A stretch of 64,000 bases of DNA from Demequina flava (GTDB taxonomy: Bacteria > Actinomycetota > Actinomycetes > Actinomycetales > Demequinaceae): assembly GCF_000975035.1 (NCBI RefSeq), contig NZ_BBRA01000001.1, positions 1,590,838-1,654,837 on the forward strand. The letters are read 5' to 3'. Every line of letters begins with the position of its first letter. Position 1 is the stretch's first letter. A program made the position numbers and the translations under genes. This document shows, piece by piece, positions 1-64,000 of this stretch. Under the pieces are notes generated by a model. It worked only from the letters and a program-made list of their open reading frames with translations. It did no database searches and had not been told where the DNA came from.

Positions 1-1
1 G

Positions 2-52
2 AACGTCGGCTGGGATGTGCCTGCAACCCAGGTGTCGGGCTCGCGCCCGTAG
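2..52 (+). CDS. Possible C-terminal end of a truncated gene
   Basis: The second forward frame is open from the window edge to a TAG at 50-52 and reads NVGWDVPATQVSGSRP. A complete hairpin follows 11 bases later, as expected of a gene end. If real, this gene converges on the GntR-type regulator gene that ends at 132. Too little is present to name a family. The other two forward frames read less like protein. This is inferred from context only. Confidence 0.3.
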   Translation, partial: NVGWDVPATQVSGSRP

Positions 53-63
53 CGCGTAGGGGA

Positions 64-95
64 GGGCCGATGCTGGGGTTACCCGAGCATCGGCC
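64..95. terminator. Palindromic GGGCCGATGC element, probable bidirectional terminator
   Basis: GGCCGATGCT (65-74) pairs with AGCATCGGCC (86-95) around an 11-base loop that contains GGGGTTACCC. The hairpin lies 3' of the regulator gene (stop at 132 on the minus strand) and just after the putative forward gene end at 52. It is one of four complete inverted pairs of the dispersed repeat in this window. Confidence 0.7.
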
Positions 96-131
96 AAAGA
101 CGAGACCTTGTGAAGGCCCGCGAAAACCTGA

Positions 132-878
132 CTAAGCGTCGTTGATGGGGCGCCGGCGAGCCCAGGAGACCTCAATGTGAGTGCGCATAGCTTGGCCAGC
201 TGCCTGCGCGTCGCGCGCGACGACCGCGTCGTACACCGCGCGGTGCTCCGCGATGGTGTGGTGGTGAGCGAACAGCGTCTGATTCCGCTTGAATCGGTCC
301 GAGTTCATCGCGCCCTCCATGAGTGCACGCGTGACGTTTTCTGCGAGGAAGTTGCCCGAGCGGTGCATGATGAAACGGTGGAATGCGCGGTCGGCCTCGC
401 CGAAGGCTTCCACGTCACCGCGGGTGTCCTCCATCGCCTTGAGGTGTGCCGCCAGCGCTTCCACGTCCTCGTCGGTAGCCTGCGCCGCCATCGATGCGGA
501 CATCATGGACTCGGTGGCCGCGCGAAGCTCGGAGAAGTTGTCGAGGATGCCGGTCGCCGTGTCGTGTTCGATCAGCACGTCAAGGACGATGGGGTCCAGG
601 ACGTTCCACGCCGTACGTTCGCGGATCTCTGTTCCGCGGCCCTGGACCGCGCGCAGGAGGCCCTTCTCCTCGAGACGCTTGACGGACTCGCGAACGACCG
701 TGCGCGAGACGCCAAAGTGATCTGTGAGGTACTGCTCAGGCGGCAGGCTCTCGCCGGGTTGCATCTGGCCGGACACGATGGTCGCGACGATCTCACGCAC
801 CACAGCAGTGCCGAGCCGGTCCGTCCTGCGGCGCGGCGGCGTAGCCGGGGGAGTCGACTGCGAATCAAGCGATGTCAT
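132..878 (-). CDS. GntR/FadR-family transcriptional regulator (FCD domain)
   Basis: A 248-residue DNA-binding regulator. The N-terminal winged helix (about residues 20-85) contains LTDHFGVSRTVVRESVKRL, the GntR recognition region. The C-terminal FCD effector domain (about 110-240) keeps the usual metal and ligand positions: D163 and H167 in EADRAFH, H212 in AEHRAVYDAV, and H234 in RTHIE. FadR-subfamily members usually sense small organic or sugar acids and repress adjacent catabolic genes. It lies 45 bases downstream of, and co-directional with, an enolase-superfamily dehydratase gene, so it probably autoregulates this operon and the divergent sugar ABC transporter. The effector is unknown. 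The family assignment is secure. Confidence 0.92.
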   Translation of the reverse strand: MTSLDSQSTPPATPPRRRTDRLGTAVVREIVATIVSGQMQPGESLPPEQYLTDHFGVSRTVVRESVKRLEEKGLLRAVQGRGTEIRERTAWNVLDPIVLDVLIEHDTATGILDNFSELRAATESMMSASMAAQATDEDVEALAAHLKAMEDTRGDVEAFGEADRAFHRFIMHRSGNFLAENVTRALMEGAMNSDRFKRNQTLFAHHHTIAEHRAVYDAVVARDAQAAGQAMRTHIEVSWARRRPINDA

Positions 879-901
879 CGTTGAACCTTTTCACACCTGG
901 G

Positions 902-920
902 GATACCTGGGAACTGTATC
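902..920. promoter_or_regulatory. Inverted repeat upstream of the regulator gene
   Basis: GATAC at 902-906 is mirrored by GTATC at 916-920, centred in the 45-base gap between the dehydratase stop and the regulator start. It could be an operator or internal promoter element for the FadR-type regulator. It is short enough to arise by chance. Confidence 0.25.
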
Positions 921-923
921 GGA

Positions 924-2060
924 CTACAGCAGTTGACGGCCCGCGCGCGCGGCGCGAACGTGTGGCCCGTTGTGAACGCCCCACTCTTCTGGCTCAACTG
1001 CGGACCCCTGGATTTGAACTTCATCCACGGTGAGTCCCGCCCCGGGAGCCTCCCCGAGCACAATTCCGCCATCGGCGACCTCTTCATCCACCGTGATTCC
1101 GAAGGGCTGGCCCAGGTGCTGGACCTCGGCGGCCATGTGGTTCGGCACGGCAGCAGCCGCATGCGCCACGGAAGGATTGGCGGTAAGTCCCACGGGTGAC
1201 ACCGGCAGGTGGTGGAAGTGTGCGGCGGCTGCGACGCGCAGGAAGTGCGTGATGCCCCAGTTGGCGCCCGCCTGCACGATGTCGACGGCATCGCTATCGA
1301 TCAGCGGCGTGAACTGCTCAAGGCCGGTAAGGTTCTCGCCGCTGGCAACAGCAGACTTCAGCGTGGAACTGAGGCGAGCAAGTCCCGTGTAGTCCCAGCG
1401 CCGAAGAGGCTCTTCAATCCACGCGAGGTCAACTTCATCGAGGATGCGATCCATGTAGCGGATTGCTTCTTTCAGGTTCCACGACTCGTTGGCGTCGAGC
1501 ATGAGCGCCGGAGTGTTGCAGTTGCGTTGGAGCGCATCGGACAAGATCCCGAGACGGCGAACGTCGTCGGTGCTTGACGTGCCGCCCTTGAGCTTCCCGC
1601 CCGTGAAGCCGCGTTCCGCGAAGTCCATATAGAGGTGGTGGAGCTCCTCATCGGTCAGCCCGTAGTCGAGCCCAGACGCGTAGCCGGGAACCAGGCGGTC
1701 CTCCGCGCCAAGCAGTCGCCAGAGCGGTTCACCCGCTGCCTTGGCCTTGATGTCCCATAGTGCGGTGTCGAGGGTTCCGATGGTTCCAAAAACTGCGCCC
1801 TGATGGCCCGCCTTGAACGTGTGCGCGAGCATGCTGTCGTACAGCGCCGCGACCGCGCGCGGGTCGCGCCCCTCGATCGCGGGAAAGACGGACTCGATGA
1901 GGGCCACTGAGCCGAGAGAGATGCCTTCGATTCCCTCGTCGGTCTCGACGATCACCACGTCGGTGGGAGTCTTTCCCGAGGTGATAATGCCATTGACGTC
2001 CCCGATGGGCCGTCCCCAGTCGCGGACGGTGGTCAGGTGACGGTACCCAGTGATCTTCAC
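924..2060 (-). CDS. Mandelate racemase/muconate lactonizing enzyme family protein, probable sugar-acid dehydratase
   Basis: A 378-residue member of the enolase superfamily. The capping domain (about 1-125) is followed by the barrel with the expected active-site set: the K-x-K pair K156/K158 (GGKLKGG), metal ligands D189 (LMLDANESW), E216 (WIEEPLRRWD) and E242 (SGENL), and a His cluster near 281-284 that may supply the second base. Such enzymes abstract the alpha proton of a carboxylate, usually dehydrating or epimerising a sugar acid. The start is GTG at 2058-2060, preceded by a GAAAGGGG ribosome site. It is transcribed with the FadR-type regulator and divergently from a carbohydrate ABC transporter, which suggests uptake and breakdown of a hexonate, uronate or their glycosides. 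The exact substrate cannot be read from the sequence. Confidence 0.85.
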   Translation of the reverse strand: MKITGYRHLTTVRDWGRPIGDVNGIITSGKTPTDVVIVETDEGIEGISLGSVALIESVFPAIEGRDPRAVAALYDSMLAHTFKAGHQGAVFGTIGTLDTALWDIKAKAAGEPLWRLLGAEDRLVPGYASGLDYGLTDEELHHLYMDFAERGFTGGKLKGGTSSTDDVRRLGILSDALQRNCNTPALMLDANESWNLKEAIRYMDRILDEVDLAWIEEPLRRWDYTGLARLSSTLKSAVASGENLTGLEQFTPLIDSDAVDIVQAGANWGITHFLRVAAAAHFHHLPVSPVGLTANPSVAHAAAAVPNHMAAEVQHLGQPFGITVDEEVADGGIVLGEAPGAGLTVDEVQIQGSAVEPEEWGVHNGPHVRAARAGRQLL

Positions 2061-2293
2061 GTAGGGCCCCTTTCAGTTTCGGCTTCGCCATTGATTCCGA
2101 CGTACAGAGAGATGATACATCACATGACATGGATGCGTCACTGCGGGTGGAATGGCCGTTTTGTGCGGGAAATCGAAGGTCACTACTTGGTAACGGCGTG
2201 TGACAAGTCCTAAGTCGTATGATGTAATGGCATCACCGTCACGGCAGTCCCCGCGGCGAGTCGTCAACGAAGTCGACATATGGAGGAAGACAC
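2061..2293. promoter_or_regulatory. Divergent promoter region between dehydratase operon and sugar ABC operon
   Basis: On the minus strand TGACGC (2135-2140) and TATCAT (2112-2117) are spaced 17 bases, a plausible promoter for the dehydratase. On the plus strand TATGAT (2218-2223) is a good -10 with no clear -35 for the transporter. Both -10 boxes overlap a shared TGATGTA core, and on the plus side TGATG...CATCA (2220-2235) forms a 5-6-5 inverted repeat. These are candidate operators for the adjacent FadR-type regulator. A strong GGAGGA ribosome site (2282-2287) precedes the binding-protein ATG. Confidence 0.5.
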
Positions 2294-3652
2294 ATGACCA
2301 CCATCCACAGCATGGCAAAGCGCCGTACGGGCGTTCTGCTGGCCGCTACGGGAATGAGCGCGCTCGTCCTGGCCGGATGTTCTGATTCCGCAGAGTCCGA
2401 GGACACTGCCTTTGGTTTCCCCGCTGCCGAGCAGGACGCTGAATCACCCATCACTGTGTGGGTCGACGCTTCCCGCGAGGGCATCGCCCAGGCATTTGCG
2501 GATGACAACCCGGACCTGACCGTCAACGTCGAGACCTACGACGGAAACGCCGGAGGCTCAGACACTTTCCGCACCAAGATCGCGTCGTTCGACCAGTCTG
2601 GCGAGGGATGGCCCGATGTGGTCTTCTCGTCGCAGACCAACGACACCTCGTGGGCCGGCACGGAACTCAACGGGAACCAGGCATACGCTGCGGTCCTCAA
2701 CGAGGGCCTCATGGACCAGGAGTACCTCGACGGGTTCACCGAGGGCGCTCTTGACCCCATGACCGTCGACGGCAAGGTCTACGGAGTTCGTAACGACCTC
2801 GCACCTGTCGTGACCTACTACGACCAGACCCTCATGGATGAGTTCGGCTACGAGGTTCCGACCACGTGGGAGGAGTACCTCGAGCTCGGTGAACGTCTCG
2901 CTGAGGAGCACCCGGGCTACATTCTTGGCTCGGTGGGCGACTCGTTCGTTGGAACGTTTGTCTACTACTTCGGTGCGCAGGCACCTATCTTCCAGGTCGA
3001 GGGCAACACCTTCACCTCGGACTTCTCCGACGACTACTCGGTGCGCATGACCGAACTGATCGACACCCTTGTCGACAACGGCACGCTCGTCGACGAGTCC
3101 GTGTTCTCTGCGGAGTTCCTCGAGCAGTACGCAGGCAAGATCGTGGCAATGCCCGGACCGGCCTGGTACACCGGAGCTCTCTTCGAGAACCCCGACTCCC
3201 TGGCCTATGAGGCAGGCACGCTTGGCGTGGCCAACCCGCTCTACTGGGAAGGCGACGACGAGGTCACCGGTAACGTCGGCGGTGGTGTCTGGTACGGATC
3301 CAGCCACTCCACCAACCTCGACGCTGTCGCGAGCTTCCTTGAGTACGTCACGGCCTCGGATGCTGCTCTCGAGTACGCAGGCGGCCTGCCCGCGTACCAG
3401 TCGGTTGCAGACTCCTGGCTCGAGACCCAGTCGGAGTCCGGCTTCTACGGCGGCGACTTCGCTGGCGCGATGACCAAGGCTGCAGGCTCGATCTGGAGCG
3501 GATGGGGCTACCCCTCCTTCAGTGCTGAGACCGCATATGCCAACATCGTGGTCCCGGCACTGGCCGCAGGCGAGCCTGTCTCGTCAGTGACCGACGCCTG
3601 GCAAGAGGAATACCTGAACCAGGCACAGGTTCAGGGCTACGACGCCCCCTAA
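2294..3652 (+). CDS. Extracellular sugar-binding lipoprotein of an ABC transporter
   Basis: A 452-residue family-1 solute-binding protein. The N-terminus has a lipoprotein signal with lipobox LAGC (Cys29), so the mature protein should be lipid-anchored outside the membrane. The body has typical binding-protein features, such as the YDQTLMDEFGYEVPTTWEEY segment near residue 175 and aromatic-rich stretches. It delivers a carbohydrate to the two permeases encoded immediately downstream (12-base gap, then a 14-base overlap between the permeases). Divergence from a sugar-acid dehydratase gene suggests the cargo is a sugar acid or an oligosaccharide containing one. The start is ATG with GGAGGA six bases upstream. 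Confidence 0.93.
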   Translation: MTTIHSMAKRRTGVLLAATGMSALVLAGCSDSAESEDTAFGFPAAEQDAESPITVWVDASREGIAQAFADDNPDLTVNVETYDGNAGGSDTFRTKIASFDQSGEGWPDVVFSSQTNDTSWAGTELNGNQAYAAVLNEGLMDQEYLDGFTEGALDPMTVDGKVYGVRNDLAPVVTYYDQTLMDEFGYEVPTTWEEYLELGERLAEEHPGYILGSVGDSFVGTFVYYFGAQAPIFQVEGNTFTSDFSDDYSVRMTELIDTLVDNGTLVDESVFSAEFLEQYAGKIVAMPGPAWYTGALFENPDSLAYEAGTLGVANPLYWEGDDEVTGNVGGGVWYGSSHSTNLDAVASFLEYVTASDAALEYAGGLPAYQSVADSWLETQSESGFYGGDFAGAMTKAAGSIWSGWGYPSFSAETAYANIVVPALAAGEPVSSVTDAWQEEYLNQAQVQGYDAP

Positions 3653-3664
3653 CTGGAGTCAACG

Positions 3665-4618
3665 TTGACCACCACCGCAACCCCTGTGGCTGAGCGCTCC
3701 GGCGCTCGGCCGCAGGGGAGTACCCCCAAGTCCCGCAAGCGTCCTGTCAGCGAGACAACCCGCCAGCAGGCGCGCATGGGCCGAGTCTTCATCAGCCTCT
3801 ATACGGCGCTCCTGGTCGTGTTTGGCCTCGCACCCGCGCTGTACGCGTTGGTGCTGGCATTCACGGATGAGGCCGGATTCGCTGGATTCGACAACTTCAT
3901 CGGGATCTTCAACGACTACCGCTTCTGGCCCGCCGTCACGAATGTGGCGTCGTTCCTGGCGCTGTGGCTCGTGGTCCAGACGGTCTTTGTGGTCCTGCTG
4001 GCGCTGATCGTCCACCAGATTTCCGTGCGGTGGATCGGCGCGGTGGCGCGTTTCGTCTATTACATTCCGGGCGCTTTTGCCGGAGCGGCCTCCGTCATGG
4101 TGTGGCTGTTCCTGCTCGACCCCGCCGTCAGCCCCGTCTCTGGGCTGCTGACATCCATGGGCTTCGACAGCTTTGTTCAGACGGTCGAGCAGGGCAACCT
4201 GCCGTGGATCTTCATGATCATCGCGTTCTGGACGGGCGCCGGCCAGTGGATCGTCATCATGTACGGCGCACTCAATGGCATCAACCCCGAGGTCATCGAG
4301 GCTGCGCGCGTCGACGGTGCGGGCATCTTCCACACCGCAGTGAAGGTTCAGATCCCGCTGCTCAAGAAGTGGATCGCCTACATGGCAGTGATGTGCCTGG
4401 CAGCCGGCGCACAGCTATTTGTCGAGCCTCGTGTCTTGTCTCAGGCTTCCAAGGGCGTGGTTCCCGAGGACTACTCGCTCAACCAGCTCGTCTATCTCTA
4501 CGCCTTCCGACAGGGCGACTATCACGGCTCCGCAGCGCTCTCGATCATGCTGCTCGTGGTTTCGCTTCTGCTCGCATCGGTCTTCGTCTTCAAGGGAGGA
4601 CTCTTTGACCGCGACTGA
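3665..4618 (+). CDS. Carbohydrate ABC transporter permease, MalF/UgpA type
   Basis: A 317-residue inner-membrane permease with about six transmembrane helices after a charged cytoplasmic tail (residues 1-38). The cytoplasmic EAA loop (EVIEAARVDGAGIF, near residue 210) is the docking site for the ATPase. It starts at TTG (3665) 12 bases after the binding-protein stop, with CTGGAG as ribosome site; no ATG gives a full N-terminus. It pairs with the next gene to form the channel. Confidence 0.92.
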   Translation: MTTTATPVAERSGARPQGSTPKSRKRPVSETTRQQARMGRVFISLYTALLVVFGLAPALYALVLAFTDEAGFAGFDNFIGIFNDYRFWPAVTNVASFLALWLVVQTVFVVLLALIVHQISVRWIGAVARFVYYIPGAFAGAASVMVWLFLLDPAVSPVSGLLTSMGFDSFVQTVEQGNLPWIFMIIAFWTGAGQWIVIMYGALNGINPEVIEAARVDGAGIFHTAVKVQIPLLKKWIAYMAVMCLAAGAQLFVEPRVLSQASKGVVPEDYSLNQLVYLYAFRQGDYHGSAALSIMLLVVSLLLASVFVFKGGLFDRD

Positions 4619-5537
4619 CACCGCCGTCCGTAGCGCTCGAGCCAATGGCTGGGCGCGAGCAAAGCAGCTCGGACCGCGCGAATGGCTGACCCGGATCTTC
4701 TTCCTGGCCGTGGCGATCTTCTTCGCCCTGTTCTTCCTTGTCCCGATTGCATGGCTGCTCTTGGCTCCCACCAAGACTCAGCGCGAACTCCTCCTTGAGG
4801 ATCCGTTCAGCGTCGGAACGTGGGACACCCTCGTGGCGAACTTCGAGTCTCTCTCGGCCTACCAAAACGGCATCATCTGGGAGTCGATCGGCAACTCGGC
4901 GCTGTACGCCGGTGGAGCGCTCATCATCACCTTGGTGGCGTCCATTCCCGCGGGCTACGCGCTGGCTCTGATCGACTTCAAGGGTCGTGCGCTGCTGTTG
5001 ACCACCACGCTCGTCGTGATGCTGATTCCCAATACCGCGCTCGTGTTGCCGGTCTTCTTGGAGATGAGCGCGCTGGGCCTGGTCGGCACCGCGTGGTCGG
5101 TGATTCTGCCGTTCTCGTTCTTCCCGTTCGGGGTGTACCTCACGTACATCTACTTCTCGACAACTGTGTCAAAGGACCTCCTCAACGCCGCGCGCATCGA
5201 TGGCGCAGGGGAGTTCAAGGTGTTCTGGTTGGTCGCCATGCCACTGGCGAAGCCCGTCATCGCGCTTGTCGGGTTCTTCTCGCTGGTGCAGAACTGGAAC
5301 AACTACTTCCTGCCCTTCTTCATGGTCAACGGGCGCGACTACCCGGTTCAGGTGCGCATCACAGAGATGCTCGCCAACGTGCCTGCCTTTAACCCCACGT
5401 CCTCGTCGTCCGTGGTGGTGGAGTTCCCGGTCTTGGCGCTTGCGACCTTGCTGTCCGTGACTCCCGTCCTGCTGGTGTTCTTGTTCTCGCAGCGGTTCTT
5501 GGTGTCCGGAATGACAGCTGGTGGCCTCAAGGGGTGA
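4605..5537 (+). CDS. Carbohydrate ABC transporter permease, MalG/UgpE type
   Basis: A 310-residue permease with about six membrane helices and the EAA loop LLNAARIDGAGEFKVFW near residue 190. I place the start at TTG 4605, directly after AGGGAGGA and overlapping the upstream permease by 14 bases, which implies translational coupling. Frames extending further upstream read as noise. No ABC ATPase gene follows; such importers commonly borrow a shared MsiK/MsmK-type ATPase encoded elsewhere. Confidence 0.92.
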   Translation: MTATDTAVRSARANGWARAKQLGPREWLTRIFFLAVAIFFALFFLVPIAWLLLAPTKTQRELLLEDPFSVGTWDTLVANFESLSAYQNGIIWESIGNSALYAGGALIITLVASIPAGYALALIDFKGRALLLTTTLVVMLIPNTALVLPVFLEMSALGLVGTAWSVILPFSFFPFGVYLTYIYFSTTVSKDLLNAARIDGAGEFKVFWLVAMPLAKPVIALVGFFSLVQNWNNYFLPFFMVNGRDYPVQVRITEMLANVPAFNPTSSSSVVVEFPVLALATLLSVTPVLLVFLFSQRFLVSGMTAGGLKG

Positions 5538-5782
5538 TCTCCCGCAGTGACCACTGTCGTGTCCGGTGTGCGTTGTCCTCTCCTCACAACGAACCGGTCA
5601 CGAGCCGACGCGCCGCACACAGTGCCCTCTACGGGCGCAGTGGGCGCCGCGTCGTTGTCGTCTCTGGTGGGATGACTTGCGATGGGTTCGCGTGATCCGG
5701 GCCGATGCTGGGGACGCGTGAGGCCTCGCACGGCAGGTAGAGTGGTCCTCACCAACCAACGCAGCCACGTGAAGGGGGTCCG
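5538..5782. other. Gap with a single repeat copy and the glmU promoter region
   Basis: No gene is visible. A weak stem (CGTTGT...ACAACG, about 5563-5583) follows the permease gene. A single copy of the dispersed repeat, GGGCCGATGCTGGGG, lies at 5699-5713. TAGAGT at 5738-5743 is a plausible -10 for glmU, without a convincing -35. The ribosome site GAAGGGGG lies at 5771-5778. Confidence 0.5.
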
Positions 5783-7345
5783 GTGAGTCGGATTCGACCC
5801 GCCGCCGTGATGATTCTCGCGGCCGGGGCAGGCACTCGGATGAAGTCCGCCACCCCAAAGGTGTTGCACCCCATTGCAGGGCGCTCCCTCGTGGGGCACG
5901 CTCTCACCGCCGCCGCGCAACTTGACCCTGAACGGATCGTTGTTGTGGTGCGGCATGAGAAGGAGCGCGTCGCGGCGCATATCCACGAGATTGCGCCCAA
6001 CGCTCTGCTGGCTGACCAGGACGAGATCCCTGGGACCGGCCGCGCCGTCTACTGCGGACTTTCCGCTCTCGATGCCACCGCTGTGGCCGCTCAGGTTGCT
6101 GCAGGCGCCGTCGGCGATACCGCGGTGCTCGACACTCAGGTTGAAGGCGCGATCGTCGTCACCAGCGGCGACGTGCCGCTCGTTGACGCCGAGCTCCTCG
6201 GTCAGTTGCTGGACGCCCACGCAAACGCAGGCGCAGCCGTCACCGTACTGAGCGCACAGGTCGACGACCCCACCGGCTACGGGCGCATCGTCCGCGACGC
6301 CGGCAGCGGCGAGGTTGTCGAGATCGTTGAGCACAAGGACGCTTCGCAAGAGCAGCGTGAGATCGACGAGATTAACTCCGGCATCTACGTGTTCGACGCA
6401 GCGGCCCTGCGCGGCGCAGTCGCACAGCTCGACCAGAACAACGCTCAGGGCGAGATGTACCTGCCGGACGTCATCGCGATCGCGCGCCGCGAGGGTGGTC
6501 GTATCCACCCCTTCATCGCGCCGGACGCCGGCTCGGTCGAGGGAGTGAACGACCGCGTTCAACTCGCCCAGCTGGGTCGCATTATGAACGACCGCATCGT
6601 CGAACACTGGATGCGCGAGGGCGTGACGGTGGTCGACCCCACCACCACGTGGATCGACGCGGACGTCCACCTTGCTCCCGACGTGACGATCCTTCCGGGC
6701 ACTCAGCTTCACGGCGAAACGCAGATCGCGTCCGGCGCCACGGTTGGCCCCGACACCACGCTCACCGACGTGCAGGTGGGGGCAGGCGCCTCCGTCATCC
6801 GTACCCACGGCTCGAAGTCCATCATTGATGAAGATGCGACTGTCGGGCCTTTTTCGTATCTACGCCCCGGTACGCACCTCGGAGCGGACGGCAAGATCGG
6901 CGCCTTCGTCGAAACGAAGAACGCTTCGATCGGTGCCCACTCCAAGGTGCCGCACCTCAGCTACGTAGGCGATGCGAGCATCGGCGAATATTCCAACATC
7001 GGTGCCGCCACCATCTTCGTCAACTTCGATGGAGTGGACAAGCACCACTCCACGATCGGAAGCCACGCTCGCATTGGCTCCGACAACTCTCTAATCGCGC
7101 CCGTCAACATTGGTGACGGCGCATACACGGGCGCGGGCGCGGTAATCCGCCGCGATGTGCCCGCCGGCGCCCTGGGACGCAACAGTTCGCCCCAGCAGGT
7201 CGTTGAAGGATGGGTGCTGAAGCGCCGTCCTGGCACCCCCTCAGCCGCAGCAGCGCACGAGGCGCTGCGCAGTAACGATGATGGTTTGTCGGAGGGTGCT
7301 CGTGCAGAGCGCGCTGCCGCCAATGAGACCGAAGGAGAGTCATGA
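5783..7345 (+). CDS. glmU: Bifunctional N-acetylglucosamine-1-phosphate uridyltransferase / glucosamine-1-phosphate acetyltransferase
   Basis: A 520-residue cytosolic enzyme making UDP-GlcNAc, the precursor of peptidoglycan and wall glycopolymers. The uridyltransferase domain (about 1-235) opens with the nucleotide-binding motif LAAGAGTRMKSATPKVLH. The acetyltransferase domain (about 260-460) is a left-handed beta-helix of hexapeptide repeats with the catalytic region KVPHLSYVGDASIGEYSNIG. The C-terminus has an extra Ala/Glu-rich tail of about 45 residues. It starts at GTG 5783 and overlaps prs by four bases (ATGA), so UDP-sugar and PRPP synthesis are co-translated, a common arrangement in Gram-positives. 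Confidence 0.97.
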   Translation: MSRIRPAAVMILAAGAGTRMKSATPKVLHPIAGRSLVGHALTAAAQLDPERIVVVVRHEKERVAAHIHEIAPNALLADQDEIPGTGRAVYCGLSALDATAVAAQVAAGAVGDTAVLDTQVEGAIVVTSGDVPLVDAELLGQLLDAHANAGAAVTVLSAQVDDPTGYGRIVRDAGSGEVVEIVEHKDASQEQREIDEINSGIYVFDAAALRGAVAQLDQNNAQGEMYLPDVIAIARREGGRIHPFIAPDAGSVEGVNDRVQLAQLGRIMNDRIVEHWMREGVTVVDPTTTWIDADVHLAPDVTILPGTQLHGETQIASGATVGPDTTLTDVQVGAGASVIRTHGSKSIIDEDATVGPFSYLRPGTHLGADGKIGAFVETKNASIGAHSKVPHLSYVGDASIGEYSNIGAATIFVNFDGVDKHHSTIGSHARIGSDNSLIAPVNIGDGAYTGAGAVIRRDVPAGALGRNSSPQQVVEGWVLKRRPGTPSAAAAHEALRSNDDGLSEGARAERAAANETEGES

Positions 7346-8322
7346 GCTCAGAGATCTCGCACGCGAGCGAGAAGCGGATGGTCCTGGCCGGAGGCCGGGC
7401 ACACCCGGAGCTCGCGCAGGCGGTAGCCGAGGAAATGGGGATCGAACTGCTCCCCACGACCGCATATACCTTCGCCAATGGCGAGTTGTATGTGCGTTTC
7501 GGTGAGTCGGTGCGTGGAGCGGACGCCTTCGTCCTGCAGTCCCACGCGGCCCCGATCAACGAGTCGATCATGGAGCAGCTCATCATGGTGGACGCCCTCA
7601 AGCGGGCCTCCGCCAAGCGCGTCACCGTGATCATGCCTTGCTACGGCTACGCACGCCAGGACAAGAAGCACAAGGGCCGCGAGCCCATCTCCGCGCGCCT
7701 GATGGCGGACCTGTTCAAGACCGCTGGCGCCGACCGCATCATGTCCGTTGACCTGCACACGTCGCAGATCCAGGGCTTCTTCGACGGCCCCGTGGACCAC
7801 CTGTGGGCCATGCCGCTGCTCGCGCAGTACGTGCGTACCCGCGTCGCTCCGGACAACCTGACGATTGTCTCGCCCGACGCCGGTCGCGTCCGCCTTGCGG
7901 ATCAGTGGTCCGACTACCTTGGCGCCCCGCTGGCCATTATTCACAAGCGTCGCGACCCCTCGGTGCCAAACCAGGTCAAGGTCCACGAGCTCGTCGGTGA
8001 AGTTGAAGGCCGCACGTGTGTGCTGGTCGACGACATGATCGACACCGGCGGCACCATCGTGCAGGCCGCTGAGGCGCTGTTCGAGAACGGTGCAAAGGAC
8101 GTCATCGTGACCTCGACGCACGGACTTCTGTCCGGGCCCGCGGTCGAGCGCCTGCGCGACTCCGGCGTCACCGAGGTCGTCATCACCGACACCTTGCCTA
8201 TCGACGACGAAAAGCGCTTCGACAAGCTCACGGTGCTGTCGATCGCCCCGCTGCTGGCCCGCGCCATCCGCGAGGTCTTCGACGACGGTTCGGTCACGAG
8301 CCTGTTCCAGGGCAACGTTTAG
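7342..8322 (+). CDS. prs: Ribose-phosphate pyrophosphokinase (PRPP synthetase)
   Basis: A 326-residue enzyme transferring pyrophosphate from ATP to ribose 5-phosphate, giving PRPP for nucleotide, histidine, tryptophan and arabinose-donor synthesis. Visible motifs are the ATP-site segment ANGELYVRF, the conserved YGYARQDKKHKGREPISARL, the catalytic-loop region, and the PRPP-binding loop CVLVDDMIDTGGTI near residue 230. The length is typical of class I enzymes. The ATG overlaps the glmU stop (ATGA). It is followed by a perfect 15-bp hairpin at 8361. Confidence 0.97.
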   Translation: MSSEISHASEKRMVLAGGRAHPELAQAVAEEMGIELLPTTAYTFANGELYVRFGESVRGADAFVLQSHAAPINESIMEQLIMVDALKRASAKRVTVIMPCYGYARQDKKHKGREPISARLMADLFKTAGADRIMSVDLHTSQIQGFFDGPVDHLWAMPLLAQYVRTRVAPDNLTIVSPDAGRVRLADQWSDYLGAPLAIIHKRRDPSVPNQVKVHELVGEVEGRTCVLVDDMIDTGGTIVQAAEALFENGAKDVIVTSTHGLLSGPAVERLRDSGVTEVVITDTLPIDDEKRFDKLTVLSIAPLLARAIREVFDDGSVTSLFQGNV

Positions 8323-8360
8323 CGAGAACTTTGGGCGGCCGGTGAGCCGCCGTACGGTGA

Positions 8361-8394
8361 GGGCCGATGCTTGGGGTTACCCAAGCATCGGCCC
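8361..8394. terminator. Perfect palindromic repeat element, bidirectional terminator
   Basis: GGGCCGATGCTTGGG (8361-8375), loop GTTA, then CCCAAGCATCGGCCC (8380-8394): a perfect 15-bp stem followed by TTTCGC. It separates the convergent genes prs and PAP2 phosphatase. It is the best-preserved inverted pair of the dispersed GGGCCGATGC family. A weaker GGCGGC/GCCGCC stem lies just upstream (8335-8352). Confidence 0.85.
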
Positions 8395-8420
8395 TTTCGC
8401 TCTGCCTGTGGTGAGGCTCG

Positions 8421-9134
8421 CTACGTGATTGACGGAGCGCTGTCAGTGGCGCCCACCACGCGTTCGGCCGATTCGCGCAAGGGGATCCAGTTCCAGGCGA
8501 TCAGCGCACACGTGGTGCCGACGACGAACCCTGCGATGACATCGGTCGGGTGGTGCATGCCGCGGTACACCCGCGACAGCCCAACGCCGAGCGGCGCGGC
8601 GACGCACACGATCTGGACCGAGACGCGAAGTCCCGTGTGACGAATGCGCGTGGCGCACAACGCGACGGCGATGTAGACGGCCGTCGATGCGCCGGTGTGG
8701 CCACTCGGGAAGCTCGACGTGGGGGGAGCGTGGTCGAGCTGCTCGACTTCGGGGCGCGATCGGCCCACGACCAGCGAGGCCGTGAGAAAGACCAGTGCCT
8801 CGACGCCGAGCGCGATGGCAGGAACGACAGCAAGCCACCACTGGCGTGACTGCCACCATATGAAGGCGACGATGACCAGACACGTCGCCATGAGGACTTG
8901 GGTGTTTCCGAGTTCGGAGACAACCGTGGTGATGCCGTTAAGCGAATCTGTGCGGATATCGACGACGGACTCATTGATAGCCGACTCGTCGATTCCGATG
9001 ACGTCGACGAGCAGATAGCCCGTGCCTACGACCGCGACCCACAGGATCGCGGCAGGGAAGAGGACGCGACGCACAAGGCCGCGACCCACTTCAGAGCGTG
9101 TGGGCGCAACTGTTCCAGGACCTGGTCCGATCAT
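8421..9134 (-). CDS. PAP2-superfamily membrane phosphatase
   Basis: A 237-residue integral-membrane protein with about six helices. It carries the three PAP2 signature regions in order: GRSRPEV (first motif, near residue 124), SFPSGHT (second, with the catalytic-site His) and SRVYRGMHHPTDV (third, with the nucleophile His). Such enzymes dephosphorylate lipid phosphates, such as undecaprenyl pyrophosphate or phosphatidic acid, at the outer membrane face. The substrate is not determinable here. It ends three bases before the next minus-strand gene begins its stop region (9138), so the two are probably co-transcribed with the DUF1206 gene first. Confidence 0.88.
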   Translation of the reverse strand: MIGPGPGTVAPTRSEVGRGLVRRVLFPAAILWVAVVGTGYLLVDVIGIDESAINESVVDIRTDSLNGITTVVSELGNTQVLMATCLVIVAFIWWQSRQWWLAVVPAIALGVEALVFLTASLVVGRSRPEVEQLDHAPPTSSFPSGHTGASTAVYIAVALCATRIRHTGLRVSVQIVCVAAPLGVGLSRVYRGMHHPTDVIAGFVVGTTCALIAWNWIPLRESAERVVGATDSAPSIT

Positions 9135-9137
9135 GGG

Positions 9138-9929
9138 TCACATCCGGGCGTAGCGGGCGCGGATGAAGGAGTACAGCCCGTAGGCCGCGAATCCCACACC
9201 GACGACTGCGACGATGATCTGGCCTCCGGGGAGGTCAAGAAGGCTCTTGATGGCGCCGTCGAGTCCCTCTGCGTCATCGGGGTCCGCGGTCACCGCTGAG
9301 TAGGTGAAGAGGACGCCCACGACGGACAGGGCGATGCCCTTGGCGACGTAGCCGGTGGTGCCGAGTCCGTGGACCATGCGGGTCGAGCCGCTGGGCACGC
9401 TCTTGAGGTCCTCCATGTACTTTTTGCGCAGGCCCTTCACGACGTGGAACACGCCAGCGACGAGGATGCCGATTCCAATCGCGCCCACGATGAACTGGCC
9501 GCCGGGCCAACCCAGCACCTTGGCGACGATGCCCTGCGCCTGCGAGTCGCCGCCGCCGCTCGAGGAGCCCATGGCGATGGACGCGGACGTGAACGCGAGG
9601 ACGAGGTAGACACCCGCCTTGGCGAGCGCCTTGACGCGGTCTTTCGCGCTGTCGTGCGACCGCAGGCCGTCGGCGAGCTGCCACAGGCCAAGTGCTGCGA
9701 AAGCAATCACGGCCACCCACAGGATGATCATTCCGAAGCTGTTGTCGCTGAGGCTTGAGAGCGCTTGGCTCGAACTGGCCTCTTCGCCTCCTGAACTGAA
9801 AGCGATCTGCGCGATGAGGAAGCCGAGCATCAGGTGGAGAACTCCGGAGACGGCATACCCAGCGCGGGCACCCTTCTCCCAGACGTCTCCTGTATTGCCC
9901 TGCTTCATGGACGATGCAGATGTACTCAT
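9138..9929 (-). CDS. DUF1206 six-helix membrane protein
   Basis: About 263 residues forming three copies of a two-helix unit, for example YAVSGVLHLMLGFLIAQIAF, IGIGILVAGVFHVVKGLRKK and VGVGFAAYGLYSFIRARYA. Each copy has the Gly-x-x-H/Y pattern seen in DUF1206 proteins of actinobacteria. Its function is unknown. I place the start at ATG 9929 (MSTSASSMK); an in-frame ATG 33 bases upstream (9962) has its GGGGA touching the start codon, a poor ribosome site. It is transcribed ahead of the PAP2 phosphatase gene with a three-base gap. Confidence 0.85.
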   Translation of the reverse strand: MSTSASSMKQGNTGDVWEKGARAGYAVSGVLHLMLGFLIAQIAFSSGGEEASSSQALSSLSDNSFGMIILWVAVIAFAALGLWQLADGLRSHDSAKDRVKALAKAGVYLVLAFTSASIAMGSSSGGGDSQAQGIVAKVLGWPGGQFIVGAIGIGILVAGVFHVVKGLRKKYMEDLKSVPSGSTRMVHGLGTTGYVAKGIALSVVGVLFTYSAVTADPDDAEGLDGAIKSLLDLPGGQIIVAVVGVGFAAYGLYSFIRARYARM

Positions 9930-10169
9930 GCTTACTGTCAACCGCTCTTGGTGTGGGCTCATTCCCCGCCGCGGTGTGGTTGTGGACTGCAGGCGCTGGT
10001 TTTCCAGGCAGTTTGTTGCGGGGAAACGGGCGGCGCGACCGTCGGGTAGACTGGCGGGGTTCCATGGCGAGGCTGGACCTTCAAGGTGCTGGCGTTATCG
10101 ACACGGCGGTGTGATGTTTGATGCCTGCCTTGCCTGGCTCCACATACCGAATCTCTCAAGGAGAAGCCC
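9930..10169. promoter_or_regulatory. Divergent gap with rplY promoter
   Basis: TAGACT (10047-10052) is the -10 sequence also found upstream of mfd, eno and the AhcY homologue in this window, and would give rplY a leader of about 110 bases. The strong ribosome site AAGGAGAAG lies just before the rplY ATG. No small gene or known riboswitch is evident in the leader. Confidence 0.45.
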
Positions 10170-10796
10170 ATGGCTGACAAGCTCAAGCTCGCCGCTCAGA
10201 CCCGTACCGACTTCGGGAAGGGCGCGGCACGCCGCACCCGTATGGCCGACCTCATCCCCGCCGTTCTTTACGGCCACGGTGAGGCACCCGCACACCTTAC
10301 TCTTCCCGGCCACGACACCATGATGGCGCTGAAGAACCCCAACGCCCTGCTCACCATCGTGATCGATGGCGAAGAGGACCAGCTCGCCGTCGCCAAGGAC
10401 GTGCAGCGCAACCCCATCAAGCGCACCATCGACCACGTTGACCTGCTCATCGTGAAGAAGGGCGAGAAGATCACCGTCGACGTGCCCGTTCACGTCGAGG
10501 GCGAGTCCGCACCCGGAACCATCCACGTGCTCGAGAACTCGTCGCTGCAGATCCTGGCCGAGGCCACGCACCTGCCCGAGTACCTCACCGTCGACATCGA
10601 GGGTATGGAAGAGGGCGACAAGAAGCTCGCTTCCGACCTCGAGCTGCCCAAGGGCTCCGAGCTGGCCGGCGACCCCGAGCAGCTCATCATCCACATCTCC
10701 GTGCCGCGCACCGCTGCTGAGGATGAGCCCGAGACCGCTGAGGCTGCTGCCGAGGGCGAAGCCACTGAGGCAGAGGGCGAAAGCGACGACAACTAA
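10170..10796 (+). CDS. rplY: 50S ribosomal protein L25 / general stress protein Ctc
   Basis: 208 residues. The N-terminal L25 domain (about 1-90: RTDFGKGAARRTRMADLIPAVLYGHG) binds 5S rRNA in the large subunit, and the C-terminal TL5/Ctc beta domain (about 95-185) follows. The tail (186-208) is a low-complexity acidic Ala/Glu stretch. rplY next to pth is a conserved bacterial arrangement. The start is ATG with AAGGAGAAG. A strong terminator at 10816 separates it from pth. Confidence 0.95.
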   Translation: MADKLKLAAQTRTDFGKGAARRTRMADLIPAVLYGHGEAPAHLTLPGHDTMMALKNPNALLTIVIDGEEDQLAVAKDVQRNPIKRTIDHVDLLIVKKGEKITVDVPVHVEGESAPGTIHVLENSSLQILAEATHLPEYLTVDIEGMEEGDKKLASDLELPKGSELAGDPEQLIIHISVPRTAAEDEPETAEAAAEGEATEAEGESDDN

Positions 10797-10815
10797 GTCG
10801 CACCCTCTCTTTCAC

Positions 10816-10848
10816 AACGCGCCCGTCACCGATGGTGGCGGGCGCGTT
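10816..10848 (+). terminator. Intrinsic-type hairpin after rplY
   Basis: AACGCGCCCGTCACC (10816-10830), loop GAT, and GGTGGCGGGCGCGTT (10834-10848) form a 15-bp stem with one G-T pair, followed by GCGTTTCG. It lies 20 bases after the rplY stop. It is not a GGGCCGATGC-family element. Confidence 0.75.
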
Positions 10849-10890
10849 GCGTTTCGCGGGACACTAAGGGCTAACGAAAGGGACTGACAC

Positions 10891-11466
10891 GTGAGCGCAT
10901 TGATCGTGGGGCTGGGAAATCCAGGCGACGAGTACGCGGGTACCCGCCACAACATCGGCCAGATGGTCGCCGACGAGTTGGCCTCCCGTTCGGGCACGGC
11001 GCTTGGCGTCCACAGGAAGACCCGCACGCGCGCCGCGACTGTCCGGATTGGCGGCGGCCCCGCGACCGTGGCGGTGCCTATGTCCTACATGAACGTCTCC
11101 GGCGGCCCGGTGTCGGCGCTCGCGAAGTATCAGTCCGTTGAGCCGCAGGACGTCATCGTGGTCCACGACGATCTCGACATCCCCTTTGGCGCCGTCAAGC
11201 TCAAGCGTGGTGGCGGCTCCGGTGGCCACAACGGTCTGAAGGACATCACCAAGGCCCTTGGAGGTCCCGATTATGTGCGTGTGCGCGTGGGAGTAGGGCG
11301 CCCGCCGGGCCGCATGGAGGCGGCCGCGTTTGTGCTTAAGCCATTCTCGGCGGCCGAGCGTAAAGAGCTAGATCTGTTGATCTCGCTCGCGGCCGATGCT
11401 GCCGAGGCCGTCGTCGTCGACGGGCTTGAGTCGGCGCAGCAGGAGTTCCACTCGCCGCGTGCGTGA
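10891..11466 (+). CDS. pth: Peptidyl-tRNA hydrolase
   Basis: A 191-residue esterase that frees tRNA from peptidyl-tRNAs dropped by stalled ribosomes. The catalytic set is visible: N10 in VGLGNPG, H20 in GTRHNIG, the Asn of [10 protein letters not shown] near 68, and the Asp of [11 protein letters not shown] near 92. Length and order match the bacterial family. The start is GTG 10891 with GAAAGGGA upstream. It follows rplY but after a terminator, so it may have its own promoter (a TA-rich CTAAGGGCTAACG precedes the ribosome site). Confidence 0.96.
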
Positions 11467-11531
11467 GCGGCGGCCGCGCGTTTCCGCCGTGTAAATCTCT
11501 GCCCGGGAATGGACAACCCCCCTGGGTGCGT

Positions 11532-11553
11532 CACTACTATCGAAACGGTAGTG
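11532..11553. promoter_or_regulatory. Inverted repeat upstream of HAD/GH65 operon, candidate operator
   Basis: CACTAC (11532-11537) and GTAGTG (11548-11553) flank TATCGAAACG. The centre resembles operator half-sites of LacI-type sugar regulators. It lies about 60 bases upstream of the HAD start, where an operator for a disaccharide phosphorylase operon would be expected. No regulator gene is adjacent. Confidence 0.45.
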
Positions 11554-11611
11554 CCGTAGACGACCGCGTCTGCGTTCCGTCCGTGCCCGTCCCCCAATCT
11601 AGGGAGCCAGC

Positions 11612-12349
11612 ATGACCGCTCAGTGGACCATTCCTCCAGCCTCCAGCCGCACGTACGGTGCCGCACTGTTTGATCTCGATGGGGTGCTGACTCCCACGGC
11701 CGAGGTGCACATGAAGGCCTGGGCCGCCATGTTCACCGAGTACTTCACGCGTCACGGCATCACGCCGGCCTATACCGACCATGACTACTACGCCTACGTC
11801 GACGGCAAGCCGCGTTACGACGGAGTCGACGCTTGCCTGCGCTCTCGCGGCGTTGAACTGCCCTGGGGCGACCCGAGCGACGCGCCAGGCGCGGAGACCG
11901 TGTGCGGTATCGGCAACGTGAAGAACGACGCGTTCATGGCAGTGCTGAATGCAGAGGGTGTGGCGCCGTATCCGGGGTCCGCGCGCTTGGTGCAGCACTT
12001 GCGGTCGATCGGCGTGCCAGTCGCGGTCGTGTCGAGTTCACGCAACGCGCCGCAGGTTCTTGCCGCCGCGGGCCTCGCGCCCCAGTTCGAGGTTGTCGTG
12101 GACGGCAACACCGTGGCGACCGAGGGGATTGCCGGAAAGCCCGCGCCAGACATGTTTGAGCTGGCAGCCAAGCGCCTAGGAGTCGCTACGGCCGATGCTG
12201 TGGTCATCGAAGATGCTCACTCCGGTGTGCAGGCCGGTGCAGCAGGCGACTTTGCTCTCGTGGTCGGGGTAGACCGGGGCGCAGGAGCGCAGGCGCTGCT
12301 CGACAGCGGCGCTGAGATCGTAGTGAACGACCTTGAGGAGCTGATGTGA
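11612..12349 (+). CDS. HAD-family hydrolase, beta-phosphoglucomutase-like
   Basis: 245 residues of subfamily IA HAD fold. Motif I FDLDGVLTP (D21 nucleophile, D23 acid/base), motif II VSSSRNAP, motif III Lys in GKPAPDMF and motif IV IEDAHSGVQAG are all present, with a helical cap between residues 30 and 110. Because it overlaps a GH65 phosphorylase gene by four bases, the likely role is conversion of the beta-glucose 1-phosphate released by that enzyme to glucose 6-phosphate (beta-phosphoglucomutase). The alternative is a sugar-phosphate phosphatase. The pairing of these two families is well established for maltose, trehalose and kojibiose use. Confidence 0.85.
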   Translation: MTAQWTIPPASSRTYGAALFDLDGVLTPTAEVHMKAWAAMFTEYFTRHGITPAYTDHDYYAYVDGKPRYDGVDACLRSRGVELPWGDPSDAPGAETVCGIGNVKNDAFMAVLNAEGVAPYPGSARLVQHLRSIGVPVAVVSSSRNAPQVLAAAGLAPQFEVVVDGNTVATEGIAGKPAPDMFELAAKRLGVATADAVVIEDAHSGVQAGAAGDFALVVGVDRGAGAQALLDSGAEIVVNDLEELM

Positions 12350-14904
12350 TGAAGGCCGCCCAGCCACGCGGATTCGACGAGTTGCACCCCGACTACATGG
12401 ACCGGCTCCGTTTTCCGGTGGATCCGTGGCGCCTGGTGGAGACGGAGTTCTCGAAGGACGACCTCGGTGTCACCGAGACGCTGTTCGCCGTCGCCAACGG
12501 CTACTTGGGGCTACGTGGCAACGTCGAGGACGGGCACGATGCCCACGCCCATGGAACGTTCATCAACGGCTTCCACGAGACGTGGGACATCCGGCACGCG
12601 GAAGAGGCCTACGGCTTCGCCCGCACCGGACAAACAATCGCCAATGTGCCGGACTCCAAGATCATCCGCCTGTACGTCAACGACGAGCCGCTGTTGCTGT
12701 CGACGGCAGACCTGATCGAATACGAGCGCGTCCTCGACATGCGCGAGGGCATCCTCACCCGCGAGCTTTTGTGGCGCACGCCATCCGGAAACCGTGTGCG
12801 GGTGCGCTCACAGCGCATGGTGTCGTTCTCGCAGCGTCACCTCGCCGTGATGACGTACGAGGTCGAGCTGCTCGACAAGGCCGCGCCCATCGCCGTCTCT
12901 TCGCAGCTGCTTAACCGCCAGGCAGGACTCGACGAGTACCGCGCGACGCCGGTCCGCGAAGGCATGGCGGACCCCCGCAAGGCGAACAACCTCGAGGACC
13001 GCGTCCTGGAGCCGCGCATCCAGCACGCCGACGATGGCCGCGTGGTCCTTGGGTACAAGGCCGCGAATTCTGGGATGACTCTCGCTGCTGCGATGGAGCA
13101 CACCATTGACTTCGACGGTGAGTACGACCGGGTGGACGAGGTAGACCCGGACTACGCCAAGCACGTCTTCCGTGCGCGTGCCGAACCAGGTCAGGTCTTC
13201 ACGCTGACCAAGGTCGTCAGCTATCACACGTCCCGCCTGGTGCCCCCGCGCGAGCTCGCGGACCGCTGCCACCGCACCCTAGACCGCGTCCGGCAAGAGG
13301 GTGTCGAGAAGCAGTTCGAGCAGCAGCGCGAGTGGATGAAGGACTTCTGGAACCGCTCGGACGTCGAGATCGAGGGTCACGACGACACGCAGCAGGCGGT
13401 GAGGTGGAATCTGTTCCAGCTCGCCCAGGCTGCTGCCCGTGGGGACGGCTTTGGGGTTCCCGCGAAGGGGCTCACTGGTTCTGGTTACGGCGGTCACTAC
13501 TTCTGGGACTCCGAGGTTTACGTGATGCCGTTCTTCACGTACACCTCACCGATCATCGCTCGCAACGCGCTGCGCTATCGCTACCAGATGCTCCCCGCGG
13601 CACGCCGCCGCGCGGGCGAACTCGCCCAGCACGGCGCTCTCTATCCGTGGCGCACCATCAACGGCGAGGAAGCATCGGCCTACTACGCCGCGGGCACCGC
13701 GCAGTATCACATCGATGCAGACATCTCTTATGCGATCGACAAGTACGTGCGCGCCACCGGGGACGACGAGTTCCTGGCTCGCAACGGCATCGACATCCTG
13801 GTCGAAACCGCGCGTATGTGGGCGGACCTGGGCTTTTGGCGCAAAGTCGAAGGCAAGGGCGAGTCGTTCCGCATCCACGGCGTGACCGGTCCAGACGAGT
13901 ACACGACTGTCGTGAACGACAATCTGTACACGAACGTCATGGCGCGGTTTAACCTGCGCTGTGCAGCATCGGCCGTGCACAAACTTCGGGACCGCTGGCC
14001 CGAGCAGCACGACAAGATGATGGCGCGCCTGAACCTCACGAGCGATGAGGTGGATGAATGGACTCGCGCGGCCGATGGCATGGCCGTGCTGTGGGATGAC
14101 CTTCTCGGGATTCACCCGCAAGACGCACTCTTCAACGAGCGCGAGGTGTGGGATCTGGCGAACACGCCACCGGAGCAGCGTCCGCTGCTGCTGCACTTCC
14201 ACCCGCTGGTGATCTACCGCTTCCAGGTCTTGAAGCAGGCCGACGTTGTCCTCGCGCTGTTCCTGCAAGGTGAGCACTTCACGCCCGAAGAGAAGCGCAA
14301 GGACTTCGAGTACTACGACCCGATCACGACGGGCGACTCGACGCTCTCCGGCGTTGTGCAGTCGATCATCGCGGCCGAGGTTGGCTATCACGAGCTTGCG
14401 CTCAAGTACTTCTGGGACAGCCTCTACGTTGACCTGGGCGATCTGCACGCGAATGCCTCGGACGGCGTGCACACCGCGTCCACGGGCGGCGTGTGGTCAT
14501 CCCTGGTTTACGGCTTTGGTGGCTTCCGCGATTACGGCGACGTGTTGCGGTTCGACCCGCGGCTGCCCGAGGACTGGCAGTCGCTGACCTTCCGCCTCAC
14601 GCAGCGCGGCACGCGCGTCAAGGTGACGGTGCGTGAGGCGTCGATCTCGTTCACCATCGAGGAAGGGCCTGGTCTCACCGTGGACGTCCGCGGCGAGCGC
14701 CACAGCCTCACGCAGTTGTCCGAGCTCGAGGTGCCACTCGACGGCCAGGGGGAGCGCATCCCCGGCGAGCCCGATGCCGCGGCCTTCCACGGCACCGTGC
14801 GCGCAGACGGCACGGTCATTACGCCGTCGTTGCCTTCTTCCGTGACGGAGACCACCGAGATGGAACTTCCGGAAGAGAATCAGCTACGCACCGAGGGAAG
14901 CTAG
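12346..14904 (+). CDS. Glycoside hydrolase family 65 disaccharide phosphorylase
   Basis: An 852-residue cytosolic phosphorylase. The N-terminal beta-sandwich (about 1-300, including GFHETWDIRHAEEAYGF) is followed by the (alpha/alpha)6 barrel (about 340-720) holding the general acid Glu in VTGPDEYTTVVND near residue 518 and the phosphate-site region HTASTGGVWSS near 706, then a C-terminal beta domain. GH65 enzymes cleave alpha-glucosidic disaccharides with phosphate to glucose plus beta-glucose 1-phosphate. Whether this one prefers maltose, trehalose, kojibiose or nigerose cannot be decided by eye. It starts at GTG 12346 or the adjacent ATG 12349, overlapping the HAD stop, so translation is coupled. 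Confidence 0.93.
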   Translation: MMKAAQPRGFDELHPDYMDRLRFPVDPWRLVETEFSKDDLGVTETLFAVANGYLGLRGNVEDGHDAHAHGTFINGFHETWDIRHAEEAYGFARTGQTIANVPDSKIIRLYVNDEPLLLSTADLIEYERVLDMREGILTRELLWRTPSGNRVRVRSQRMVSFSQRHLAVMTYEVELLDKAAPIAVSSQLLNRQAGLDEYRATPVREGMADPRKANNLEDRVLEPRIQHADDGRVVLGYKAANSGMTLAAAMEHTIDFDGEYDRVDEVDPDYAKHVFRARAEPGQVFTLTKVVSYHTSRLVPPRELADRCHRTLDRVRQEGVEKQFEQQREWMKDFWNRSDVEIEGHDDTQQAVRWNLFQLAQAAARGDGFGVPAKGLTGSGYGGHYFWDSEVYVMPFFTYTSPIIARNALRYRYQMLPAARRRAGELAQHGALYPWRTINGEEASAYYAAGTAQYHIDADISYAIDKYVRATGDDEFLARNGIDILVETARMWADLGFWRKVEGKGESFRIHGVTGPDEYTTVVNDNLYTNVMARFNLRCAASAVHKLRDRWPEQHDKMMARLNLTSDEVDEWTRAADGMAVLWDDLLGIHPQDALFNEREVWDLANTPPEQRPLLLHFHPLVIYRFQVLKQADVVLALFLQGEHFTPEEKRKDFEYYDPITTGDSTLSGVVQSIIAAEVGYHELALKYFWDSLYVDLGDLHANASDGVHTASTGGVWSSLVYGFGGFRDYGDVLRFDPRLPEDWQSLTFRLTQRGTRVKVTVREASISFTIEEGPGLTVDVRGERHSLTQLSELEVPLDGQGERIPGEPDAAAFHGTVRADGTVITPSLPSSVTETTEMELPEENQLRTEGS

Positions 14905-14911
14905 CGCGGGA

Positions 14912-14954
14912 TCCGCGTCGCGCGGTGTGCAGTGTGCGCACTGTGCGACGCGGA
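14912..14954. terminator. Large hairpin between convergent GH65 and ABC ATPase genes
   Basis: TCCGCGTCGC at the left pairs with GCGACGCGGA at the right, and an inner stem CAGTG/CACTG closes a TGCG loop, with a small bulge between them. It serves as a bidirectional terminator for two convergent genes. It is unrelated in sequence to the GGGCCGATGC family. Confidence 0.7.
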
Positions 14955-14971
14955 AGCGCCAGCCTCCGCGG

Positions 14972-15706
14972 TTAGTGGTGCGTGACGCGTGCCAGGAACT
15001 CGCGAGTCTCCGGCTGCTGTGGGTTGTCGAAGATGTCCTTGGGCGACCCTGCCTCGAGAATGCGCCCGCCGTGCATGAATACGACACGGTCGGCGACTTC
15101 GCGGGCGAAGGCCATCTCGTGGGTGGCCATGAGGATCGTTGAACCGGTGTCCTTGAGACCGCGAACCAGGTCCAGGACCTCGCCGACCAGCATGGGGTCC
15201 AGCGCGGACGTGATCTCGTCCAGCAGCAAGAGCTCGGGGTTGGTCAGGATTGCGCGCACAATCGCGACGCGTTGCTGCTGACCACCGGAGAGGCGATCGG
15301 GATAGTCGCGGAGCTTGTCGCCCAGGCCAAACTTCGCGAGCAACTCGGCCGCGCGCTCACGGGCGGCGGCGGGATTCTCGCCGTGCACCTTGCGGGCCGC
15401 CAGCGTGACGTTATCGATGACGCGCATGTGCGGGAACAGGTTGAACTGCTGGAACACGACGCCGATGCGCGCGCGGACCTTGTCCATGTCGACGCCGGGG
15501 TCGGAGATGTCGTCTCCGGACAGGATGAGCTGCCCGTCGTCGATGCGCTCAATGAGGTTGATGGTGCGCAGCAAGGTGGACTTGCCGGAGCCGGAGGCCC
15601 CGATCAGCACCACGACATCGTGCTCTTCAAGCGTGAGGTCCACGCCCTTCAGCACGGTGTTGTCGCCGAACGCCTTCCACACATCGCGAACCTCGAGGAC
15701 GCTCAC
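14972..15706 (-). CDS. Polar amino-acid ABC transporter ATP-binding protein (GlnQ type)
   Basis: A 244-residue cytoplasmic ATPase. Walker A GASGSGKSTL (about 35-44), Q-loop in VVFQQFNLFPH, signature LSGGQQQRVAIVRA (about 139-152), Walker B with D-loop LLLLDEITSALDP, and the switch His in MATHEMAF are all intact. The subfamily takes up glutamine, glutamate or other polar amino acids. It overlaps the permease gene by four bases (15703-15706) and is last in the binding protein-permease-ATPase operon. Confidence 0.94.
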   Translation of the reverse strand: MSVLEVRDVWKAFGDNTVLKGVDLTLEEHDVVVLIGASGSGKSTLLRTINLIERIDDGQLILSGDDISDPGVDMDKVRARIGVVFQQFNLFPHMRVIDNVTLAARKVHGENPAAARERAAELLAKFGLGDKLRDYPDRLSGGQQQRVAIVRAILTNPELLLLDEITSALDPMLVGEVLDLVRGLKDTGSTILMATHEMAFAREVADRVVFMHGGRILEAGSPKDIFDNPQQPETREFLARVTHH

Positions 15707-16566
15707 ACCACACCGCCGATCTGCTCGCGCTTGTTCATTCGGGCTGCGACGTAGTCGGTGAGACGCGTCAGCGGAAGCGAGATCGCGATAAAGAGCATCG
15801 CGGCCACCACATACGGCGTGAAGTTGTAGGTGGTTGCGGCGTCGATCTGGGCGGCACGAATGGCGTCAACGGCACCCAGCACCGAGATGAGCCCCACATC
15901 CTTCTGCATCGACACAAAGTCGTTCATGAGCGCGGGGATCACCTTGCGCACACCCTGCGGGATGACGACCATACGGAGGGTCTTGCCGTGGGTGAGGCCA
16001 AGGGAGCGGGCGGCGACGCGCTGCGAGGGGTTGACGGCCTCCATGCCGGCGCGCAGGACCTCGGCGACGTATGCGGAGTAGCACAGGCCGATGGCAATGG
16101 TTCCCCAGACGGCCGCGCTCAGCGGCGGGAAGATCCCAAGGGCCGGAATACCAAAGCCAACCAAGTACAGGACGATCAGGACCGGGACACCGCGGAAGAG
16201 GTCCACGTAGATCGTCGCGAGCATGCGCAGCGGGAAAAACACCGGGCCGCGCAGCGAGCGGACAATGGCGAGCGTGGTGCCGAAGATGGCGACACCGATG
16301 CCGGCGAAGAAGAGGGCCTGGATGTTGAGCCACAGGCCCTTGAGAATGTCGGGGAAGCTTTCCTTACCGATTTCCCAGTTGAAGAAACTCTCCTTGACCG
16401 CTTCCCAACCAGGGGTGTTGACGACGAGGAGGGTCGCGACGGTGGCGAAGATGAGGGTGGATCCTGCGGCAATGCCGACGGAGCGCCACGTGGAACGCTT
16501 CCGGTAGGCCCGCCGTTCGAGCTCAAGCAGGCTCGGCTCATGCGCTGTGGGCGTTCCGTCGCTCAT
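15703..16566 (-). CDS. Polar amino-acid ABC transporter permease (HisM/GlnP type)
   Basis: A 287-residue inner-membrane protein. After a short cytoplasmic N-terminus come about five helices, with the amino-acid-type EAA loop AVNPSQRVAARSLGLTHGKT near residue 195. The start is ATG 16566, directly after a TTG that could be an alternative; AAAGG lies upstream. It is separated from the binding-protein gene by 121 bases containing a very stable stem-loop, and overlaps the ATPase gene. Confidence 0.92.
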   Translation of the reverse strand: MSDGTPTAHEPSLLELERRAYRKRSTWRSVGIAAGSTLIFATVATLLVVNTPGWEAVKESFFNWEIGKESFPDILKGLWLNIQALFFAGIGVAIFGTTLAIVRSLRGPVFFPLRMLATIYVDLFRGVPVLIVLYLVGFGIPALGIFPPLSAAVWGTIAIGLCYSAYVAEVLRAGMEAVNPSQRVAARSLGLTHGKTLRMVVIPQGVRKVIPALMNDFVSMQKDVGLISVLGAVDAIRAAQIDAATTYNFTPYVVAAMLFIAISLPLTRLTDYVAARMNKREQIGGVV

Positions 16567-16589
16567 CAATCAGCCTTTACGTGTGCGGT

Positions 16590-16628
16590 GGCGGTCGGTT
16601 CGCACCAGAGTAGTGCGAACCGACCGCC
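16590..16628 (-). terminator. Intercistronic stem-loop between binding-protein and permease genes
   Basis: A perfect 16-bp stem, GGCGGTCGGTTCGCAC (16590-16605) with its complement at 16613-16628, and a 7-base loop. On the transcribed strand it sits between the binding-protein stop (16688) and the permease start (16566). Such structures protect the upstream mRNA or partly terminate, raising binding protein over membrane subunits. Confidence 0.8.
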
Positions 16629-16687
16629 CAGCACGGGTTAGTCGATCCCGCGAGCGGCAGGATCGGCGTGGGCTCAGGGCCCGAGAG

Positions 16688-17581
16688 TTAGTTCAGGACC
16701 GGAACGTCGACGGCGTCGGACAGCCACTCTGTCTCGAGGGCAGCAAGGGTGCCGTCCTCAGCCAGGACGGCCACAGCAGCCGAGACGGACTCGGTGTTGG
16801 GGGAGTCCTTGGGAAGCACGAAGGCGAACTCGTCGCCATCGCCCTCGGAGGGGAACTGACCAATGATCTCGCCGTTGTCGAGCACAGCGGCCGACAGGTA
16901 GAAGGCGGAGGGCAGGTCCGTGATGAACGCCTCGATCTGGCCCGAGGAGAACGCAGCGACGGTGTCCTCTGCCGAGTTGAACACAGCGAGGTCGTCTTCA
17001 CCGATGTACTCGGCGGCGATGTTGTAACTGGTCGTGCCCGAAGGAACGCCGATGCGGTAGCCGGCGAGGTCAGCGATCGCAGTGGCCGAGGCGAGCTCGG
17101 AGTCAGCGTCCGCGACGATGGCCTGCGAGGTCGTGTAGTACGGCGAGGAGAAGTCGACGGCGTTGCGGCGCTCTTCGGTGATCGAGAACTGCTGGATGTT
17201 CATGTCCCAGTTCTTCGCACCAGGAGCGATCGCGGTCTCGAAGGAGGTGCGCACCCACTCGACGTCTTCTGCGGCGTAGCCGAGCTCGTTGGCGACGGCG
17301 TATGCCACTGCCGACTCGAAACCCTCACCGTTGCTGGGGTCGTCCTCGAGCATCCACGGGTCGTAGGCGGGCTCGCCGGTCGCGATGGTCAGCTTGCCTT
17401 CGGTGACCGTCTCCAGCGATGCCGACTCCATGGCTTCGGTGGTGGCGGCAGCGGAGGTGGACTCGGACGACTCGGGGGTCGACGAGGTCTCAGTGTCGGA
17501 CGACGACGAGCAGCCGGCCAGTGCCAGCGCGGAAAGCGCGACGGCGGTGATGCCGGCGCGGCTCAGGGTGCGAACAGTCAT
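16688..17581 (-). CDS. Amino-acid-binding lipoprotein of an ABC transporter
   Basis: A 297-residue family-3 solute-binding protein. The signal ends in lipobox LAGC (about residue 23), followed by a Ser/Thr/Glu-rich linker and two lobes containing the family signature-like WDMNIQQFSITEERRNAVDFS. Ligand is probably a polar amino acid. I place the start at ATG 17581, which has CTGGAG eight bases upstream; a longer reading to 17656 lacks a ribosome site and would bury the signal peptide. It is the first gene of the operon with the permease and GlnQ-type ATPase. Confidence 0.92.
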   Translation of the reverse strand: MTVRTLSRAGITAVALSALALAGCSSSSDTETSSTPESSESTSAAATTEAMESASLETVTEGKLTIATGEPAYDPWMLEDDPSNGEGFESAVAYAVANELGYAAEDVEWVRTSFETAIAPGAKNWDMNIQQFSITEERRNAVDFSSPYYTTSQAIVADADSELASATAIADLAGYRIGVPSGTTSYNIAAEYIGEDDLAVFNSAEDTVAAFSSGQIEAFITDLPSAFYLSAAVLDNGEIIGQFPSEGDGDEFAFVLPKDSPNTESVSAAVAVLAEDGTLAALETEWLSDAVDVPVLN

Positions 17582-17657
17582 GCGGACTCCAGATTTATCT
17601 GTGAGAGATGGGAATCGGAGCGGGGTCGCCATTGATCGCTCCCGTGCGGGGGCCATT

Positions 17658-18095
17658 CTACGTTGACTCGGCTAGTGCCCAGTCTGCGAAGTCAAAACCG
17701 GGGCTCACGACGCAACTGACGAGCACTTCCTGCTCGCCGCCGAGGTCTGCCGCCTGCCACACACCCGCCGGAACCACGGCCATCGGAACATGCCCAGCTG
17801 CCAGGTCTGGGCCCAAACGCACGGTGGTCACGGCATCGGCCGGACTGTCCCCATCGCCACCAAAGTGAAGCTCGAGCGTGCCGGGCCCGTGCCACAGCCA
17901 CAGTTCATCGGATGTGACGACGTGCCAGGCCGAACGCTCGCCCGGTGTCAGCAGGTAGTGGATGCACGTCGCGGCGGGGCGGATGCCACCGGCGGTGTCG
18001 ACGGGCACGGTTCCCGTCCACATGCGCTTGAACCAGCCGCCCTCAGGGTGCGGTTCCAGGTCAAGGGCCGATGCCGTGGCCGGGGTCTCGCTCAC
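17658..18095 (-). CDS. Cupin-5 (DUF985) family protein
   Basis: A 145-residue single-domain beta-barrel. It has the DUF985 features EPHPEGGWFKR near the start, TCIHYLLTPGERSAWH in the core, and VVPAGVWQAAD with a conserved VSPGFDF close to the C-terminus. The biochemical role of the family is not settled. Its ATG overlaps the stop of the amidohydrolase gene (ATGA), so it belongs to that operon. The N-terminal residues (ATASALDLEP) are encoded by a copy of GGGCCGATGC at 18065-18074. Confidence 0.85.
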   Translation of the reverse strand: MSETPATASALDLEPHPEGGWFKRMWTGTVPVDTAGGIRPAATCIHYLLTPGERSAWHVVTSDELWLWHGPGTLELHFGGDGDSPADAVTTVRLGPDLAAGHVPMAVVPAGVWQAADLGGEQEVLVSCVVSPGFDFADWALAEST

Positions 18096-19402
18096 GACGT
18101 CACCCCGGTCTCGCTGCGGAAGCGCTCGGTGGTGTGGCGGACGCGGCCGGCGGTGACGGTTGCGGCGGCACGCCCATCGCCGGTCTCGGTCAGCGCCATG
18201 ATGGTGTCCTCGACGGATGTCACGGGCACGTCGAAAAATGCGAGGTCGGCCATGGCGCCCACCGCGAGATAGCCGGTGCGGCGCGGGCCCTCATCAATAC
18301 CCATCGCGTGTGCGCCACCTAGCGTGGCCGCGGTCAGCAGTCGTTCGCCGAGGTCATCGTGCGAGTAGCCCTGGCTGCGCGCGATGCGCATGAGAGTGGC
18401 GATCTCGCCCATGGGGTCCAGCGACGGCGATGAGGACAGTGAGTCCGTGCCGATGGCGATGGGGCTGCCCTCCCGCAGATACGCGGCGACGGGGGGATTG
18501 TCGAGGCCGATGATCTCGTTCGACCGCGCGCACAGCGCCACTGTGGTGCCGCGGGCACGCAAAATGGCGCGGTCGCGTGCAGACATGTAGACGCCGTGGG
18601 CCACGTGGCAGTCGGGTCCGAGCACGCCGAGGTGGTCGACGTAGTCCGTCGCCGAGGTACCGAATCCGGCCTGACGAAGTTCCCTCAGGCTGCCCAGTCC
18701 CTGCGACTGCCAGGGGCCCAGATGCTCGGCCTCGAACTCTCGCTCAATGCCGGACTCGCCGAGGTGAATGTGGATGCGGCGGCCGCGCTCGCGGACGATG
18801 TCGGGAATCTCCAGCAGCGGCACGATCTCAAGCGAGTACGGCGCGTGGGGGCTAAGCCCGGATCCGGGGCGGTCGGGCATGGAGTCCAGCGCGGCCTCGA
18901 CCTCGGCGCGGCCGTGCTCGCGCCAGTCGTCGTTGCTCCAGTCGATGACTTCCCAGTACGCGATGCCTGCGAGCCCCGCATCGTGCAGCGCGGTGGCGGC
19001 CTCGGGGTCGGTGACGATGTCCGCGGCGGCCGTGACGCCTGCGGTGATCATCTGCTGAGCGCCGTCGGCTGCTGCGGCGGCCCAGTCGTGACCGCGCTGG
19101 TAGACGGGATTGAAGCCGGTGACCCAGTCCTCAAAGCCGTTGTAAATGCGAGAGGCGACCTCGGCCATGCCGGTGTACTGCAGGTGCGTGTGGGCATTGA
19201 CGAGCCCTGGCATGAGCACGCCGGGCCAGCGCACATGGTTGACGGGCAGGCCGCGCTCCTCAAGCGACGCCTCGACCCACGCGCGCTCGCCAACATGCAG
19301 GATGCGCTCTCCGCGCACTGCGATGGCTCCGTCCAGAATCGGTGGGGCGGTGATGGGCAGCACTAGGTCCGCCGAATACAGCGTGACGGGGAACGTGCTC
19401 AT
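18092..19402 (-). CDS. Amidohydrolase-family deaminase (adenosine/SAH/cytosine deaminase-like)
   Basis: A 436-residue metal-dependent hydrolase with the subtype-III amidohydrolase pattern: H71-x-H73 in VNAHTHLQY, the His of IHIHLGES, the His of CHVAHGVYMS, and the Asp of IGTDSLSSSPSLDP. These mark the ATZ/TRZ group, which includes S-adenosylhomocysteine/methylthioadenosine deaminase, aminodeoxyfutalosine deaminase and guanine deaminase. It overlaps the downstream cupin gene and the upstream AhcY homologue, each by four bases. That linkage makes an adenosine-type nucleoside the most likely substrate, but this is inference. A sequence tree against characterised deaminases would settle the subgroup. 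Confidence 0.85.
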   Translation of the reverse strand: MSTFPVTLYSADLVLPITAPPILDGAIAVRGERILHVGERAWVEASLEERGLPVNHVRWPGVLMPGLVNAHTHLQYTGMAEVASRIYNGFEDWVTGFNPVYQRGHDWAAAAADGAQQMITAGVTAAADIVTDPEAATALHDAGLAGIAYWEVIDWSNDDWREHGRAEVEAALDSMPDRPGSGLSPHAPYSLEIVPLLEIPDIVRERGRRIHIHLGESGIEREFEAEHLGPWQSQGLGSLRELRQAGFGTSATDYVDHLGVLGPDCHVAHGVYMSARDRAILRARGTTVALCARSNEIIGLDNPPVAAYLREGSPIAIGTDSLSSSPSLDPMGEIATLMRIARSQGYSHDDLGERLLTAATLGGAHAMGIDEGPRRTGYLAVGAMADLAFFDVPVTSVEDTIMALTETGDGRAAATVTAGRVRHTTERFRSETGVTS

Positions 19403-20958
19403 GAAGACTCCTTGGTGCGGACAGGGTTGTCGGAAGTGTGAGTGCGGCCGGCGGCGTAGCGCGGCGATCGCCAGTCGGTTTCGGGGGCCGATGCTGGGTT
19501 ACTTCGAGGCTCAAGCGTCACCCCACGTACGCGCGCGGCGGTTGCGGCGACGTGGTCGACGGCGGCTTGGCTCAGCGGGTGAACGCCAACGCCAGGACGG
19601 GAATCGACAACCTCTGCGATTGCCGCGAGCTGGGTGGCGAACGACAGATCCATGATCTCGATGGGATTGCCCTCTGCGGCAGTGACATTGATGCAGCCGC
19701 CGCGATCCAGGATCAGGGTGCCGGTGGTGGTGCGCTCGACGTGTGGGACGGTGGCGCCAGCGCCAGCGCCACCGCCACCGCCATCGACATCGCGCACGGG
19801 TCCGAGCTCTCCATCCCACGAGATCTCGCCGGGAACTCCGCCCGCGACGGCAACGGCTGCCGCCCGGTCAACGAGCTCCGGACCCACCGTTCCCCGCCAC
19901 CCCGTAGCCGAGACGACGAGTGCCCCGGCGCCCAGAGCATCGGCCGGCCCCACTTCGTAGCCATCGTGGAGGGCGAGTAGCGCCCGGGCGGGATCGATCT
20001 CGCTGACGCGAACCTCAGCGCCGAGAGCCCTCAGGTGAGCAGCAACGCCAACTCCCACGGGTCCGTAGCCGATCACGACCGCCGGCTGATCGCGGACGCT
20101 CACTCCAGCGGCATCGAGGAGATCGGCGATGGCGAGGACGCAACTCTGGCCGGTGCCGTAGCGGTTGTCGAAGCCGGTCTTCGTGATGGCGTCGTTGACG
20201 GCCACCACGCCGGTGCCGAGCAGTCCGGCCGCGTGCATCGTGCGCAGCGGCGTTAATCCGCTCGTCGTCTCTTCGGTCGCGCCGATCCAGCGCTTGACCT
20301 GGTCCGGACGCTCCTCGTGTGCCAGGCGCGTCACGTGCGAGCCATCGTCGACCAGTACGTCGAATCCCCGGTCGATGAAGCGCAGCGCAGCCTCGCGTTC
20401 CTGGGCGGGCGTGAAGTCTGGATCGGCGTCGACGGGCACGCCGCGGTCCCGGAGCGCTTGTGCGACGGCGGGGTCGGTCTCGTCGGGATGTGCGTAGACC
20501 GCGACATCGGCACCTGCGCTCGCGAGCAAGAGTGCGAGGTTCGCGGTCTTGGGCTCGAGCGTCATCGAGACGCCGATCGAAAGCCCGCTCACGGTGCCTC
20601 GCGCGGCGAATTCTGCGGCGATCGCGGTCGACACGGGCATGTGAGCGGCCGCAAAGTCGAGGCGCCCGGCTGCGTCGCCACGATGCCCCGTTGCGTGCCC
20701 GCCTAGTGTGATGGCACCCGACGCGACGTCAAAGGCCACAATCTCGGACGCGTCATCGTCGCCACGTGAGTCGTTGCTGGGCGGGCCGTCGGGAATGCCG
20801 GCCGCCACTCGCGCACCCATGGCCACCAGCATCGCCCGGAGCGCATCTGCGACTGGACCCGAACCTTCGACGCGCATCGGTCGGCCCGCAATGAGCAGAT
20901 TGGTGTCGGAGGCGAAGCGGCGCAGCAGCCGCTCCGCTTCGGCGCGCGCGTCGGTCAT
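19399..20958 (-). CDS. Divergent S-adenosylhomocysteine hydrolase homologue with atypical active site
   Basis: 519 residues. The AdoHcyase fold is clear: VDDGSHVTR (about 203-211), ATEETTSGL (227-235), NDAITKTGFDNRYGTGQS (255-272), the NAD-binding VVIGYGPVGVG (294-304) and a C-terminal INVTAAEGNPIEIMDLSFATQ. Differences are marked. The region matching archaeal-type LHLEPKTANL reads MTLEPKTANL, so the substrate-binding His is absent; the STQD motif is replaced by DETDPAV; and the NxGHFDxEI motif reads VAGGVPGEIS. There are about 100 extra N-terminal residues, and a C-terminal tail partly encoded by a dispersed repeat copy. NAD binding seems kept, but canonical SAH hydrolysis is doubtful. It is co-translated with a deaminase. 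The start ATG 20958 has a -10 box seven bases before it (leaderless). Confidence 0.8.
   Translation of the reverse strand: MTDARAEAERLLRRFASDTNLLIAGRPMRVEGSGPVADALRAMLVAMGARVAAGIPDGPPSNDSRGDDDASEIVAFDVASGAITLGGHATGHRGDAAGRLDFAAAHMPVSTAIAAEFAARGTVSGLSIGVSMTLEPKTANLALLLASAGADVAVYAHPDETDPAVAQALRDRGVPVDADPDFTPAQEREAALRFIDRGFDVLVDDGSHVTRLAHEERPDQVKRWIGATEETTSGLTPLRTMHAAGLLGTGVVAVNDAITKTGFDNRYGTGQSCVLAIADLLDAAGVSVRDQPAVVIGYGPVGVGVAAHLRALGAEVRVSEIDPARALLALHDGYEVGPADALGAGALVVSATGWRGTVGPELVDRAAAVAVAGGVPGEISWDGELGPVRDVDGGGGGAGAGATVPHVERTTTGTLILDRGGCINVTAAEGNPIEIMDLSFATQLAAIAEVVDSRPGVGVHPLSQAAVDHVAATAARVRGVTLEPRSNPASAPETDWRSPRYAAGRTHTSDNPVRTKESS
19485..19502. repeat. Dispersed repeat copy within the AhcY-homologue tail
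   Basis: GGGCCGATGCTGGGTTAC, one half of the palindromic element including its GGGTTAC extension, lies inside the coding tail. Read on the minus strand it encodes part of SNPASAPE. A second 9-mer, GCATCGGCC, lies at 19937 in the same gene. Confidence 0.7.
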
Positions 20959-20965
20959 GCCGACA

Positions 20966-20992
20966 AGTCTAGGTTCTGGCGCTCGCGTGCAA
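20966..20992 (-). promoter_or_regulatory. Leaderless-type promoter of the AhcY-homologue operon
   Basis: On the minus strand TTGCAC (20987-20992) and TAGACT (20966-20971) are 15 bases apart, and seven bases separate TAGACT from the ATG at 20958. This is the geometry of leaderless actinobacterial mRNAs. The -10 box overlaps the stop codon of the upstream HNH gene. Confidence 0.6.
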
Positions 20993-22507
20993 TGCGGCAC
21001 CGGCGGGTACAACGCCGCGCGCTTCGGCTTCCCATTGTCGGATGAGCTCGTCATCCCGGAATTCTCGATCGCGGACCCACTGGTCCCATTGATCCTGGCT
21101 CAAGACACACTGGTCCCCATCGTCGAGGTCAACGCGTCTCATCATCGGCTCCCAGCCGCCAATGTCGATAGCGCTGATTCCACCTTCAATTGGCTCCCCA
21201 CGAGGATCCGCCGCGGGGGGCGGAATGAACGTCACGGATGTTGCTGTCGCGACAATTTCCCAGCCATATCGATGGATGTCGTGATGGCACCGGGTGCAGA
21301 GCATGACTCCGTTGTCGAGATTCGATCCGCCTCCGTGAGACCACCACGAGATGTGATGTGCCTCGCAGTGTTCTGGCGGGGCGTGGCACTTCGCGCAGCC
21401 ACCATCGCGCTCGAGCAGTGCAACTCGCTGAGCACGCGTGAACATTCGTACCTCGCGCCCAAGGTCCAGCACTTCGCTGTCGCCGCCCAAGACTTCCGGG
21501 ATCACTCCGGCATCGCCAGCCAGGCGGCGGAGCTCGGACACGGAGACAGGCGTATCGATTCCGTCCACTGTGCCGACACCGCCGGGCCGCGACAGGTCGG
21601 CAACATCCATGCGCACCACGATTGAAGTGCGAATCCCCGAGCGGTCCATCTGGGTGCAGCCGAGCGCGTGGCGCGCCAGCCCACTGAGTGCGTCGGCGCG
21701 CATCTGTCCCACCGTGCGCGTATCCGCTTCGGCGGGATCCTGGTTGCGGCGGATGCGGAAGTCGCGAGTCACAGTCTGTTCAATGGCGGTCAGAATTGGC
21801 GCTGCACTCACTGCATCCATCTGACCGTGGAATCGGACCATGCCATTGTGGTCCTCCTTCCATGCGAAGTACCTCTCCGCGTGCTGCTGACGCTCGCGCT
21901 TCTCGCGTCCCACGCGGTCAATCCGCGCCGCAGCCTTCGCGACCAGCCTGCGGACCTCATCCGCGGTGAGCCCACGTGCCTTGTCGACAAGAGTGGATTC
22001 GAGGTCTACGAGGTCCTGCGCGGGTAACAGGTCCGTGACACGGTTGAGTGCCCCCACGATGTACCCCGCGGCATCCGAAGACAGCTCACCGGCGACCGAT
22101 GCCGCAGCCACGCGCGGATACTTGGGTCGCGAGACCGGCTCGGCAGTGAGCGTGCCTGATTGACCGGGCGCGGGCACGGGCGCGACCGGAGTGGGAGTGA
22201 ACGCATCGCCTGCGTCAATGACCCGCTTCGCGCGCGGCACTGTGCCGCCGGACCGCTTCGCAATCATCTTTCCCGCGTCGCCGAAGCCTTCGCGGCGCGC
22301 CAAGCCGCCATCCCGATCGTTAGGTGCCGATAGCCGCGCGATCTGGCCCGCGATCCGCGCGCTCAGCGCACCGGCGGCACGTTCCAAAGTCATCGCCGCT
22401 TCGTGAACGTCGAGAATCTGCTCGCGCGAGAGGCTCTCGGAATCGCGCGCGGCGAGCTCGCTCACAAGGGAGCACAGTTGCGCGATTTCCTTCGCCTCGA
22501 TTGCCAT
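20969..22507 (-). CDS. DUF222 / HNH endonuclease-type protein
   Basis: About 512 residues with an N-terminal DUF222 helical domain (about 1-330) and a C-terminal HNH module. The module reads GGCAKCHAPPEHCEAHHISW followed by NGVMLCTRCHHDIHRYG, giving Cys pairs for zinc and the H...N...H nuclease residues. These proteins are abundant and multicopy in actinobacteria, and their targets are unknown. The start is probably ATG 22507; an upstream ATG at 22549 adds 14 hydrophobic residues without a good ribosome site. It precedes the AhcY homologue by 10 bases but that gene has its own promoter. Confidence 0.88.
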   Translation of the reverse strand: MAIEAKEIAQLCSLVSELAARDSESLSREQILDVHEAAMTLERAAGALSARIAGQIARLSAPNDRDGGLARREGFGDAGKMIAKRSGGTVPRAKRVIDAGDAFTPTPVAPVPAPGQSGTLTAEPVSRPKYPRVAAASVAGELSSDAAGYIVGALNRVTDLLPAQDLVDLESTLVDKARGLTADEVRRLVAKAAARIDRVGREKRERQQHAERYFAWKEDHNGMVRFHGQMDAVSAAPILTAIEQTVTRDFRIRRNQDPAEADTRTVGQMRADALSGLARHALGCTQMDRSGIRTSIVVRMDVADLSRPGGVGTVDGIDTPVSVSELRRLAGDAGVIPEVLGGDSEVLDLGREVRMFTRAQRVALLERDGGCAKCHAPPEHCEAHHISWWSHGGGSNLDNGVMLCTRCHHDIHRYGWEIVATATSVTFIPPPAADPRGEPIEGGISAIDIGGWEPMMRRVDLDDGDQCVLSQDQWDQWVRDREFRDDELIRQWEAEARGVVPAGAALHASART

Positions 22508-22730
22508 AGAAACACTCAACCATAGGAGTCTGACACGGAAGCGATCCACGGCAAACCCCCAGGTATTTCAGGGGTCGACGTAGCCCCAGGCGCTGGAAAC
22601 CTAAGAGCACCGCCCCCGCAGCATCGGCCCGCCCCACGCGGCGCGAAGGAAGCCCGCAACACGATGTCACCGCTCGTCCGTAGACTGGTCACGCCGGAGA
22701 TTCCGGTCTATTGGCATGCCTGGAGACAGT
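22508..22730. other. Divergent gap with single repeat copy and mfd promoter
   Basis: GCATCGGCCC (22621-22630) is a single copy of the dispersed repeat. TAGACT (22681-22686) is a likely -10 for mfd. No small gene is convincing. The mfd ribosome site TGGAGA (22721-22726) favours GTG 22731 over ATG 22716 as start. Confidence 0.5.
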
Positions 22731-25700
22731 GTGAACCAGCCCCTCAGCGCCCTGCTGCAACACCTGACCCTGCCCTCACTCAACGAGGGCGGGCACCTGG
22801 TGGCACCTCCAGCGGCAGCGCCAGCAATCGTGGGCGCAGCGCAGTCCGATGGCCCGCTCCTGGTCGTGACCGCCTCCGGTGGTGACGCCGACACCTTCGC
22901 CGCCGCCCTTAGCGCCTTCCGCGACCCCGCCACCATCTCCGTCCTGCCCGCATGGGAGACCCTCCCTCACGAGCGCCTCAGCCCGCGCTCGGACACCGTC
23001 GCCCGCCGCCTCGCGACTCTGCGCCGCCTCGCGCACCCCGAGATCGTCAAGGAAGAGGCAGGACTCCCGCCGCTTGAAGTCGTCGTCGCACCCATCCGCG
23101 CGCTCCTCCAACCACTGGTGGCAGGGCTTGCGGACCTCGAACCGGTGCACGTCGCGGTAGGGGAGAGCCACGACCTCACGGAACTCACAGAGAAGCTCGC
23201 AGGCGCCGCCTACACGCGCGTGGACATGGTGGAGCGCCGCGGCGAGTTCGCAGTCCGAGGCGGCATCGTCGACGTCTTCGCTCCCACGGACCCGCACCCG
23301 GTGCGCATCGAGTTCTTTGGCGACGAGGTGGACGCCATTCGCTCCTTCTCGATCGCGGACCAGCGCTCGCTTGAGTCAGTTAACCGACTATGGGCGCCGC
23401 CGTGCCGCGAACTCCTGCTCACCGAGGACGTCCGCACGCGCGCCGCCTCCCTCACCGAGCAAGTGCCTGCTGCCGCCGACATGCTCACCCGCATTGCGGA
23501 CGGGCACGCGGTCGAGGGCATGGAGTCCCTCATTCCGCTCCTCGTCGATCGCCTTCAGGCGCTTCCGGAAGTACTCCCGCGCGACACCCGCGTCATCCTC
23601 ATCGAGCCCGAGCGCCTCGCCCGCCGCGCGGAGGACCTCTCGCGCACCGCGGACGAATTCCTCGCCGCCGCCTGGGTCTCGGCCGCGGCCGGTGCCGATT
23701 CACCGCTCGAGCCCACCGAGGGGTCCTTCCTCACGCTGGAGCAGCTGCAAACTTCCGCTGAGGAGCGCGGCCTCGCCGTCACGACGGTCGGTCCCTTTGG
23801 TGGGGCCGATGCTGAAGTCACCTCCCTGCGAGACCTGGAGGACCACCGGGGTCGCCTTCGCGAGGCGCTCGCCTTGCTGAAGGCTCGCCTGGGTGAGGGA
23901 TGGAACGTCGTGGTGACGGCTGCGGGAACTGGATCCGCGCATCGGCTCCAAGAACAACTCGCGGAAGCGGACATCCCGGCCCGCGTGCAGGAAAACTACG
24001 ACCCCGTCGCGGGCGTCGTCTCGGTGGTCCCACAAATCACCGGCGCCGGCTTCTCGGCGGAGCCAGACCAGGTCCTTGTCATGCATGAGGCCGACCTGAC
24101 CGGCCGCGCAGCCGTCGCAGCCGGCCCCAAGGTCAAGGTCCCAAGCCGCCGCCGCAACGCCGTCGACCCACTGCAGCTGCGCACGGGTGACTTCGTGGTC
24201 CACGAGGCCCACGGCGTCGGCCGGTTTGTCGAGCTCACCAAGCGCCAGGTCCGCGGAATCGAACGCGAGTACCTCGTCATCGAGTACGCGCCATCCAAGC
24301 GCAACGGCCCCGCCGACCGGCTGTCTGTCCCCACGGACCAGCTCGACCAGGTCACCAAGTACGTCGGGGGAGAGGCGCCCAGCGTCAACAAGATGGGCGG
24401 CTCGGACTGGGCCAAGACCAAGACGCGCGCCCGCAAGGCGGTCAAGGAGATCGCGGCGGAACTCATCCGCCTGTACTCCGCGCGCATGGCCACCACGGGT
24501 CGCGAGTTCTCGCAGGACACCCCATGGCAGCGCGAGCTCGAGGAGTCCTTCCCGTTCGTCGAGACCCCGGACCAGTTGTCCACGATCGACGAGGTCAAGG
24601 GCGACATGGAGCGCTCGGTGCCCATGGATCGCCTGGTGTGTGGCGATGTGGGCTTCGGCAAAACCGAGATCGCGGTGCGCGCAGCCTTCAAGGCCATTCA
24701 GGACGGCACCCAGGTCGCGGTGCTGTGCCCCACGACCCTGCTGGTCAAGCAGCACGTCGACACCTTCACGGAGCGGTTCGCGCAGTTCCCCGTCGCTGTC
24801 AAGGCACTGTCGCGCTTCCAGAGCGACAAGGAAGCCAAGGAGATCATCGCGGGCCTGTCTGACGGCTCCGTCGACCTGGTCATCGGCACCCACCGCCTCA
24901 TCACCGGCTCCGTCCGCTTCAAGCAGCTGGGCCTTGTGATCGTGGATGAGGAGCAGCGCTTTGGCGTTGAGCACAAGGAAACCCTCAAGGCCATGCGCAC
25001 GGACGTCGACGTCCTCGCGATGTCCGCCACCCCCATCCCGCGCACGCTGGAGATGGCCGTGACAGGCATTCGCGAAATGTCGACCCTCGCGACCCCGCCG
25101 GAGGAGCGCCACCCGATCCTCACGTACGTAGGACCTCAGGAAAACCCGCAGGTCTCGGCCGCGATCCGCCGCGAACTCCTGCGCGACGGCCAGGTCTTCT
25201 ACATCCACAACTCGGTCAAGACCATCAATAGCGAGGCACGCCGCCTTAGCGAGCTCGTCCCCGAGGCGCGCATCGCCGTCGCCCACGGCCAGATGAGCGA
25301 GAAGCAGCTCGAGCAGGTCATTGTCGATTACTACGACAAGCAGTATGACGTCTTGGTCTGCACCACGATCGTCGAGACCGGCCTGGACATCTCCAACGCC
25401 AACACCCTGATCGTGGAGCGCGCGGACAAATTTGGCCTCAGCCAACTCCACCAGCTCCGCGGACGTGTGGGCCGTGGCCGCGAACGCGCTTACGCGTACT
25501 TCCTCTACCCACCGGACCGCACCCTCACGGAGACCGCACACGACCGCCTGCAGACCATCGCCGCGAACACCGACCTGGGCGCCGGTATGGCCGTTGCCAT
25601 GAAGGACCTCGAGATTCGCGGCGCTGGAAACCTGCTGGGCGGGGAGCAGTCCGGACACATCGAGGGCGTGGGCTTTGACCTCTATATCCGCATGGTGGGA

Positions 25701-26207
25701 GAGGCTGTCGCGTCGTTCCGCGGCGAAGGCGAAGAAGAGCGCGCGCCCATGACGATCGATTTGCCGATCGACGCCCACATCCCGACGCAGTACATCGAGC
25801 ATGAACGACTGCGCCTCGAGGCATACCGCAAGATCGCCCAGGCGGGCTCGGCCGAGGAACTCGACACCGTCGCAGAGGAACTGCGCGACCGTTACGGCAA
25901 CCTGCCCGAGCCCGTCGACAACCTCTTCCACGTGGCCCGCCTGCGCACCGAAATCCGCGAGACCGGCATCACTGACGTGGTCGCGCAGGGCAAGTTCGTC
26001 CGCTTCAGCCCGCTCGAACTTCCCGACTCCGCCGCGATGCGCATCAACCGCCTCTACCCGGGCTCGCTTATCAAGCCGGCCGTCCGCCAGGTGCTGATTC
26101 CGGCCCCCATGACCGCTCGCATCGGCGGCAAACCAGTCGAGGGCGTCGAGGTTCTGGACTGGGTGCGACAGGTCATCACGGCCACCTCCGTGGCCCCAGT
26201 AGGATGA
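22731..26207 (+). CDS. mfd: Transcription-repair coupling factor
   Basis: About 1158 residues. It removes stalled RNA polymerase and recruits UvrA to template-strand damage. In order: a UvrB-like region (about 1-330), a linker domain, the CarD-like RNA-polymerase-interaction domain (DFVVHEAHGVGRFVEL, about 485-560), the superfamily-2 translocase with Walker A GDVGFGKTE (about 636), DEEQ box IVDEEQRFGVEH (about 737), QxxGRxGR in HQLRGRVGRG, and the TRCF C-terminal domain. Length matches the family. It begins a tight run: the lipoprotein and mazG genes follow with overlaps of four and eight bases. One GGGCCGATGC copy (23804-23813) lies in the coding region. Confidence 0.97.
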   Translation: MNQPLSALLQHLTLPSLNEGGHLVAPPAAAPAIVGAAQSDGPLLVVTASGGDADTFAAALSAFRDPATISVLPAWETLPHERLSPRSDTVARRLATLRRLAHPEIVKEEAGLPPLEVVVAPIRALLQPLVAGLADLEPVHVAVGESHDLTELTEKLAGAAYTRVDMVERRGEFAVRGGIVDVFAPTDPHPVRIEFFGDEVDAIRSFSIADQRSLESVNRLWAPPCRELLLTEDVRTRAASLTEQVPAAADMLTRIADGHAVEGMESLIPLLVDRLQALPEVLPRDTRVILIEPERLARRAEDLSRTADEFLAAAWVSAAAGADSPLEPTEGSFLTLEQLQTSAEERGLAVTTVGPFGGADAEVTSLRDLEDHRGRLREALALLKARLGEGWNVVVTAAGTGSAHRLQEQLAEADIPARVQENYDPVAGVVSVVPQITGAGFSAEPDQVLVMHEADLTGRAAVAAGPKVKVPSRRRNAVDPLQLRTGDFVVHEAHGVGRFVELTKRQVRGIEREYLVIEYAPSKRNGPADRLSVPTDQLDQVTKYVGGEAPSVNKMGGSDWAKTKTRARKAVKEIAAELIRLYSARMATTGREFSQDTPWQRELEESFPFVETPDQLSTIDEVKGDMERSVPMDRLVCGDVGFGKTEIAVRAAFKAIQDGTQVAVLCPTTLLVKQHVDTFTERFAQFPVAVKALSRFQSDKEAKEIIAGLSDGSVDLVIGTHRLITGSVRFKQLGLVIVDEEQRFGVEHKETLKAMRTDVDVLAMSATPIPRTLEMAVTGIREMSTLATPPEERHPILTYVGPQENPQVSAAIRRELLRDGQVFYIHNSVKTINSEARRLSELVPEARIAVAHGQMSEKQLEQVIVDYYDKQYDVLVCTTIVETGLDISNANTLIVERADKFGLSQLHQLRGRVGRGRERAYAYFLYPPDRTLTETAHDRLQTIAANTDLGAGMAVAMKDLEIRGAGNLLGGEQSGHIEGVGFDLYIRMVGEAVASFRGEGEEERAPMTIDLPIDAHIPTQYIEHERLRLEAYRKIAQAGSAEELDTVAEELRDRYGNLPEPVDNLFHVARLRTEIRETGITDVVAQGKFVRFSPLELPDSAAMRINRLYPGSLIKPAVRQVLIPAPMTARIGGKPVEGVEVLDWVRQVITATSVAPVG

Positions 26208-26836
26208 GTGCCATGACGTTCCCCCGACGACGACGTGCCGCTGTCGGCGCCCTGGCGGGCTCCGCGATTGTTCTTACCGGTTGCACCGTGCCTGGACAGG
26301 ACGGCGCCGCCTCTTCCGCGATCGAGTACGACTCCACCACGATCTCCAACGAGCGTGTGTCTGAGCTCTATGACGCGTGGACCCAAGAGGGCCACGTGAA
26401 CATCACTCGCCGCGGTGTCATCACTCTTGAGGTGATGCGGGAGCCGATGCTCGAGAACGTTGACGCTCTCGGCATTGGGTATTCGCGCGATTTCGTCGAG
26501 GGGCTGGGCGAAGAGCTCAAGGCGACCGAGGGCGTCGAGGGAGCACCGAGCGAAGACCTCATCGACGGACTCGAGGCCGCGTACCTCCTTGGCGCGTTTG
26601 CCCTACTCGATCAGACCGGCGAACAGCTCAGCACCATGGCCGCTGATCTGACGGAAAACTCCGTGTCCTCGCCGCGCACCGGCGACTTCTCGGAGCCGGA
26701 ACTGGTCAACACTCTCAACCTTGTCGCACCCGCAGCGACCAACCGCCTGAACTCCGGCGACCGCCTGTGGCTGACTGAGTTCACCGGCGTCAACGCCTTC
26801 GTGGAGCCCGACGAGGACTGGATCGCCAGTGAGTGA
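26204..26836 (+). CDS. Lipoprotein of unknown function, SurA-N-like
   Basis: 210 residues. A short Arg-rich N-terminus (PRRRR) and hydrophobic stretch end in lipobox LTGC, so it should be exported and lipidated. The rest is helical and acidic. The region from NERVSELYDAW onward resembles the N-terminal chaperone part of SurA/PrsA-like proteins but lacks a rotamase domain; this is a weak impression. The ATG overlaps the mfd stop (ATGA); an internal ATG at 26213 is also possible. A lipoprotein gene between mfd and mazG recurs in actinobacteria as far as I recall. Confidence 0.75.
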   Translation: MSAMTFPRRRRAAVGALAGSAIVLTGCTVPGQDGAASSAIEYDSTTISNERVSELYDAWTQEGHVNITRRGVITLEVMREPMLENVDALGIGYSRDFVEGLGEELKATEGVEGAPSEDLIDGLEAAYLLGAFALLDQTGEQLSTMAADLTENSVSSPRTGDFSEPELVNTLNLVAPAATNRLNSGDRLWLTEFTGVNAFVEPDEDWIASE

Positions 26837-27518
26837 TGGCCTCACCCGACTGGTAGAGGTTATGGACCGGCTACGGTCCCCTGGCGGTTGTCCCTGGGAC
26901 GCCGAACAGACGCACGAAACGCTGATCAAGCACGCCCTCGAAGAGGCCTATGAACTGGCCGAGGCGGTCGAATCAGGCACCCGCGCGGACATGCGTGAGG
27001 AACTCGGAGACGTCCTCCTGCAGGTGGTCTTCCACTCTCGCGTCGCGCAGGAACACCCCAGCGACCCCTTCGACATCGACGATGTCGCCAATGGCGTCGC
27101 GGACAAGTTGATGGAGCGCCACCCCCATGTTTTCCCCGATGAATCGGGGCAACGGGCCGATGCTGGCTCGGCTGCCGAGGTCCACGCCCGGTGGGAGAAG
27201 ATCAAGAAGGAAACCAAGGGCCGTGAGTCCGTCATGGACGGGATTCCGGTCGACCAGCCCGCGTTGCAGCGGGCACAGAAGGTGATCAGCCGGGCGAGCA
27301 AGGCCGGGCTGCAGGTGCAAGACGAAGCCGGAGTCGATATCGGTCACCAGCTTCTCGACCTGGTTGCACGTGCCCAGGCCGAGGGCGTTGACGCCGAAGG
27401 TGCACTCCGCAAAGCCGTACGAAACTACGAAGCCGCGGCCCGCGAGGCAGAGCGCGAGGCGACCGCAGCATCGGCCGTCACCCCAGCATCGGCCGCCACC
27501 GAAGGTTCACCCACGTAG
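26829..27518 (+). CDS. mazG: Nucleoside triphosphate pyrophosphohydrolase MazG
   Basis: 229 residues. The MazG core carries GGCPWDAEQTHETL, HALEEAYELAEAVE and ELGDVLLQVVFHS, the Glu/Asp cluster that binds magnesium and hydrolyses NTPs to NMP plus pyrophosphate (housekeeping and stress control). It starts at GTG 26829, overlapping the lipoprotein stop by eight bases. The C-terminal tail beyond residue 205 is low-complexity (AASAVTPASAATEG) and is encoded by two tandem copies of GCATCGGCC; a third copy lies at 27154. The tail is probably dispensable. Confidence 0.93.
   Translation: MSDGLTRLVEVMDRLRSPGGCPWDAEQTHETLIKHALEEAYELAEAVESGTRADMREELGDVLLQVVFHSRVAQEHPSDPFDIDDVANGVADKLMERHPHVFPDESGQRADAGSAAEVHARWEKIKKETKGRESVMDGIPVDQPALQRAQKVISRASKAGLQVQDEAGVDIGHQLLDLVARAQAEGVDAEGALRKAVRNYEAAAREAEREATAASAVTPASAATEGSPT
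27468..27494. repeat. Tandem dispersed-repeat copies in the mazG tail
   Basis: GCATCGGCC occurs at 27468-27476 and again at 27486-27494, 18 bases apart and in the same reading frame (Ala-Ser-Ala each time). Both are in the reverse orientation relative to the gene's third copy at 27154. Confidence 0.7.
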
Positions 27519-27523
27519 GACGT

Positions 27524-27560
27524 TTGTCAGGGCGCACCCCGTGTGTGCCATCGCTAGACT
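27524..27560 (+). promoter_or_regulatory. Probable eno promoter region
   Basis: TTGTCA (27524-27529) and TAGACT (27555-27560) lie upstream of eno. TAGACT is the recurring -10 in this window; the 25-base spacing to TTGTCA is too long, so the true -35 is uncertain. The ribosome site GAAGGAG precedes the ATG. Confidence 0.4.
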
Positions 27561-27587
27561 CACGAAGAGAACACCACACACAACTGA

Positions 27588-28880
<1,293 letters not shown>

Positions 28881-28926
28881 CGCCTGACCCGCAGGACCGG
28901 CCCTCGCGGCTGGACCTGTCAACGCA

Positions 28927-28960
28927 ACAGGGCCGTATCCCTTTGGGGGTGCGGCCCTGT
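28927..28960 (+). terminator. Terminator hairpin after eno
   Basis: ACAGGGCCGTATCCC (28927-28941), loop TTTG, and GGGGTGCGGCCCTGT (28946-28960) form a 15-bp stem with two G-T pairs, followed by CGCGTTTCTG. It lies 47 bases after the eno stop. Confidence 0.75.
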
Positions 28961-29202
28961 CGCGTTTCTGGGGGCGGTCTGGTGTTGAGTCTGCCGCGTT
29001 CGCTTGCCGCCGCGCCTCCTTGCCTCGCCGGCGCACCGCCGTCCCTCGCCGCCGCACCGCGCCCGAAATGGAGCACCGGCCGCCATGTTTGGGCGTGGAT
29101 GGCGGCCAGCGCTCCATTGCGGCGGCCTGACGTGACGACAATCACACGACTCGCGGCGGGGCGCTGAGCAAACCGTGTGCCGCGTGCTGGGAGAATGAGC
29201 CG
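28961..29202. other. Gene-free GC-rich spacer with a nested stem-loop
   Basis: No convincing gene. Between about 29000 and 29065 are imperfect direct repeats of a GCCGCACC-like unit. At 29067-29118 AATGGAGC pairs with GCTCCATT, and GGCCGCCAT with ATGGCGGCC inside it, around a 12-base loop. It is not followed by a T-run, so simple termination is unlikely. It could be a small-RNA structure or a processing site upstream of ftsB. Confidence 0.45.
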
Positions 29203-29874
29203 GTGAGTTCTCCCCGTCGCCCTGGTACGCATCGCGCCTCGTCGCGCCCTGCCAGCGACGCCAAGCGCAGGAGTGGCTCGACCTCGTCTACGAGCCGCAG
29301 TTCGCGCGGCACGGCTCGCGGCGGGTCCACCGGGCCCGGTCGTTCCACGCCGGCGGCTCCCAAGATCGACGCGTCGAGCCCGCAGGGTTCGTTCGCCAGC
29401 ATGTTGACGTGGCGCACGGCCGTCATTGTCGGCGTATTGATCCTCGCCTTCGCGGTGGTGGCGCCGGCCGTCCGCGCCTACCTTGACCAGCAAGCCATGC
29501 TTGAGGGTTTGAGGGCCGATGCCGAGGTCGCCCAGGCGGAAGTCGATGACTTGAATGCCGAGGTCGCCCGTTGGGACGACCCCGCGTATTTGGTTGCGCA
29601 GGCTCGCGAGCGGCTTTACTACGTGTTCCCGGGGGAGACCCCGTACCGCGTCCTGGACCCCGAGGTCATCGAGGACCCCGCGCTACAGGCGGAAGCGGAA
29701 GCGCGCGAAACCGCCGCGGACCCCCTGCGTCCCTGGTACGACACCCTGTGGGAGTCGATGACCGACGGGGCTGAGGAAGCCGCGAATGTCGTGGAGTCCG
29801 AGGACGCGGAAACTTCTCCCAGCGCGGACAGCGACGAAAACGAGCGTCTGACCGACGTAGACTTCGGAGGGTGA
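29203..29874 (+). CDS. Septum formation initiator FtsB/DivIC-family protein
   Basis: 223 residues. A basic, Ser/Arg-rich cytoplasmic tail of about 70 residues, one membrane helix (AVIVGVLILAFAVVAPAV), then an extracytoplasmic coiled coil (LRADAEVAQAEVDDLNAEVA) and the FtsB motif DPAYLVAQARERLYYVFPGE. An acidic tail closes the protein. It bridges FtsL and FtsQ in the divisome. The start is GTG 29203 with GGGAGAATG upstream. One GGGCCGATGC copy (29513-29522) encodes the ADA of the coiled coil. It overlaps the DUF501 gene by four bases. Confidence 0.92.
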   Translation: MSSPRRPGTHRASSRPASDAKRRSGSTSSTSRSSRGTARGGSTGPGRSTPAAPKIDASSPQGSFASMLTWRTAVIVGVLILAFAVVAPAVRAYLDQQAMLEGLRADAEVAQAEVDDLNAEVARWDDPAYLVAQARERLYYVFPGETPYRVLDPEVIEDPALQAEAEARETAADPLRPWYDTLWESMTDGAEEAANVVESEDAETSPSADSDENERLTDVDFGG

Positions 29875-30386
29875 CAAGCCCCGACGTGACCGACGCCGAC
29901 ATTGCCGCCCTGCGCTCCCAGTTGGGCCGTGAACCGCGAGGCGTGGTCGCCATTGCCGCCCGCTGCGTGTGTGGAAAGCCCACTGTGGTGCACACCGCAC
30001 CGCGCTTGCCGGATGGCACACCCTTTCCCACCCAGTACTACTTGACCCACCCTGAGGCCGTGTCGGCAGTGTCGACGCTTGAGGCCAATGGCGTCATGAA
30101 AGAGATGACCGAGAAGCTGGGCGAGGACGAGGAACTGGCCGCCGCCTACCGCGCCGCCCATGAGCGCTACCTCGAGGAGCGCTACGCCCTTGAGGATGTC
30201 CCCGAGATTCACGGCATTAGCGCCGGTGGAATGCCCGACCGCGTGAAATGCCTCCATGTCTTGGTAGGCCATTCGTTGGCCGCCGGCCCTGGAGTGAACC
30301 CGCTGGGGGATGAGGCCCTTGAGCGCATCTCGCATGCGTGGACCCCTGACCGTTGCACCTGCCCGAGTGTGGAGGAGACCGAATGA
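29871..30386 (+). CDS. DUF501 family protein
   Basis: 171 residues of unknown function, restricted largely to actinobacteria. Family features include REPRGVVAIAARCVCGKPTV near the start, PFPTQYYLTHP, GMPDRVKCLHVLVGHSLA and a C-terminal DRCTCP; the conserved Cys and His residues suggest a metal or redox site, unproven. It starts at GTG overlapping the ftsB-family stop, and its own stop overlaps the ppx ATG. The cluster order is conserved. Confidence 0.92.
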   Translation: MTSPDVTDADIAALRSQLGREPRGVVAIAARCVCGKPTVVHTAPRLPDGTPFPTQYYLTHPEAVSAVSTLEANGVMKEMTEKLGEDEELAAAYRAAHERYLEERYALEDVPEIHGISAGGMPDRVKCLHVLVGHSLAAGPGVNPLGDEALERISHAWTPDRCTCPSVEETE

Positions 30387-31339
30387 CCCGCGTCGCTGCC
30401 GTTGATTGCGGCACAAACTCGATCCGCCTGCTGATTGCTGACGTCGCCGCAGATGGCACGTCGCTAACCGATGTCGTGCGCCTCATGAAGGTCGTGCGCT
30501 TGGGCCAGGGCGTGGACCGCACTGGTCAGTTTGCGCCAGAAGCGCTCGAGCGCACCCTCGAGGCAACCGCGGAGTACGCGGCCCTGTGCCGTGAGCACGA
30601 GGTGGAGTCGATCCGCTTCGTCGCCACGTCCGCGACCCGTGACGCGTCGAACCGCGACGAGTTCATCGCGGGTGTCAAGGAGCGCCTGGGCGTTGAGCCC
30701 GAGGTGATCTCCGGGGAAGAGGAAGCGGCACTGAGTTTTCGCGGCGCTGTGTCGGTCGTCGCCGATGACCTGGTTCCGCCGTACCTGGTCGTTGACCTTG
30801 GCGGCGGTTCAACTGAGCTGGTTCTCGGCGAGAACGGTCCCGCCGGCGCTCACTCCATGAATGTGGGCTGCGTGCGCATGACTGAGCGCCACCTGCAGTC
30901 CGATCCGCCCACCGCGGCAGAGATTGACGGCGCAGTGGCCGATGTGAAGGCCGCGCTGGACGCCGCGATGGCGGACGTCCCCGTCGCCCAGACCCGCACG
31001 CTCGTGGGACTTGCAGGCACCATCACCACCGTGACGGCGAACGCCCTCGACCTTCCCGAGTACGACCGCGAAGAGATCAACGGCGCGCGCCTCAGCGTCG
31101 ACGAGGCGATCGAGTCTTGCGACCAGCTCCTTGCCGCGACTCGCTCGGACCGGGAAGCAATGCCGTTCATGCATCCTGGCCGCGTTGACGTCATTGGCGC
31201 TGGTGCGCTCGTGTGGCGCGAGGTCATTCGCCGTGTGCAGGCTGAGGTGAGCGCAGCGGGTGGCACACTTGACGAGGTCATCACCAGCGAGCACGACATC
31301 TTGGACGGCATCGCGTTCTCCGCAGCCGCCCGGGCCTGA
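30383..31339 (+). CDS. Ppx/GppA-family exopolyphosphatase
   Basis: 318 residues. The ASKHA-fold phosphatase shows VAAVDCGTNSIRLLIADV (phosphate 1), FVATSATRDASNRDEF, and the phosphate 2 loop VVDLGGGSTELVLG. It hydrolyses inorganic polyphosphate and/or pppGpp. It is the short form lacking the C-terminal HD-like domain of E. coli Ppx, as usual in actinobacteria. I place the start at ATG 30383, preceded by GGAGGAG and overlapping the DUF501 stop by four bases. Confidence 0.94.
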   Translation: MTRVAAVDCGTNSIRLLIADVAADGTSLTDVVRLMKVVRLGQGVDRTGQFAPEALERTLEATAEYAALCREHEVESIRFVATSATRDASNRDEFIAGVKERLGVEPEVISGEEEAALSFRGAVSVVADDLVPPYLVVDLGGGSTELVLGENGPAGAHSMNVGCVRMTERHLQSDPPTAAEIDGAVADVKAALDAAMADVPVAQTRTLVGLAGTITTVTANALDLPEYDREEINGARLSVDEAIESCDQLLAATRSDREAMPFMHPGRVDVIGAGALVWREVIRRVQAEVSAAGGTLDEVITSEHDILDGIAFSAAARA

Positions 31340-31350
31340 CTCGAGCTCCA

Positions 31351-31424
31351 GCCCCCGTAGCCCAACTGGCAGAGGCAGCCGACTTAAAATCGGCCCAGTG
31401 CGGGTTCGAACCCCGCCGGGGGCA
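31351..31424 (+). tRNA. tRNA with UAA anticodon (Leu), short variable loop
   Basis: A complete cloverleaf of 74 bases. Acceptor stem GCCCCCG pairs with CGGGGGC, discriminator A; a 3-bp D stem with GG in the loop; anticodon stem GCCGA/TCGGC around loop CTTAAAA giving anticodon TAA; a 5-base variable region CCAGT; T arm GCGGG-TTCGAAC-CCCGC. CCA is not encoded. TAA reads UUA codons, so leucine is expected, and A73 fits. Bacterial leucine tRNAs normally carry a long variable arm, which is absent here. It lies 11 bases after ppx and could be read from that transcript. Confidence 0.9.
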
Positions 31425-31625
31425 CCCTTCCGCGCTCGCTCGGCGCCACCTCAGTACTCCAGCACCACCAGAGCACCTCAGCAGTGCATCAGCCCGTCCG
31501 ATCGGCGGGATCGTTGCGGTCCTCCCGAACGTTCACGCCCTGAGCGAATCCACCCTGAGAAGGATGCCAAGTGGGCGCATGCGACTTGTATGCTGAGGCA
31601 GACTTCATTCCATTCGAGGAGGACC
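31425..31625. other. Gap upstream of the Bax-inhibitor-like gene
   Basis: No gene visible. CCAGCACCACCAGAGCACC-like low-complexity sequence follows the tRNA. TATGCT near 31588 could be a -10 for the next gene, and GAGGAGGACC immediately precedes its ATG. Confidence 0.35.
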
Positions 31626-32441
31626 ATGTCCAGCCCCGTATTTAGCGGTTCCAATAGCGCGTTCAAGCCTGGCGCCACGATCAACCCTGACGGATCATCG
31701 GTCACGGCCGCCGATCTCAACCAGCAGTTCAACGCGCCGTCCGCGACCCCGATGGACACCGGCCGCATGGGCTACGAGGGCGTCATCTCGAAGACGGCGA
31801 TGATGATCATCCTCGCCTTCCTGTGCGCAGCCCCCGGCTACATGTTCTTCTCCTTCGCAGGACTGATGATCTCCGGTATCGCCGGAATGGTCCTCGGCCT
31901 GGTGCTGGCATTCAAGAAGACCACGCCCCCCGTGATGGCGATCATCTACGCGGGCGTCGAGGGTTACTTCCTTGGATCGCTGTCGCAGTACGTGGAGACC
32001 GCATTCGACGCCCCTGGCGCAGGCCTACAGGCTCTGCTCGCCACCGGCGTGACGTTCGCGGTCTGCCTCACGCTGTACCGCTCCGGCAAGATTCGCTACA
32101 CGCCCAAGATGCAGAAGTTCCTCATCATTGGCGGTATCTCTTACCTGCTGTTCTCGCTGGTTAACGTGGGCCTCATGCTTTTCGGCGCAACCGACTCCCC
32201 GTGGGGCGTCCGCTCTGAGTACGAGATCATGGGCCTCCCACTGGGCGTGTTCATCGGCGCATTCGCCGTGATCCTCGCCTGCGTGTCACTGATCGCCGAC
32301 TTCGACTTCATCGAGAACGGTGTCAAGCGAGGCCTTCCCGCCCGCTACGAGTGGACCGCAGCTTTTGGCCTGGTCGTGACGCTCGTGTGGATGTACACCG
32401 AGTTCCTGCGCATCATCGCCCTCCTTCAAGGTCGCGACTGA
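31626..32441 (+). CDS. Bax inhibitor-1/YccA family membrane protein
   Basis: 271 residues. A polar N-terminus of about 55 residues precedes seven membrane helices, including IIYAGVEGYFLGSLSQYVE, a BI-1/YccA hallmark, and a C-terminal DFDFIENGVKRGLPARYEW segment with the conserved acidic pair. Related proteins are pH-sensitive calcium-leak channels; the bacterial role is unclear. The start ATG 31626 follows GAGGAGGACC; longer readings run into the tRNA. A perfect terminator follows at 32461. Confidence 0.92.
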   Translation: MSSPVFSGSNSAFKPGATINPDGSSVTAADLNQQFNAPSATPMDTGRMGYEGVISKTAMMIILAFLCAAPGYMFFSFAGLMISGIAGMVLGLVLAFKKTTPPVMAIIYAGVEGYFLGSLSQYVETAFDAPGAGLQALLATGVTFAVCLTLYRSGKIRYTPKMQKFLIIGGISYLLFSLVNVGLMLFGATDSPWGVRSEYEIMGLPLGVFIGAFAVILACVSLIADFDFIENGVKRGLPARYEWTAAFGLVVTLVWMYTEFLRIIALLQGRD

Positions 32442-32460
32442 CAACCAGTTCTACTTTCCA

Positions 32461-32496
32461 CAAGGGCCCCGCAGCGTCTTCGCTGCGGGGCCCTTG
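32461..32496 (+). terminator. Perfect 16-bp terminator hairpin
   Basis: CAAGGGCCCCGCAGCG (32461-32476), loop TCTT, and CGCTGCGGGGCCCTTG (32481-32496), followed by TCGTTG. It lies 19 bases after the Bax-inhibitor-like stop. Confidence 0.85.
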
Positions 32497-32546
32497 TCGT
32501 TGTAGCGTGTCCTGCGACCGCTGTTCACGCTCTGACACACGAGGCG

Positions 32547-33536
32547 ATGATGCCCCAGTTCGACCTTCCGCTGTCCGACCTCGAGACCTACAGGCCCGAT
32601 GTTCGCGAGCCCGAGTACTTCGACGAGTTCTGGCGCCAAACACTCGCGCAGGCTCGTAGCCTCGACTCCGATGTGATGCTTGCCGATGCCGGGTGGAATC
32701 TTCCCCAGGTAGCCATCCGCGATGTGATCTTCCCGGGGTTCGACGGTCAGCCCATTCGCGGCTGGTACTCGCGGCCACGGGGCGCGAGCGACCCGCTGCC
32801 GTGCATCGTTGAGATCGCGGGATATGGGGGCGGCCGCGGGCACGCGCTCGAGCGCACATTCTGGGCCACCGCCGGGTTTGCGCACTTCTTCCTCGACACG
32901 CGTGGACAGGGCTCGGCATGGGGCAACGGCGGCGACACCCCCGACCCCGTGGGTACCGGTCCGAGCTCCCCGGGCTTCATGACGCGAGGCATCGAGGACC
33001 CGGTCGAGTATTACTACCGCCGCGTCTACACCGACGCCGTGCGGGCGGTGGACGCTGCCCGGTCGCTCCCAGGGGTCGACGAGTCACGCGTGATCTTCTC
33101 TGGCGCGTCCCAGGGCGGCGGCGTCGCACTCGCGGTCGCAGGCCTGGCCGAAGGGCTCGCGGGAGTCATGGCGGATGTCCCGTTCCTGTGCCACTTTGAG
33201 CGAGCACTCGAGATCACGGACGAGTTCCCCTACGGCGAGATCGTGCGCTACCTCTCGGTCCAGCGCCCTGACCGCTCCAAGGTCCTCGAGACGCTGTCCT
33301 ACTTTGACGGTGTCAACCACGCCAAGCGGGCGACCGCGCCACTCCTGAGTTCAGTGGCGCTGCGCGACCAGGTGTGCCCGCCATCCACGGGCTACGCCGC
33401 CTTCAACTGGTACGGCGCCCACGCCGCAACTACACCTCCCAAGCACATGGACGTGTGGCCGGACAACGGTCACGAGGGTGGCGCCGTGCACCAGCTCGCG
33501 CGTCAACTCCAGTTCGCGCGCTCTATCGTGGGCTAG
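32547..33536 (+). CDS. Acetylxylan esterase / cephalosporin-C deacetylase family (CE7) esterase
   Basis: A 329-residue alpha/beta-hydrolase. Diagnostic CE7 features: the RGQG motif (LDTRGQGSAWGNGGDT), nucleophile Ser in SGASQGGG (near residue 190), Asp in ALRDQVCPP (near 277) and His in DNGHEGG (near 308). There is no signal peptide, so it is intracellular, as CE7 enzymes usually are, removing acetyl groups from imported short xylo-oligosaccharides or other acetylated substrates. The start is ATG 32547 or the adjacent ATG 32550. It stands alone between a terminator and the ltrA gene. Confidence 0.92.
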   Translation: MMPQFDLPLSDLETYRPDVREPEYFDEFWRQTLAQARSLDSDVMLADAGWNLPQVAIRDVIFPGFDGQPIRGWYSRPRGASDPLPCIVEIAGYGGGRGHALERTFWATAGFAHFFLDTRGQGSAWGNGGDTPDPVGTGPSSPGFMTRGIEDPVEYYYRRVYTDAVRAVDAARSLPGVDESRVIFSGASQGGGVALAVAGLAEGLAGVMADVPFLCHFERALEITDEFPYGEIVRYLSVQRPDRSKVLETLSYFDGVNHAKRATAPLLSSVALRDQVCPPSTGYAAFNWYGAHAATTPPKHMDVWPDNGHEGGAVHQLARQLQFARSIVG

Positions 33537-33560
33537 TACCGCGACCTGTGGAGGTGCTGG

Positions 33561-34931
33561 GTGACAAGTCCTGAGGGCACTGCCAACGGCGATCCTGAAC
33601 CCGATCCCAGCATCGGTTCACCGGATACAGCAGAGGATGCCCCCGAGGACCCCGCGTTCGGCGCGAGGCACGCGACCTGGCCGGAGCTCTTCTTCGATCT
33701 CGTGGTGGTCGCGGGCGCCGGCCTCCTCGCGCACCTGCTCGAGGCCGGGCATGGCTGGCAGAGCATGTGGCTCTTTGCAGTTGCCTTTGGCGCCTTTTGG
33801 ATGATTTGGACGTGCTTCACGGCGTACGGCAACATCCGTGGCGATCAAGCACGGCTTCCGACATTCCTCCTAGGGATGATCGTGCTCTCCGTCATGGTCG
33901 CGTCCGTACCCCAGATTCACGGTGACCACGCCGAGGCCTTCGCGATCGCATACATCGTGGGGCGCGTCGCGGCCGCACGTCCCTGGCATGGTGCAGCGGT
34001 CGTGGTCGACCTTCCGGTCATCCAAGCGGCCACGGGCGTCCTGCCGTGGATTGTGTCGCTGTGGGTCGATGGCGAAGCCAAGTACATCCTGTGGACCGTG
34101 GGGCTCACGATCGACCTCATTCAGCTCCTGCGACGTCCAGCCAACAAGTCCATCGAGGGTGCCCAGCGCCGGCTCGATCGCTACACCGCGCGGATCGAAC
34201 GCCAAGAAGAGCAGTTCGAAGAGCGGCTCGAGGGTTTGGAGCGCGAGCGAGGCGCATGGGTCCGGGAACACCCCCGCGTAGTCACGCGCCGAGAGCAGAT
34301 CGATCGACGAGTTCGAGACCTGCCGTCCTCGATCGTCGCGCTGCGAGCCGATGGCGAGCATTTGTCCGAGCGGTTCGGACTGTTCACGCTCATCCTGCTC
34401 GGCGAGGGGCTCATCCAGGTAGTGACGGCGGCGTCTGAAACGGACTGGGACGCCGCACTCGCCGTGGCATGGCTCGGTGGATTCACGCTGATCGTGGCGC
34501 TATGGACAGTCGCCGTGAACCACGGCAGCGCTGGCGTCGCTCTCCTACCAGAGGGAGCGATCCCAGTGCGTCTGCAGTGGATTGCGCACCTCGTGACGTC
34601 CCTGTGCCTGGTCGCGATGTCGGCGGTTCTGGGCGAAGTGGTCGCTGAACCCACGGCAGGTCTTGATCCCAAGTTTGGCGCGATCCTCGCGGGTGCGCTC
34701 GCGGTTTACCTCCTCGGCGCAGCGGCGACACATGGCATAGTCGCGCGACGCACCGGAGGCCGCTTGGCACGTCGCCGCTCACGCCTGCTCGCCATCGCGG
34801 GACTCGCCGGACCGCTCGTCGTGTGGCTGGGCCATGACGCGCTCGCAGCGTGGGCACTGGTGTGGGTGATGGCGGTGACCGTCCTCGTGTGTGCGATCAC
34901 GAACCAGCGTTGGGTGGCAAGCCAGAAATAG
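33561..34931 (+). CDS. Low-temperature-requirement A (LtrA) family membrane protein
   Basis: 456 residues, multi-pass. The family opening is clear (WPELFFDLVVVAGAGLLAHL), as are FGLFTLILLGEGLIQV and later helices. Function is unknown; the name comes from a Listeria cold-growth phenotype. Between helices 5 and 6 is a hydrophilic stretch of about 75 residues (about 195-270) rich in Arg/Glu with heptad-like RIERQEEQFEERLEGLERE, predicted as a coiled coil; many LtrA proteins have only a short loop there. GTG start at 33561 after GGAGGTGCTGG. An element hairpin follows five bases after the stop. Confidence 0.88.
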   Translation: MTSPEGTANGDPEPDPSIGSPDTAEDAPEDPAFGARHATWPELFFDLVVVAGAGLLAHLLEAGHGWQSMWLFAVAFGAFWMIWTCFTAYGNIRGDQARLPTFLLGMIVLSVMVASVPQIHGDHAEAFAIAYIVGRVAAARPWHGAAVVVDLPVIQAATGVLPWIVSLWVDGEAKYILWTVGLTIDLIQLLRRPANKSIEGAQRRLDRYTARIERQEEQFEERLEGLERERGAWVREHPRVVTRREQIDRRVRDLPSSIVALRADGEHLSERFGLFTLILLGEGLIQVVTAASETDWDAALAVAWLGGFTLIVALWTVAVNHGSAGVALLPEGAIPVRLQWIAHLVTSLCLVAMSAVLGEVVAEPTAGLDPKFGAILAGALAVYLLGAAATHGIVARRTGGRLARRRSRLLAIAGLAGPLVVWLGHDALAAWALVWVMAVTVLVCAITNQRWVASQK

Positions 34932-34935
34932 GAAA

Positions 34936-34968
34936 GGGCCGATGCCAGGGTTACCCCAGCATCGGCCC
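34936..34968. terminator. Palindromic GGGCCGATGC element, bidirectional terminator
   Basis: GGGCCGATGC (34936-34945) pairs with GCATCGGCCC (34959-34968); the loop contains GGGTTACCCC, able to form a short inner stem. It sits between the convergent ltrA and msrA genes. Confidence 0.8.
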
Positions 34969-34981
34969 GTCGCCTTGAGAT

Positions 34982-35635
34982 CTACGCGTCGGCGTAGCTC
35001 ACCTGGCAGAAGCCGTGGTTGCAGTAGCCGCCCGGGTTCTTGTGCAGGTATCCCTGGTGGTAGTCCTCGGCGTAGTAGAAGATTCCGTCGCCTGCGAACT
35101 GCGCGCGCTCGATCTGCGTGGTGATCTTTCCGAAGCCCTTCTCGTCGAGGGCCCCCTGGTACCGGTCGCGGGAGGCCTCGGCTGCGTGGAGCTGGGCATC
35201 CTCGGTCGCGAAGATCGCGCTCCGGTATTGCGTACCGATGTCCCCGCCCTGGCGGTTGAGCGTTGTGGGGTCGTGGTTCTCCCAGAACGCGGCGAGCAGG
35301 GTCTCGACGTCGACCTTGGTGGGGTCGTAGACCACTTGCACGGCCTCGGCGTGACCGGTCTTAGCGGTGCACGTCTCTTCGTACGTGGGGTTCTTGGTCC
35401 AGCCGCCCATGTAGCCGGCAGCGGTCGAGTACACGCCCTCCGTCTGCCAGAACACGCGTTCGGTGCCCCAGAAACAGCCCATTGCGAAGTAGATGACCTC
35501 AAGGCCCTCTGGCCACGGGCCAACCAAGGGCGTGCCGAGAACCGTGTGGCGGTTCGTGACCTCGATTGGCTGCTCGTGGCCTGGAAGGGCCTCGTCTGGC
35601 GCAATCATGTGTTGCTTATCGAATCCGAAGATCAT
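34982..35635 (-). CDS. msrA: Peptide-methionine (S)-S-oxide reductase MsrA
   Basis: 217 residues. The nucleophilic Cys lies in AMGCFWGTERVFW (near residue 53), with GVYSTAAGYMGG, the substrate-binding EETCTAKTGHAEAVQVVYD and a C-terminal Cys (NHGFCQVSYADA) for recycling. It repairs S-methionine sulfoxide in proteins. It is encoded alone, with its start at 35635 and an AT-poor promoter region shared with the divergent transporter gene. Confidence 0.96.
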   Translation of the reverse strand: MIFGFDKQHMIAPDEALPGHEQPIEVTNRHTVLGTPLVGPWPEGLEVIYFAMGCFWGTERVFWQTEGVYSTAAGYMGGWTKNPTYEETCTAKTGHAEAVQVVYDPTKVDVETLLAAFWENHDPTTLNRQGGDIGTQYRSAIFATEDAQLHAAEASRDRYQGALDEKGFGKITTQIERAQFAGDGIFYYAEDYHQGYLHKNPGGYCNHGFCQVSYADA

Positions 35636-35748
35636 GGTGCCTCCTTATGATCAGGCTCAACGCTGGCGCGGGCCCGTCTGTTCCTGCCCCTAGTGTGGCG
35701 CGGTTGCGCGCCTTCGGCGAGCATCATTCCTGTGTGTACCTCCTGCGC

Positions 35749-35765
35749 GTTAGGCTCACCCCATG
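35749..35765 (+). promoter_or_regulatory. Leaderless-type -10 box before the AI-2E-type exporter gene
   Basis: TAGGCT (35751-35756) ends six bases before the ATG at 35763, and no Shine-Dalgarno sequence is present. This fits transcription starting at the start codon. No good -35 is seen. Confidence 0.45.
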
Positions 35766-37214
35766 GCCGAACCCAAGTTGGCACCTGCAGATACGCCACC
35801 GCCGAGTAATTCTCACGCTGACGCAGACGCGCGCGTGCCGTTCACTTTGCGTGTGACGGCGGCGTGGGCGTGGCGCCTCATCATTGTCGGCATCGTGGTC
35901 GGCGGATTCTTCTGGGTCTTCACGGCGCTACCCACTCTCTTCATTCCGCTCATCATCGCGCTCCTGATTGCCGCACCGCTCGAGCGGGTTGTGTACTACC
36001 TCAATCGCATCGGAATTCCGCGTGGATTGGGCGCCTTCTTTACGTTGCTTGGCTTGCTGGGAATCGTCGGCTTCCTGCTTGGCGCGGCGTCGACCTCGAT
36101 CATCGCCGGCTTCGACGACTTGCGCGTGGCTGCCGTCGAGGGCTTCGAGACGTTCATGGATTGGCTCTCGGAGGGCCCCCTCGGGATCAACCAGGAGCAG
36201 ATCGATAACGTCGTGGGCCAGGCGCAAAGCTGGCTGACGGACAACGCCAGCGGTGTTGCCTCGGGCGCACTGGGTGCCGCGGCCACCATCGGCGGCTTGC
36301 TTGCCGGAGCCGTGATCGCGCTGATCTCGATGTTCTTCTTCCTGCGTGACGGTCGCAACCTGTGGCTGTGGTCGGTAAAGGCACTGCCCGATACCGTTGA
36401 GGAGCGCGTGGACACCGCCGGCCTGCACGCATGGAGCACCCTGCGCCGTTACACGCAGACCACAGTCTTTGTGGCGTTCGTCGATGCCGTCGGTATTGGT
36501 CTTGCAGCGTGGATCCTTGGTGTGCCGCTCGCATTCCCGATCGCCATCCTGGTCTTCCTGTTCTCCTTCATCCCGATGTTCGGCGCCACGCTGTCTGGTG
36601 CGATCGCGTCCCTGGTGGCGCTGGTCGACGGCGGTTGGACCACCGCCCTGCTGATGTTGGGCGCGGTGCTGCTTGTTCAGCAGCTCGAGGGCAACGTCCT
36701 GTACCCGTGGCTGTTCGGCAAGGCGCTGTCGCTGCACCCGCTCGTGGTGCTGCTGACGATCACCGCCGGAACCCTGACGCTCGGCCTGGTGGGTGCGATC
36801 ATCGCCGTGCCGATCGTGTCCTTCATCTACGCCTTCACGCGCGGCTTGAGCGCGACGTACAAACCGGATGAAGAGTCCGTGCCGCCCATCACGTCGCAAG
36901 TGCCGGTTTTTGCCGAACGTTCCCGAGACGCCGTGCGGCGCGCTCGCGAGAAGATGACGCGGACCGGTGAGATTCGCGTCCGCCAACACGACACCATGTC
37001 CAACGGCGATGCCCCCGAGCCCTCCGAGGCGACAGCGGCAACCGAGGCCGCTCAGCGCAGCGGTGCCGCTGGCACGAACGAGATCGGGGAACCTCGCCCC
37101 ACGACCGGCACAATCCGGATCCGTGGCAAGCGTCACGACTCGGCCAACCCTGACGCCCCGGACGCAGGCGGGTCCGACAGCGGCAGCAACGACGAGGACC
37201 AGCCGCCGCGCTAG
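35763..37214 (+). CDS. AI-2E/PerM-family transporter
   Basis: A 483-residue membrane protein with the family's eight-helix pattern: two helices after a 30-residue tail, a helix-loop pair, an extracytoplasmic region (about 110-180), and the C-terminal block FPIAILVFLFSFIPMFGATLSG, QLEGNVLYPWLFGKALSLHP and ITAGTLTLGLVGAIIAVPI. The last 115 residues are a polar, disordered tail. Family members export small molecules; the cargo here is unknown. It is followed four bases later by rlmC. Confidence 0.9.
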   Translation: MAEPKLAPADTPPPSNSHADADARVPFTLRVTAAWAWRLIIVGIVVGGFFWVFTALPTLFIPLIIALLIAAPLERVVYYLNRIGIPRGLGAFFTLLGLLGIVGFLLGAASTSIIAGFDDLRVAAVEGFETFMDWLSEGPLGINQEQIDNVVGQAQSWLTDNASGVASGALGAAATIGGLLAGAVIALISMFFFLRDGRNLWLWSVKALPDTVEERVDTAGLHAWSTLRRYTQTTVFVAFVDAVGIGLAAWILGVPLAFPIAILVFLFSFIPMFGATLSGAIASLVALVDGGWTTALLMLGAVLLVQQLEGNVLYPWLFGKALSLHPLVVLLTITAGTLTLGLVGAIIAVPIVSFIYAFTRGLSATYKPDEESVPPITSQVPVFAERSRDAVRRAREKMTRTGEIRVRQHDTMSNGDAPEPSEATAATEAAQRSGAAGTNEIGEPRPTTGTIRIRGKRHDSANPDAPDAGGSDSGSNDEDQPPR

Positions 37215-37218
37215 AGCC

Positions 37219-38364
37219 ATGCAATGCGACTACTGGGATGCGGGCCGGTGCCGGTCATGCTCCCTGATCGAGACCCCGTACGCCACGCAACTGGCTGACA
37301 AGGTCGCGCGGGCCCACGCGGCCCTCGACGACCATGCCCCTGGCGCACGGTGGCACGACCCGTGCGCCAGCGCCGAGTCTGAGTTTCGCAACAAGGCCAA
37401 GATGGTCGTTGCCGGAACGGCCGATGCGCCGACGCTTGGGATCCTTGACGAGGCCGGGGCGGGAATCGATCTTCGCGAGTGCGGCCTCTACCCGCCCGCG
37501 ATTACCGACCTGTTGCCGCTCCTTGCGACGTTCATCACCCGAGTGCGCTGGCAGCCCTACGACGTCCCCACGCGGTCGGGAGAGGTGAAATACGTGCTGG
37601 TCACGGCATCGGCCGACGGAACTGCCATGGTGCGCTTTGTCGCCAGGTCCACCGAGGCGGGAACCCGTGTGCGCAAGCACCTGCCGTGGTTGCTGGAGCG
37701 GGCGCGGAGTATCCAGGTCGTGACGCTGAATGTCCTGCCGGAGCATCGCGCGGTCCTCGAAGGGGAACGCGAGATTGTGCTCACAGACGCGGAATCGCTG
37801 ACGATGCCCATGGGGGATGTCGAACTCCACCTGGGCCCACGCGCCTTCTTTCAGACCAACACGGCGGTGGCGCGCCAGCTGTACGGCCAGGTGACGGCGT
37901 GGATCGACGCTGCGGCACCAGGCTCGCTATGGGACCTGTATTGCGGCGTGGGCGGCTTCGCATTGCATTGCGCGGCGCCGGGCCGGGCGGTCGTGGGAAT
38001 CGAGATCTCTGCGCCGGCGATTGAGGCCGCCGAGCGATCTCGGGATGAGGCGCACGCGCGCGGTGTGGCGGGGATGGGTGACGTGCGATTTGCAGCGGCC
38101 GATGCTGTGGCCTGGGCTAGCGCTCAGGCAAGCGGCGCCGAGGCGATCGTGGTCAATCCACCGCGGCGAGGCTTGGGGGCGGGGCTCTCGGAGTGGCTCA
38201 ATGGGTCGGGGGCGCAGACGATTGTGTACTCCAGTTGTCACCTGCCGACCCTGGCCGCTGACCTTGCACTTATGCCCGATTACAGGGTGACGGATGTGCG
38301 GGTTTTCGACATGTTCCCGCACACCGCGCACATGGAGATTGCGGTGGCTCTTCAGCGGTTGTGA
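37219..38364 (+). CDS. rlmC: 23S rRNA (uracil-5-)-methyltransferase, RlmC type
   Basis: 381 residues. The N-terminus MQCDYWDAGRCRSCS carries the Cys set for a [4Fe-4S] cluster in RlmC/RumB enzymes. The SAM domain shows LYCGVGGFALHCA, VVNPPRRGLG and the catalytic Cys in IVYSSCHLPTLAADL. It methylates a uracil C5 in 23S rRNA (U747 in E. coli). The start at ATG 37219 leaves four bases after the exporter stop. An upstream in-frame extension would overlap that gene and is rejected. Two GGCCGATGC-type 9-mers lie inside (37419, 38097) plus one reversed (37606). Confidence 0.9.
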   Translation: MQCDYWDAGRCRSCSLIETPYATQLADKVARAHAALDDHAPGARWHDPCASAESEFRNKAKMVVAGTADAPTLGILDEAGAGIDLRECGLYPPAITDLLPLLATFITRVRWQPYDVPTRSGEVKYVLVTASADGTAMVRFVARSTEAGTRVRKHLPWLLERARSIQVVTLNVLPEHRAVLEGEREIVLTDAESLTMPMGDVELHLGPRAFFQTNTAVARQLYGQVTAWIDAAAPGSLWDLYCGVGGFALHCAAPGRAVVGIEISAPAIEAAERSRDEAHARGVAGMGDVRFAAADAVAWASAQASGAEAIVVNPPRRGLGAGLSEWLNGSGAQTIVYSSCHLPTLAADLALMPDYRVTDVRVFDMFPHTAHMEIAVALQRL

Positions 38365-38437
38365 CGGGCGGTCATGTGGGCCCTTCGCGCTCAGGTAACG
38401 TATCTGCGTTCACTTCACAGCTCAAGGGTTTTACGAC

Positions 38438-39448
38438 ATGACAGCACGATGGCTTCGCGGGGCCGCAGGCATGAGCCTGGCACTCGTCGTGACGGCGGGG
38501 AGTCTGGCGTTTGCGGACGCGACGGAGACCACCGAGTCGGTGACGTTGGCCGCAGCCACAACTGTCGCGACGGGCCCCGCAGTCGAGGTCTCACGCGAGT
38601 ATGGCGCGAGGCTGCCCATCCGGGTCGTCGAAGCTGGCGTGTCCTCTACGGGAGCCGTTGTGCTCGCCCCGTCGCGGGTGTTCGGGGATGCTGCGTCGAG
38701 AGCCCGCGATGCGCTCGCACCCGCGGACCTATCGGTCGCCGCGACGAGGGCGTTGGTCGCCTCCGCGCCGGCCGCCCAGTCCGCGGCTCCCGTGTCGCTG
38801 CCGGAGCCCCCACCTGAGCCCAACACCGCCGGGCCTTCGGTCGACTGCACCGCCGAGAAGTGCATTGCCCTCACCTTCGATGACGGCCCGGTACCCGAGA
38901 CCGCGGACCTCTTGGACCTCCTTGCGGACAAGGGCGCACGCGCCACCTTCTTTGTGCTCGGCACCCGCGTCGATGACTACCCGGAGATTGTGGAGCGGAT
39001 GGCAGCCGAGGGGCATGCGGTCGGAAATCACACCATGGGCCACCCGCGGCTTCCGTCGCTGGGCAAGAAGCCCGTGAGCTCTGAACTGTCCCGCACAAGC
39101 GACCGCATCGAGGACGTCACCGGCGAGCGTCCCGCCCTGATGCGTCCGCCGTACGGGGCAACTAACGGAACTGTCGCCGCCGTCGCCAAGGACCTGGGGA
39201 TGGCGCAGATTCTGTGGAGCGTGGATCCTCAGGATTGGAAGGATCGGCACGCGGAGGTCATCGCTGATCGCGTCGCGAAGCAGGCCACGAACGGCGCCAT
39301 TGTGCTGTCCCACGACCTGTACGCGTCCACGCGTGACGCATACGAAGAAATCATCGACGAGCTCCTCGCAGACGGGTATGCCCTCGTGACGATCCCCGAA
39401 CTCCTTGGAGACGTGTCACCGGGTAAGACCTACTCGCGCCAGGAGTAA
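38438..39448 (+). CDS. Secreted polysaccharide deacetylase (NodB domain)
   Basis: 336 residues. A Sec-type signal (about 1-28, ending near SLAFADA), a Ser/Ala/Pro-rich linker (about 30-140), then the NodB domain: TFDDGP (first motif, catalytic Asp and metal Asp), NHTMGHPRL (second, two His), MRPPYGATN (third), DPQDWKDR (fourth) and IVLSHDLY (fifth). All catalytic residues are present. It probably removes N-acetyl groups from peptidoglycan or another extracellular glycan. Monocistronic, with a strong terminator after it. Confidence 0.93.
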   Translation: MTARWLRGAAGMSLALVVTAGSLAFADATETTESVTLAAATTVATGPAVEVSREYGARLPIRVVEAGVSSTGAVVLAPSRVFGDAASRARDALAPADLSVAATRALVASAPAAQSAAPVSLPEPPPEPNTAGPSVDCTAEKCIALTFDDGPVPETADLLDLLADKGARATFFVLGTRVDDYPEIVERMAAEGHAVGNHTMGHPRLPSLGKKPVSSELSRTSDRIEDVTGERPALMRPPYGATNGTVAAVAKDLGMAQILWSVDPQDWKDRHAEVIADRVAKQATNGAIVLSHDLYASTRDAYEEIIDELLADGYALVTIPELLGDVSPGKTYSRQE

Positions 39449-39468
39449 GGAGCCGCACCCCTCGACAC

Positions 39469-39509
39469 ACCACGGCCCGCCGGGCAGTGAGTGCCGGGCG
39501 GGCCGTGGT
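39469..39509. terminator. Hairpin between convergent deacetylase and greA genes
   Basis: ACCACGGCCCGCCGGGCA (39469-39486) and TGCCGGGCGGGCCGTGGT (39492-39509) pair with one mismatch in 18 around GTGAG. Bidirectional position; not of the GGGCCGATGC family. Confidence 0.8.
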
Positions 39510-39524
39510 CGGTCGCGAAAGTGG

Positions 39525-40007
39525 TCAGCCGTTGAAGGGCTCCACCTTGATGACCTTGACAGTGATGTCGTTGCCGTTGGGGGCGGTGTAACTCGTAGAG
39601 TCGCCCTCGGTCTTGCCCATTAGGGCCTCTCCCAGAGGCGACTGCGCTGAGAACACGTCGATGTCCGTGCCGCCAGCAACCTCGCGGGAGCCAACGAGGA
39701 AGCGCATTTCGCGGCCAGCGACCTCAGCGGTGACAACGGTGCCCGAGGTGATCGAGCTCGTCTCATTGGCTTCGCCAACGGTCGCGTTTTCCAGGATGTG
39801 GCGCAACTGCTCGATGCGCGCTTCCTGCTTTGCCTGCTCCTCGCGGGCGGCGTGGTAGCCACCGTTTTCCTTGAGGTCGCCTTCCTGGCGGCGCTCATCG
39901 ATCTCCTTGGCGATGGCGGCGCGGCCCTCTCCAACGAGGTGGTCATACTCGGCCTTCAGGCGGTCGAATGCCTCCTGGGTCAGCCAGGTGCCGGTCGTCT
40001 CGGTCAC
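39525..40007 (-). CDS. greA: Transcription elongation factor GreA
   Basis: 160 residues. The N-terminal coiled coil (about 10-75, LTQEAFDRLKAEYDHLVGEG...) carries the acidic tip DERRQEGDLKENGGYHAARE that reaches the polymerase active site to trigger transcript cleavage; the C-terminal FKBP-like domain follows. The start is GTG 40007, preceded by AAAGGAGGATCTC, a strong ribosome site; a longer reading to 40178 has no such site. It stands downstream of the DUF4307 gene on the same strand, an actinobacterial arrangement. Confidence 0.96.
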   Translation of the reverse strand: MTETTGTWLTQEAFDRLKAEYDHLVGEGRAAIAKEIDERRQEGDLKENGGYHAAREEQAKQEARIEQLRHILENATVGEANETSSITSGTVVTAEVAGREMRFLVGSREVAGGTDIDVFSAQSPLGEALMGKTEGDSTSYTAPNGNDITVKVIKVEPFNG

Positions 40008-40073
40008 GAGATCCTCCTTTGTGGACGTGACTGGCCAGGATAACAACAGGTGTCGGTAAACGGAAAGACTGCC

Positions 40074-40092
40074 GGGCCGATGCCGGGGTTTA
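40074..40092. repeat. Single dispersed-repeat copy supplying the DUF4307 stop codon
   Basis: GGGCCGATGCCGGGGTTTA. Its terminal TTA (40090-40092) is the TAA stop of the minus-strand DUF4307 gene. No partner copy is nearby, so it does not form a hairpin. Confidence 0.65.
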
Positions 40093-40494
40093 CTCGACGA
40101 TGGCGCAGTAGTTGACCTCGGCGGTCGTTGCTTCTTCCACCGTGGTGATGGGAAGCGTGATGCGCTGGGTGCGGCCATCGTCGGGGTCGACGGTGTGCGA
40201 CGCGATGCCCACCTCCGCGAAGCTCGTGGTCATGGCGCGCACCACGCATTCGACGGGCTCGTCGGCGTAGACGTGGACGTCAAACGTGATCTCCGCCTCA
40301 GTGGGGGATTGGATGTCGTAACCCACCGTCTTCCAGCGCGCATCCTGGTCCGCCTGGCCGAGCGCGAACCACGCCGTCACCGCGGTCAAGGCCGCAAGCC
40401 CAGCGATCACCCATGCCCAGCCGGCCTTTGAGAGCCGGGGAGTGGCGCCCGAGGTCTCTTCCTCGATGGGCTGCTGGTGCTGTGCATCGCTCAT
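40090..40494 (-). CDS. DUF4307 membrane protein
   Basis: 134 residues. A cytoplasmic tail (about 1-25), one membrane helix (WAWVIAGLAALTAVTAWFAL), and an extracytoplasmic beta-rich domain with YDIQSPTEAEITFDVHVYADEPVECVVRA, the DUF4307 signature region containing a conserved Cys. Function unknown. The start is ATG 40494; TATCCT eight bases before it suggests a leaderless message. It is divergent from a small membrane-protein gene and precedes greA. Confidence 0.85.
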   Translation of the reverse strand: MSDAQHQQPIEEETSGATPRLSKAGWAWVIAGLAALTAVTAWFALGQADQDARWKTVGYDIQSPTEAEITFDVHVYADEPVECVVRAMTTSFAEVGIASHTVDPDDGRTQRITLPITTVEEATTAEVNYCAIVE

Positions 40495-40530
40495 GATGAG
40501 GCAGGATAGTTCACTACGAGGAGGCTCATT

Positions 40531-40803
40531 GTGACCAGTTTTGCCGGAGGACCCGGGTTCGCAGCGTTTGTGGCGACATTCCTGCTGGTAGGTGCCGCGA
40601 TCGTACTTTTCCTGTCGCTGTCCAAGCACCTACGCAAGGTGCGCACCCACCCTCCACACGAGTCCGCTGCGGTGGATGCCGGCGCGGACGGTGCGGTTCA
40701 GGCGATGGAATCTGAAGGCTCGGCCGGATCGATGCTTGAGTCAGACGTTGAAGACCACAAGGGTGATGGCGGCGAAGTGGCACAGGAACCCCGCGATCGT
40801 TAA
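40531..40803 (+). CDS. Small single-pass membrane protein
   Basis: 90 residues: one N-terminal helix (FAAFVATFLLVGAAIVLFLSL), a basic stop-transfer KHLRKVRTH, then an acidic, Gly/Ala/Glu-rich tail. It starts at GTG with GAGGAGG upstream. Small proteins of this shape lie beside greA/DUF4307 in other actinobacteria. Its last 63 bases overlap the 3' end of the convergent haemolysin III gene, so both mRNAs would be complementary there. Function unknown. Confidence 0.7.
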   Translation: MTSFAGGPGFAAFVATFLLVGAAIVLFLSLSKHLRKVRTHPPHESAAVDAGADGAVQAMESEGSAGSMLESDVEDHKGDGGEVAQEPRDR

Positions 40804-41394
40804 CGCGTGAAAGATCTCGTGGAACCCGAAGTACTTGGTTGATCCGCGAGGCCACTTGAAGCCGTAGATCACTGCGCCCACGGTGTAGCACAGGCCGCCG
40901 ATGATAATCAGGGTGACGACCGCGGCTCCACCCGCTTGGTAGAACGGGCCAATGAAGCCCACGGCCACCCATCCCAGAGCCACGTAGAGCGGGACGTAGA
41001 GCCATCTCGGTGCACTCAGCCAGAAGATGCGCAACAGCATGCCGACCAAAGCGCCAGTCCACACCACGATGAGCACGATGGTGCGCGTGGTGCCGTCGAG
41101 CAGCAGCACGGTCAGCGGCGTGTAGGTACCCGCAATGATGAGGAAGATGTTGGCGTGGTCCATGCGCCGCAGAACTGCGGTGGCCTTAGGTGACCAGTTG
41201 CCGCGGTGGTAGACCGCCGAGGTGCCGAAGAGTTGCACTGCGGTGAGCGTGAAGATCGCCGTAGAGATGCGGCCTTCGAGCGTGGGGGCGAACACTACGA
41301 GCACCATGCCGGCGACTAGAGCGAGGGGCGCGGCCCCCAAGTGAAGCCATCCACGCAGCAGCGGCTTAGCCGGGTCGGGGAGGTTCTCTGCCAT
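40741..41394 (-). CDS. Haemolysin III / PAQR-family membrane protein
   Basis: 217 residues, seven helices. The conserved polar set is present: SAVYHRGNW near residue 60, RRMDHANIFLIIAGTYTP near 75-90, and HEIFHALTIAGFLCHFAAI near the C-terminus, matching the Ser-His-Asp-His-His metal site of the CREST superfamily. Its role in bacteria is uncertain despite the name. The start is ATG 41394, lying directly beside an inverted repeat. It is divergent from uppS. Confidence 0.92.
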   Translation of the reverse strand: MAENLPDPAKPLLRGWLHLGAAPLALVAGMVLVVFAPTLEGRISTAIFTLTAVQLFGTSAVYHRGNWSPKATAVLRRMDHANIFLIIAGTYTPLTVLLLDGTTRTIVLIVVWTGALVGMLLRIFWLSAPRWLYVPLYVALGWVAVGFIGPFYQAGGAAVVTLIIIGGLCYTVGAVIYGFKWPRGSTKYFGFHEIFHALTIAGFLCHFAAITLVVFNV

Positions 41395-41395
41395 A

Positions 41396-41415
41396 AACCT
41401 ACGATACCGTAGGTT
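41396..41415. promoter_or_regulatory. Perfect inverted repeat at the haemolysin III/uppS divergent promoter
   Basis: AACCTACG-ATAC-CGTAGGTT, 8-4-8, begins one base before the haemolysin III start codon. On that strand TATCGT within it would be a -10 for a leaderless message, so a bound protein would block transcription. A related TACCGTAG recurs near 41425. Confidence 0.55.
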
Positions 41416-41469
41416 ATCCCGTCGGGGTACCGTAGTCCCAGCCGGATTCGCCGATGGAGAGGACAGCAC

Positions 41470-42234
41470 GTGGGCCTGCGCGATCTGCTGTATCGCAAGT
41501 ATGAACGCGACATTGAGCGGGATCTGCGTAGCGACGGAAACGTCCCACGTCACATTGGCGTCATTCTCGATGGAAACCGCCGCTGGGCAAAGCAGTCGGG
41601 CATATCGGCCGCTGACGGCCACCGTCGCGGAGCTGACAAGATTTCCGACCTCCTTGAATGGTCCTCCGATGCCGGAGTCGAGGTCGTGACGCTGTGGATG
41701 CTCTCCACCGATAACCTCTCACGCCCGCCAGAAGAGCTCGAACCCCTGCTCGACATCATCTGCACCGCGACCGAGCGCCTAGCCGCGGACGGCCGCTGGC
41801 GCATTCAGCACGTGGGGTCGTCGGAACTGCTGCCGCGAGAGACCGCGGACCGCCTGGAGGCGGCGGTGAAGACTTCTGAGGCCAACACCGGTTTGCACGT
41901 GAACGTGGCGGTTGGCTACGGAGGCCGCCACGAGATCGCCGATGCCGTGCGTGCCTACCTGCGCGAAGGCGATGTCGCGGGCAAGTCGCTTGAGGACCTG
42001 GCGTCCACGTTCTCTGTCGAGCACATCGGCGCGCACCTGTACACAAAGGGCCAGCCGGATCCTGACCTGCTCATCCGGACATCGGGCGAGCAGCGGCTAT
42101 CCGGCTTCCTCCTGTGGCAGTCCGCACACACCGAGTTCTACTTCTGCGATGCCTACTGGCCGGACTTCCGTCACGTGGACTTCTTGCGCGCATTGCGTGC
42201 CTACTCCCAGCGCGAGCGCAGACTAGGCCGCTGA
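41470..42234 (+). CDS. uppS: Isoprenyl transferase (cis-prenyltransferase, undecaprenyl pyrophosphate synthase family)
   Basis: 254 residues. Motifs in order: HIGVILDGNRRWAK (catalytic Asp, pyrophosphate site), GHRRGADKISDLLEW, VVTLWMLSTDNLSRP, and RTSGEQRLSGFLLWQSAHTEFYF. It condenses isopentenyl units into the polyprenyl lipid that carries wall precursors. Actinobacteria often hold two such enzymes (short Z-FPP and long), and chain length cannot be told by eye. The start is GTG 41470 with GGAGAGG upstream. Confidence 0.94.
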   Translation: MGLRDLLYRKYERDIERDLRSDGNVPRHIGVILDGNRRWAKQSGISAADGHRRGADKISDLLEWSSDAGVEVVTLWMLSTDNLSRPPEELEPLLDIICTATERLAADGRWRIQHVGSSELLPRETADRLEAAVKTSEANTGLHVNVAVGYGGRHEIADAVRAYLREGDVAGKSLEDLASTFSVEHIGAHLYTKGQPDPDLLIRTSGEQRLSGFLLWQSAHTEFYFCDAYWPDFRHVDFLRALRAYSQRERRLGR

Positions 42235-42252
42235 GGCGAGAGCCCAGCCGCA

Positions 42253-42285
42253 GCATCGGCCCTCAGCCAGCCCCAGCATCGTCCC
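42253..42285. repeat. Two tandem dispersed-repeat copies after uppS
   Basis: GCATCGGCCC (42253-42262) and a one-mismatch copy GCATCGTCCC (42276-42285), same orientation, just 3' of the uppS stop. Confidence 0.65.
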
Positions 42286-42290
42286 TGCCC

Positions 42291-42343
42291 CAGTAGGGGG
42301 TTTGGGTCACTTTTGGGCGAAATGTGACTCAAACCCCCTACTG
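42291..42343. repeat. Long inverted repeat between uppS and phoH
   Basis: CAGTAGGGGGTTTGGGTCAC (42291-42310) pairs with 42324-42343 at 19 of 20 positions (the exception a G-T pair) around 13 bases. It is followed by GAAGCG rather than a T-run. It may end uppS transcription or be a small mobile palindrome. Together with the phoH leader it fills the 305-base gap between the genes. Confidence 0.7.
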
Positions 42344-42373
42344 AAGCGCGCCCCCCGTACCCCCGCGCCCGGG

Positions 42374-42539
42374 CGTGTGACGAACAGATGAAATGTGGCG
42401 TGTCGCGCTCGACACACCCGTAGGCAGGCGTAGCGTCACACACGTGGGAAACCAACTCACCTGCACTGTCCAAGTGCGGGAATGACATCGATCGCCGTGG
42501 AGCGATCGGCGCTCCGCGGCCTGACCCCGGGAGCGCTAC
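42374..42539 (+). promoter_or_regulatory. Highly structured phoH leader
   Basis: Several nested stems precede phoH: GTGTGACG (42375-42382) with CGTCACAC (42434-42441), enclosing GTGTCG-CGCT-CGACAC; then CCTGCACT/AGTGCGGG (about 42460-42480); CGATCGC/GCGATCG (about 42488-42507); and GCGCTCC pairing with GGAGCGC (about 42510-42537). The last stem covers GGGAG, the phoH ribosome site. This suggests control of translation by RNA folding. It matches no riboswitch class that I recognise. Confidence 0.5.
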
Positions 42540-43904
42540 GTGACCACGATCGAGACTGACACCACCCCCTCCATCAACGCTGAGATGAAGACCGAGCTCC
42601 GCACCTTTGTGTTGGACACCTCCGTCCTCCTCTCGGATCCACGAGCGCTGAAGCGCTTCGCCGAACACAGCGTCGTGCTCCCGGTGGTGGTGATCACGGA
42701 GTTGGAGGCCAAGCGCCACCACCCCGAGTTGGGATACTTTGCCCGCTCGGCGCTGAGGATGCTCGACGAGATGCGCGTCAAGCACGGCAAACTCGACGAA
42801 CCCGTACCCGCGAATGAGACCGGCGGCACGCTCCGCGTCGAGCTCAATCACACGGACCAGTCGGTGCTACCCAGTGGCTTCCGCCTGGGCGACAACGACA
42901 CCCGCATCCTGACGGTCGCAGCCAACCTCAAGGCAGAGGGACACCAGGTCGTCGTGGTCTCGAAGGACCTGCCGATGCGCGTGAAGGCGTCCGCGCTGGG
43001 TATCGAGGCCGAGGAGTACAAGGCGGAACTCGCTGTTGACTCTGGCTGGACCGGAATGCGAGAGATTCAGCTCGCCGACGAGAAGATGTCGGAGCTGTAC
43101 GACGCCGAGCGCTTGCCTGCGCTTGAAGCGGCGGAATGCGGCGAGGACCTCGCCACCCTTCCCGTCCACACCGGACTGGTCATTCAGTCCCCGCGCGGCT
43201 CGGCGCTTGGTCGCGTCGATGACCGTGGCGGTGTGCGACTGGTCCGCGGCGACCAGGAGGTTTTCGGAGTCCACGGGCGCTCGGCGGAGCAGCGCATCGC
43301 GATCGACCTGCTGCTCGATGAGACGGTCGGGATCGTGTCCATGGGTGGCCGGGCCGGAACCGGCAAGAGCGCCCTGGCGCTGTGCGCGGGCCTGGAAGCA
43401 GTCATGGAGCGCCGTCAGCACAAGAAGATCATGGTCTTCCGCCCGCTGTACGCCGTGGGCGGCCAGGACCTGGGCTACCTGCCCGGTTCCGAGACCGAGA
43501 AGATGAACCCCTGGGCTCAGGCGGTCTTCGACACGCTCGGCGCAATGGTGTCCTCAGAGGTTGTTGAGGAGGTCATGGCCCGCGGAATGCTCGAGGTCCT
43601 GCCGCTGACTCACATCCGCGGCCGCTCGCTCCACGACGCCTTCGTGATTGTGGACGAGGCGCAGTCGCTCGAGCGCAACGTGCTGCTGACGATGCTGAGC
43701 CGCATTGGCCAGGACTCGCGCGTCATCCTCACGCACGATGTTGCCCAGCGCGACAACCTGCGCGTGGGACGCCACGACGGCATCGCCGCGGTGATCGAGG
43801 CGCTCAAGGGCCACGACCTCTTCGCCCACGTCACTCTGGAGCGCTCGGAGCGTTCCGCGGTCGCCGCGCTGGTGACCGACATGCTCGAGAGGCTCGACCT
43901 GTAG
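42540..43904 (+). CDS. PhoH-family protein with N-terminal PIN domain (PhoH2 type)
   Basis: 454 residues. The PIN ribonuclease domain (about 18-165) has [21 protein letters not shown] and [13 protein letters not shown] with the acidic metal cluster. The PhoH ATPase (about 240-454) has Walker [14 protein letters not shown] (near 271), Walker [12 protein letters not shown] (near 370) and [12 protein letters not shown]. PhoH2 proteins couple RNA cleavage with an ATP-driven helicase. In mycobacteria they form a toxin-antitoxin-like pair with a small upstream gene; here only a 25-codon frame (42482-42559) overlaps the start, which I do not trust. The start is GTG 42540, with its ribosome site in a hairpin. 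Confidence 0.93.
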
Positions 43905-43925
43905 CACCCCGCCTGAGCCACGTAC

Positions 43926-43974
43926 AAAGGCGAGGGCCGATGCCAGCGTTACCGCGGCATTGGCCCTCGCCTTT
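43926..43974. terminator. Palindromic GGGCCGATGC element, bidirectional terminator
   Basis: AAAGGCGAGGGCCGATGCC (43926-43944) pairs over 19 positions (one G-T) with 43956-43974, followed by T-rich TGTCTT. The loop is AGCGTTACCGC. The stem has an A-run on the left and a T-run on the right, a classical two-way intrinsic terminator between convergent phoH and siderophore-interacting-protein genes. Confidence 0.85.
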
Positions 43975-43990
43975 TGTCTTGTGCTGCTGG

Positions 43991-44830
43991 TTACAGCCCC
44001 ACCTCTTGCAGGAAGGGCTCGAGCTCGATCCAGTTGACCTCATCGGGACGGGACTCGTCCCAGATTTCCGCGTAGCGGGCCTGCTGCTCGGGCGTCATGG
44101 CGAGCCACTTCTTGAGGCGTTCTTCCTGGTTGAAATGCCAGTAGCCGACGATCCGGTAGAAGCTGTGGTGACGCATCCAGTAGGTGCGGATGTGCTTGCG
44201 TGCGGCGCGCGAGGCGCTGGTCTCACACGCGACCCAGATGTAGGTGTCGTCGCTGGGCTCGTCGAGGCTCTCCATGCGCGCCACGATCTCGCACAGGGCC
44301 CGGCCGTTGCCGGCCACGACCCAGGTGACGTCAACGTCTGCGGCGGAAGCCAGCTCGATCTCATCGGCGGCGTCGAGCACCTCGATGAACACCTGAAATG
44401 ACTCGTCCTCCGAGGCTTCCTCGAGGATGCGCGCCACTGCAGGGATGCCGGTCGCGTCGGCGAACAGCATGCGCTTGGTGGTGCCCTCGGGTGGACCGTA
44501 GTAGCCGCGGGCGCCGCTCACCGCGACAACCTGGCCCACCTGACAGTCGCGCGCCCAGGACGCACCCAGGCCATGACCGTGCGTGACCACGTCGACCAGC
44601 ATGGTCTGCGCTGCCGGATCCCAGCGGCGGATCGTGTAGTGCCGGGCGATGACGTGATCGTCCTCCCAGCCGTCCGCAGCATCGGGGCCGGGAATGTGGA
44701 TGTGGACAAACTCATCGGGTTTGCCGGTGCTTTCCCACTCGCGCAAGGAGTCGCCGGCGAGGGTGACGCGGCGGAGGTTGGGTGACAGGTCACGGGCGTC
44801 AACGACGCTCACGCGGTACGAGTCGGTCAT
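43991..44830 (-). CDS. Siderophore-interacting protein (flavin-dependent ferric-siderophore reductase family)
   Basis: 279 residues. The N-terminal FAD-binding barrel has the flavin motif ARHYTIRRWD (R-x-Y-T) and the GASWARDCQVGQ loop. The C-terminal SIP domain has FADATGIPAVARILEE, VTWVVAGNGRAL, VACETSASRAARKHIRTYW and GYWHFNQEE. These enzymes reduce ferric siderophores in the cytoplasm to release iron. It is the last gene of the siderophore uptake operon. The start is ATG 44830 with GAAGGAG upstream. Confidence 0.94.
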   Translation of the reverse strand: MTDSYRVSVVDARDLSPNLRRVTLAGDSLREWESTGKPDEFVHIHIPGPDAADGWEDDHVIARHYTIRRWDPAAQTMLVDVVTHGHGLGASWARDCQVGQVVAVSGARGYYGPPEGTTKRMLFADATGIPAVARILEEASEDESFQVFIEVLDAADEIELASAADVDVTWVVAGNGRALCEIVARMESLDEPSDDTYIWVACETSASRAARKHIRTYWMRHHSFYRIVGYWHFNQEERLKKWLAMTPEQQARYAEIWDESRPDEVNWIELEPFLQEVGL

Positions 44831-44855
44831 GGTCACTCCTTCACTGCTGGGGGGA

Positions 44856-44889
44856 GGGCCGATGCTGTGGTTGCCGGAGCGGGGCATCG
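44856..44889. repeat. Degenerate repeat copy in the siderophore operon
   Basis: GGGCCGATGC at 44856-44865, with a decayed partner GCATCG at 44884-44889. Only six bases would pair. It sits between the siderophore-binding-protein and SIP genes. Confidence 0.6.
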
Positions 44890-44900
44890 ATCCCTTGGGC

Positions 44901-44930
44901 GGGAGGCGCCGAGCGAAGCCGGCGCCTCCC
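44901..44930 (-). terminator. Hairpin after the siderophore-binding-protein gene
   Basis: GGGAGGCGCC (44901-44910) and GGCGCCTCCC (44921-44930), a perfect 10-bp stem with a 10-base loop, seven bases past the binding-protein stop on the minus strand. Possible partial terminator lowering SIP expression relative to the binding protein. Confidence 0.65.
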
Positions 44931-44936
44931 AAGTGG

Positions 44937-46055
44937 TTAGGAACCTGCGGTGGCGTCGGCGTACTCGACGACCTCGGTGGCGGGGTCGCCATCGAGAGCC
45001 TGCTCGAGCATCGGCACGAACGCCGCAAGCGAGTACTCAATTGCCGAGGGGGAGTTCGCGAAGAAAGCGCCCTCGAGGGTCGGGTCGGTGAGCCAGACGT
45101 TGCCGCCGGTCTCCGTGGTGTTCAGCGAGTCGAACAGCGGCAGCTCCTGGAGGGAATCCACTGCGCTCGGGTCAGTGGCGACCTGCCACACGACCGAGTC
45201 GAGGTCGCCCAGGACGTCGAGCTGCTCGGCGCTGATCTGCAGCCATGCCTCATCGGCGCCCTCGATCGAGGAGGTGTTGAGGCCGAGGTTCGCGAGGAAC
45301 TGGTTGCGGGTGTCGTTGGCCGCGTACACGTACGCCTGGCCCTCGTAGTAACCGCCGACCTGCGAGGTGAGGCCTTCCCACTCGGGGTGCGCTTCGCGGA
45401 CCTCGGTGAACTGTGCGTCGATGTCGGCGATGATCTCTTCGGCCTTGTCGGTGGTGCCGGTGGCCTGCGCGAGGAGGGTGAGCTCGTCGGCCAGGGACAC
45501 GCCCCACTCGACGGTCTCGTTGCCCTCGGAGTCCGTTGCAGGACGGGTCACCACAGGGGCGATGCCGGACAGCAGGTCGTACTCTTCCTGCGTCATGGTG
45601 TGGCCCGGGTAGGTCGCGACGATCAGGTCGGGGGAGAAGGCCGCGATAGCTTCGGCGTCATAGGTGGTTGCGCCGGGCTCGAAGGTCTCGGGCTCAGCGC
45701 CAGCTGCGATGCGGTCCTCTTCGGCCCAGGGGCCGGTGCCGTTGTCGTAGCCCTGCCAGGAGACAGGCACGGCGACCGGGGCGACGCCCAGCGCGTAGAG
45801 GTACTCGTGCTCGTGAGAGCCGAGCGTCACGATGCTCTGTGGCTCGGACTCGATGGTGACCTCACCCATGGTGGTGTCAAGAGTCACGGGGAAGCCTGCC
45901 GACTCGGAAGCCTCTGCTTCGTCAGTGGCGGCGGCGGTGGCTTCTGCGGACTCTTCAGTCTCGGACGAGTCCGACGACGAGCATGCCGCGAGGGTGAGTG
46001 CGGCAACCGCGGTCATCGACACGGCGGCCAGGCGGCGCGAGGTGCGCAGCTTCAT
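44937..46055 (-). CDS. Ferric-siderophore-binding lipoprotein (FecB/FhuD class)
   Basis: 372 residues. A signal with lipobox LAAC (Cys25), a Ser/Glu/Ala-rich linker, then the periplasmic-binding-protein type III fold with PQSIVTLGSHEHEYLYALGV near the start and SPDLIVATYPGH in the first lobe. It captures ferric siderophore outside the membrane for the two FecCD permeases encoded upstream. It begins 33 bases after the 161-residue unknown protein's stop. Confidence 0.94.
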   Translation of the reverse strand: MKLRTSRRLAAVSMTAVAALTLAACSSSDSSETEESAEATAAATDEAEASESAGFPVTLDTTMGEVTIESEPQSIVTLGSHEHEYLYALGVAPVAVPVSWQGYDNGTGPWAEEDRIAAGAEPETFEPGATTYDAEAIAAFSPDLIVATYPGHTMTQEEYDLLSGIAPVVTRPATDSEGNETVEWGVSLADELTLLAQATGTTDKAEEIIADIDAQFTEVREAHPEWEGLTSQVGGYYEGQAYVYAANDTRNQFLANLGLNTSSIEGADEAWLQISAEQLDVLGDLDSVVWQVATDPSAVDSLQELPLFDSLNTTETGGNVWLTDPTLEGAFFANSPSAIEYSLAAFVPMLEQALDGDPATEVVEYADATAGS

Positions 46056-46088
46056 GGGGTTCTCCTTGAGTAGTGGGGTCTTGAAGGG

Positions 46089-46574
46089 TCAGGACGAATG
46101 GGTGGTGAGCACGAGGTGCTCGACGAGGCAGGCTCCGTAGGCCGCGGTGGCGGCCTCATCGAGCTGCTGGGAGGTGTGGGTGCCGGACTGATCGCGCAGT
46201 GCGACGACGGAGAGCCCGAGGTCTGCGTCATCGCGCACCAGAGCCTGGAGGGGGGCCGCAGTGTGCCCCGACGCGCGCAGGCAGGCGACGGTGGGTTTGG
46301 CGGGCATGGGCGAGACGAACCAGCGCACACCGTCGCGGTGCGCAAAGCCGGTGGTGGGGTCGATGCCGTCGACCATGAGTGCGCGGGCGAAGTCTTCACT
46401 GCGGGCATGGTGTTCGAGGACGAGCTCGCGGAACGCATCCGAGCACAGGTGGGCGTCCTCGTGCGCGCCGACCACGATGGCGTCGCCGTCGACCGTTGTG
46501 ACGCGCGCGACCAGGCCGGGGACAGCGGCCACGAGGGCGGCGGCGGAACGCAACTGAGGGGACGTGACGCTCAT
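46089..46574 (-). CDS. Unknown 161-residue protein in the siderophore operon
   Basis: I do not recognise this protein. It has no signal peptide or membrane segment. The N-terminus is Ala/Val-rich (RSAAALVAAVPGLVARVTTV), two charged regions with His/Asp follow (GAHEDAHLCSD and LEHHARSEDFARAL), then VRWFVSPMPAKPTVACLRASGH. Its ATG overlaps the stop of the siderophore ATPase gene (46571-46574), so it is translated with the transporter. It might be cytosolic and act on iron or siderophore handling, or on the ATPase. That is guesswork from position alone. Confidence 0.8.
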   Translation of the reverse strand: MSVTSPQLRSAAALVAAVPGLVARVTTVDGDAIVVGAHEDAHLCSDAFRELVLEHHARSEDFARALMVDGIDPTTGFAHRDGVRWFVSPMPAKPTVACLRASGHTAAPLQALVRDDADLGLSVVALRDQSGTHTSQQLDEAATAAYGACLVEHLVLTTHSS

Positions 46575-47365
46575 TTGGTGCCTCCTGGACCGTGGGCGGG
46601 GACGACGATGGGCGTGCCGGTCACGGGGTCCGGGAGCACGCGCGCATCGAGGTGGAAGACGTCGCGGATGAGGTCCTCGGTGAAGACCTCGGTGGGGTCG
46701 CCTGCCGCGGCGACTTCGCCGTCGCTCATGGCGATGACGTGGTGCGCGTAGCGGGCCGCTTGGTGCAGGTCGTGGACCACCATGACGATAGTGCGGGCCT
46801 GACGCTGGTTGAGCCGGTGCAGGAGGTCGAGGACCTCGTACTGGTGAGAGATGTCCAGGTACGTGGTGGGCTCATCCAGGAGCATGAGCGGCGTGTCCTG
46901 TGCGAGGGACATCGCGATCCACGCGCGCTGGCGCTGTCCGCCGGAGAGCTCGTCGACCACTGAGTCTTGAATCGACGTGAGGTTCGTCGAGTGCAGGGCA
47001 CTGAGGACAGCCGTCTCATCCGTGCTGGACCATGGGCGCAGCACCTTCTGATGGGGCGTGCGGCCGCGAGCGACGAGTTCTTTGACCGTGATGCCAGCGG
47101 GCGCGTTGGGTGCCTGGGGAAGGAGGCCGATGCGGCGGGCGACTTCGCGGGTACCCACCGTGTGGATGTTGACGCCATCGAGGATGACGGACCCGGACGT
47201 GGGCGGCAGCAGCCGGACGAGGGCCCGCAGGAGCGTCGACTTGCCACAGCCGTTGGGGCCCACGATCGCGGTGATCTTGCCGTCAGGGACGGAGACGTTG
47301 ACGCCGCGGACGATGGGCTGGTCGCCGTAGCCAATGAAGGCTTGCTTGGCCTCGAGTCTGCTCAT
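46571..47365 (-). CDS. Ferric-siderophore ABC transporter ATP-binding protein (FecE/FepC class)
   Basis: 264 residues. Walker A GPNGCGKSTLLRAL (near residue 36), Q-loop in IGLLPQAPNAP, signature DELSGGQRQRAWIAMSLAQD, Walker B MLLLDEPTTYLD and switch His in VVHDLHQAARY mark the FecE class. The start is ATG 47365, preceded by GAGGAGG and overlapping the permease stop by four bases. Longer in-frame extensions lie in the permease gene and are noise. Confidence 0.95.
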   Translation of the reverse strand: MSRLEAKQAFIGYGDQPIVRGVNVSVPDGKITAIVGPNGCGKSTLLRALVRLLPPTSGSVILDGVNIHTVGTREVARRIGLLPQAPNAPAGITVKELVARGRTPHQKVLRPWSSTDETAVLSALHSTNLTSIQDSVVDELSGGQRQRAWIAMSLAQDTPLMLLDEPTTYLDISHQYEVLDLLHRLNQRQARTIVMVVHDLHQAARYAHHVIAMSDGEVAAAGDPTEVFTEDLIRDVFHLDARVLPDPVTGTPIVVPAHGPGGTK

Positions 47366-48399
47366 GAGGGACCTCCTCTGGATGCGCGCCACACCAGCCA
47401 CAGCAGGTACGGGGCGCCAATGGCGGCGGTGAAGATACCCACGGGGAATTGCAGATCGGCGGGCATCAGTTGGGACATTTGGTCGGCGACGAGGAGCAAC
47501 AGTGCTCCCATGAGCGCCGATGGGATGAGGGTGACGCCAGCGCTGCGCGTGAGGCGTAGTGCTAGTGCTGGGGCGACGAGTGCAATGAATCCGATGGGGC
47601 CGGTGACGGCGGTCGCGGCCGCGGCGAGCAACACCGAACTGACGGCGAGAATCGCACGCGATGCGGTCACGGGGATACCAAGGGCGCGGGCGGTGTCCTC
47701 GCCCATCTCCATGGTCCTCAGCGCGCGGCCGTTCCACAGGATGATCGGAACGAGCACGGCGAGCACTGTGGCGGAGACAGTGACGTGCGTCCACGTCCGC
47801 CCGGTGGTGGAACCGACGAGCCATCCCAGCGCGGTGCCGGCGTCGTGGACGTCCATGCGGGTGAGCAGGTACTGCGTGGTGGACTGGGCGACAAAGCCGA
47901 TGCCGATTCCCGCGAGGATGAGCCGGAGCGGAACAATGCCGCGGCGCCACGACAGCGCCAAGATGATGGCCGCCGTCACGAGCGCACCCACGGTGGCGCC
48001 GGCGGCGATGATCCACAGCGACGTGGTCGCGACCAAGAACATCGTGAGAATGGCGCCGGTGCCAGCGCCCATCGTGATGCCGATGAAGTCGGGGGACGCG
48101 AGGGGGTTACGGGTCAGCGATTGCAGGATCGCGCCGGACAGCCCGAGCGTGGCGCCCACGAGGATTGCGGTGAACGCACGCGGCGCACGCACCTGGCCCA
48201 CGATGAAGTCGCCAGGGGAGCCAACGGGGATCCCGACCGCTGCCTTAAGGGAGTCGATGACGGTGATGTCCGCCTTGCCGACCGACAGCGCAAAGAGGAA
48301 GACTCCGAAGAGCGCGGCGGTCATGACGAGGCCGACCACGAAGGTCCGGCGGTGCGTCGTGATGCCGAGGGCGCCCATGCGAAGGGTCTTGGTGGTCAC
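47362..48399 (-). CDS. Ferric-siderophore ABC transporter permease (FecCD)
   Basis: 345 residues, about nine to ten membrane helices. Conserved FecCD segments include AILVGATLGLSGAILQSLTR, NPLASPDFIGITMGAG and GPIGFIALVAPALALRL. It overlaps both neighbours by four bases. It forms the channel with the next FecCD subunit. Confidence 0.95.
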   Translation of the reverse strand: MTTKTLRMGALGITTHRRTFVVGLVMTAALFGVFLFALSVGKADITVIDSLKAAVGIPVGSPGDFIVGQVRAPRAFTAILVGATLGLSGAILQSLTRNPLASPDFIGITMGAGTGAILTMFLVATTSLWIIAAGATVGALVTAAIILALSWRRGIVPLRLILAGIGIGFVAQSTTQYLLTRMDVHDAGTALGWLVGSTTGRTWTHVTVSATVLAVLVPIILWNGRALRTMEMGEDTARALGIPVTASRAILAVSSVLLAAAATAVTGPIGFIALVAPALALRLTRSAGVTLIPSALMGALLLLVADQMSQLMPADLQFPVGIFTAAIGAPYLLWLVWRASRGGPS

Positions 48400-49388
48400 A
48401 GCTCCACCACCTTCATGCGGCGGGCCATGAGCGCGAAGATCAGTCCACCGATGAACGCGGTCGTAATGCCGACGCCAATTTCGGAGGGGCGCGCGACGAC
48501 GCGACCGATGACGTCACAGACTAGAACGAGCGCGGCACCGCCAAGTCCGCTCACGACGAGCAGCCACGGCAAGGAAGCGCCAACCAGGGCGCGGGCGAGA
48601 TGTGGCACGGCGAGTCCGACGAAGACGATGGGCCCGGCAGCCGCCGTGGCAGATGCGGCGAGCAGTGTGACCACGACGATGATGATGGCGCGAATGACGG
48701 AGATGTTGATGCCGAGGGCGCGAGCGGCGTCTTCGCCAAGTCCGACGGCCTGCAGTTGGCGGGACACCAGCAGCGCCACGGCCACCGCAATGACGACGAT
48801 GGGGACCAAAGTTGCGACGTCTTCGCTTTGACGTCCCGTGAGTGAGCCCGCAACCCATAGGCGGTACTGGTCGAGGGTGGCGTCGTCGACGAGGAGAACG
48901 GCGTTGATGATCGACGTGATCAGGGCGGTCAGCGCAACACCGGCGAGCGCCAGGCGCACGGGCGCGCCGGCTGCCGCACCACGAGCGCCGATGGCGTAGA
49001 CGAGGGCAGCCGCGATTCCGGCGCCCACGAACGCGAGCGGCACCTGTGCCGCGAAGCCGGTGAGGCCTGCGGTCAGACCAATCACGACCGCGAGCGAAGC
49101 GCCCGCATTGATGCCGAGCAGACCCGGGTCTGCAAAGGGGTTGCGCGTGAGCGCCTGCATGAGCGCGCCAGCAATGCCGAGTGCGGCACCGGCGATGATC
49201 CCGATGACGGTTCGCGAGACGCGCAGATCGCGCACGATCAACTGCTCGGGGTCGTCCGGGTTGAAGTCGACGAGCGACTGCCACACCGTGGCCAGGTCGA
49301 TGGTGCGGGAGCCGATGGCGAGCGAGAGCGCGATGGCGACGGCCAACACCGCGGCGGCGGCAATCGCGATCAGGGCGCGCCGAGGCAT
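48396..49388 (-). CDS. Ferric-siderophore ABC transporter permease (FecCD), first gene of operon
   Basis: 330 residues of the same fold as its partner: GAALGIAGALMQALTRNPFA, DPGLLGINAGAS and GPIVFVGLAVPHLARALVG. It is the promoter-proximal gene of a six-gene operon (permease, permease, ATPase, unknown, binding protein, SIP). An IdeR/DtxR-type iron box lies 45-63 bases upstream of its start, so the operon should be repressed by iron. Confidence 0.95.
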   Translation of the reverse strand: MPRRALIAIAAAAVLAVAIALSLAIGSRTIDLATVWQSLVDFNPDDPEQLIVRDLRVSRTVIGIIAGAALGIAGALMQALTRNPFADPGLLGINAGASLAVVIGLTAGLTGFAAQVPLAFVGAGIAAALVYAIGARGAAAGAPVRLALAGVALTALITSIINAVLLVDDATLDQYRLWVAGSLTGRQSEDVATLVPIVVIAVAVALLVSRQLQAVGLGEDAARALGINISVIRAIIIVVVTLLAASATAAAGPIVFVGLAVPHLARALVGASLPWLLVVSGLGGAALVLVCDVIGRVVARPSEIGVGITTAFIGGLIFALMARRMKVVEL

Positions 49389-49432
49389 CGTGCTCCAATG
49401 TCAGTGGTTGTGGCGCACGTCAAGGTGCGCGG

Positions 49433-49451
49433 TGAGGCTCACCTAACCTAA
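49433..49451 (-). promoter_or_regulatory. Iron box (IdeR/DtxR operator) of the siderophore operon
   Basis: On the minus strand the 19 bases read TTAGGTTAGGTGAGCCTCA, matching the IdeR consensus TTAGGTTAGGCTAACCTAA at 15 of 19. It overlaps the -10 TAGGTT of a promoter whose -35 is TTGCTT, 18 bases away. Iron-loaded repressor would block RNA polymerase directly. Confidence 0.85.
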
Positions 49452-49554
49452 ACCACGAGAGGGCATTAAAGCAACGTCGACGTCAGGTTAATCGACAGGG
49501 CCGGTGGCGCTCGTCGCTCACGCGCGAGCTGGTACCAGCGGGGTTGTGCCAGGA

Positions 49555-49587
49555 GGGCCGATGCTCCGGTCGCGGATGCAGTCCGCG
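49555..49587. repeat. Single dispersed-repeat copy and small hairpin after hemA
   Basis: GGGCCGATGC at 49555-49564, followed by CGCGGA-TGCAG-TCCGCG (49571-49587), just 3' of hemA on the minus strand. The small hairpin may help terminate hemA. Confidence 0.55.
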
Positions 49588-49591
49588 AACG

Positions 49592-50899
49592 TCAGGCGGT
49601 GCCGTGGGAGGTTGGCCAAGGGGAGTCGATCTCGTCTGCCGGGCAGGCGTCCTGCGGCATGTCCACGTCGATGCCGTAAAGCGCGCGGATTGCTCCCAGG
49701 TAGCGGTCTTCCTCGCCAGCCTGGGCAAGCTCACGCGCACGCACCGTAGGCGTGTGGAGCAACGTCTTGGCAAAGCGGCGCAGGGACTGTTCCACGGCAT
49801 CGGCCTCAGCGACTGCTGCTTCGGAGGACCCGGCTGCCGGGCGCACGCGCCCCAGTTCCTTTTCGAGAATCCCGAAGACGTGCTCGCGCAGGGCGACCAC
49901 TGCGGGATCGAGGGTGCGGGCGCTCTCCCCGTCGCCAAACCGGGCAACTGCGTGCGCGACGATGGCGCGTGCCGCCTCGATGGAGGACACCGACTCCTCA
50001 GGAGCTTGCGTTCCCACGGACTCGAGGTTGATGACGTGCACGCCGCGCATTTGCTCGACGCCGGGCGCTACATCGCGGTGAAGCGCAAGGTCCACGAGCG
50101 TGAGGTCGCGGGTGGCGTCGCCGCGTGCGGAGGACACCATGGTGGGGGTGAGGACGATCGACTCGCCGCCGGAACATGCGAGCACCACGTCGACGGAGCC
50201 GAGCGCTTCGCGGAGTCCTTCACCGTCGAGCGACTCAATGCCGTGACGGGCACCGAACTCGGCGCCGCGACCGGACGGCGAATACACGCCAACAATGTCG
50301 ACACCGCGCGCCAGGAGCGAGCCCACGCCCGTCTCGGCAAGTGCGCCGGTGCCAATGACGAGCGCCTTGGCGCCGTTCCAGTTCACTGTCGCGCTGGCGA
50401 GGTCGAAGGCCACCGACACGACTGAGCGCCCAGAGGTACCCAGTCCGGTAGACGACGCGACGACACGGGATGTGCGCAACGCCGACTGGAACAGCCGGTC
50501 CAGACGCGGGGAGACATGCTGGCCGGCCTGCGCGTCGATGTGTGCGCGCCGCACCTGGCCGGAAATCTCGCGTTCTCCCACGACCATGGACTCGAGGCCC
50601 GTCGCGACGGACATGAGGTGGTGGACGGCGTCATCGCCTTCGTAAGTGGCAAGCGCCTGGGCGATCGCGTCGCGGTCCAAAGACGTGGTTTCGACGAGCG
50701 CATCGATCACCGCTTGGCGGCCCGCATCGGCGTCATCCGCTTCGAGGTACACCTCGAAGCGGTTGCACGTGGGCAGAACCACGGCACCGCTGATGGGGGA
50801 TGTGCCCTCCACGATCGCGCTTCCCAACGACTCTGAACCAACACTGAGTTGCTCCAGGACGGTGAGATCGCGGTTGTGGTGACTGGCGACGAGTGACAT
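49592..50899 (-). CDS. hemA: Glutamyl-tRNA reductase
   Basis: 435 residues. It makes glutamate-1-semialdehyde from Glu-tRNA, the first step of C5 haem synthesis. The nucleophile Cys lies in VLPTCNRFEVYLE (near 45), followed by GLESMVVGEREISGQV, the NADPH domain with ALVIGTGALAETG, and a helical dimerisation tail. The start is ATG 50899 with GAGGGG upstream. It is divergent from hemE. The partners usually next to hemA (hemC, hemD, hemB, hemL) are not in the window. Confidence 0.96.
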   Translation of the reverse strand: MSLVASHHNRDLTVLEQLSVGSESLGSAIVEGTSPISGAVVLPTCNRFEVYLEADDADAGRQAVIDALVETTSLDRDAIAQALATYEGDDAVHHLMSVATGLESMVVGEREISGQVRRAHIDAQAGQHVSPRLDRLFQSALRTSRVVASSTGLGTSGRSVVSVAFDLASATVNWNGAKALVIGTGALAETGVGSLLARGVDIVGVYSPSGRGAEFGARHGIESLDGEGLREALGSVDVVLACSGGESIVLTPTMVSSARGDATRDLTLVDLALHRDVAPGVEQMRGVHVINLESVGTQAPEESVSSIEAARAIVAHAVARFGDGESARTLDPAVVALREHVFGILEKELGRVRPAAGSSEAAVAEADAVEQSLRRFAKTLLHTPTVRARELAQAGEEDRYLGAIRALYGIDVDMPQDACPADEIDSPWPTSHGTA

Positions 50900-50951
50900 C
50901 AATACCACCCCTCTATTCTGACATGCGCGCGGTTCAAGGCAGAATCGATGT

Positions 50952-52043
50952 ATGACCGGTTCGTCACTTCCGTCCACCCACCCCCTCGCCTCGGGCACCA
51001 CAGCCGCCTCTGCGCTGATCGCAGCCTTGCGCGGCGAGCAGCCGTCTCACCGTCCGGTGTGGTTTATGCGCCAGGCCGGCCGGTCGCTGCCGGAGTACCT
51101 CGAGGTGCGCGAGGGCACCACCATGCTGGAGTCGTGTCTTACCCCGGCGCTCGCGGCGGAAATCACGATGCAGCCGGTCCGTCGCTACGGCGTTGACGCG
51201 GCGATCTTCTTCTCCGACATCGTGGTGCCGATGCGGATCGCGGGTGTGGGCGTCGAGATTGAGCCTGGGGTTGGACCCGTCTTTGACCGGCCCATCCGTT
51301 CTATGGCCGATGTCGAAGCACTTCCAGCACTCGGTGACACCGGCGATGGGGGAGCCTTTGACCAGGGCCTGGAGCCTATCCGTGAGGCCGTGCAGCTCAC
51401 CGTCGCGCAGTTGGGCGAGACGCCACTCATTGGCTTTGCCGGTGCACCCTTCACCCTGGCCGCGTACATGGTGCAGGGCCGCCCCTCGCGCGACCACATG
51501 GCCGCCCGGGAGTTGATGTGGGCGCAGCCCGAGGTGTGGGAGGCACTCGTCTCCTGGACCTCACGCGCGGCAGGCCTGTTCCTGCGCGCGCAGGTGTTGG
51601 CCGGTGCCTCCGCGGTGCAGTTGTTCGACTCGTGGGCTGGCTCCCTGTCGGAGGCAACCTACGTCGAGAAGTGTGCAGGCGGGTCCCGTGCGGCGCTCAT
51701 GGCCGTGGCTGACCTCGACGTGCCGCGCATTCACTTTGCCGCCAATGCCGGCCACTTGCTCGACCCCATGGGTGCCGCGGGTGCGACGGCGCTGGGCGTC
51801 GACTACCGGACTCCCTTGGACCAGGCCGTCCGCGCCACGGGAGGACGGTTCCCGCTGCAGGGCAACATCGACCCCGCAATGCTCGGCGCGCCCGCGGACG
51901 CCCTGGAACGACACGTACAGCAGGTCCTTGATCGAGGCAGCGAGGCGCCCGGTCACGTCGTCAACCTTGGCCACGGGATGCCGCCGCACGCGGACCCGGC
52001 AGTGGTAAAGCGCGTCGTGGAGCAGGTGCACGAGCGTGGCTGA
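50952..52043 (+). CDS. hemE: Uroporphyrinogen decarboxylase
   Basis: 363 residues. Signature RPVWFMRQAGRSLPEYLEVR near residue 35, the catalytic Asp in AIFFSDIVVPMRI, GFAGAPFTLAAYMVQG, and VQLFDSWAG are all present. It converts uroporphyrinogen III to coproporphyrinogen III. It starts the operon hemE-cgoX-hemQ-hemH and overlaps cgoX by eight bases. Confidence 0.97.
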   Translation: MTGSSLPSTHPLASGTTAASALIAALRGEQPSHRPVWFMRQAGRSLPEYLEVREGTTMLESCLTPALAAEITMQPVRRYGVDAAIFFSDIVVPMRIAGVGVEIEPGVGPVFDRPIRSMADVEALPALGDTGDGGAFDQGLEPIREAVQLTVAQLGETPLIGFAGAPFTLAAYMVQGRPSRDHMAARELMWAQPEVWEALVSWTSRAAGLFLRAQVLAGASAVQLFDSWAGSLSEATYVEKCAGGSRAALMAVADLDVPRIHFAANAGHLLDPMGAAGATALGVDYRTPLDQAVRATGGRFPLQGNIDPAMLGAPADALERHVQQVLDRGSEAPGHVVNLGHGMPPHADPAVVKRVVEQVHERG

Positions 52044-53322
52044 GCGCCGCAATTGGCTCGTGATCGGCGCGGGCCCGGCGGGTCTGCTTGCCGCACGCCG
52101 CCTGGCGAAGGCCGGTCACGACGTGCGCATCCTCGAAGCAGAGGACGAGCCAGGCGGCCGGGTTTCGCGTATCCGCGTCGACGGGCTCGACATGGACGCC
52201 GGCGCCGAGTCTTTCGCGACCCGTGGCGGTTACGTCGAGGAACTAGCGCGGGAGCTGGGCCTGGGCGAACGGCTGGTGACGCCGGCGGGCGGGCCTGCGT
52301 GGATTGTCAGTGAAGAGCGGTCGTTTGCGATGCCGAAGGCCGGTTGGCTCGGCGTGCCGACGTCGTCGCTTGCCCCGGACGTGATCAAGGCTCTGGGCTT
52401 GTCCGGCGCGTTGCGTGCCGCCGTCGAGCGCTTCATGCCTCCGGAGGACGTCGCTCCCGATGACTCCTTGGGCAAGGTTGCCCGGCGCCGCCTCGGCGAC
52501 GCCGCGGTGGACCGACTCATCCAGCCGGTCGTGAGCGGGATCTTCTCCCGTCCGGTCGATGACCTGCGGATCGATGCCGCGGCGTCGGGATTCGCCGCCG
52601 AGGTCTCCGAGATGGGGCTCGTGCGAGCGGCCGCGCATCGCAGGTCGGTTGCCCCAGCGGGTTCCGCAGTGATGGGTATCGACGGCGGGATCTTCGTGCT
52701 CACCCAGGCACTTGCGGCCGATGCCCGGGCTCACGGGGTGCGGATCGAGACCGAGCAGGTGGTCACCGCGCTCACCCGGAAGGATTCGCAGTGGGAGGTC
52801 TACACCGAGACCGAAAAGTGGAGTGCGGACGAGGTTGTCGTCGCAGCGCCCCGACCGGTTGCTGCAGCCCTGGTGCCGCAACTTGAGCGAGCTCCCGATA
52901 AGCAGGTTGCGCTGGTGACATTGTCGCTTGACGCTCCCGAGCTCGATTCGCAGCCGCGTGGGTCCGGCGTCCTGGCCGTGGGAGATGTGACGCGCGCTAA
53001 GGCGCTCACGCATGCCAACGCGAAATGGGCGTGGGTGGCGCGCGAGGCTCCCACGCGCAACCTGGTGCGCCTGTCCTACAACGTCAGTTCTCGCGAGGAC
53101 CTCAGCGGGTACGCGGTGGCCGATGCCTCGCGGCTGCTGGGCGTGAAGCTCCACGACAAGCAGGTGCGGGACCTCGTGCAGGTGACGTGGCACGACGCCG
53201 CTCCCACACGCGCAGGCGACCGTGAACCGGCGCCCGGTCTGCACCTCGTCGGAGCGGCGGCAGGCTTCTCGGGGCTGGCGGCGATCGTGGACGACGACGC
53301 GCGCTCGACGTTGGGCGAGTGA
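52036..53322 (+). CDS. cgoX: Coproporphyrinogen III oxidase (protoporphyrinogen oxidase HemY family)
   Basis: 428 residues of FAD-dependent oxidase. The dinucleotide motif VIGAGPAGLLAARRLAKAGHD and EAEDEPGGRVSR lie at the N-terminus; the C-terminal FAD segment is LHLVGAAAGFSGLAAIVDD. Because hemQ follows, this HemY-type enzyme is expected to oxidise coproporphyrinogen III to coproporphyrin III (CgoX) rather than act on protoporphyrinogen. The start is GTG 52036 within the hemE stop region. Two in-frame GGCCGATGC copies lie inside. Confidence 0.92.
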   Translation: MAERRNWLVIGAGPAGLLAARRLAKAGHDVRILEAEDEPGGRVSRIRVDGLDMDAGAESFATRGGYVEELARELGLGERLVTPAGGPAWIVSEERSFAMPKAGWLGVPTSSLAPDVIKALGLSGALRAAVERFMPPEDVAPDDSLGKVARRRLGDAAVDRLIQPVVSGIFSRPVDDLRIDAAASGFAAEVSEMGLVRAAAHRRSVAPAGSAVMGIDGGIFVLTQALAADARAHGVRIETEQVVTALTRKDSQWEVYTETEKWSADEVVVAAPRPVAAALVPQLERAPDKQVALVTLSLDAPELDSQPRGSGVLAVGDVTRAKALTHANAKWAWVAREAPTRNLVRLSYNVSSREDLSGYAVADASRLLGVKLHDKQVRDLVQVTWHDAAPTRAGDREPAPGLHLVGAAAGFSGLAAIVDDDARSTLGE

Positions 53323-53379
53323 TTCCGGGCATTTCCACCCGGGACCAAAGTCCCACACGTGACCCGCTTCACGGGGCTG

Positions 53380-53396
53380 AACCCCAGCATCGGCCC
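53380..53396. repeat. Single dispersed-repeat copy between cgoX and hemQ
   Basis: Read on the minus strand: GGGCCGATGCTGGGGTT, a long match to the element's consensus. A short GGGG/CCCC stem precedes it. It lies in the 139-base cgoX-hemQ gap, the widest in the hem operon. Confidence 0.65.
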
Positions 53397-53461
53397 TGCT
53401 GGCAAGGTGAATTCGCGGTGTGCGATTTCCGCCGCGCGCCGCTGCGGGTGACAATGGAGAC

Positions 53462-54136
53462 ATGAGCGATCAGCCGCATGGATTCACCCTGTTCTCCGTC
53501 CTCGATGGTTTCCTGGATGCTCCCGATGAGGAGCTCGCAGAAGTCGTCGAACACTTTGATGCAGCAGTTGAAGAATTGACCGAGCATGACGTGGTCCTGC
53601 GCGGCATCTACGACGTCTCTGGCATGCGTGCCGACGGCACCGTCATGCTGTGGCTCCACGGCCCCGACCTCGCCGACCTGCAGCTCGCACTGCGTGAGCT
53701 CCGCGCGACGGAACTGCTCGCCGACACCAAGCTGACGTGGTCTGCCGCCGGCGTCCACCGTCCTGCGGAATTCAACAAGGCTCACGTGCCGGGCTTCCTG
53801 CGGGGCGAGCGCGCCCGCGACTGGATGACCGTCTACCCGTTTGTGCGCTCGTACGACTGGTACCTGCTGCCCGAAGCGGAGCGCTCCGCGATGTTGCGCG
53901 ACCACGGCATGAAGGGCGCCGCCTACAAGGGCGTCGTTGCGAATACCGTCAGCGCCTTCGCCCTGGGTGACTACGAATGGCTCCTGCCCATGGAAGCTGA
54001 CGACGTGCTCGACCTCGTCGACATGATGCGAGCCCTGCGCGACACCGAAGCGCGCCGCCACGTCCGCGAAGAAGTGCCGTTCTACACGGGCCGGAGGATT
54101 GAGACCGCGGAGGCTGTGGAGGTGCTGGCATCGTGA
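53462..54136 (+). CDS. hemQ: Coproheme decarboxylase HemQ
   Basis: 224 residues, chlorite-dismutase-like fold. It contains PFVRSYDWYLLP with the Tyr used for radical decarboxylation, and the proximal haem ligand His in MLRDHGMKG. It turns coproheme into haem b, the last step of the coproporphyrin-dependent pathway. The start is ATG 53462 with GGAG upstream. It overlaps hemH by four bases. Confidence 0.95.
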   Translation: MSDQPHGFTLFSVLDGFLDAPDEELAEVVEHFDAAVEELTEHDVVLRGIYDVSGMRADGTVMLWLHGPDLADLQLALRELRATELLADTKLTWSAAGVHRPAEFNKAHVPGFLRGERARDWMTVYPFVRSYDWYLLPEAERSAMLRDHGMKGAAYKGVVANTVSAFALGDYEWLLPMEADDVLDLVDMMRALRDTEARRHVREEVPFYTGRRIETAEAVEVLAS

Positions 54137-55335
54137 CCGACGCACAGCCCACGCTGGCCGCCGCGCAGCGCGCACTCGACGCCGAGACCTATGACTGCAT
54201 CCTGCTTGCCGGCTTTGGCGGGCCAGAGGGACAAGACGACGTCATCCCGTACCTGCGCAACGTCACGCGCGGCCGCGGAGTGCCCGATGAGCGCCTCGAA
54301 GAGGTCGCCCACCACTATCGCCACTTTGGTGGCATTAGCCCCATCAATCAGCAGAACCGCGACCTCAAGACAGCACTGGAGACCGAGATCGCCAAGCGCG
54401 GCCTCGAGCTCCCGGTGTACTGGGGAAATCGCTTCTGGGCCCCGTACTTCGCGGATGTGCTCAAGGAACTTCACGCCGATGGCCACCGCAAGGTGCTCGT
54501 CCTCGTCACCACCGCCTTCTCGTCGTACTCGGGCTGCCGCGCCTACCGCGAAGACCTCGCGACGGCCCTTGACGAGACCGGCCTGACCGATGACCTGCGG
54601 CTGGACAAGGTGCGGCAGTACTTCGATCACCCTGGCTTCGTGAAGCCCAACATCGATGCAGTCCGGTCGGGGCTGCGCGAACTCCAAGTCGCAGGCAAGA
54701 GCGAGAACGCGCACGTTATGTTCGCGACGCACTCGATTCCCTCTGTGGCTGCCGACGGCTCCGGACCTCGCGAGACACGCCCCGATGGCACGCCCGTTCC
54801 CACCGATGGCGGTGACGAGTGGTACGCCGGCGGCGGTTGGTACGTCGAGCAGCAGCGCGCGGTTTCTGCGCTCGTGATGGATGCCGTCGCCGACGAGTTC
54901 CCTGATGTGCCCTGGACCCTCGTGTTCCAGTCACGCTCCGGTGACCCCCGCACGCCGTGGCTCGAGCCCGACATCAACGACGCGATCAACGCACTCGACG
55001 ACTCCGTCTCCGGCCTTGTCGTGTCGCCCATCGGCTTTGTGTCTGACCACATGGAAGTCGCCTGGGATCTCGACAACGAGGCACTGGAGACCTGCGAGGA
55101 GCGCGGCCTGGCTATGGTGCGCGTTCCCACGGTGGGTGTTGACCCGCAGTTTGTGTCGGGCCTGATTGACCTGGTCGAGGAGCGCCACGTTGTCGACGGT
55201 GGACAGCCGCGTCAGCGCGAAGCGCTCACCGACATTGGACCGTGGCAGGACGTGTGCCCCGCGGACTGCTGTCTGACACGTAGCCCCAAGGCCACTATTG
55301 CTTCAGCCGCAGCCGACGGGGGAGTGGGCGCCTAA
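54133..55335 (+). CDS. hemH: Ferrochelatase (coproporphyrin ferrochelatase), probable [2Fe-2S] type
   Basis: 400 residues. It inserts iron into coproporphyrin III. Conserved features are LLAGFGGPEGQDDV, YWGNRFWAPYFADVL, the catalytic His in FATHSIPS and the Glu of PWLEPDINDA. The C-terminus carries VCPADCC, and SGCRAYRED provides a further Cys, the four-Cys pattern that binds [2Fe-2S] in mycobacterial-type ferrochelatases. A non-conserved tail of about 20 residues follows. The GTG start overlaps hemQ's stop. Confidence 0.95.
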   Translation: MTDAQPTLAAAQRALDAETYDCILLAGFGGPEGQDDVIPYLRNVTRGRGVPDERLEEVAHHYRHFGGISPINQQNRDLKTALETEIAKRGLELPVYWGNRFWAPYFADVLKELHADGHRKVLVLVTTAFSSYSGCRAYREDLATALDETGLTDDLRLDKVRQYFDHPGFVKPNIDAVRSGLRELQVAGKSENAHVMFATHSIPSVAADGSGPRETRPDGTPVPTDGGDEWYAGGGWYVEQQRAVSALVMDAVADEFPDVPWTLVFQSRSGDPRTPWLEPDINDAINALDDSVSGLVVSPIGFVSDHMEVAWDLDNEALETCEERGLAMVRVPTVGVDPQFVSGLIDLVEERHVVDGGQPRQREALTDIGPWQDVCPADCCLTRSPKATIASAAADGGVGA

Positions 55336-55344
55336 GGTAACCCG

Positions 55345-55387
55345 GGCATCGGCCCTCGTCCTGATTCTCAGGCGCGGGGTCGATGTC
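55345..55387. terminator. Inside-out repeat element, probable terminator between hemH and LCP genes
   Basis: The copy GGTAACCCGGGCATCGGCCC (55336-55355) starts one base past the hemH stop. GGCATCGGCCC (55345-55355) can pair with GGGTCGATGTC (55377-55387) through 11 pairs including two G-T, around 21 bases. The two half-copies point the opposite way from the other palindromes. The genes on each side converge. Confidence 0.6.
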
Positions 55388-55389
55388 AC

Positions 55390-56739
55390 CTACTGAATTG
55401 CCACCATGCAGTCGGCGAGGATCTCGCTGTCTGCGTCGGTGTTGAGGCCGCTCATCTCAGCGGAGTCGGTGACCATCGACTCGGTCTCCGTCGCGGACAC
55501 TGGTGTGAGCGCGGGGGACGGCGTCGCGGCCGTCACGACATTGCTCACTTCGTGTGCGGTGTCGGAGGACTGGGCCTGGGGATCGTCAGCCATGGTGTCC
55601 CCGGTTCCCGTGCTGGGGCTCGGCGACGCGGAGGGCTCCACGCCAGTCACGACGGTGAGGGGCTCGTCATTGGCGAGCTGCTCCCACATCTCGGTCGCGG
55701 CGGGCTCGTCCCACAGCACGTCACCGGAGCCGTCGCCTGCGTAGCGCCACGGCACGGTCACGAAGTTTAGGTTGGCTGCATCAAAGCTGCGCAGCGAGTT
55801 CGCAAAGCCCACCAGGTTGTCGATCTTTCCCAGCTGCGCGTCCATTGAGACGGACTCGGCGCCCGCCTTGAGGAGCTGCGTGAGCTTGGGCAGGTCGGTG
55901 AGCACGTTGCTGTTCAAGGTCTTGGTCGCAAGATTGGTGAGCAGTTCTTGCTGGCGGTCAATGCGCGACAAGTCGGAACCGTCCCCGCCCAGTCCAGTAC
56001 CGGTGCGGGCACGGGCAAACGCCAGTGCGGTCTCGCCGTCCAGAACCTGCGGTCCGGCGGCGAGCTCGAGGTTGGCCTTTGGCGAGCTCATGTCCTGCTC
56101 GATGCACATCGGCACGCCGTCCATGGCGTCCACCATGTCTTCGAAGCCTGCGAAGTCGACCATCACGAAGTGGCCGTTGGTGTCGACGCCAGTGAGGTCG
56201 TTGATGGTACGCATCACGCACGCGGCAGCCTCGCCGCGGTCGCCGTTGATGCCGCCGTTGGCAAGCGCCACGTTGAACTTGGCGGTCCAGCCCTTGACGG
56301 TGGAACCGTCGTACAGCTGGCAGTCGGAGATCTGGACGCGCGAGTCGCGGGGGATCGACACCACGTCGATGCGCTCGCGGTCGGCGGAGACGTGCAGAAC
56401 CATCGTGGTGTCGCCGCGCATGCCGTCCGCGACATCGCCGCCGATGTCGGCGTTCTCGTCGTTGCGCTCGTCGGTTCCGATGAGGACGATGTTCACGGCT
56501 TGATCGGCCGCGAAGTCAGTGGGTACGTAGGCCTCTTCGACCGTGCCTTCTGTGCCGCTGGCCAGTTCCGCAACGTCGTAGCGGTCGATGGCGTTCTGGG
56601 TGTTGGCCCAGTACGCGGAGCCGAAGACCAGGCCGAAGCCGGCCACGGCAGTCACTGTGGAGAGGAAACCAACGAGGAACCCGCGGCTGGGCTTACGCGC
56701 TCCGTGACGGGCGCGCGACCGAGTGGTGCGAGTGCTCAA
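55390..56739 (-). CDS. LytR-CpsA-Psr (LCP) family glycopolymer transferase
   Basis: 449 residues. One membrane helix (about 22-44, FLSTVTAVAGFGLVFGSAYW) places the catalytic domain outside. LCP hallmarks are NIVLIGTDERND, GDTTMVLHVSADRERIDVVSIPRDSRVQI, ALAFARARTG and LSRIDRQQELL, containing the Arg/Asp residues that bind the lipid pyrophosphate. A Ser/Thr/Pro-rich C-terminal extension of about 90 residues follows. It attaches wall glycopolymers to peptidoglycan. It is encoded 114 bases downstream of a second LCP gene. Confidence 0.93.
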   Translation of the reverse strand: MSTRTTRSRARHGARKPSRGFLVGFLSTVTAVAGFGLVFGSAYWANTQNAIDRYDVAELASGTEGTVEEAYVPTDFAADQAVNIVLIGTDERNDENADIGGDVADGMRGDTTMVLHVSADRERIDVVSIPRDSRVQISDCQLYDGSTVKGWTAKFNVALANGGINGDRGEAAACVMRTINDLTGVDTNGHFVMVDFAGFEDMVDAMDGVPMCIEQDMSSPKANLELAAGPQVLDGETALAFARARTGTGLGGDGSDLSRIDRQQELLTNLATKTLNSNVLTDLPKLTQLLKAGAESVSMDAQLGKIDNLVGFANSLRSFDAANLNFVTVPWRYAGDGSGDVLWDEPAATEMWEQLANDEPLTVVTGVEPSASPSPSTGTGDTMADDPQAQSSDTAHEVSNVVTAATPSPALTPVSATETESMVTDSAEMSGLNTDADSEILADCMVAIQ

Positions 56740-56853
56740 GTGGATCCTCCTGTGGCGCGCTTCACGCGCTGACGATAGTTCTCGCGTCGGTAACGCCCCA
56801 GCGCACGCGACTGTTCCCCGCGCGGACCAGCCCGAACGAGTTAGGTGGCCATT

Positions 56854-57963
56854 CTACTCGGTGCTCGGAGCGGGAGTCGGTGTCGCATCCCACTCCGAGG
56901 TCGCATCGCCGTCAGCGTCCAACGTAAGAGGAGTATCGGCACGAATCTCGCTAAACATGACCTCAGCATCGTCTGTGGCCACCACATTCAGGCGGTCCTC
57001 GGTGTACTCCCACGGCACAGTGGCAAACGTGATGTCGTCCTCGCTCAATCCCCGCAAGCTGTACGCGAGCGACAGGATGAAGTCCGTCTGGCCAAGTTCA
57101 GGGTCGGTGGTGAGGGACTCCGAGGCCGCCTTGAGGAAGTGGGTCAGAGCGGCAGCATCGGTGAGCAGGTTCTGCTCGAACACCGTGTGCACGATCGCCT
57201 CGAGGAGCTGCTGTTGGCGCTCGATGCGCTGCAAGTCGCTGCCGGACACGTCGCCCACCTCAGCCGTGCGCAGGCGGGCGTATCCCAGCGCCTCTTCGCC
57301 GTTGAGGGTTTGCCATCCGGGCTCCAGGTCGACGCCGGCCTTTTCCGACACGATGCGCTCGGGAACGTACATCTCCACGCCGCCCAGGGCATCGACCATG
57401 TCCTCGAAGCCCGCGAAGTCGATCACGGCCCAGTGGTCGATCGGGATCTGAGCCGTTTGCTGCACGGTGTTGATGGTGCATGCGGCGGCCTCAGCGACGT
57501 TGCCCTCGCGGCCGCCGTTTGAGAACGCCACGTTGAAGTCGCCGTAGCCGCCCGCGACCACGGTTCCGTCCAGGAGGGTGCAGTCCGGGATCTCGACCTG
57601 CATGTCGCGCGGAATCGACACCATGTCCACGCGTGAGCGGTCGCCGGCGATGTGGGCAACGATGGTGGCGTCGGAGCGCATTCCGTCCGCGACATCGCCA
57701 CCAATGACCGCGTTCTCCCCGTCGCGCACATCGGAGCCGATGAGCAAGACATTCATTGCGCCGGTGTCGGCGATCTCCACATCGATCTCGGGCACGAGCG
57801 GATTGACGTCGTGAGTGGTGATCGAGCCTTCGATTTGCGCGCTCACGGTGGTGGCGTACACCACGCCGAACCCAGTCACTGCGGCGATGGCGACCAGGAT
57901 GATCATGAACACGCGCCCGGAGGCGGTCCGTGTAGCATGCCTGGTGGGATGCGCTGCGGTCAT
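56854..57963 (-). CDS. LytR-CpsA-Psr (LCP) family glycopolymer transferase, second copy
   Basis: 369 residues. One N-terminal membrane helix (VFMIILVAIAAVTGFGVVYA), then MNVLLIGSDVRDGENAVIGG, SDATIVAHIAGDRSRVDMVS, RDMQVEIPDC, EALGYARLRTAE and LQRIERQQQLLEAI, the same catalytic framework as the neighbouring LCP protein. Both share the unusual IGGDVADGMR stretch, suggesting local duplication. The start is ATG 57963 with AGGAGGG upstream. Divergent from a GT2 gene. Confidence 0.93.
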   Translation of the reverse strand: MTAAHPTRHATRTASGRVFMIILVAIAAVTGFGVVYATTVSAQIEGSITTHDVNPLVPEIDVEIADTGAMNVLLIGSDVRDGENAVIGGDVADGMRSDATIVAHIAGDRSRVDMVSIPRDMQVEIPDCTLLDGTVVAGGYGDFNVAFSNGGREGNVAEAAACTINTVQQTAQIPIDHWAVIDFAGFEDMVDALGGVEMYVPERIVSEKAGVDLEPGWQTLNGEEALGYARLRTAEVGDVSGSDLQRIERQQQLLEAIVHTVFEQNLLTDAAALTHFLKAASESLTTDPELGQTDFILSLAYSLRGLSEDDITFATVPWEYTEDRLNVVATDDAEVMFSEIRADTPLTLDADGDATSEWDATPTPAPSTE

Positions 57964-58042
57964 CGTCCCTCCTGCGACCGTGAATGAGGTGGTGTCTAGC
58001 GAGTCTAGACGGGCCCCGCGGGTGAAGCAGTGGAGAGGGTCG

Positions 58043-59068
58043 ATGCTGGCTCCAGCGGGTGCCTCGGTTACAGTCACTGGGGTGAAAGACCTGCCGCAGT
58101 TGCCCCCGCGCGTGCCCGTGAGTGTGGTTGTCCCCGTCCTGAACGAGGCCGACCACCTTGCCGACGCTGTCGCCGCCATCCTGCGCACCGGCTACGACGG
58201 TGAGATGGAAGTGGTGTTGGCTGTGGGCCCGTCGGAGGACGGCACGGAGCGCATCGCGGCCGATCTGGCCGATGACCCGCACGTGACGGTCGTCGACAAT
58301 CCTTCGGGCAAGACGCCCGATGGTCTCAATGCCGCGATCCGAGCCGCGCGCCACGACGTCATCGTCCGCATGGACGGCCACGCACAGATGCCTCGCGGCT
58401 ATGTGGCCGCCGCGGTGGACGCGCTGCGTGAGACCGGAGCGGCAAACGTCGGTGGACGCATGGTGCCGGCGGGAACCACGCCATTCCAAAGTGCCGTCGC
58501 GGTGGCAATGTCCTCTGCGTGGGGCCTGGGTGGTGCTGGACACCGTCAAGGTGGCGTGGCTGGGCGCACGGAGTCTGTCTATCTGGGGAGCTTCCGGCGC
58601 GAGGCGATCGAGGACGTCGGGATGTACGACCCTCACTTTGTGCGCGCGCAGGACTGGGAACTGAACTTTCGGCTACGTACCGCCGGCTACACCGTCTGGT
58701 TTGTGCCGGCGATGCAGGTCCCGTACAGCCCACGACCCACGTGGAAGACGCTCGCGCGCCAGTTCTTCTTGACCGGAAAGTGGCGCCGCGAGGTCATTCG
58801 GCGATATCCCGAGACAAGATCTCTCAGATATCTTGCAGCGCCCGCCGCTACCGTCGCCGTGGCTCTTGGAATCATGATGGGCGTGCTCGGATTGGTGTCC
58901 GGAAGTGTCATCTTGCTGGCCGGATGGGCCCTTCCACTTGTGTATCTGGCAGGGGTGTTGTTCGCATCTGTGACACTGGTGCCGCGCACCGGATGGAAGG
59001 GCTTTGTTCGCATGCCTGTGGTCCTAGCGACCATGCATCTTGCCTGGGGACTGGGATTCCTTCGGTGA
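58043..59068 (+). CDS. Family 2 glycosyltransferase with C-terminal membrane helices
   Basis: About 341 residues. The GT-A domain shows VSVVVPVLNEADHLADAV, the acidic motif VRMDGHAQMPRGY and the acceptor-side GMYDPHFVRAQDWELNFRL (ED-type base), followed by helices from about 265 onward. Its sugar donor is unknown. The start is either ATG 58043 (strong GGAGAGGG upstream, inside a degenerate repeat copy) or GTG 58082, which has TACAGT seven bases before it and could be leaderless. Location beside LCP genes suggests building a wall polymer. Confidence 0.88.
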   Translation: MLAPAGASVTVTGVKDLPQLPPRVPVSVVVPVLNEADHLADAVAAILRTGYDGEMEVVLAVGPSEDGTERIAADLADDPHVTVVDNPSGKTPDGLNAAIRAARHDVIVRMDGHAQMPRGYVAAAVDALRETGAANVGGRMVPAGTTPFQSAVAVAMSSAWGLGGAGHRQGGVAGRTESVYLGSFRREAIEDVGMYDPHFVRAQDWELNFRLRTAGYTVWFVPAMQVPYSPRPTWKTLARQFFLTGKWRREVIRRYPETRSLRYLAAPAATVAVALGIMMGVLGLVSGSVILLAGWALPLVYLAGVLFASVTLVPRTGWKGFVRMPVVLATMHLAWGLGFLR

Positions 59069-59084
59069 TCGCGCTACTCTCGAC

Positions 59085-59113
59085 TTGACGGGCAAGGATG
59101 ACAACGGTGTAAT
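59085..59113 (+). promoter_or_regulatory. Probable whiB promoter
   Basis: TTGACG (59085-59090) and TGTAAT (59108-59113), spaced 17 bases, upstream of the WhiB-family gene. GGAGG at 59147-59151 is the ribosome site for ATG 59158. Confidence 0.5.
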
Positions 59114-59157
59114 TCTTGTCAGGCAGACACATCTGCCGCGGTGATCGGAGGATGCCT

Positions 59158-59478
59158 ATGTGGAATATCTACGAAGGCTCAGTGCCCTCTGACGCAGGTC
59201 AGCCGTCGCCGACGCTCGCGTCGGTCGTTGACATCTTTGATGGTGTTGACGATGACGGCCCACTGGGATGGCAGGAGCGCGCACTGTGCGCTCAGACGGA
59301 CCCCGAAGCCTTTTTTCCCGAGAAGGGCGGCTCGACGCGTGAGGCCAAGAAGGTCTGCGCATCGTGCGAGGTGCGGTCTGAGTGCTTGGACTACGCGCTC
59401 GAGAACGATGAGCGCTTCGGCATCTGGGGAGGATTGTCGGAGCGCGAGCGGCGCAAGCTTAAGCGTCGCGCTGTCTAA
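59158..59478 (+). CDS. WhiB-family iron-sulfur transcriptional regulator (WhiB2/WhmD-like)
   Basis: 106 residues. Four Cys in C-x29-C-x2-C-x5-C order (ALCAQTDPEAFF ... VCASCEVRSECLDY) bind a [4Fe-4S] cluster; GIWGGLSERERRKLKRR is the family's G[VI]WGG turn plus basic DNA-binding tail. WhiB2/WhmD controls septation in mycobacteria and streptomycetes, and the link to envelope genes here fits. The start ATG 59158 has GGAGG at six bases; ATG 59152 sits too close to it. Confidence 0.95.
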   Translation: MWNIYEGSVPSDAGQPSPTLASVVDIFDGVDDDGPLGWQERALCAQTDPEAFFPEKGGSTREAKKVCASCEVRSECLDYALENDERFGIWGGLSERERRKLKRRAV

Positions 59479-59502
59479 CCAGTAGGACTGCGTGGGAAGG
59501 GC

Positions 59503-62500
59503 ATGAGTCCAGCGCGCCTCGCTGTGCGCGCGGTCGTGGTCAGTGACGGGCTCCAAGCCCGCCTCGCCGCAGTGCTCAATTCCGTTGTCGCTCAAGACCC
59601 CGCACCCGACTCCATCGATTTGGTGATGGTGGGCGGAGCTGCCGCCCCCGAGAACCTGCCGTCCCCGGCCATCACGGTTCATCACTCAGACGCTCCTGAC
59701 TTTTCCCGCGCCGTTGACGCTGCGATCTCGCAGTACCCGGCCGCGCCCGGAGAACTGCTGTGGTTGCTTCACGACGACTCCGCGCCACTTCCCGGGGCCC
59801 TCGGCCTTCAGCTCGCCACCGCTCGCAAGCGCCATCGCGCCGGCGTGATCGGTGCCAGCCAGGTGCAATGGGACGACCCCACCCGGCTGATCGGGATGGG
59901 GGCCACCATGACTCGTTGGGGCGCGCGGCGACTCAACCTCGTAGAAGAGGGAGACGTCGATCAAGGGCAGTACGACGATCTCGATGATGTCCTGTCCGTA
60001 TCCATGGCCGGCGCGCTCGTGCGCCGGGAGCTGTGGGACGAGCTCGGCGGTCTCGACCCCGCGTATCGCGGTTGGTCGGACAGCGCGGACTTCTGCCGTC
60101 GGGCCTGGCGCGCTCAGTGGGACGTCGTTGTGGTTCCACGAGCGAAGGTTCGGCACGCCCAGCACCGACTGCACGGTGTGCGCGGCGGTCACGCAAGCCG
60201 GGTGTCGACCTACAGCGCCCGGCGTGCATCGGAGTGGTTCCAAGCGCTGGTGCATGGCCCGTGGTTGATGATCCTCCCGCTCGTGCTGGGGTCGGTGGTG
60301 TCCTCGCTGGGCCGGGTATTGCTGCGTATCGCGCAAAACGATCCTCGTATGGCGGCGGCCGATGCTTTGGTGCCGTTTCGCGTGTTGGCGACACTTCATC
60401 GCGTGCCCGGGGCGCGCATGCGAGTCCGCCGAGCAGGCTTGCGGGGCGCCGCCGCCCGCGCGATTGAGCGTCCGTTGCTGGCGAGTCCGCGGCAGGTGCG
60501 TCATGAGACGCGGTCTCGCGAGTGGGGCGCCTACGAGAGCTGGCGTGCCGCGTCCACACCGCCAGAACTCATTCGCGCGGAACTGGCGACCGCCGCGCGC
60601 CGGCGCCGTTCAACGCTGATCCTCGTCGCCGTCGTTGCCGCAGCCGTTTCCGTGATGCGGCATCCGGATTGGTTCGCGGGCGCTGTGACGGGACGCATGC
60701 TCGCCTCCGACGCCCTCGGGATCACAGACTTGGGTTGGCACGACTTGTGGCAGCGCGGTCTCAGCGGGTGGACTGAGCAGGCGCTCGGCGCCCCTTCCAT
60801 CGACGGTGGCTTGTCGCTTGTGCTGTTGCCGTTGGCGTTCTTCCCCGGCGGGCTTGCCGTTGGGCTCGTGGTGGTCATGGGTCTTGCTCCTTTGTGGGCG
60901 GCACTTGGCGCGTGGGCCGCGACGGGAACGCTGACCCGGTCCCGCACCGTGCGCGCGCTGTCTGCCCTGGTATACGCACTAGCGCCAGTTGCGGTCATCG
61001 CTGGGGACGACGGTCGCGTAGCCGCCGTGCTGGTGCACCTGGCACTGCCATGGGTCGTCTTTGGTGTGATGCGTGGAGGCGGCTGGCACGCCGGTGAGCG
61101 CATTGGCGAAGGCGACGAGTTCCCCGAGCGTCCCACCGCGTCTCCGAGCGCGGCGGCAGGGGCTGCGGTTGCACTGACGGTCGTCGTGATTGCCGCCCCC
61201 CTGATGGTGATCCCCGTCGTCGTCGGCTGCGCCTTGCTTGGCGCGCTCGCCCGGTCAGTGCGTAAGCGCATGTGGGCGATGGCTCTTCCCCCGCTCGCAG
61301 TGGCGCTCCCTGGACTGTTCGCGGTCATCGCGCAAGGAACCGTCACAGCTGACGCCTGGAGTGTGCTCGCTCGCGAGCCGGGGCCATCCCTGAACTCTGC
61401 GGCCTCCCCCCTCGACCTGTTGCTGTCCGCGGCGGCTACCGCCGCGCCGGAGTGGCTGACGTGGACGTCGATGCTCGTCGTACCGGTGGCCCTCGGAGCC
61501 GCCGCAATCGCCACCGTCGTAGGCCGCCGCTGGGTGCTGTCGTCCGTGGGGGTTGCCGTCGCGATTGTCGGCGTTGCCATTGCGCAACTGTCCGCGTCGA
61601 CGGTGGTGTCGCCCGATGACGGACTCGGTACCGGAGCCGCCAACGGCTGGGCGGGGCCCGGCCTCTCCGTGACGCTGATGGGCGTACTGATCACGGTCGC
61701 GGGTGCCTCCCGCGGTTGGTGGGACCGCGGCGAAGGCCGCGCACGCACGGCGACCCGCACGGTGCAGATCGTGGCGGCATCGGCTGTCGGCGTGATCGTG
61801 GCAGGACACGGCATCGCCGTCGCCTGGCCCACGAGCGATCGCGATGGCGTGAGCTCGGTCTCGACGGACGTCATCCCGCTTGTGGCCGCCCTCGAACTCG
61901 ACCAGCCCACTCGGCAGCGCGTTCTCGTGTTGTCGGACTCGGGAGACGCCATCACCGGCACGGTGATGTCGACCGACGGAACTGAGGTCCTGAGCACCGC
62001 GGGCGAGCTCGTGGGCGACGGCCGGCCCGCAGCGCGGACGACGGGCACGCCGGTCGTCACCGTCGCGGCGCTCAACGAGGCCGTCGCGGGAGTCATTGGC
62101 GGCGCCGAGGGTGCGCCGGATGACCTCGCTGAGTGGGGCATTGGCGTCATCGTTGCCGCCCCAGGTGCGGAGCGTGCTGCCAGCGCGCTCGCCCAATCCG
62201 ACGCGCTGCAACTATTGGGATCCTCGGACCGCGGAACGACATGGAAGGTCGCGCGTTCCGAGTCCGATGCCCCGGTCGCGCGCATGTGGGTCGAGGCTGA
62301 CGGAGCCGTGAGCGTGGTCCCGATGGGGCGTACCGGAGGCGAGCTCGACCTCGAGGCGCCGGTGACCGGCACTGTCGTGATGGCAGCATCGGCCGACGAG
62401 AAGTGGCACGCCACGCTCAACGGAGCCGCACTGGAGCGCGTCGAAGACCCATTGGGACGTGTGGCCTTCGCAGTCGACGGTGAAGGGACCCTTGTCGTCA

Positions 62501-62616
62501 CCTACGACGACGCCATGCACACCGCGTGGTGGTGGGCCGGACTCATTGCACTCGCATGGGCATTGCTGGGTTCCATCCCGCTACCGACACGACTCTTTAG
62601 GGAGGCCCGCGCATGA
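59503..62616 (+). CDS. Large membrane glycosyltransferase family 2 protein
   Basis: 1037 residues. The N-terminal GT2-like domain (about 1-250) has the acidic motif LWLLHDDSAPLPGAL and AYRGWSDSADFCRRAW. About twelve membrane helices follow (about 250-300 and 370-770), then an extracytoplasmic beta-rich domain to the end with a last helix (AWWWAGLIALAWALL). Such proteins are encoded next to whiB2 in actinobacteria and are thought to build wall or surface glycans; the substrate is unknown. It overlaps the DUF5719 gene by four bases. Confidence 0.9.
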   Translation: MSPARLAVRAVVVSDGLQARLAAVLNSVVAQDPAPDSIDLVMVGGAAAPENLPSPAITVHHSDAPDFSRAVDAAISQYPAAPGELLWLLHDDSAPLPGALGLQLATARKRHRAGVIGASQVQWDDPTRLIGMGATMTRWGARRLNLVEEGDVDQGQYDDLDDVLSVSMAGALVRRELWDELGGLDPAYRGWSDSADFCRRAWRAQWDVVVVPRAKVRHAQHRLHGVRGGHASRVSTYSARRASEWFQALVHGPWLMILPLVLGSVVSSLGRVLLRIAQNDPRMAAADALVPFRVLATLHRVPGARMRVRRAGLRGAAARAIERPLLASPRQVRHETRSREWGAYESWRAASTPPELIRAELATAARRRRSTLILVAVVAAAVSVMRHPDWFAGAVTGRMLASDALGITDLGWHDLWQRGLSGWTEQALGAPSIDGGLSLVLLPLAFFPGGLAVGLVVVMGLAPLWAALGAWAATGTLTRSRTVRALSALVYALAPVAVIAGDDGRVAAVLVHLALPWVVFGVMRGGGWHAGERIGEGDEFPERPTASPSAAAGAAVALTVVVIAAPLMVIPVVVGCALLGALARSVRKRMWAMALPPLAVALPGLFAVIAQGTVTADAWSVLAREPGPSLNSAASPLDLLLSAAATAAPEWLTWTSMLVVPVALGAAAIATVVGRRWVLSSVGVAVAIVGVAIAQLSASTVVSPDDGLGTGAANGWAGPGLSVTLMGVLITVAGASRGWWDRGEGRARTATRTVQIVAASAVGVIVAGHGIAVAWPTSDRDGVSSVSTDVIPLVAALELDQPTRQRVLVLSDSGDAITGTVMSTDGTEVLSTAGELVGDGRPAARTTGTPVVTVAALNEAVAGVIGGAEGAPDDLAEWGIGVIVAAPGAERAASALAQSDALQLLGSSDRGTTWKVARSESDAPVARMWVEADGAVSVVPMGRTGGELDLEAPVTGTVVMAASADEKWHATLNGAALERVEDPLGRVAFAVDGEGTLVVTYDDAMHTAWWWAGLIALAWALLGSIPLPTRLFREARA

Positions 62617-63926
62617 AGTGGACCGCGGCTATCCCCGTTGCACTCGCGGCCGTCGCCGTCGTGGGGGTGTCGGTCATCGACCTCCCGTCTACCGAGTCCG
62701 GCCCTGATCCGGTCGCCACGACGCTCGCCGTCAGCCCCTCGGACCAGCCTGCCGTCTGTCCCGGCCCGCTCGAGATTCCCGTCGGAGAAGTCGCCAGCGG
62801 CGACAGCGACCTCGACTCCGGATCTGAAGACCGCGCCCTGTCGGTCTCTCCTGAGCCATCGGAAGACATCGGCGAGGGCAGTGCCGTCGACGCCACCGTG
62901 GCCACGTCGCTAGAGCGAGTGGGTACCGGTGACATCGCGTCCCTCGCGGGACTGACCTGCGCTCCGCCGCGCCAGGACCAGTGGATCGTTGCCGGATCGA
63001 CGGCGCTGGGTTCCAGCGCTCGGGCAGTGCTGGCCAACCCCTCCGCCGCAACCGTCCGGGTGTCGATCACCCTGTACGGACCGGTCAGCCTTGATGGCCA
63101 GGAGTCGTTCACGACCGTGGTGGGTCCGCACTCCCAAGTCTCCGTGCTCGTCGAGAGCATCGAGCCAGAGATGCCGACACTAGCGATGCGCATCCAGGCA
63201 GGCGGTGTGGGAATCACTGCCGCGTTGCAGGACTCACGCCTGGACGGATTTACCGCCGCGGGTAGCGACTGGGCCACGGCATCGGCCTTCGGAACAGAAC
63301 TCGCCGTTCCCGTGGCGGGGCCATCCGATGCCGACGCTCCCGCCGCGCTACGCCTCGTCGCGCCCGAGGACGCCTCCGTGAGCCTCGCGATGGTCGACGA
63401 AGATGGTCGCCGCGAGTGGCTCGACGGCGAGACGCTCAATCTCGAGGCCGGACTTGTCACGGACGTCACCATCCCGGCCGGTGACGCGGGCGCCGTCTTC
63501 GTCTCGTCGGACGTGCCAGTGGCAGCGGCAACGATCGCGAGGACCGTCTACGACATCGAGGACTCGGACCTGAGCGCCGGAGATCTGGCCTGGGTTCCCG
63601 CTCAGTCCGTCGGCGACGCGACCGAGCGTGCGGTCGTGGCTCCCGACGGGGACCTCACTGTGGTGGCTGCGAGCGCGACGTCGGACCGGCTGGTGCTCAC
63701 TGATCAGTCGGGCGCCACCGTCCTTGATGAGCGCGTGTTCGCGGACTCAGCGGCCGTCTTCCCTCTGGATGTGCCGGCGGGCACCCAGGTGACCAGCGCA
63801 TCGGCCGTCACCTGGGCCGTGTCCGTTCGGGACGGAGGCTTCATGACTGCCCTCACCCCACGGGCGCTTGAACGCCTCCCGCAGGAGGTCACGCTCGAGG
63901 CCGGCCCCTACGCAGGAACGCCCTAG
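62613..63926 (+). CDS. DUF5719 family secreted/anchored protein
   Basis: 437 residues. One N-terminal hydrophobic segment (AAIPVALAAVAVVGVSVI) acts as signal or anchor; the rest is an acidic, beta-rich extracytoplasmic domain with repeated Val/Thr/Ser strands (VRVSITLYGPVSLDG, VTDVTIPAGDAGAVFVSS). Function unknown. It is translationally coupled (ATGA) to the large glycosyltransferase gene, as in related genomes, so the two probably act together at the wall. Two repeat 9-mers (63279, 63798) lie within. Confidence 0.85.
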   Translation: MKWTAAIPVALAAVAVVGVSVIDLPSTESGPDPVATTLAVSPSDQPAVCPGPLEIPVGEVASGDSDLDSGSEDRALSVSPEPSEDIGEGSAVDATVATSLERVGTGDIASLAGLTCAPPRQDQWIVAGSTALGSSARAVLANPSAATVRVSITLYGPVSLDGQESFTTVVGPHSQVSVLVESIEPEMPTLAMRIQAGGVGITAALQDSRLDGFTAAGSDWATASAFGTELAVPVAGPSDADAPAALRLVAPEDASVSLAMVDEDGRREWLDGETLNLEAGLVTDVTIPAGDAGAVFVSSDVPVAAATIARTVYDIEDSDLSAGDLAWVPAQSVGDATERAVVAPDGDLTVVAASATSDRLVLTDQSGATVLDERVFADSAAVFPLDVPAGTQVTSASAVTWAVSVRDGGFMTALTPRALERLPQEVTLEAGPYAGTP

Positions 63927-63938
63927 CCGGGACGGCTC

Positions 63939-64000
63939 AAGCGCCGGACCCGTACTCCGGGTCAATCTCTTCGGGCGTGCGCCCCACGAGGTGCGCGAGG
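63939..64000 (-). CDS. C-terminal end of a gene cut by the window
   Basis: On the minus strand the frame reads LAHLVGRTPEEIDPEYGSGA then TGA (63939-63941). It converges on the DUF5719 gene with a 12-base gap. Too short to assign a family. Confidence 0.6.

Follow-up and report, generated by a model that had tools for sequence, protein, structure and literature searches.

A dispersed, lineage-specific sequence tag in Demequina, probably a DNA uptake sequence

A nine-base tag in the window and the genome

The window, a 64-kb stretch of the Demequina flava genome (2,546,965 bases in 3 contigs), carries the nine-base word GGCCGATGC scattered over genes and gaps in both orientations. The genus is placed in Micrococcales, Actinomycetota. 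Within predicted genes, the core of this tag lies on the plus strand at 11391-11399, 12190-12198, 18066-18074, 19486-19494, 23804-23812, 27155-27163, 29514-29522, 37419-37427, 38097-38105, 47125-47133, 52716-52724 and 53118-53126, and on the minus strand at 13672-13680, 13966-13974, 17833-17841, 19937-19945, 27468-27476, 27486-27494, 37606-37614, 49797-49805, 62386-62394, 63279-63287 and 63798-63806; the copy at 27468-27476 is a close direct copy of that at 27486-27494. Intergenic cores occupy 5700-5708, 40075-40083, 44857-44865 and 49556-49564 (plus) and 22621-22629, 42253-42261 and 53387-53395 (minus). A further minus-strand core, at 55346-55354, sits between convergent genes, and the plus-strand core at 60357-60365 falls outside the gene calls, within a longer open frame. 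Inverted pairs are found at 64-96 (cores 65-73 plus and 87-95 minus), 8361-8394 (8362-8370 plus and 8385-8393 minus) and 34936-34968 (34937-34945 plus and 34959-34967 minus), the last two between convergent genes. The plus-strand feature at 43935-43964, also between convergent genes, joins a core (43935-43943) to an inverted partner that is one base off (GGCATTGGCC on the plus strand).

Counted exactly on both strands of the window, GGCCGATGC occurs 39 times, against 2.21 expected from 100 dinucleotide shuffles, the largest of which held 7; the 10-mer GGGCCGATGC occurs 19 times, against 0.54 in shuffles. The over-representation noted in a preliminary description of this DNA, which put the 9-mer at about 36 copies and the 10-mer at 19, is confirmed. 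The 20-mer GGGCCGATGCTGGGGTTACC is present at 12 places in the window when up to 3 mismatches are allowed (0 in shuffles) and exactly once, at 64-83. Nine extended copies had also been listed: six of them are among these 12 places (64/65, 34936, 40074, 53377-53396, 43934 and 55336), whereas in those at 8361 and 19485 the second half is displaced by one base, and the copy at 5699 matches only up to TGGGG.

The excess extends genome-wide, with 1,261 copies (626 forward and 635 reverse; 495 per Mb) against 73 (40 and 33) for a reversed-pattern control. Among 55 genomes of other genera, GGCCGATGC occurs 9-376 times, at a density of at most about 115 per Mb (G083). Several of these genomes lie above the reversed control, some of them several-fold (G073, 227 versus 22; G083, 276 versus 58), which indicates that this control is imperfect.

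In a sample of 21 stretches (464 kb, window included), which also served the tests of codon use, strand and arrangement, the exact core was found 253 times against 18 expected. Its 27 one-base variants had 1-33 copies each, and few of them stood clearly above expectation (A at position 1, 31 versus 9.4; T at position 9, 28 versus 10.3). So sharp a core edge, with the exact form far more abundant than its one-base variants, is what a strict recogniser would leave. An information profile of 251 copies shows the nine core bases, then T at position 10, G at 11-14 and T at 15, followed by weak preferences up to about position 19; the extended consensus is GGCCGATGC-TGgGGTnacC.

Codon use and arrangement of the copies

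Genes were predicted with our own codon-score caller (371 uncurated genes in the 21 stretches), on which the split between coding and intergenic copies depends. On these calls, predicted genes hold 154 copies (0.40 per kb) and the remaining sequence 99 (1.21 per kb), an approximately threefold higher density between genes than within them. The preliminary description had allowed that the excess might vanish once Ala-Asp-Ala and Ala-Ser-Ala codons were modelled. These are the main in-gene frames of the tag (80 copies in Ala-Asp-Ala and, reversed, 44 in Ala-Ser-Ala), and both tripeptides are somewhat frequent (211 versus 148 expected and 166 versus 126 expected, respectively), as would suit an artefact of codon or dipeptide use. 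Synonymous shuffling within each gene (100 runs), however, retained a mean of only 19.9 copies (s.d. 4.1, maximum 28) of the 154 observed. In the context xxG-GCC-Asp-GCn, the rare codon GAT fills 80 of 91 places, compared with 21% of Asp codons in all sample genes, and in GCA-Ser-GCC, TCG fills 44 of 46, compared with 35%. The threefold higher density outside predicted genes likewise opposes such an artefact, which is refuted by the synonymous shuffling and the codon contexts and to which we give practically no chance.

Three other readings had been offered in the preliminary description: a DNA uptake sequence, a nucleoid-protein site and a spreading terminator cassette. Our evidence favours the first and disfavours the other two. 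As had been described, copies occur in both orientations as well as in genes and gaps. The strands hold 126 and 127 copies, with no heterogeneity over the 21 stretches (p 0.99; origin and terminus are unmapped), and copies are scattered almost at random (variance/mean 1.29 over twenty 20-kb stretches). The main rival of an uptake function is a chromosome-organising, segregation or repair site, of the kind that KOPS, Chi, matS and parS represent, to which a nucleoid protein, an FtsK-like protein or a recombination protein would bind and which selection on that function would maintain. The even spread, together with the conservation in sister species described below, would fit any genome-wide binding site. 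KOPS and Chi, however, show strand bias by replication arm, and the tag shows no such bias by stretch; matS and parS, again unlike the tag, are rare and clustered. We consider an organising site unlikely.

Exact inverted pairs number 10 in the 464 kb and account for 20 of the 253 copies. Five lie between convergent genes, in spacers that make up 46 of the 244 spacers; one lies between divergent genes, two in predicted genes and two at a stretch end. Hairpins were predicted for the three window pairs that were folded, the exact ones at 8361 (-38.5 kcal/mol) and 34936 (-28.5 kcal/mol) and the near-exact one at 43935 (-41 kcal/mol), with z scores of -7.6, -4.3 and -7.5, respectively. The single tag at 55346 lacks a strong hairpin (z -1.6). 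The predicted hairpin at 34936 is terminator-like on the minus strand; a terminator scan of 30000-45000 returned 8 sites versus 7.4 in shuffles and is informative only for this pair (34936-34968). Inverted pairs at gene ends would have a double role, as tags and as transcription terminators. A search for the inverted-pair pattern in 84,980 species genomes returned 12 stretches, all 12 from Demequina.

Pairs of this kind, half of them between convergent genes and some with strong predicted hairpins, could also belong to mobile or terminator repeats of the REP/BIME or MITE class, copied around the genome as a cassette by a transposase. REP/BIME elements are longer palindromic intergenic units, and HIP1 is a palindromic octamer. 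Both resemble the tag in being short, dispersed and over-represented; the tag differs in being non-palindromic and in having dialects. The copies are not palindromic intergenic units, with 154 of 253 in predicted genes and only 20 in exact pairs, and their information fades past about 19 bases. These features count against a cassette, a reading that we regard as very improbable.

Dialects across the genus and the history of single sites

De novo word counts in sister genomes returned words that are related to GGCCGATGC but different from it; the 500 kb of G000 that were counted include a 2-kb overlap. In whole-genome counts, GGCCGATGC exceeds 700 copies in 16 of 44 genus genomes (718-2,018), and GGACGATGCG does so in 15 others (711-1,564); in the remaining genus genomes, GGACGATGCG occurs 10-123 times in 28 and 235 times in G026. 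The word GCCCGACGCTG reaches 622 copies in G009 and 164 in G011, and 0-24 in the other 42 genus genomes. G021 is rich in two dialect words (664 and 927), and 11 of the 44 genomes fall below the dialect cut-offs. The de novo search found no clear tag in G001, G003, G017 and G027 (26-120 kb each); the G017 sample comprises two overlapping stretches, and its most frequent words belong to a tandem repeat. In G000, G036, G023/G039, G025 and the pooled GGAC genomes, the core is followed by a GG about four bases further on; this GG is weaker in G014, G009 and G043/G008 and was not seen in G031/G033.

A tree built from EF-P, AroB and AroC of 22 genomes unites the 12 GGCC genomes in one clade (support 92/94) and places five GGAC genomes in another (100/100). 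G038 (GGAC) groups with G001, which has no assigned dialect, and the two GCCCGAC genomes do not cluster. At least three dialects are present among sister species, and they are linked to the species tree. Replacement of one dialect by another between sisters would be hard for the site of a conserved core protein, a further point against a chromosome-organising site.

Aligned sites record how single tags have changed. G036, the nearest of the sisters compared, has 17 of 33 aligned sites unchanged, versus 14% of random 9-mers, and the conservation in sister species that the preliminary description had proposed to look for is present. The intergenic core at 5700-5708 is unchanged in G036 and G043, and the in-gene cores at 18066-18074 and 38097-38105 are identical in G036, G023, G014 and G043. 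Over five sisters, 129 aligned sites comprise 41 identical, 64 substitution-only and 24 with gaps. Random 9-mers have gaps less often (5-9%), indicating that the changes at tag sites were not all point changes, and gaps at 24 sites are what a mobile repeat could leave. The 64 substitution-only sites speak against such a repeat, in the form of a spreading terminator cassette as well, and suggest gain and loss of tags mainly by point change.

Sites at which one dialect replaces another were also found. Of 18 sites aligned with G025, 2 read GGACGATGC there, against a rate of 0.2% for this change among random 9-mers: the site at 17833-17841 has this other-dialect word, as does that at 19486-19494, with one aligned insertion. 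When the search started from the tags of G025, 1 of 12 corresponded to GGCCGATGC in Demequina flava. Taken together, the alignments suggest that tags arise and vanish mostly through point changes and that a few were converted in place, although the numbers are small.

Competence genes, receptor candidates and known uptake systems

The Demequina flava genome holds the competence genes that the preliminary description had proposed to look for. A type IV pilus operon encodes pilB, pilT, pilC, pilA, further pilins and pilD (assigned by Pfam or motif), and two more of its genes, which have no Pfam match, were called pilN and pilO from place and size. The comEA gene (SLBB and helix-hairpin-helix) adjoins comEC, both being matched by Pfam as well, and dprA is present. 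Across the genus, PilB was found in 44 of 44 genomes (partial in three) and ComEC in 28 of 29 examined (43 of 45 in all), the exception being G005, an incomplete genome. In G009 and G026 the ComEC sequence is split in two. The idea that a low GGCCGATGC count marks lost competence, raised by the split comEC of G009, was abandoned, since that genome is rich in another dialect (622 copies). The ComEC, PilB and DprA families were found also in control genomes of bacteria without uptake tags. A search of open-licence literature turned up no account of Demequina being competent or transformed.

The DNA uptake sequence (DUS) of Neisseriaceae is read by a minor pilin, ComP. In 9 of 11 Demequina genomes searched we found a small lone pilin outside the operon, with a conserved C...H...C end. 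All nine lie within about 1 kb of a gene of 772-775 residues, which in the three tested is the cobalamin-independent methionine synthase gene metE. A profile of the nine matches all 44 genomes, in some of them only a related operon pilin, and 29 lone pilins were extracted; an N_methyl search found none in some tag-rich genomes (G036 and G013). Its predicted structure (mean pLDDT 82) combines a long N-terminal helix with a strand-rich end. The profile matches Geobacter pilins (E 4.5e-17), and a Foldseek search with the model gave no match at E<=0.001.

We compared the trees of these candidates with the dialects. The PilB/PilT/PilC operon tree (30 genomes) mixes dialects, with 5 changes among 27 labelled rows, and this mixing suggests transfer of the pilus operon from lineage to lineage. 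The lone-pilin tree has 5 changes among 26 labelled rows. The housekeeping tree has 3 among 20, a count from a different genome set and not directly comparable with that of the operon. Neither the operon tree nor the lone-pilin tree follows dialect more closely than the species tree does. That operon pilins set the dialect is unsupported, since the operon tree is mixed and both a large and a small second pilin occur among GGCC genomes. A role for the lone pilin as sole receptor in all genomes is likewise unsupported by the N_methyl search, the profile matches and its tree. For 29 genomes, the small lone pilin beside metE stands as a candidate receptor.

The uptake reading is favoured by the dialects, the sharp core, the absence of strand bias, the occurrence of copies both inside and between genes, the inverted pairs at gene ends and the presence of a type IV pilus and competence genes. 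Counting against it are the occurrence of ComEC, PilB and DprA in untagged bacteria, the split ComEC of G009 and G026, pilus and pilin trees that do not track dialect closely, tag-rich genomes in which no lone pilin was found, the two dialect words of G021, the 11 genomes under the cut-offs, the gaps at sister sites and the imperfect reversed control. We propose that GGCCGATGC is a dispersed, lineage-specific Demequina tag that probably acts as a DNA uptake sequence. From its likeness to known uptake sequences we infer a preference for tagged DNA in uptake. A surface pilus receptor would bind the tag, and the type IV pilus would take up DNA with a bias towards it. Free DNA of the same dialect would then have an advantage over foreign DNA in uptake and recombination. 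Tags may spread by molecular drive, as alleles that carry them would be taken up more often, and a change of dialect would follow a change of receptor. On a broader reading, which we hold to be probable, uptake sequences arose a third time, in a Gram-positive genus of Actinomycetota, with GGCCGATGC, GGACGATGCG or GCCCGACGCTG by lineage, read by a surface type IV pilin, delimiting mating groups and converted in place at dialect change.

If this is true, a Gram-positive lineage would supply a third system, unrelated to the other two, and would show that DNA self-recognition evolves repeatedly and that an outer membrane is not needed. There would be a new receptor to find, and several dialects in one genus of 44 genomes would permit a test of whether tags are selected or spread by biased uptake. 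The system could also open Demequina to genetics. Among the matches listed in a limited search of open-licence literature, no title dealt with uptake sequences of actinobacteria or of Demequina. If the reading is right, this is a convergent uptake-sequence system in a Gram-positive lineage, of which that search gave no earlier description.

The uptake signal sequence (USS) of Pasteurellaceae has a core followed by weaker modules, with A/T-rich tracts, in about 1,000-2,000 copies in Haemophilus. The tag shares the weaker modules after the core and a copy number of that order. It differs in sequence and host, which are unrelated, and its second module, GGT-nacC, is G+C-rich rather than A/T-rich. 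Excerpts of PMC5031613 give the USS core as AAGTGCGGT, nine bases long like that of the tag, and the DUS consensus as ATGCCGTCTGAA; the tag consensus GGCCGATGC-TGgGGTnacC is neither of these, and its sequence is unrelated to the DUS. In the excerpted text of PMC3630211, the DUS resembles the tag in being short and abundant, in lying on both strands and in genes and gaps, in forming terminator-linked inverted pairs and in having several dialects, which in Neisseriaceae follow the species tree. Both hosts have a type IV pilus. Demequina, unlike the DUS hosts, is a Gram-positive actinobacterium without an outer membrane, in which tag-biased uptake is proposed.

Uptake tags are described in two families (excerpts of PMC5031613 and PMC7811141), and among the competent bacteria tested, strong sequence preferences belong to two families, Pasteurellaceae and Neisseriaceae (excerpts of PMC7811141). 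Within Actinomycetota, Micrococcus luteus resembles Demequina as a high-GC Gram-positive with ComEA and ComEC; unlike Demequina, it uses Flp/Tad pili and is without dynamic type IV pili, and the excerpts on its competence mention no uptake sequence (PMC12849477, PMC6370729). Set beside these systems, the Demequina tag appears to have the hallmarks of the uptake sequences of Neisseriaceae and Pasteurellaceae, and not those of REP/BIME, HIP1, Chi or KOPS.

Type IV pilus operon and its phylogeny

Across stretches L106-L126, taken from the Demequina flava genome and 20 sister genomes, the type IV pilus operon occurs in two layouts, in which the second pilin comprises either ~600 or ~140 residues. 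The operon tree (PilB, PilT and PilC; 30 genomes) conflicts with the housekeeping tree (EF-P, AroB and AroC; 22 genomes), as though the operon had passed from one species to another.

Split comEC and partial pilin matches

In two other Demequina genomes comEC is matched in two pieces (G009:C1:2039413-2040200 and G026:C1:423579-424363), which may reflect a frameshift or stop, or else a sequencing error.

A 298-residue D. flava protein (L041:18782-19678, minus strand; G000:C3 near 1,038.8 kb) has a transmembrane stretch and matches the lone-pilin profile in its C-terminal part; it lacks a prepilin leader. Many sister genomes encode larger proteins with comparable partial matches.

A tRNA gene and other repeated words

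The sole tRNA gene within the window is tRNA-Leu (anticodon TAA; 31351-31426, plus strand). A short tandem repeat of CCTGTCGTAGGCGTCGG in Demequina genome G017 (L104 near 17251-17340, and again at the matching place in L126) produced false top words in that genome's word counts. Also over-represented in G009 is GTTTAGGCA, a word unrelated to the tag, with 11 copies against 0.05-0.23 expected in stretches L061, L088, L096-L101 and L118.
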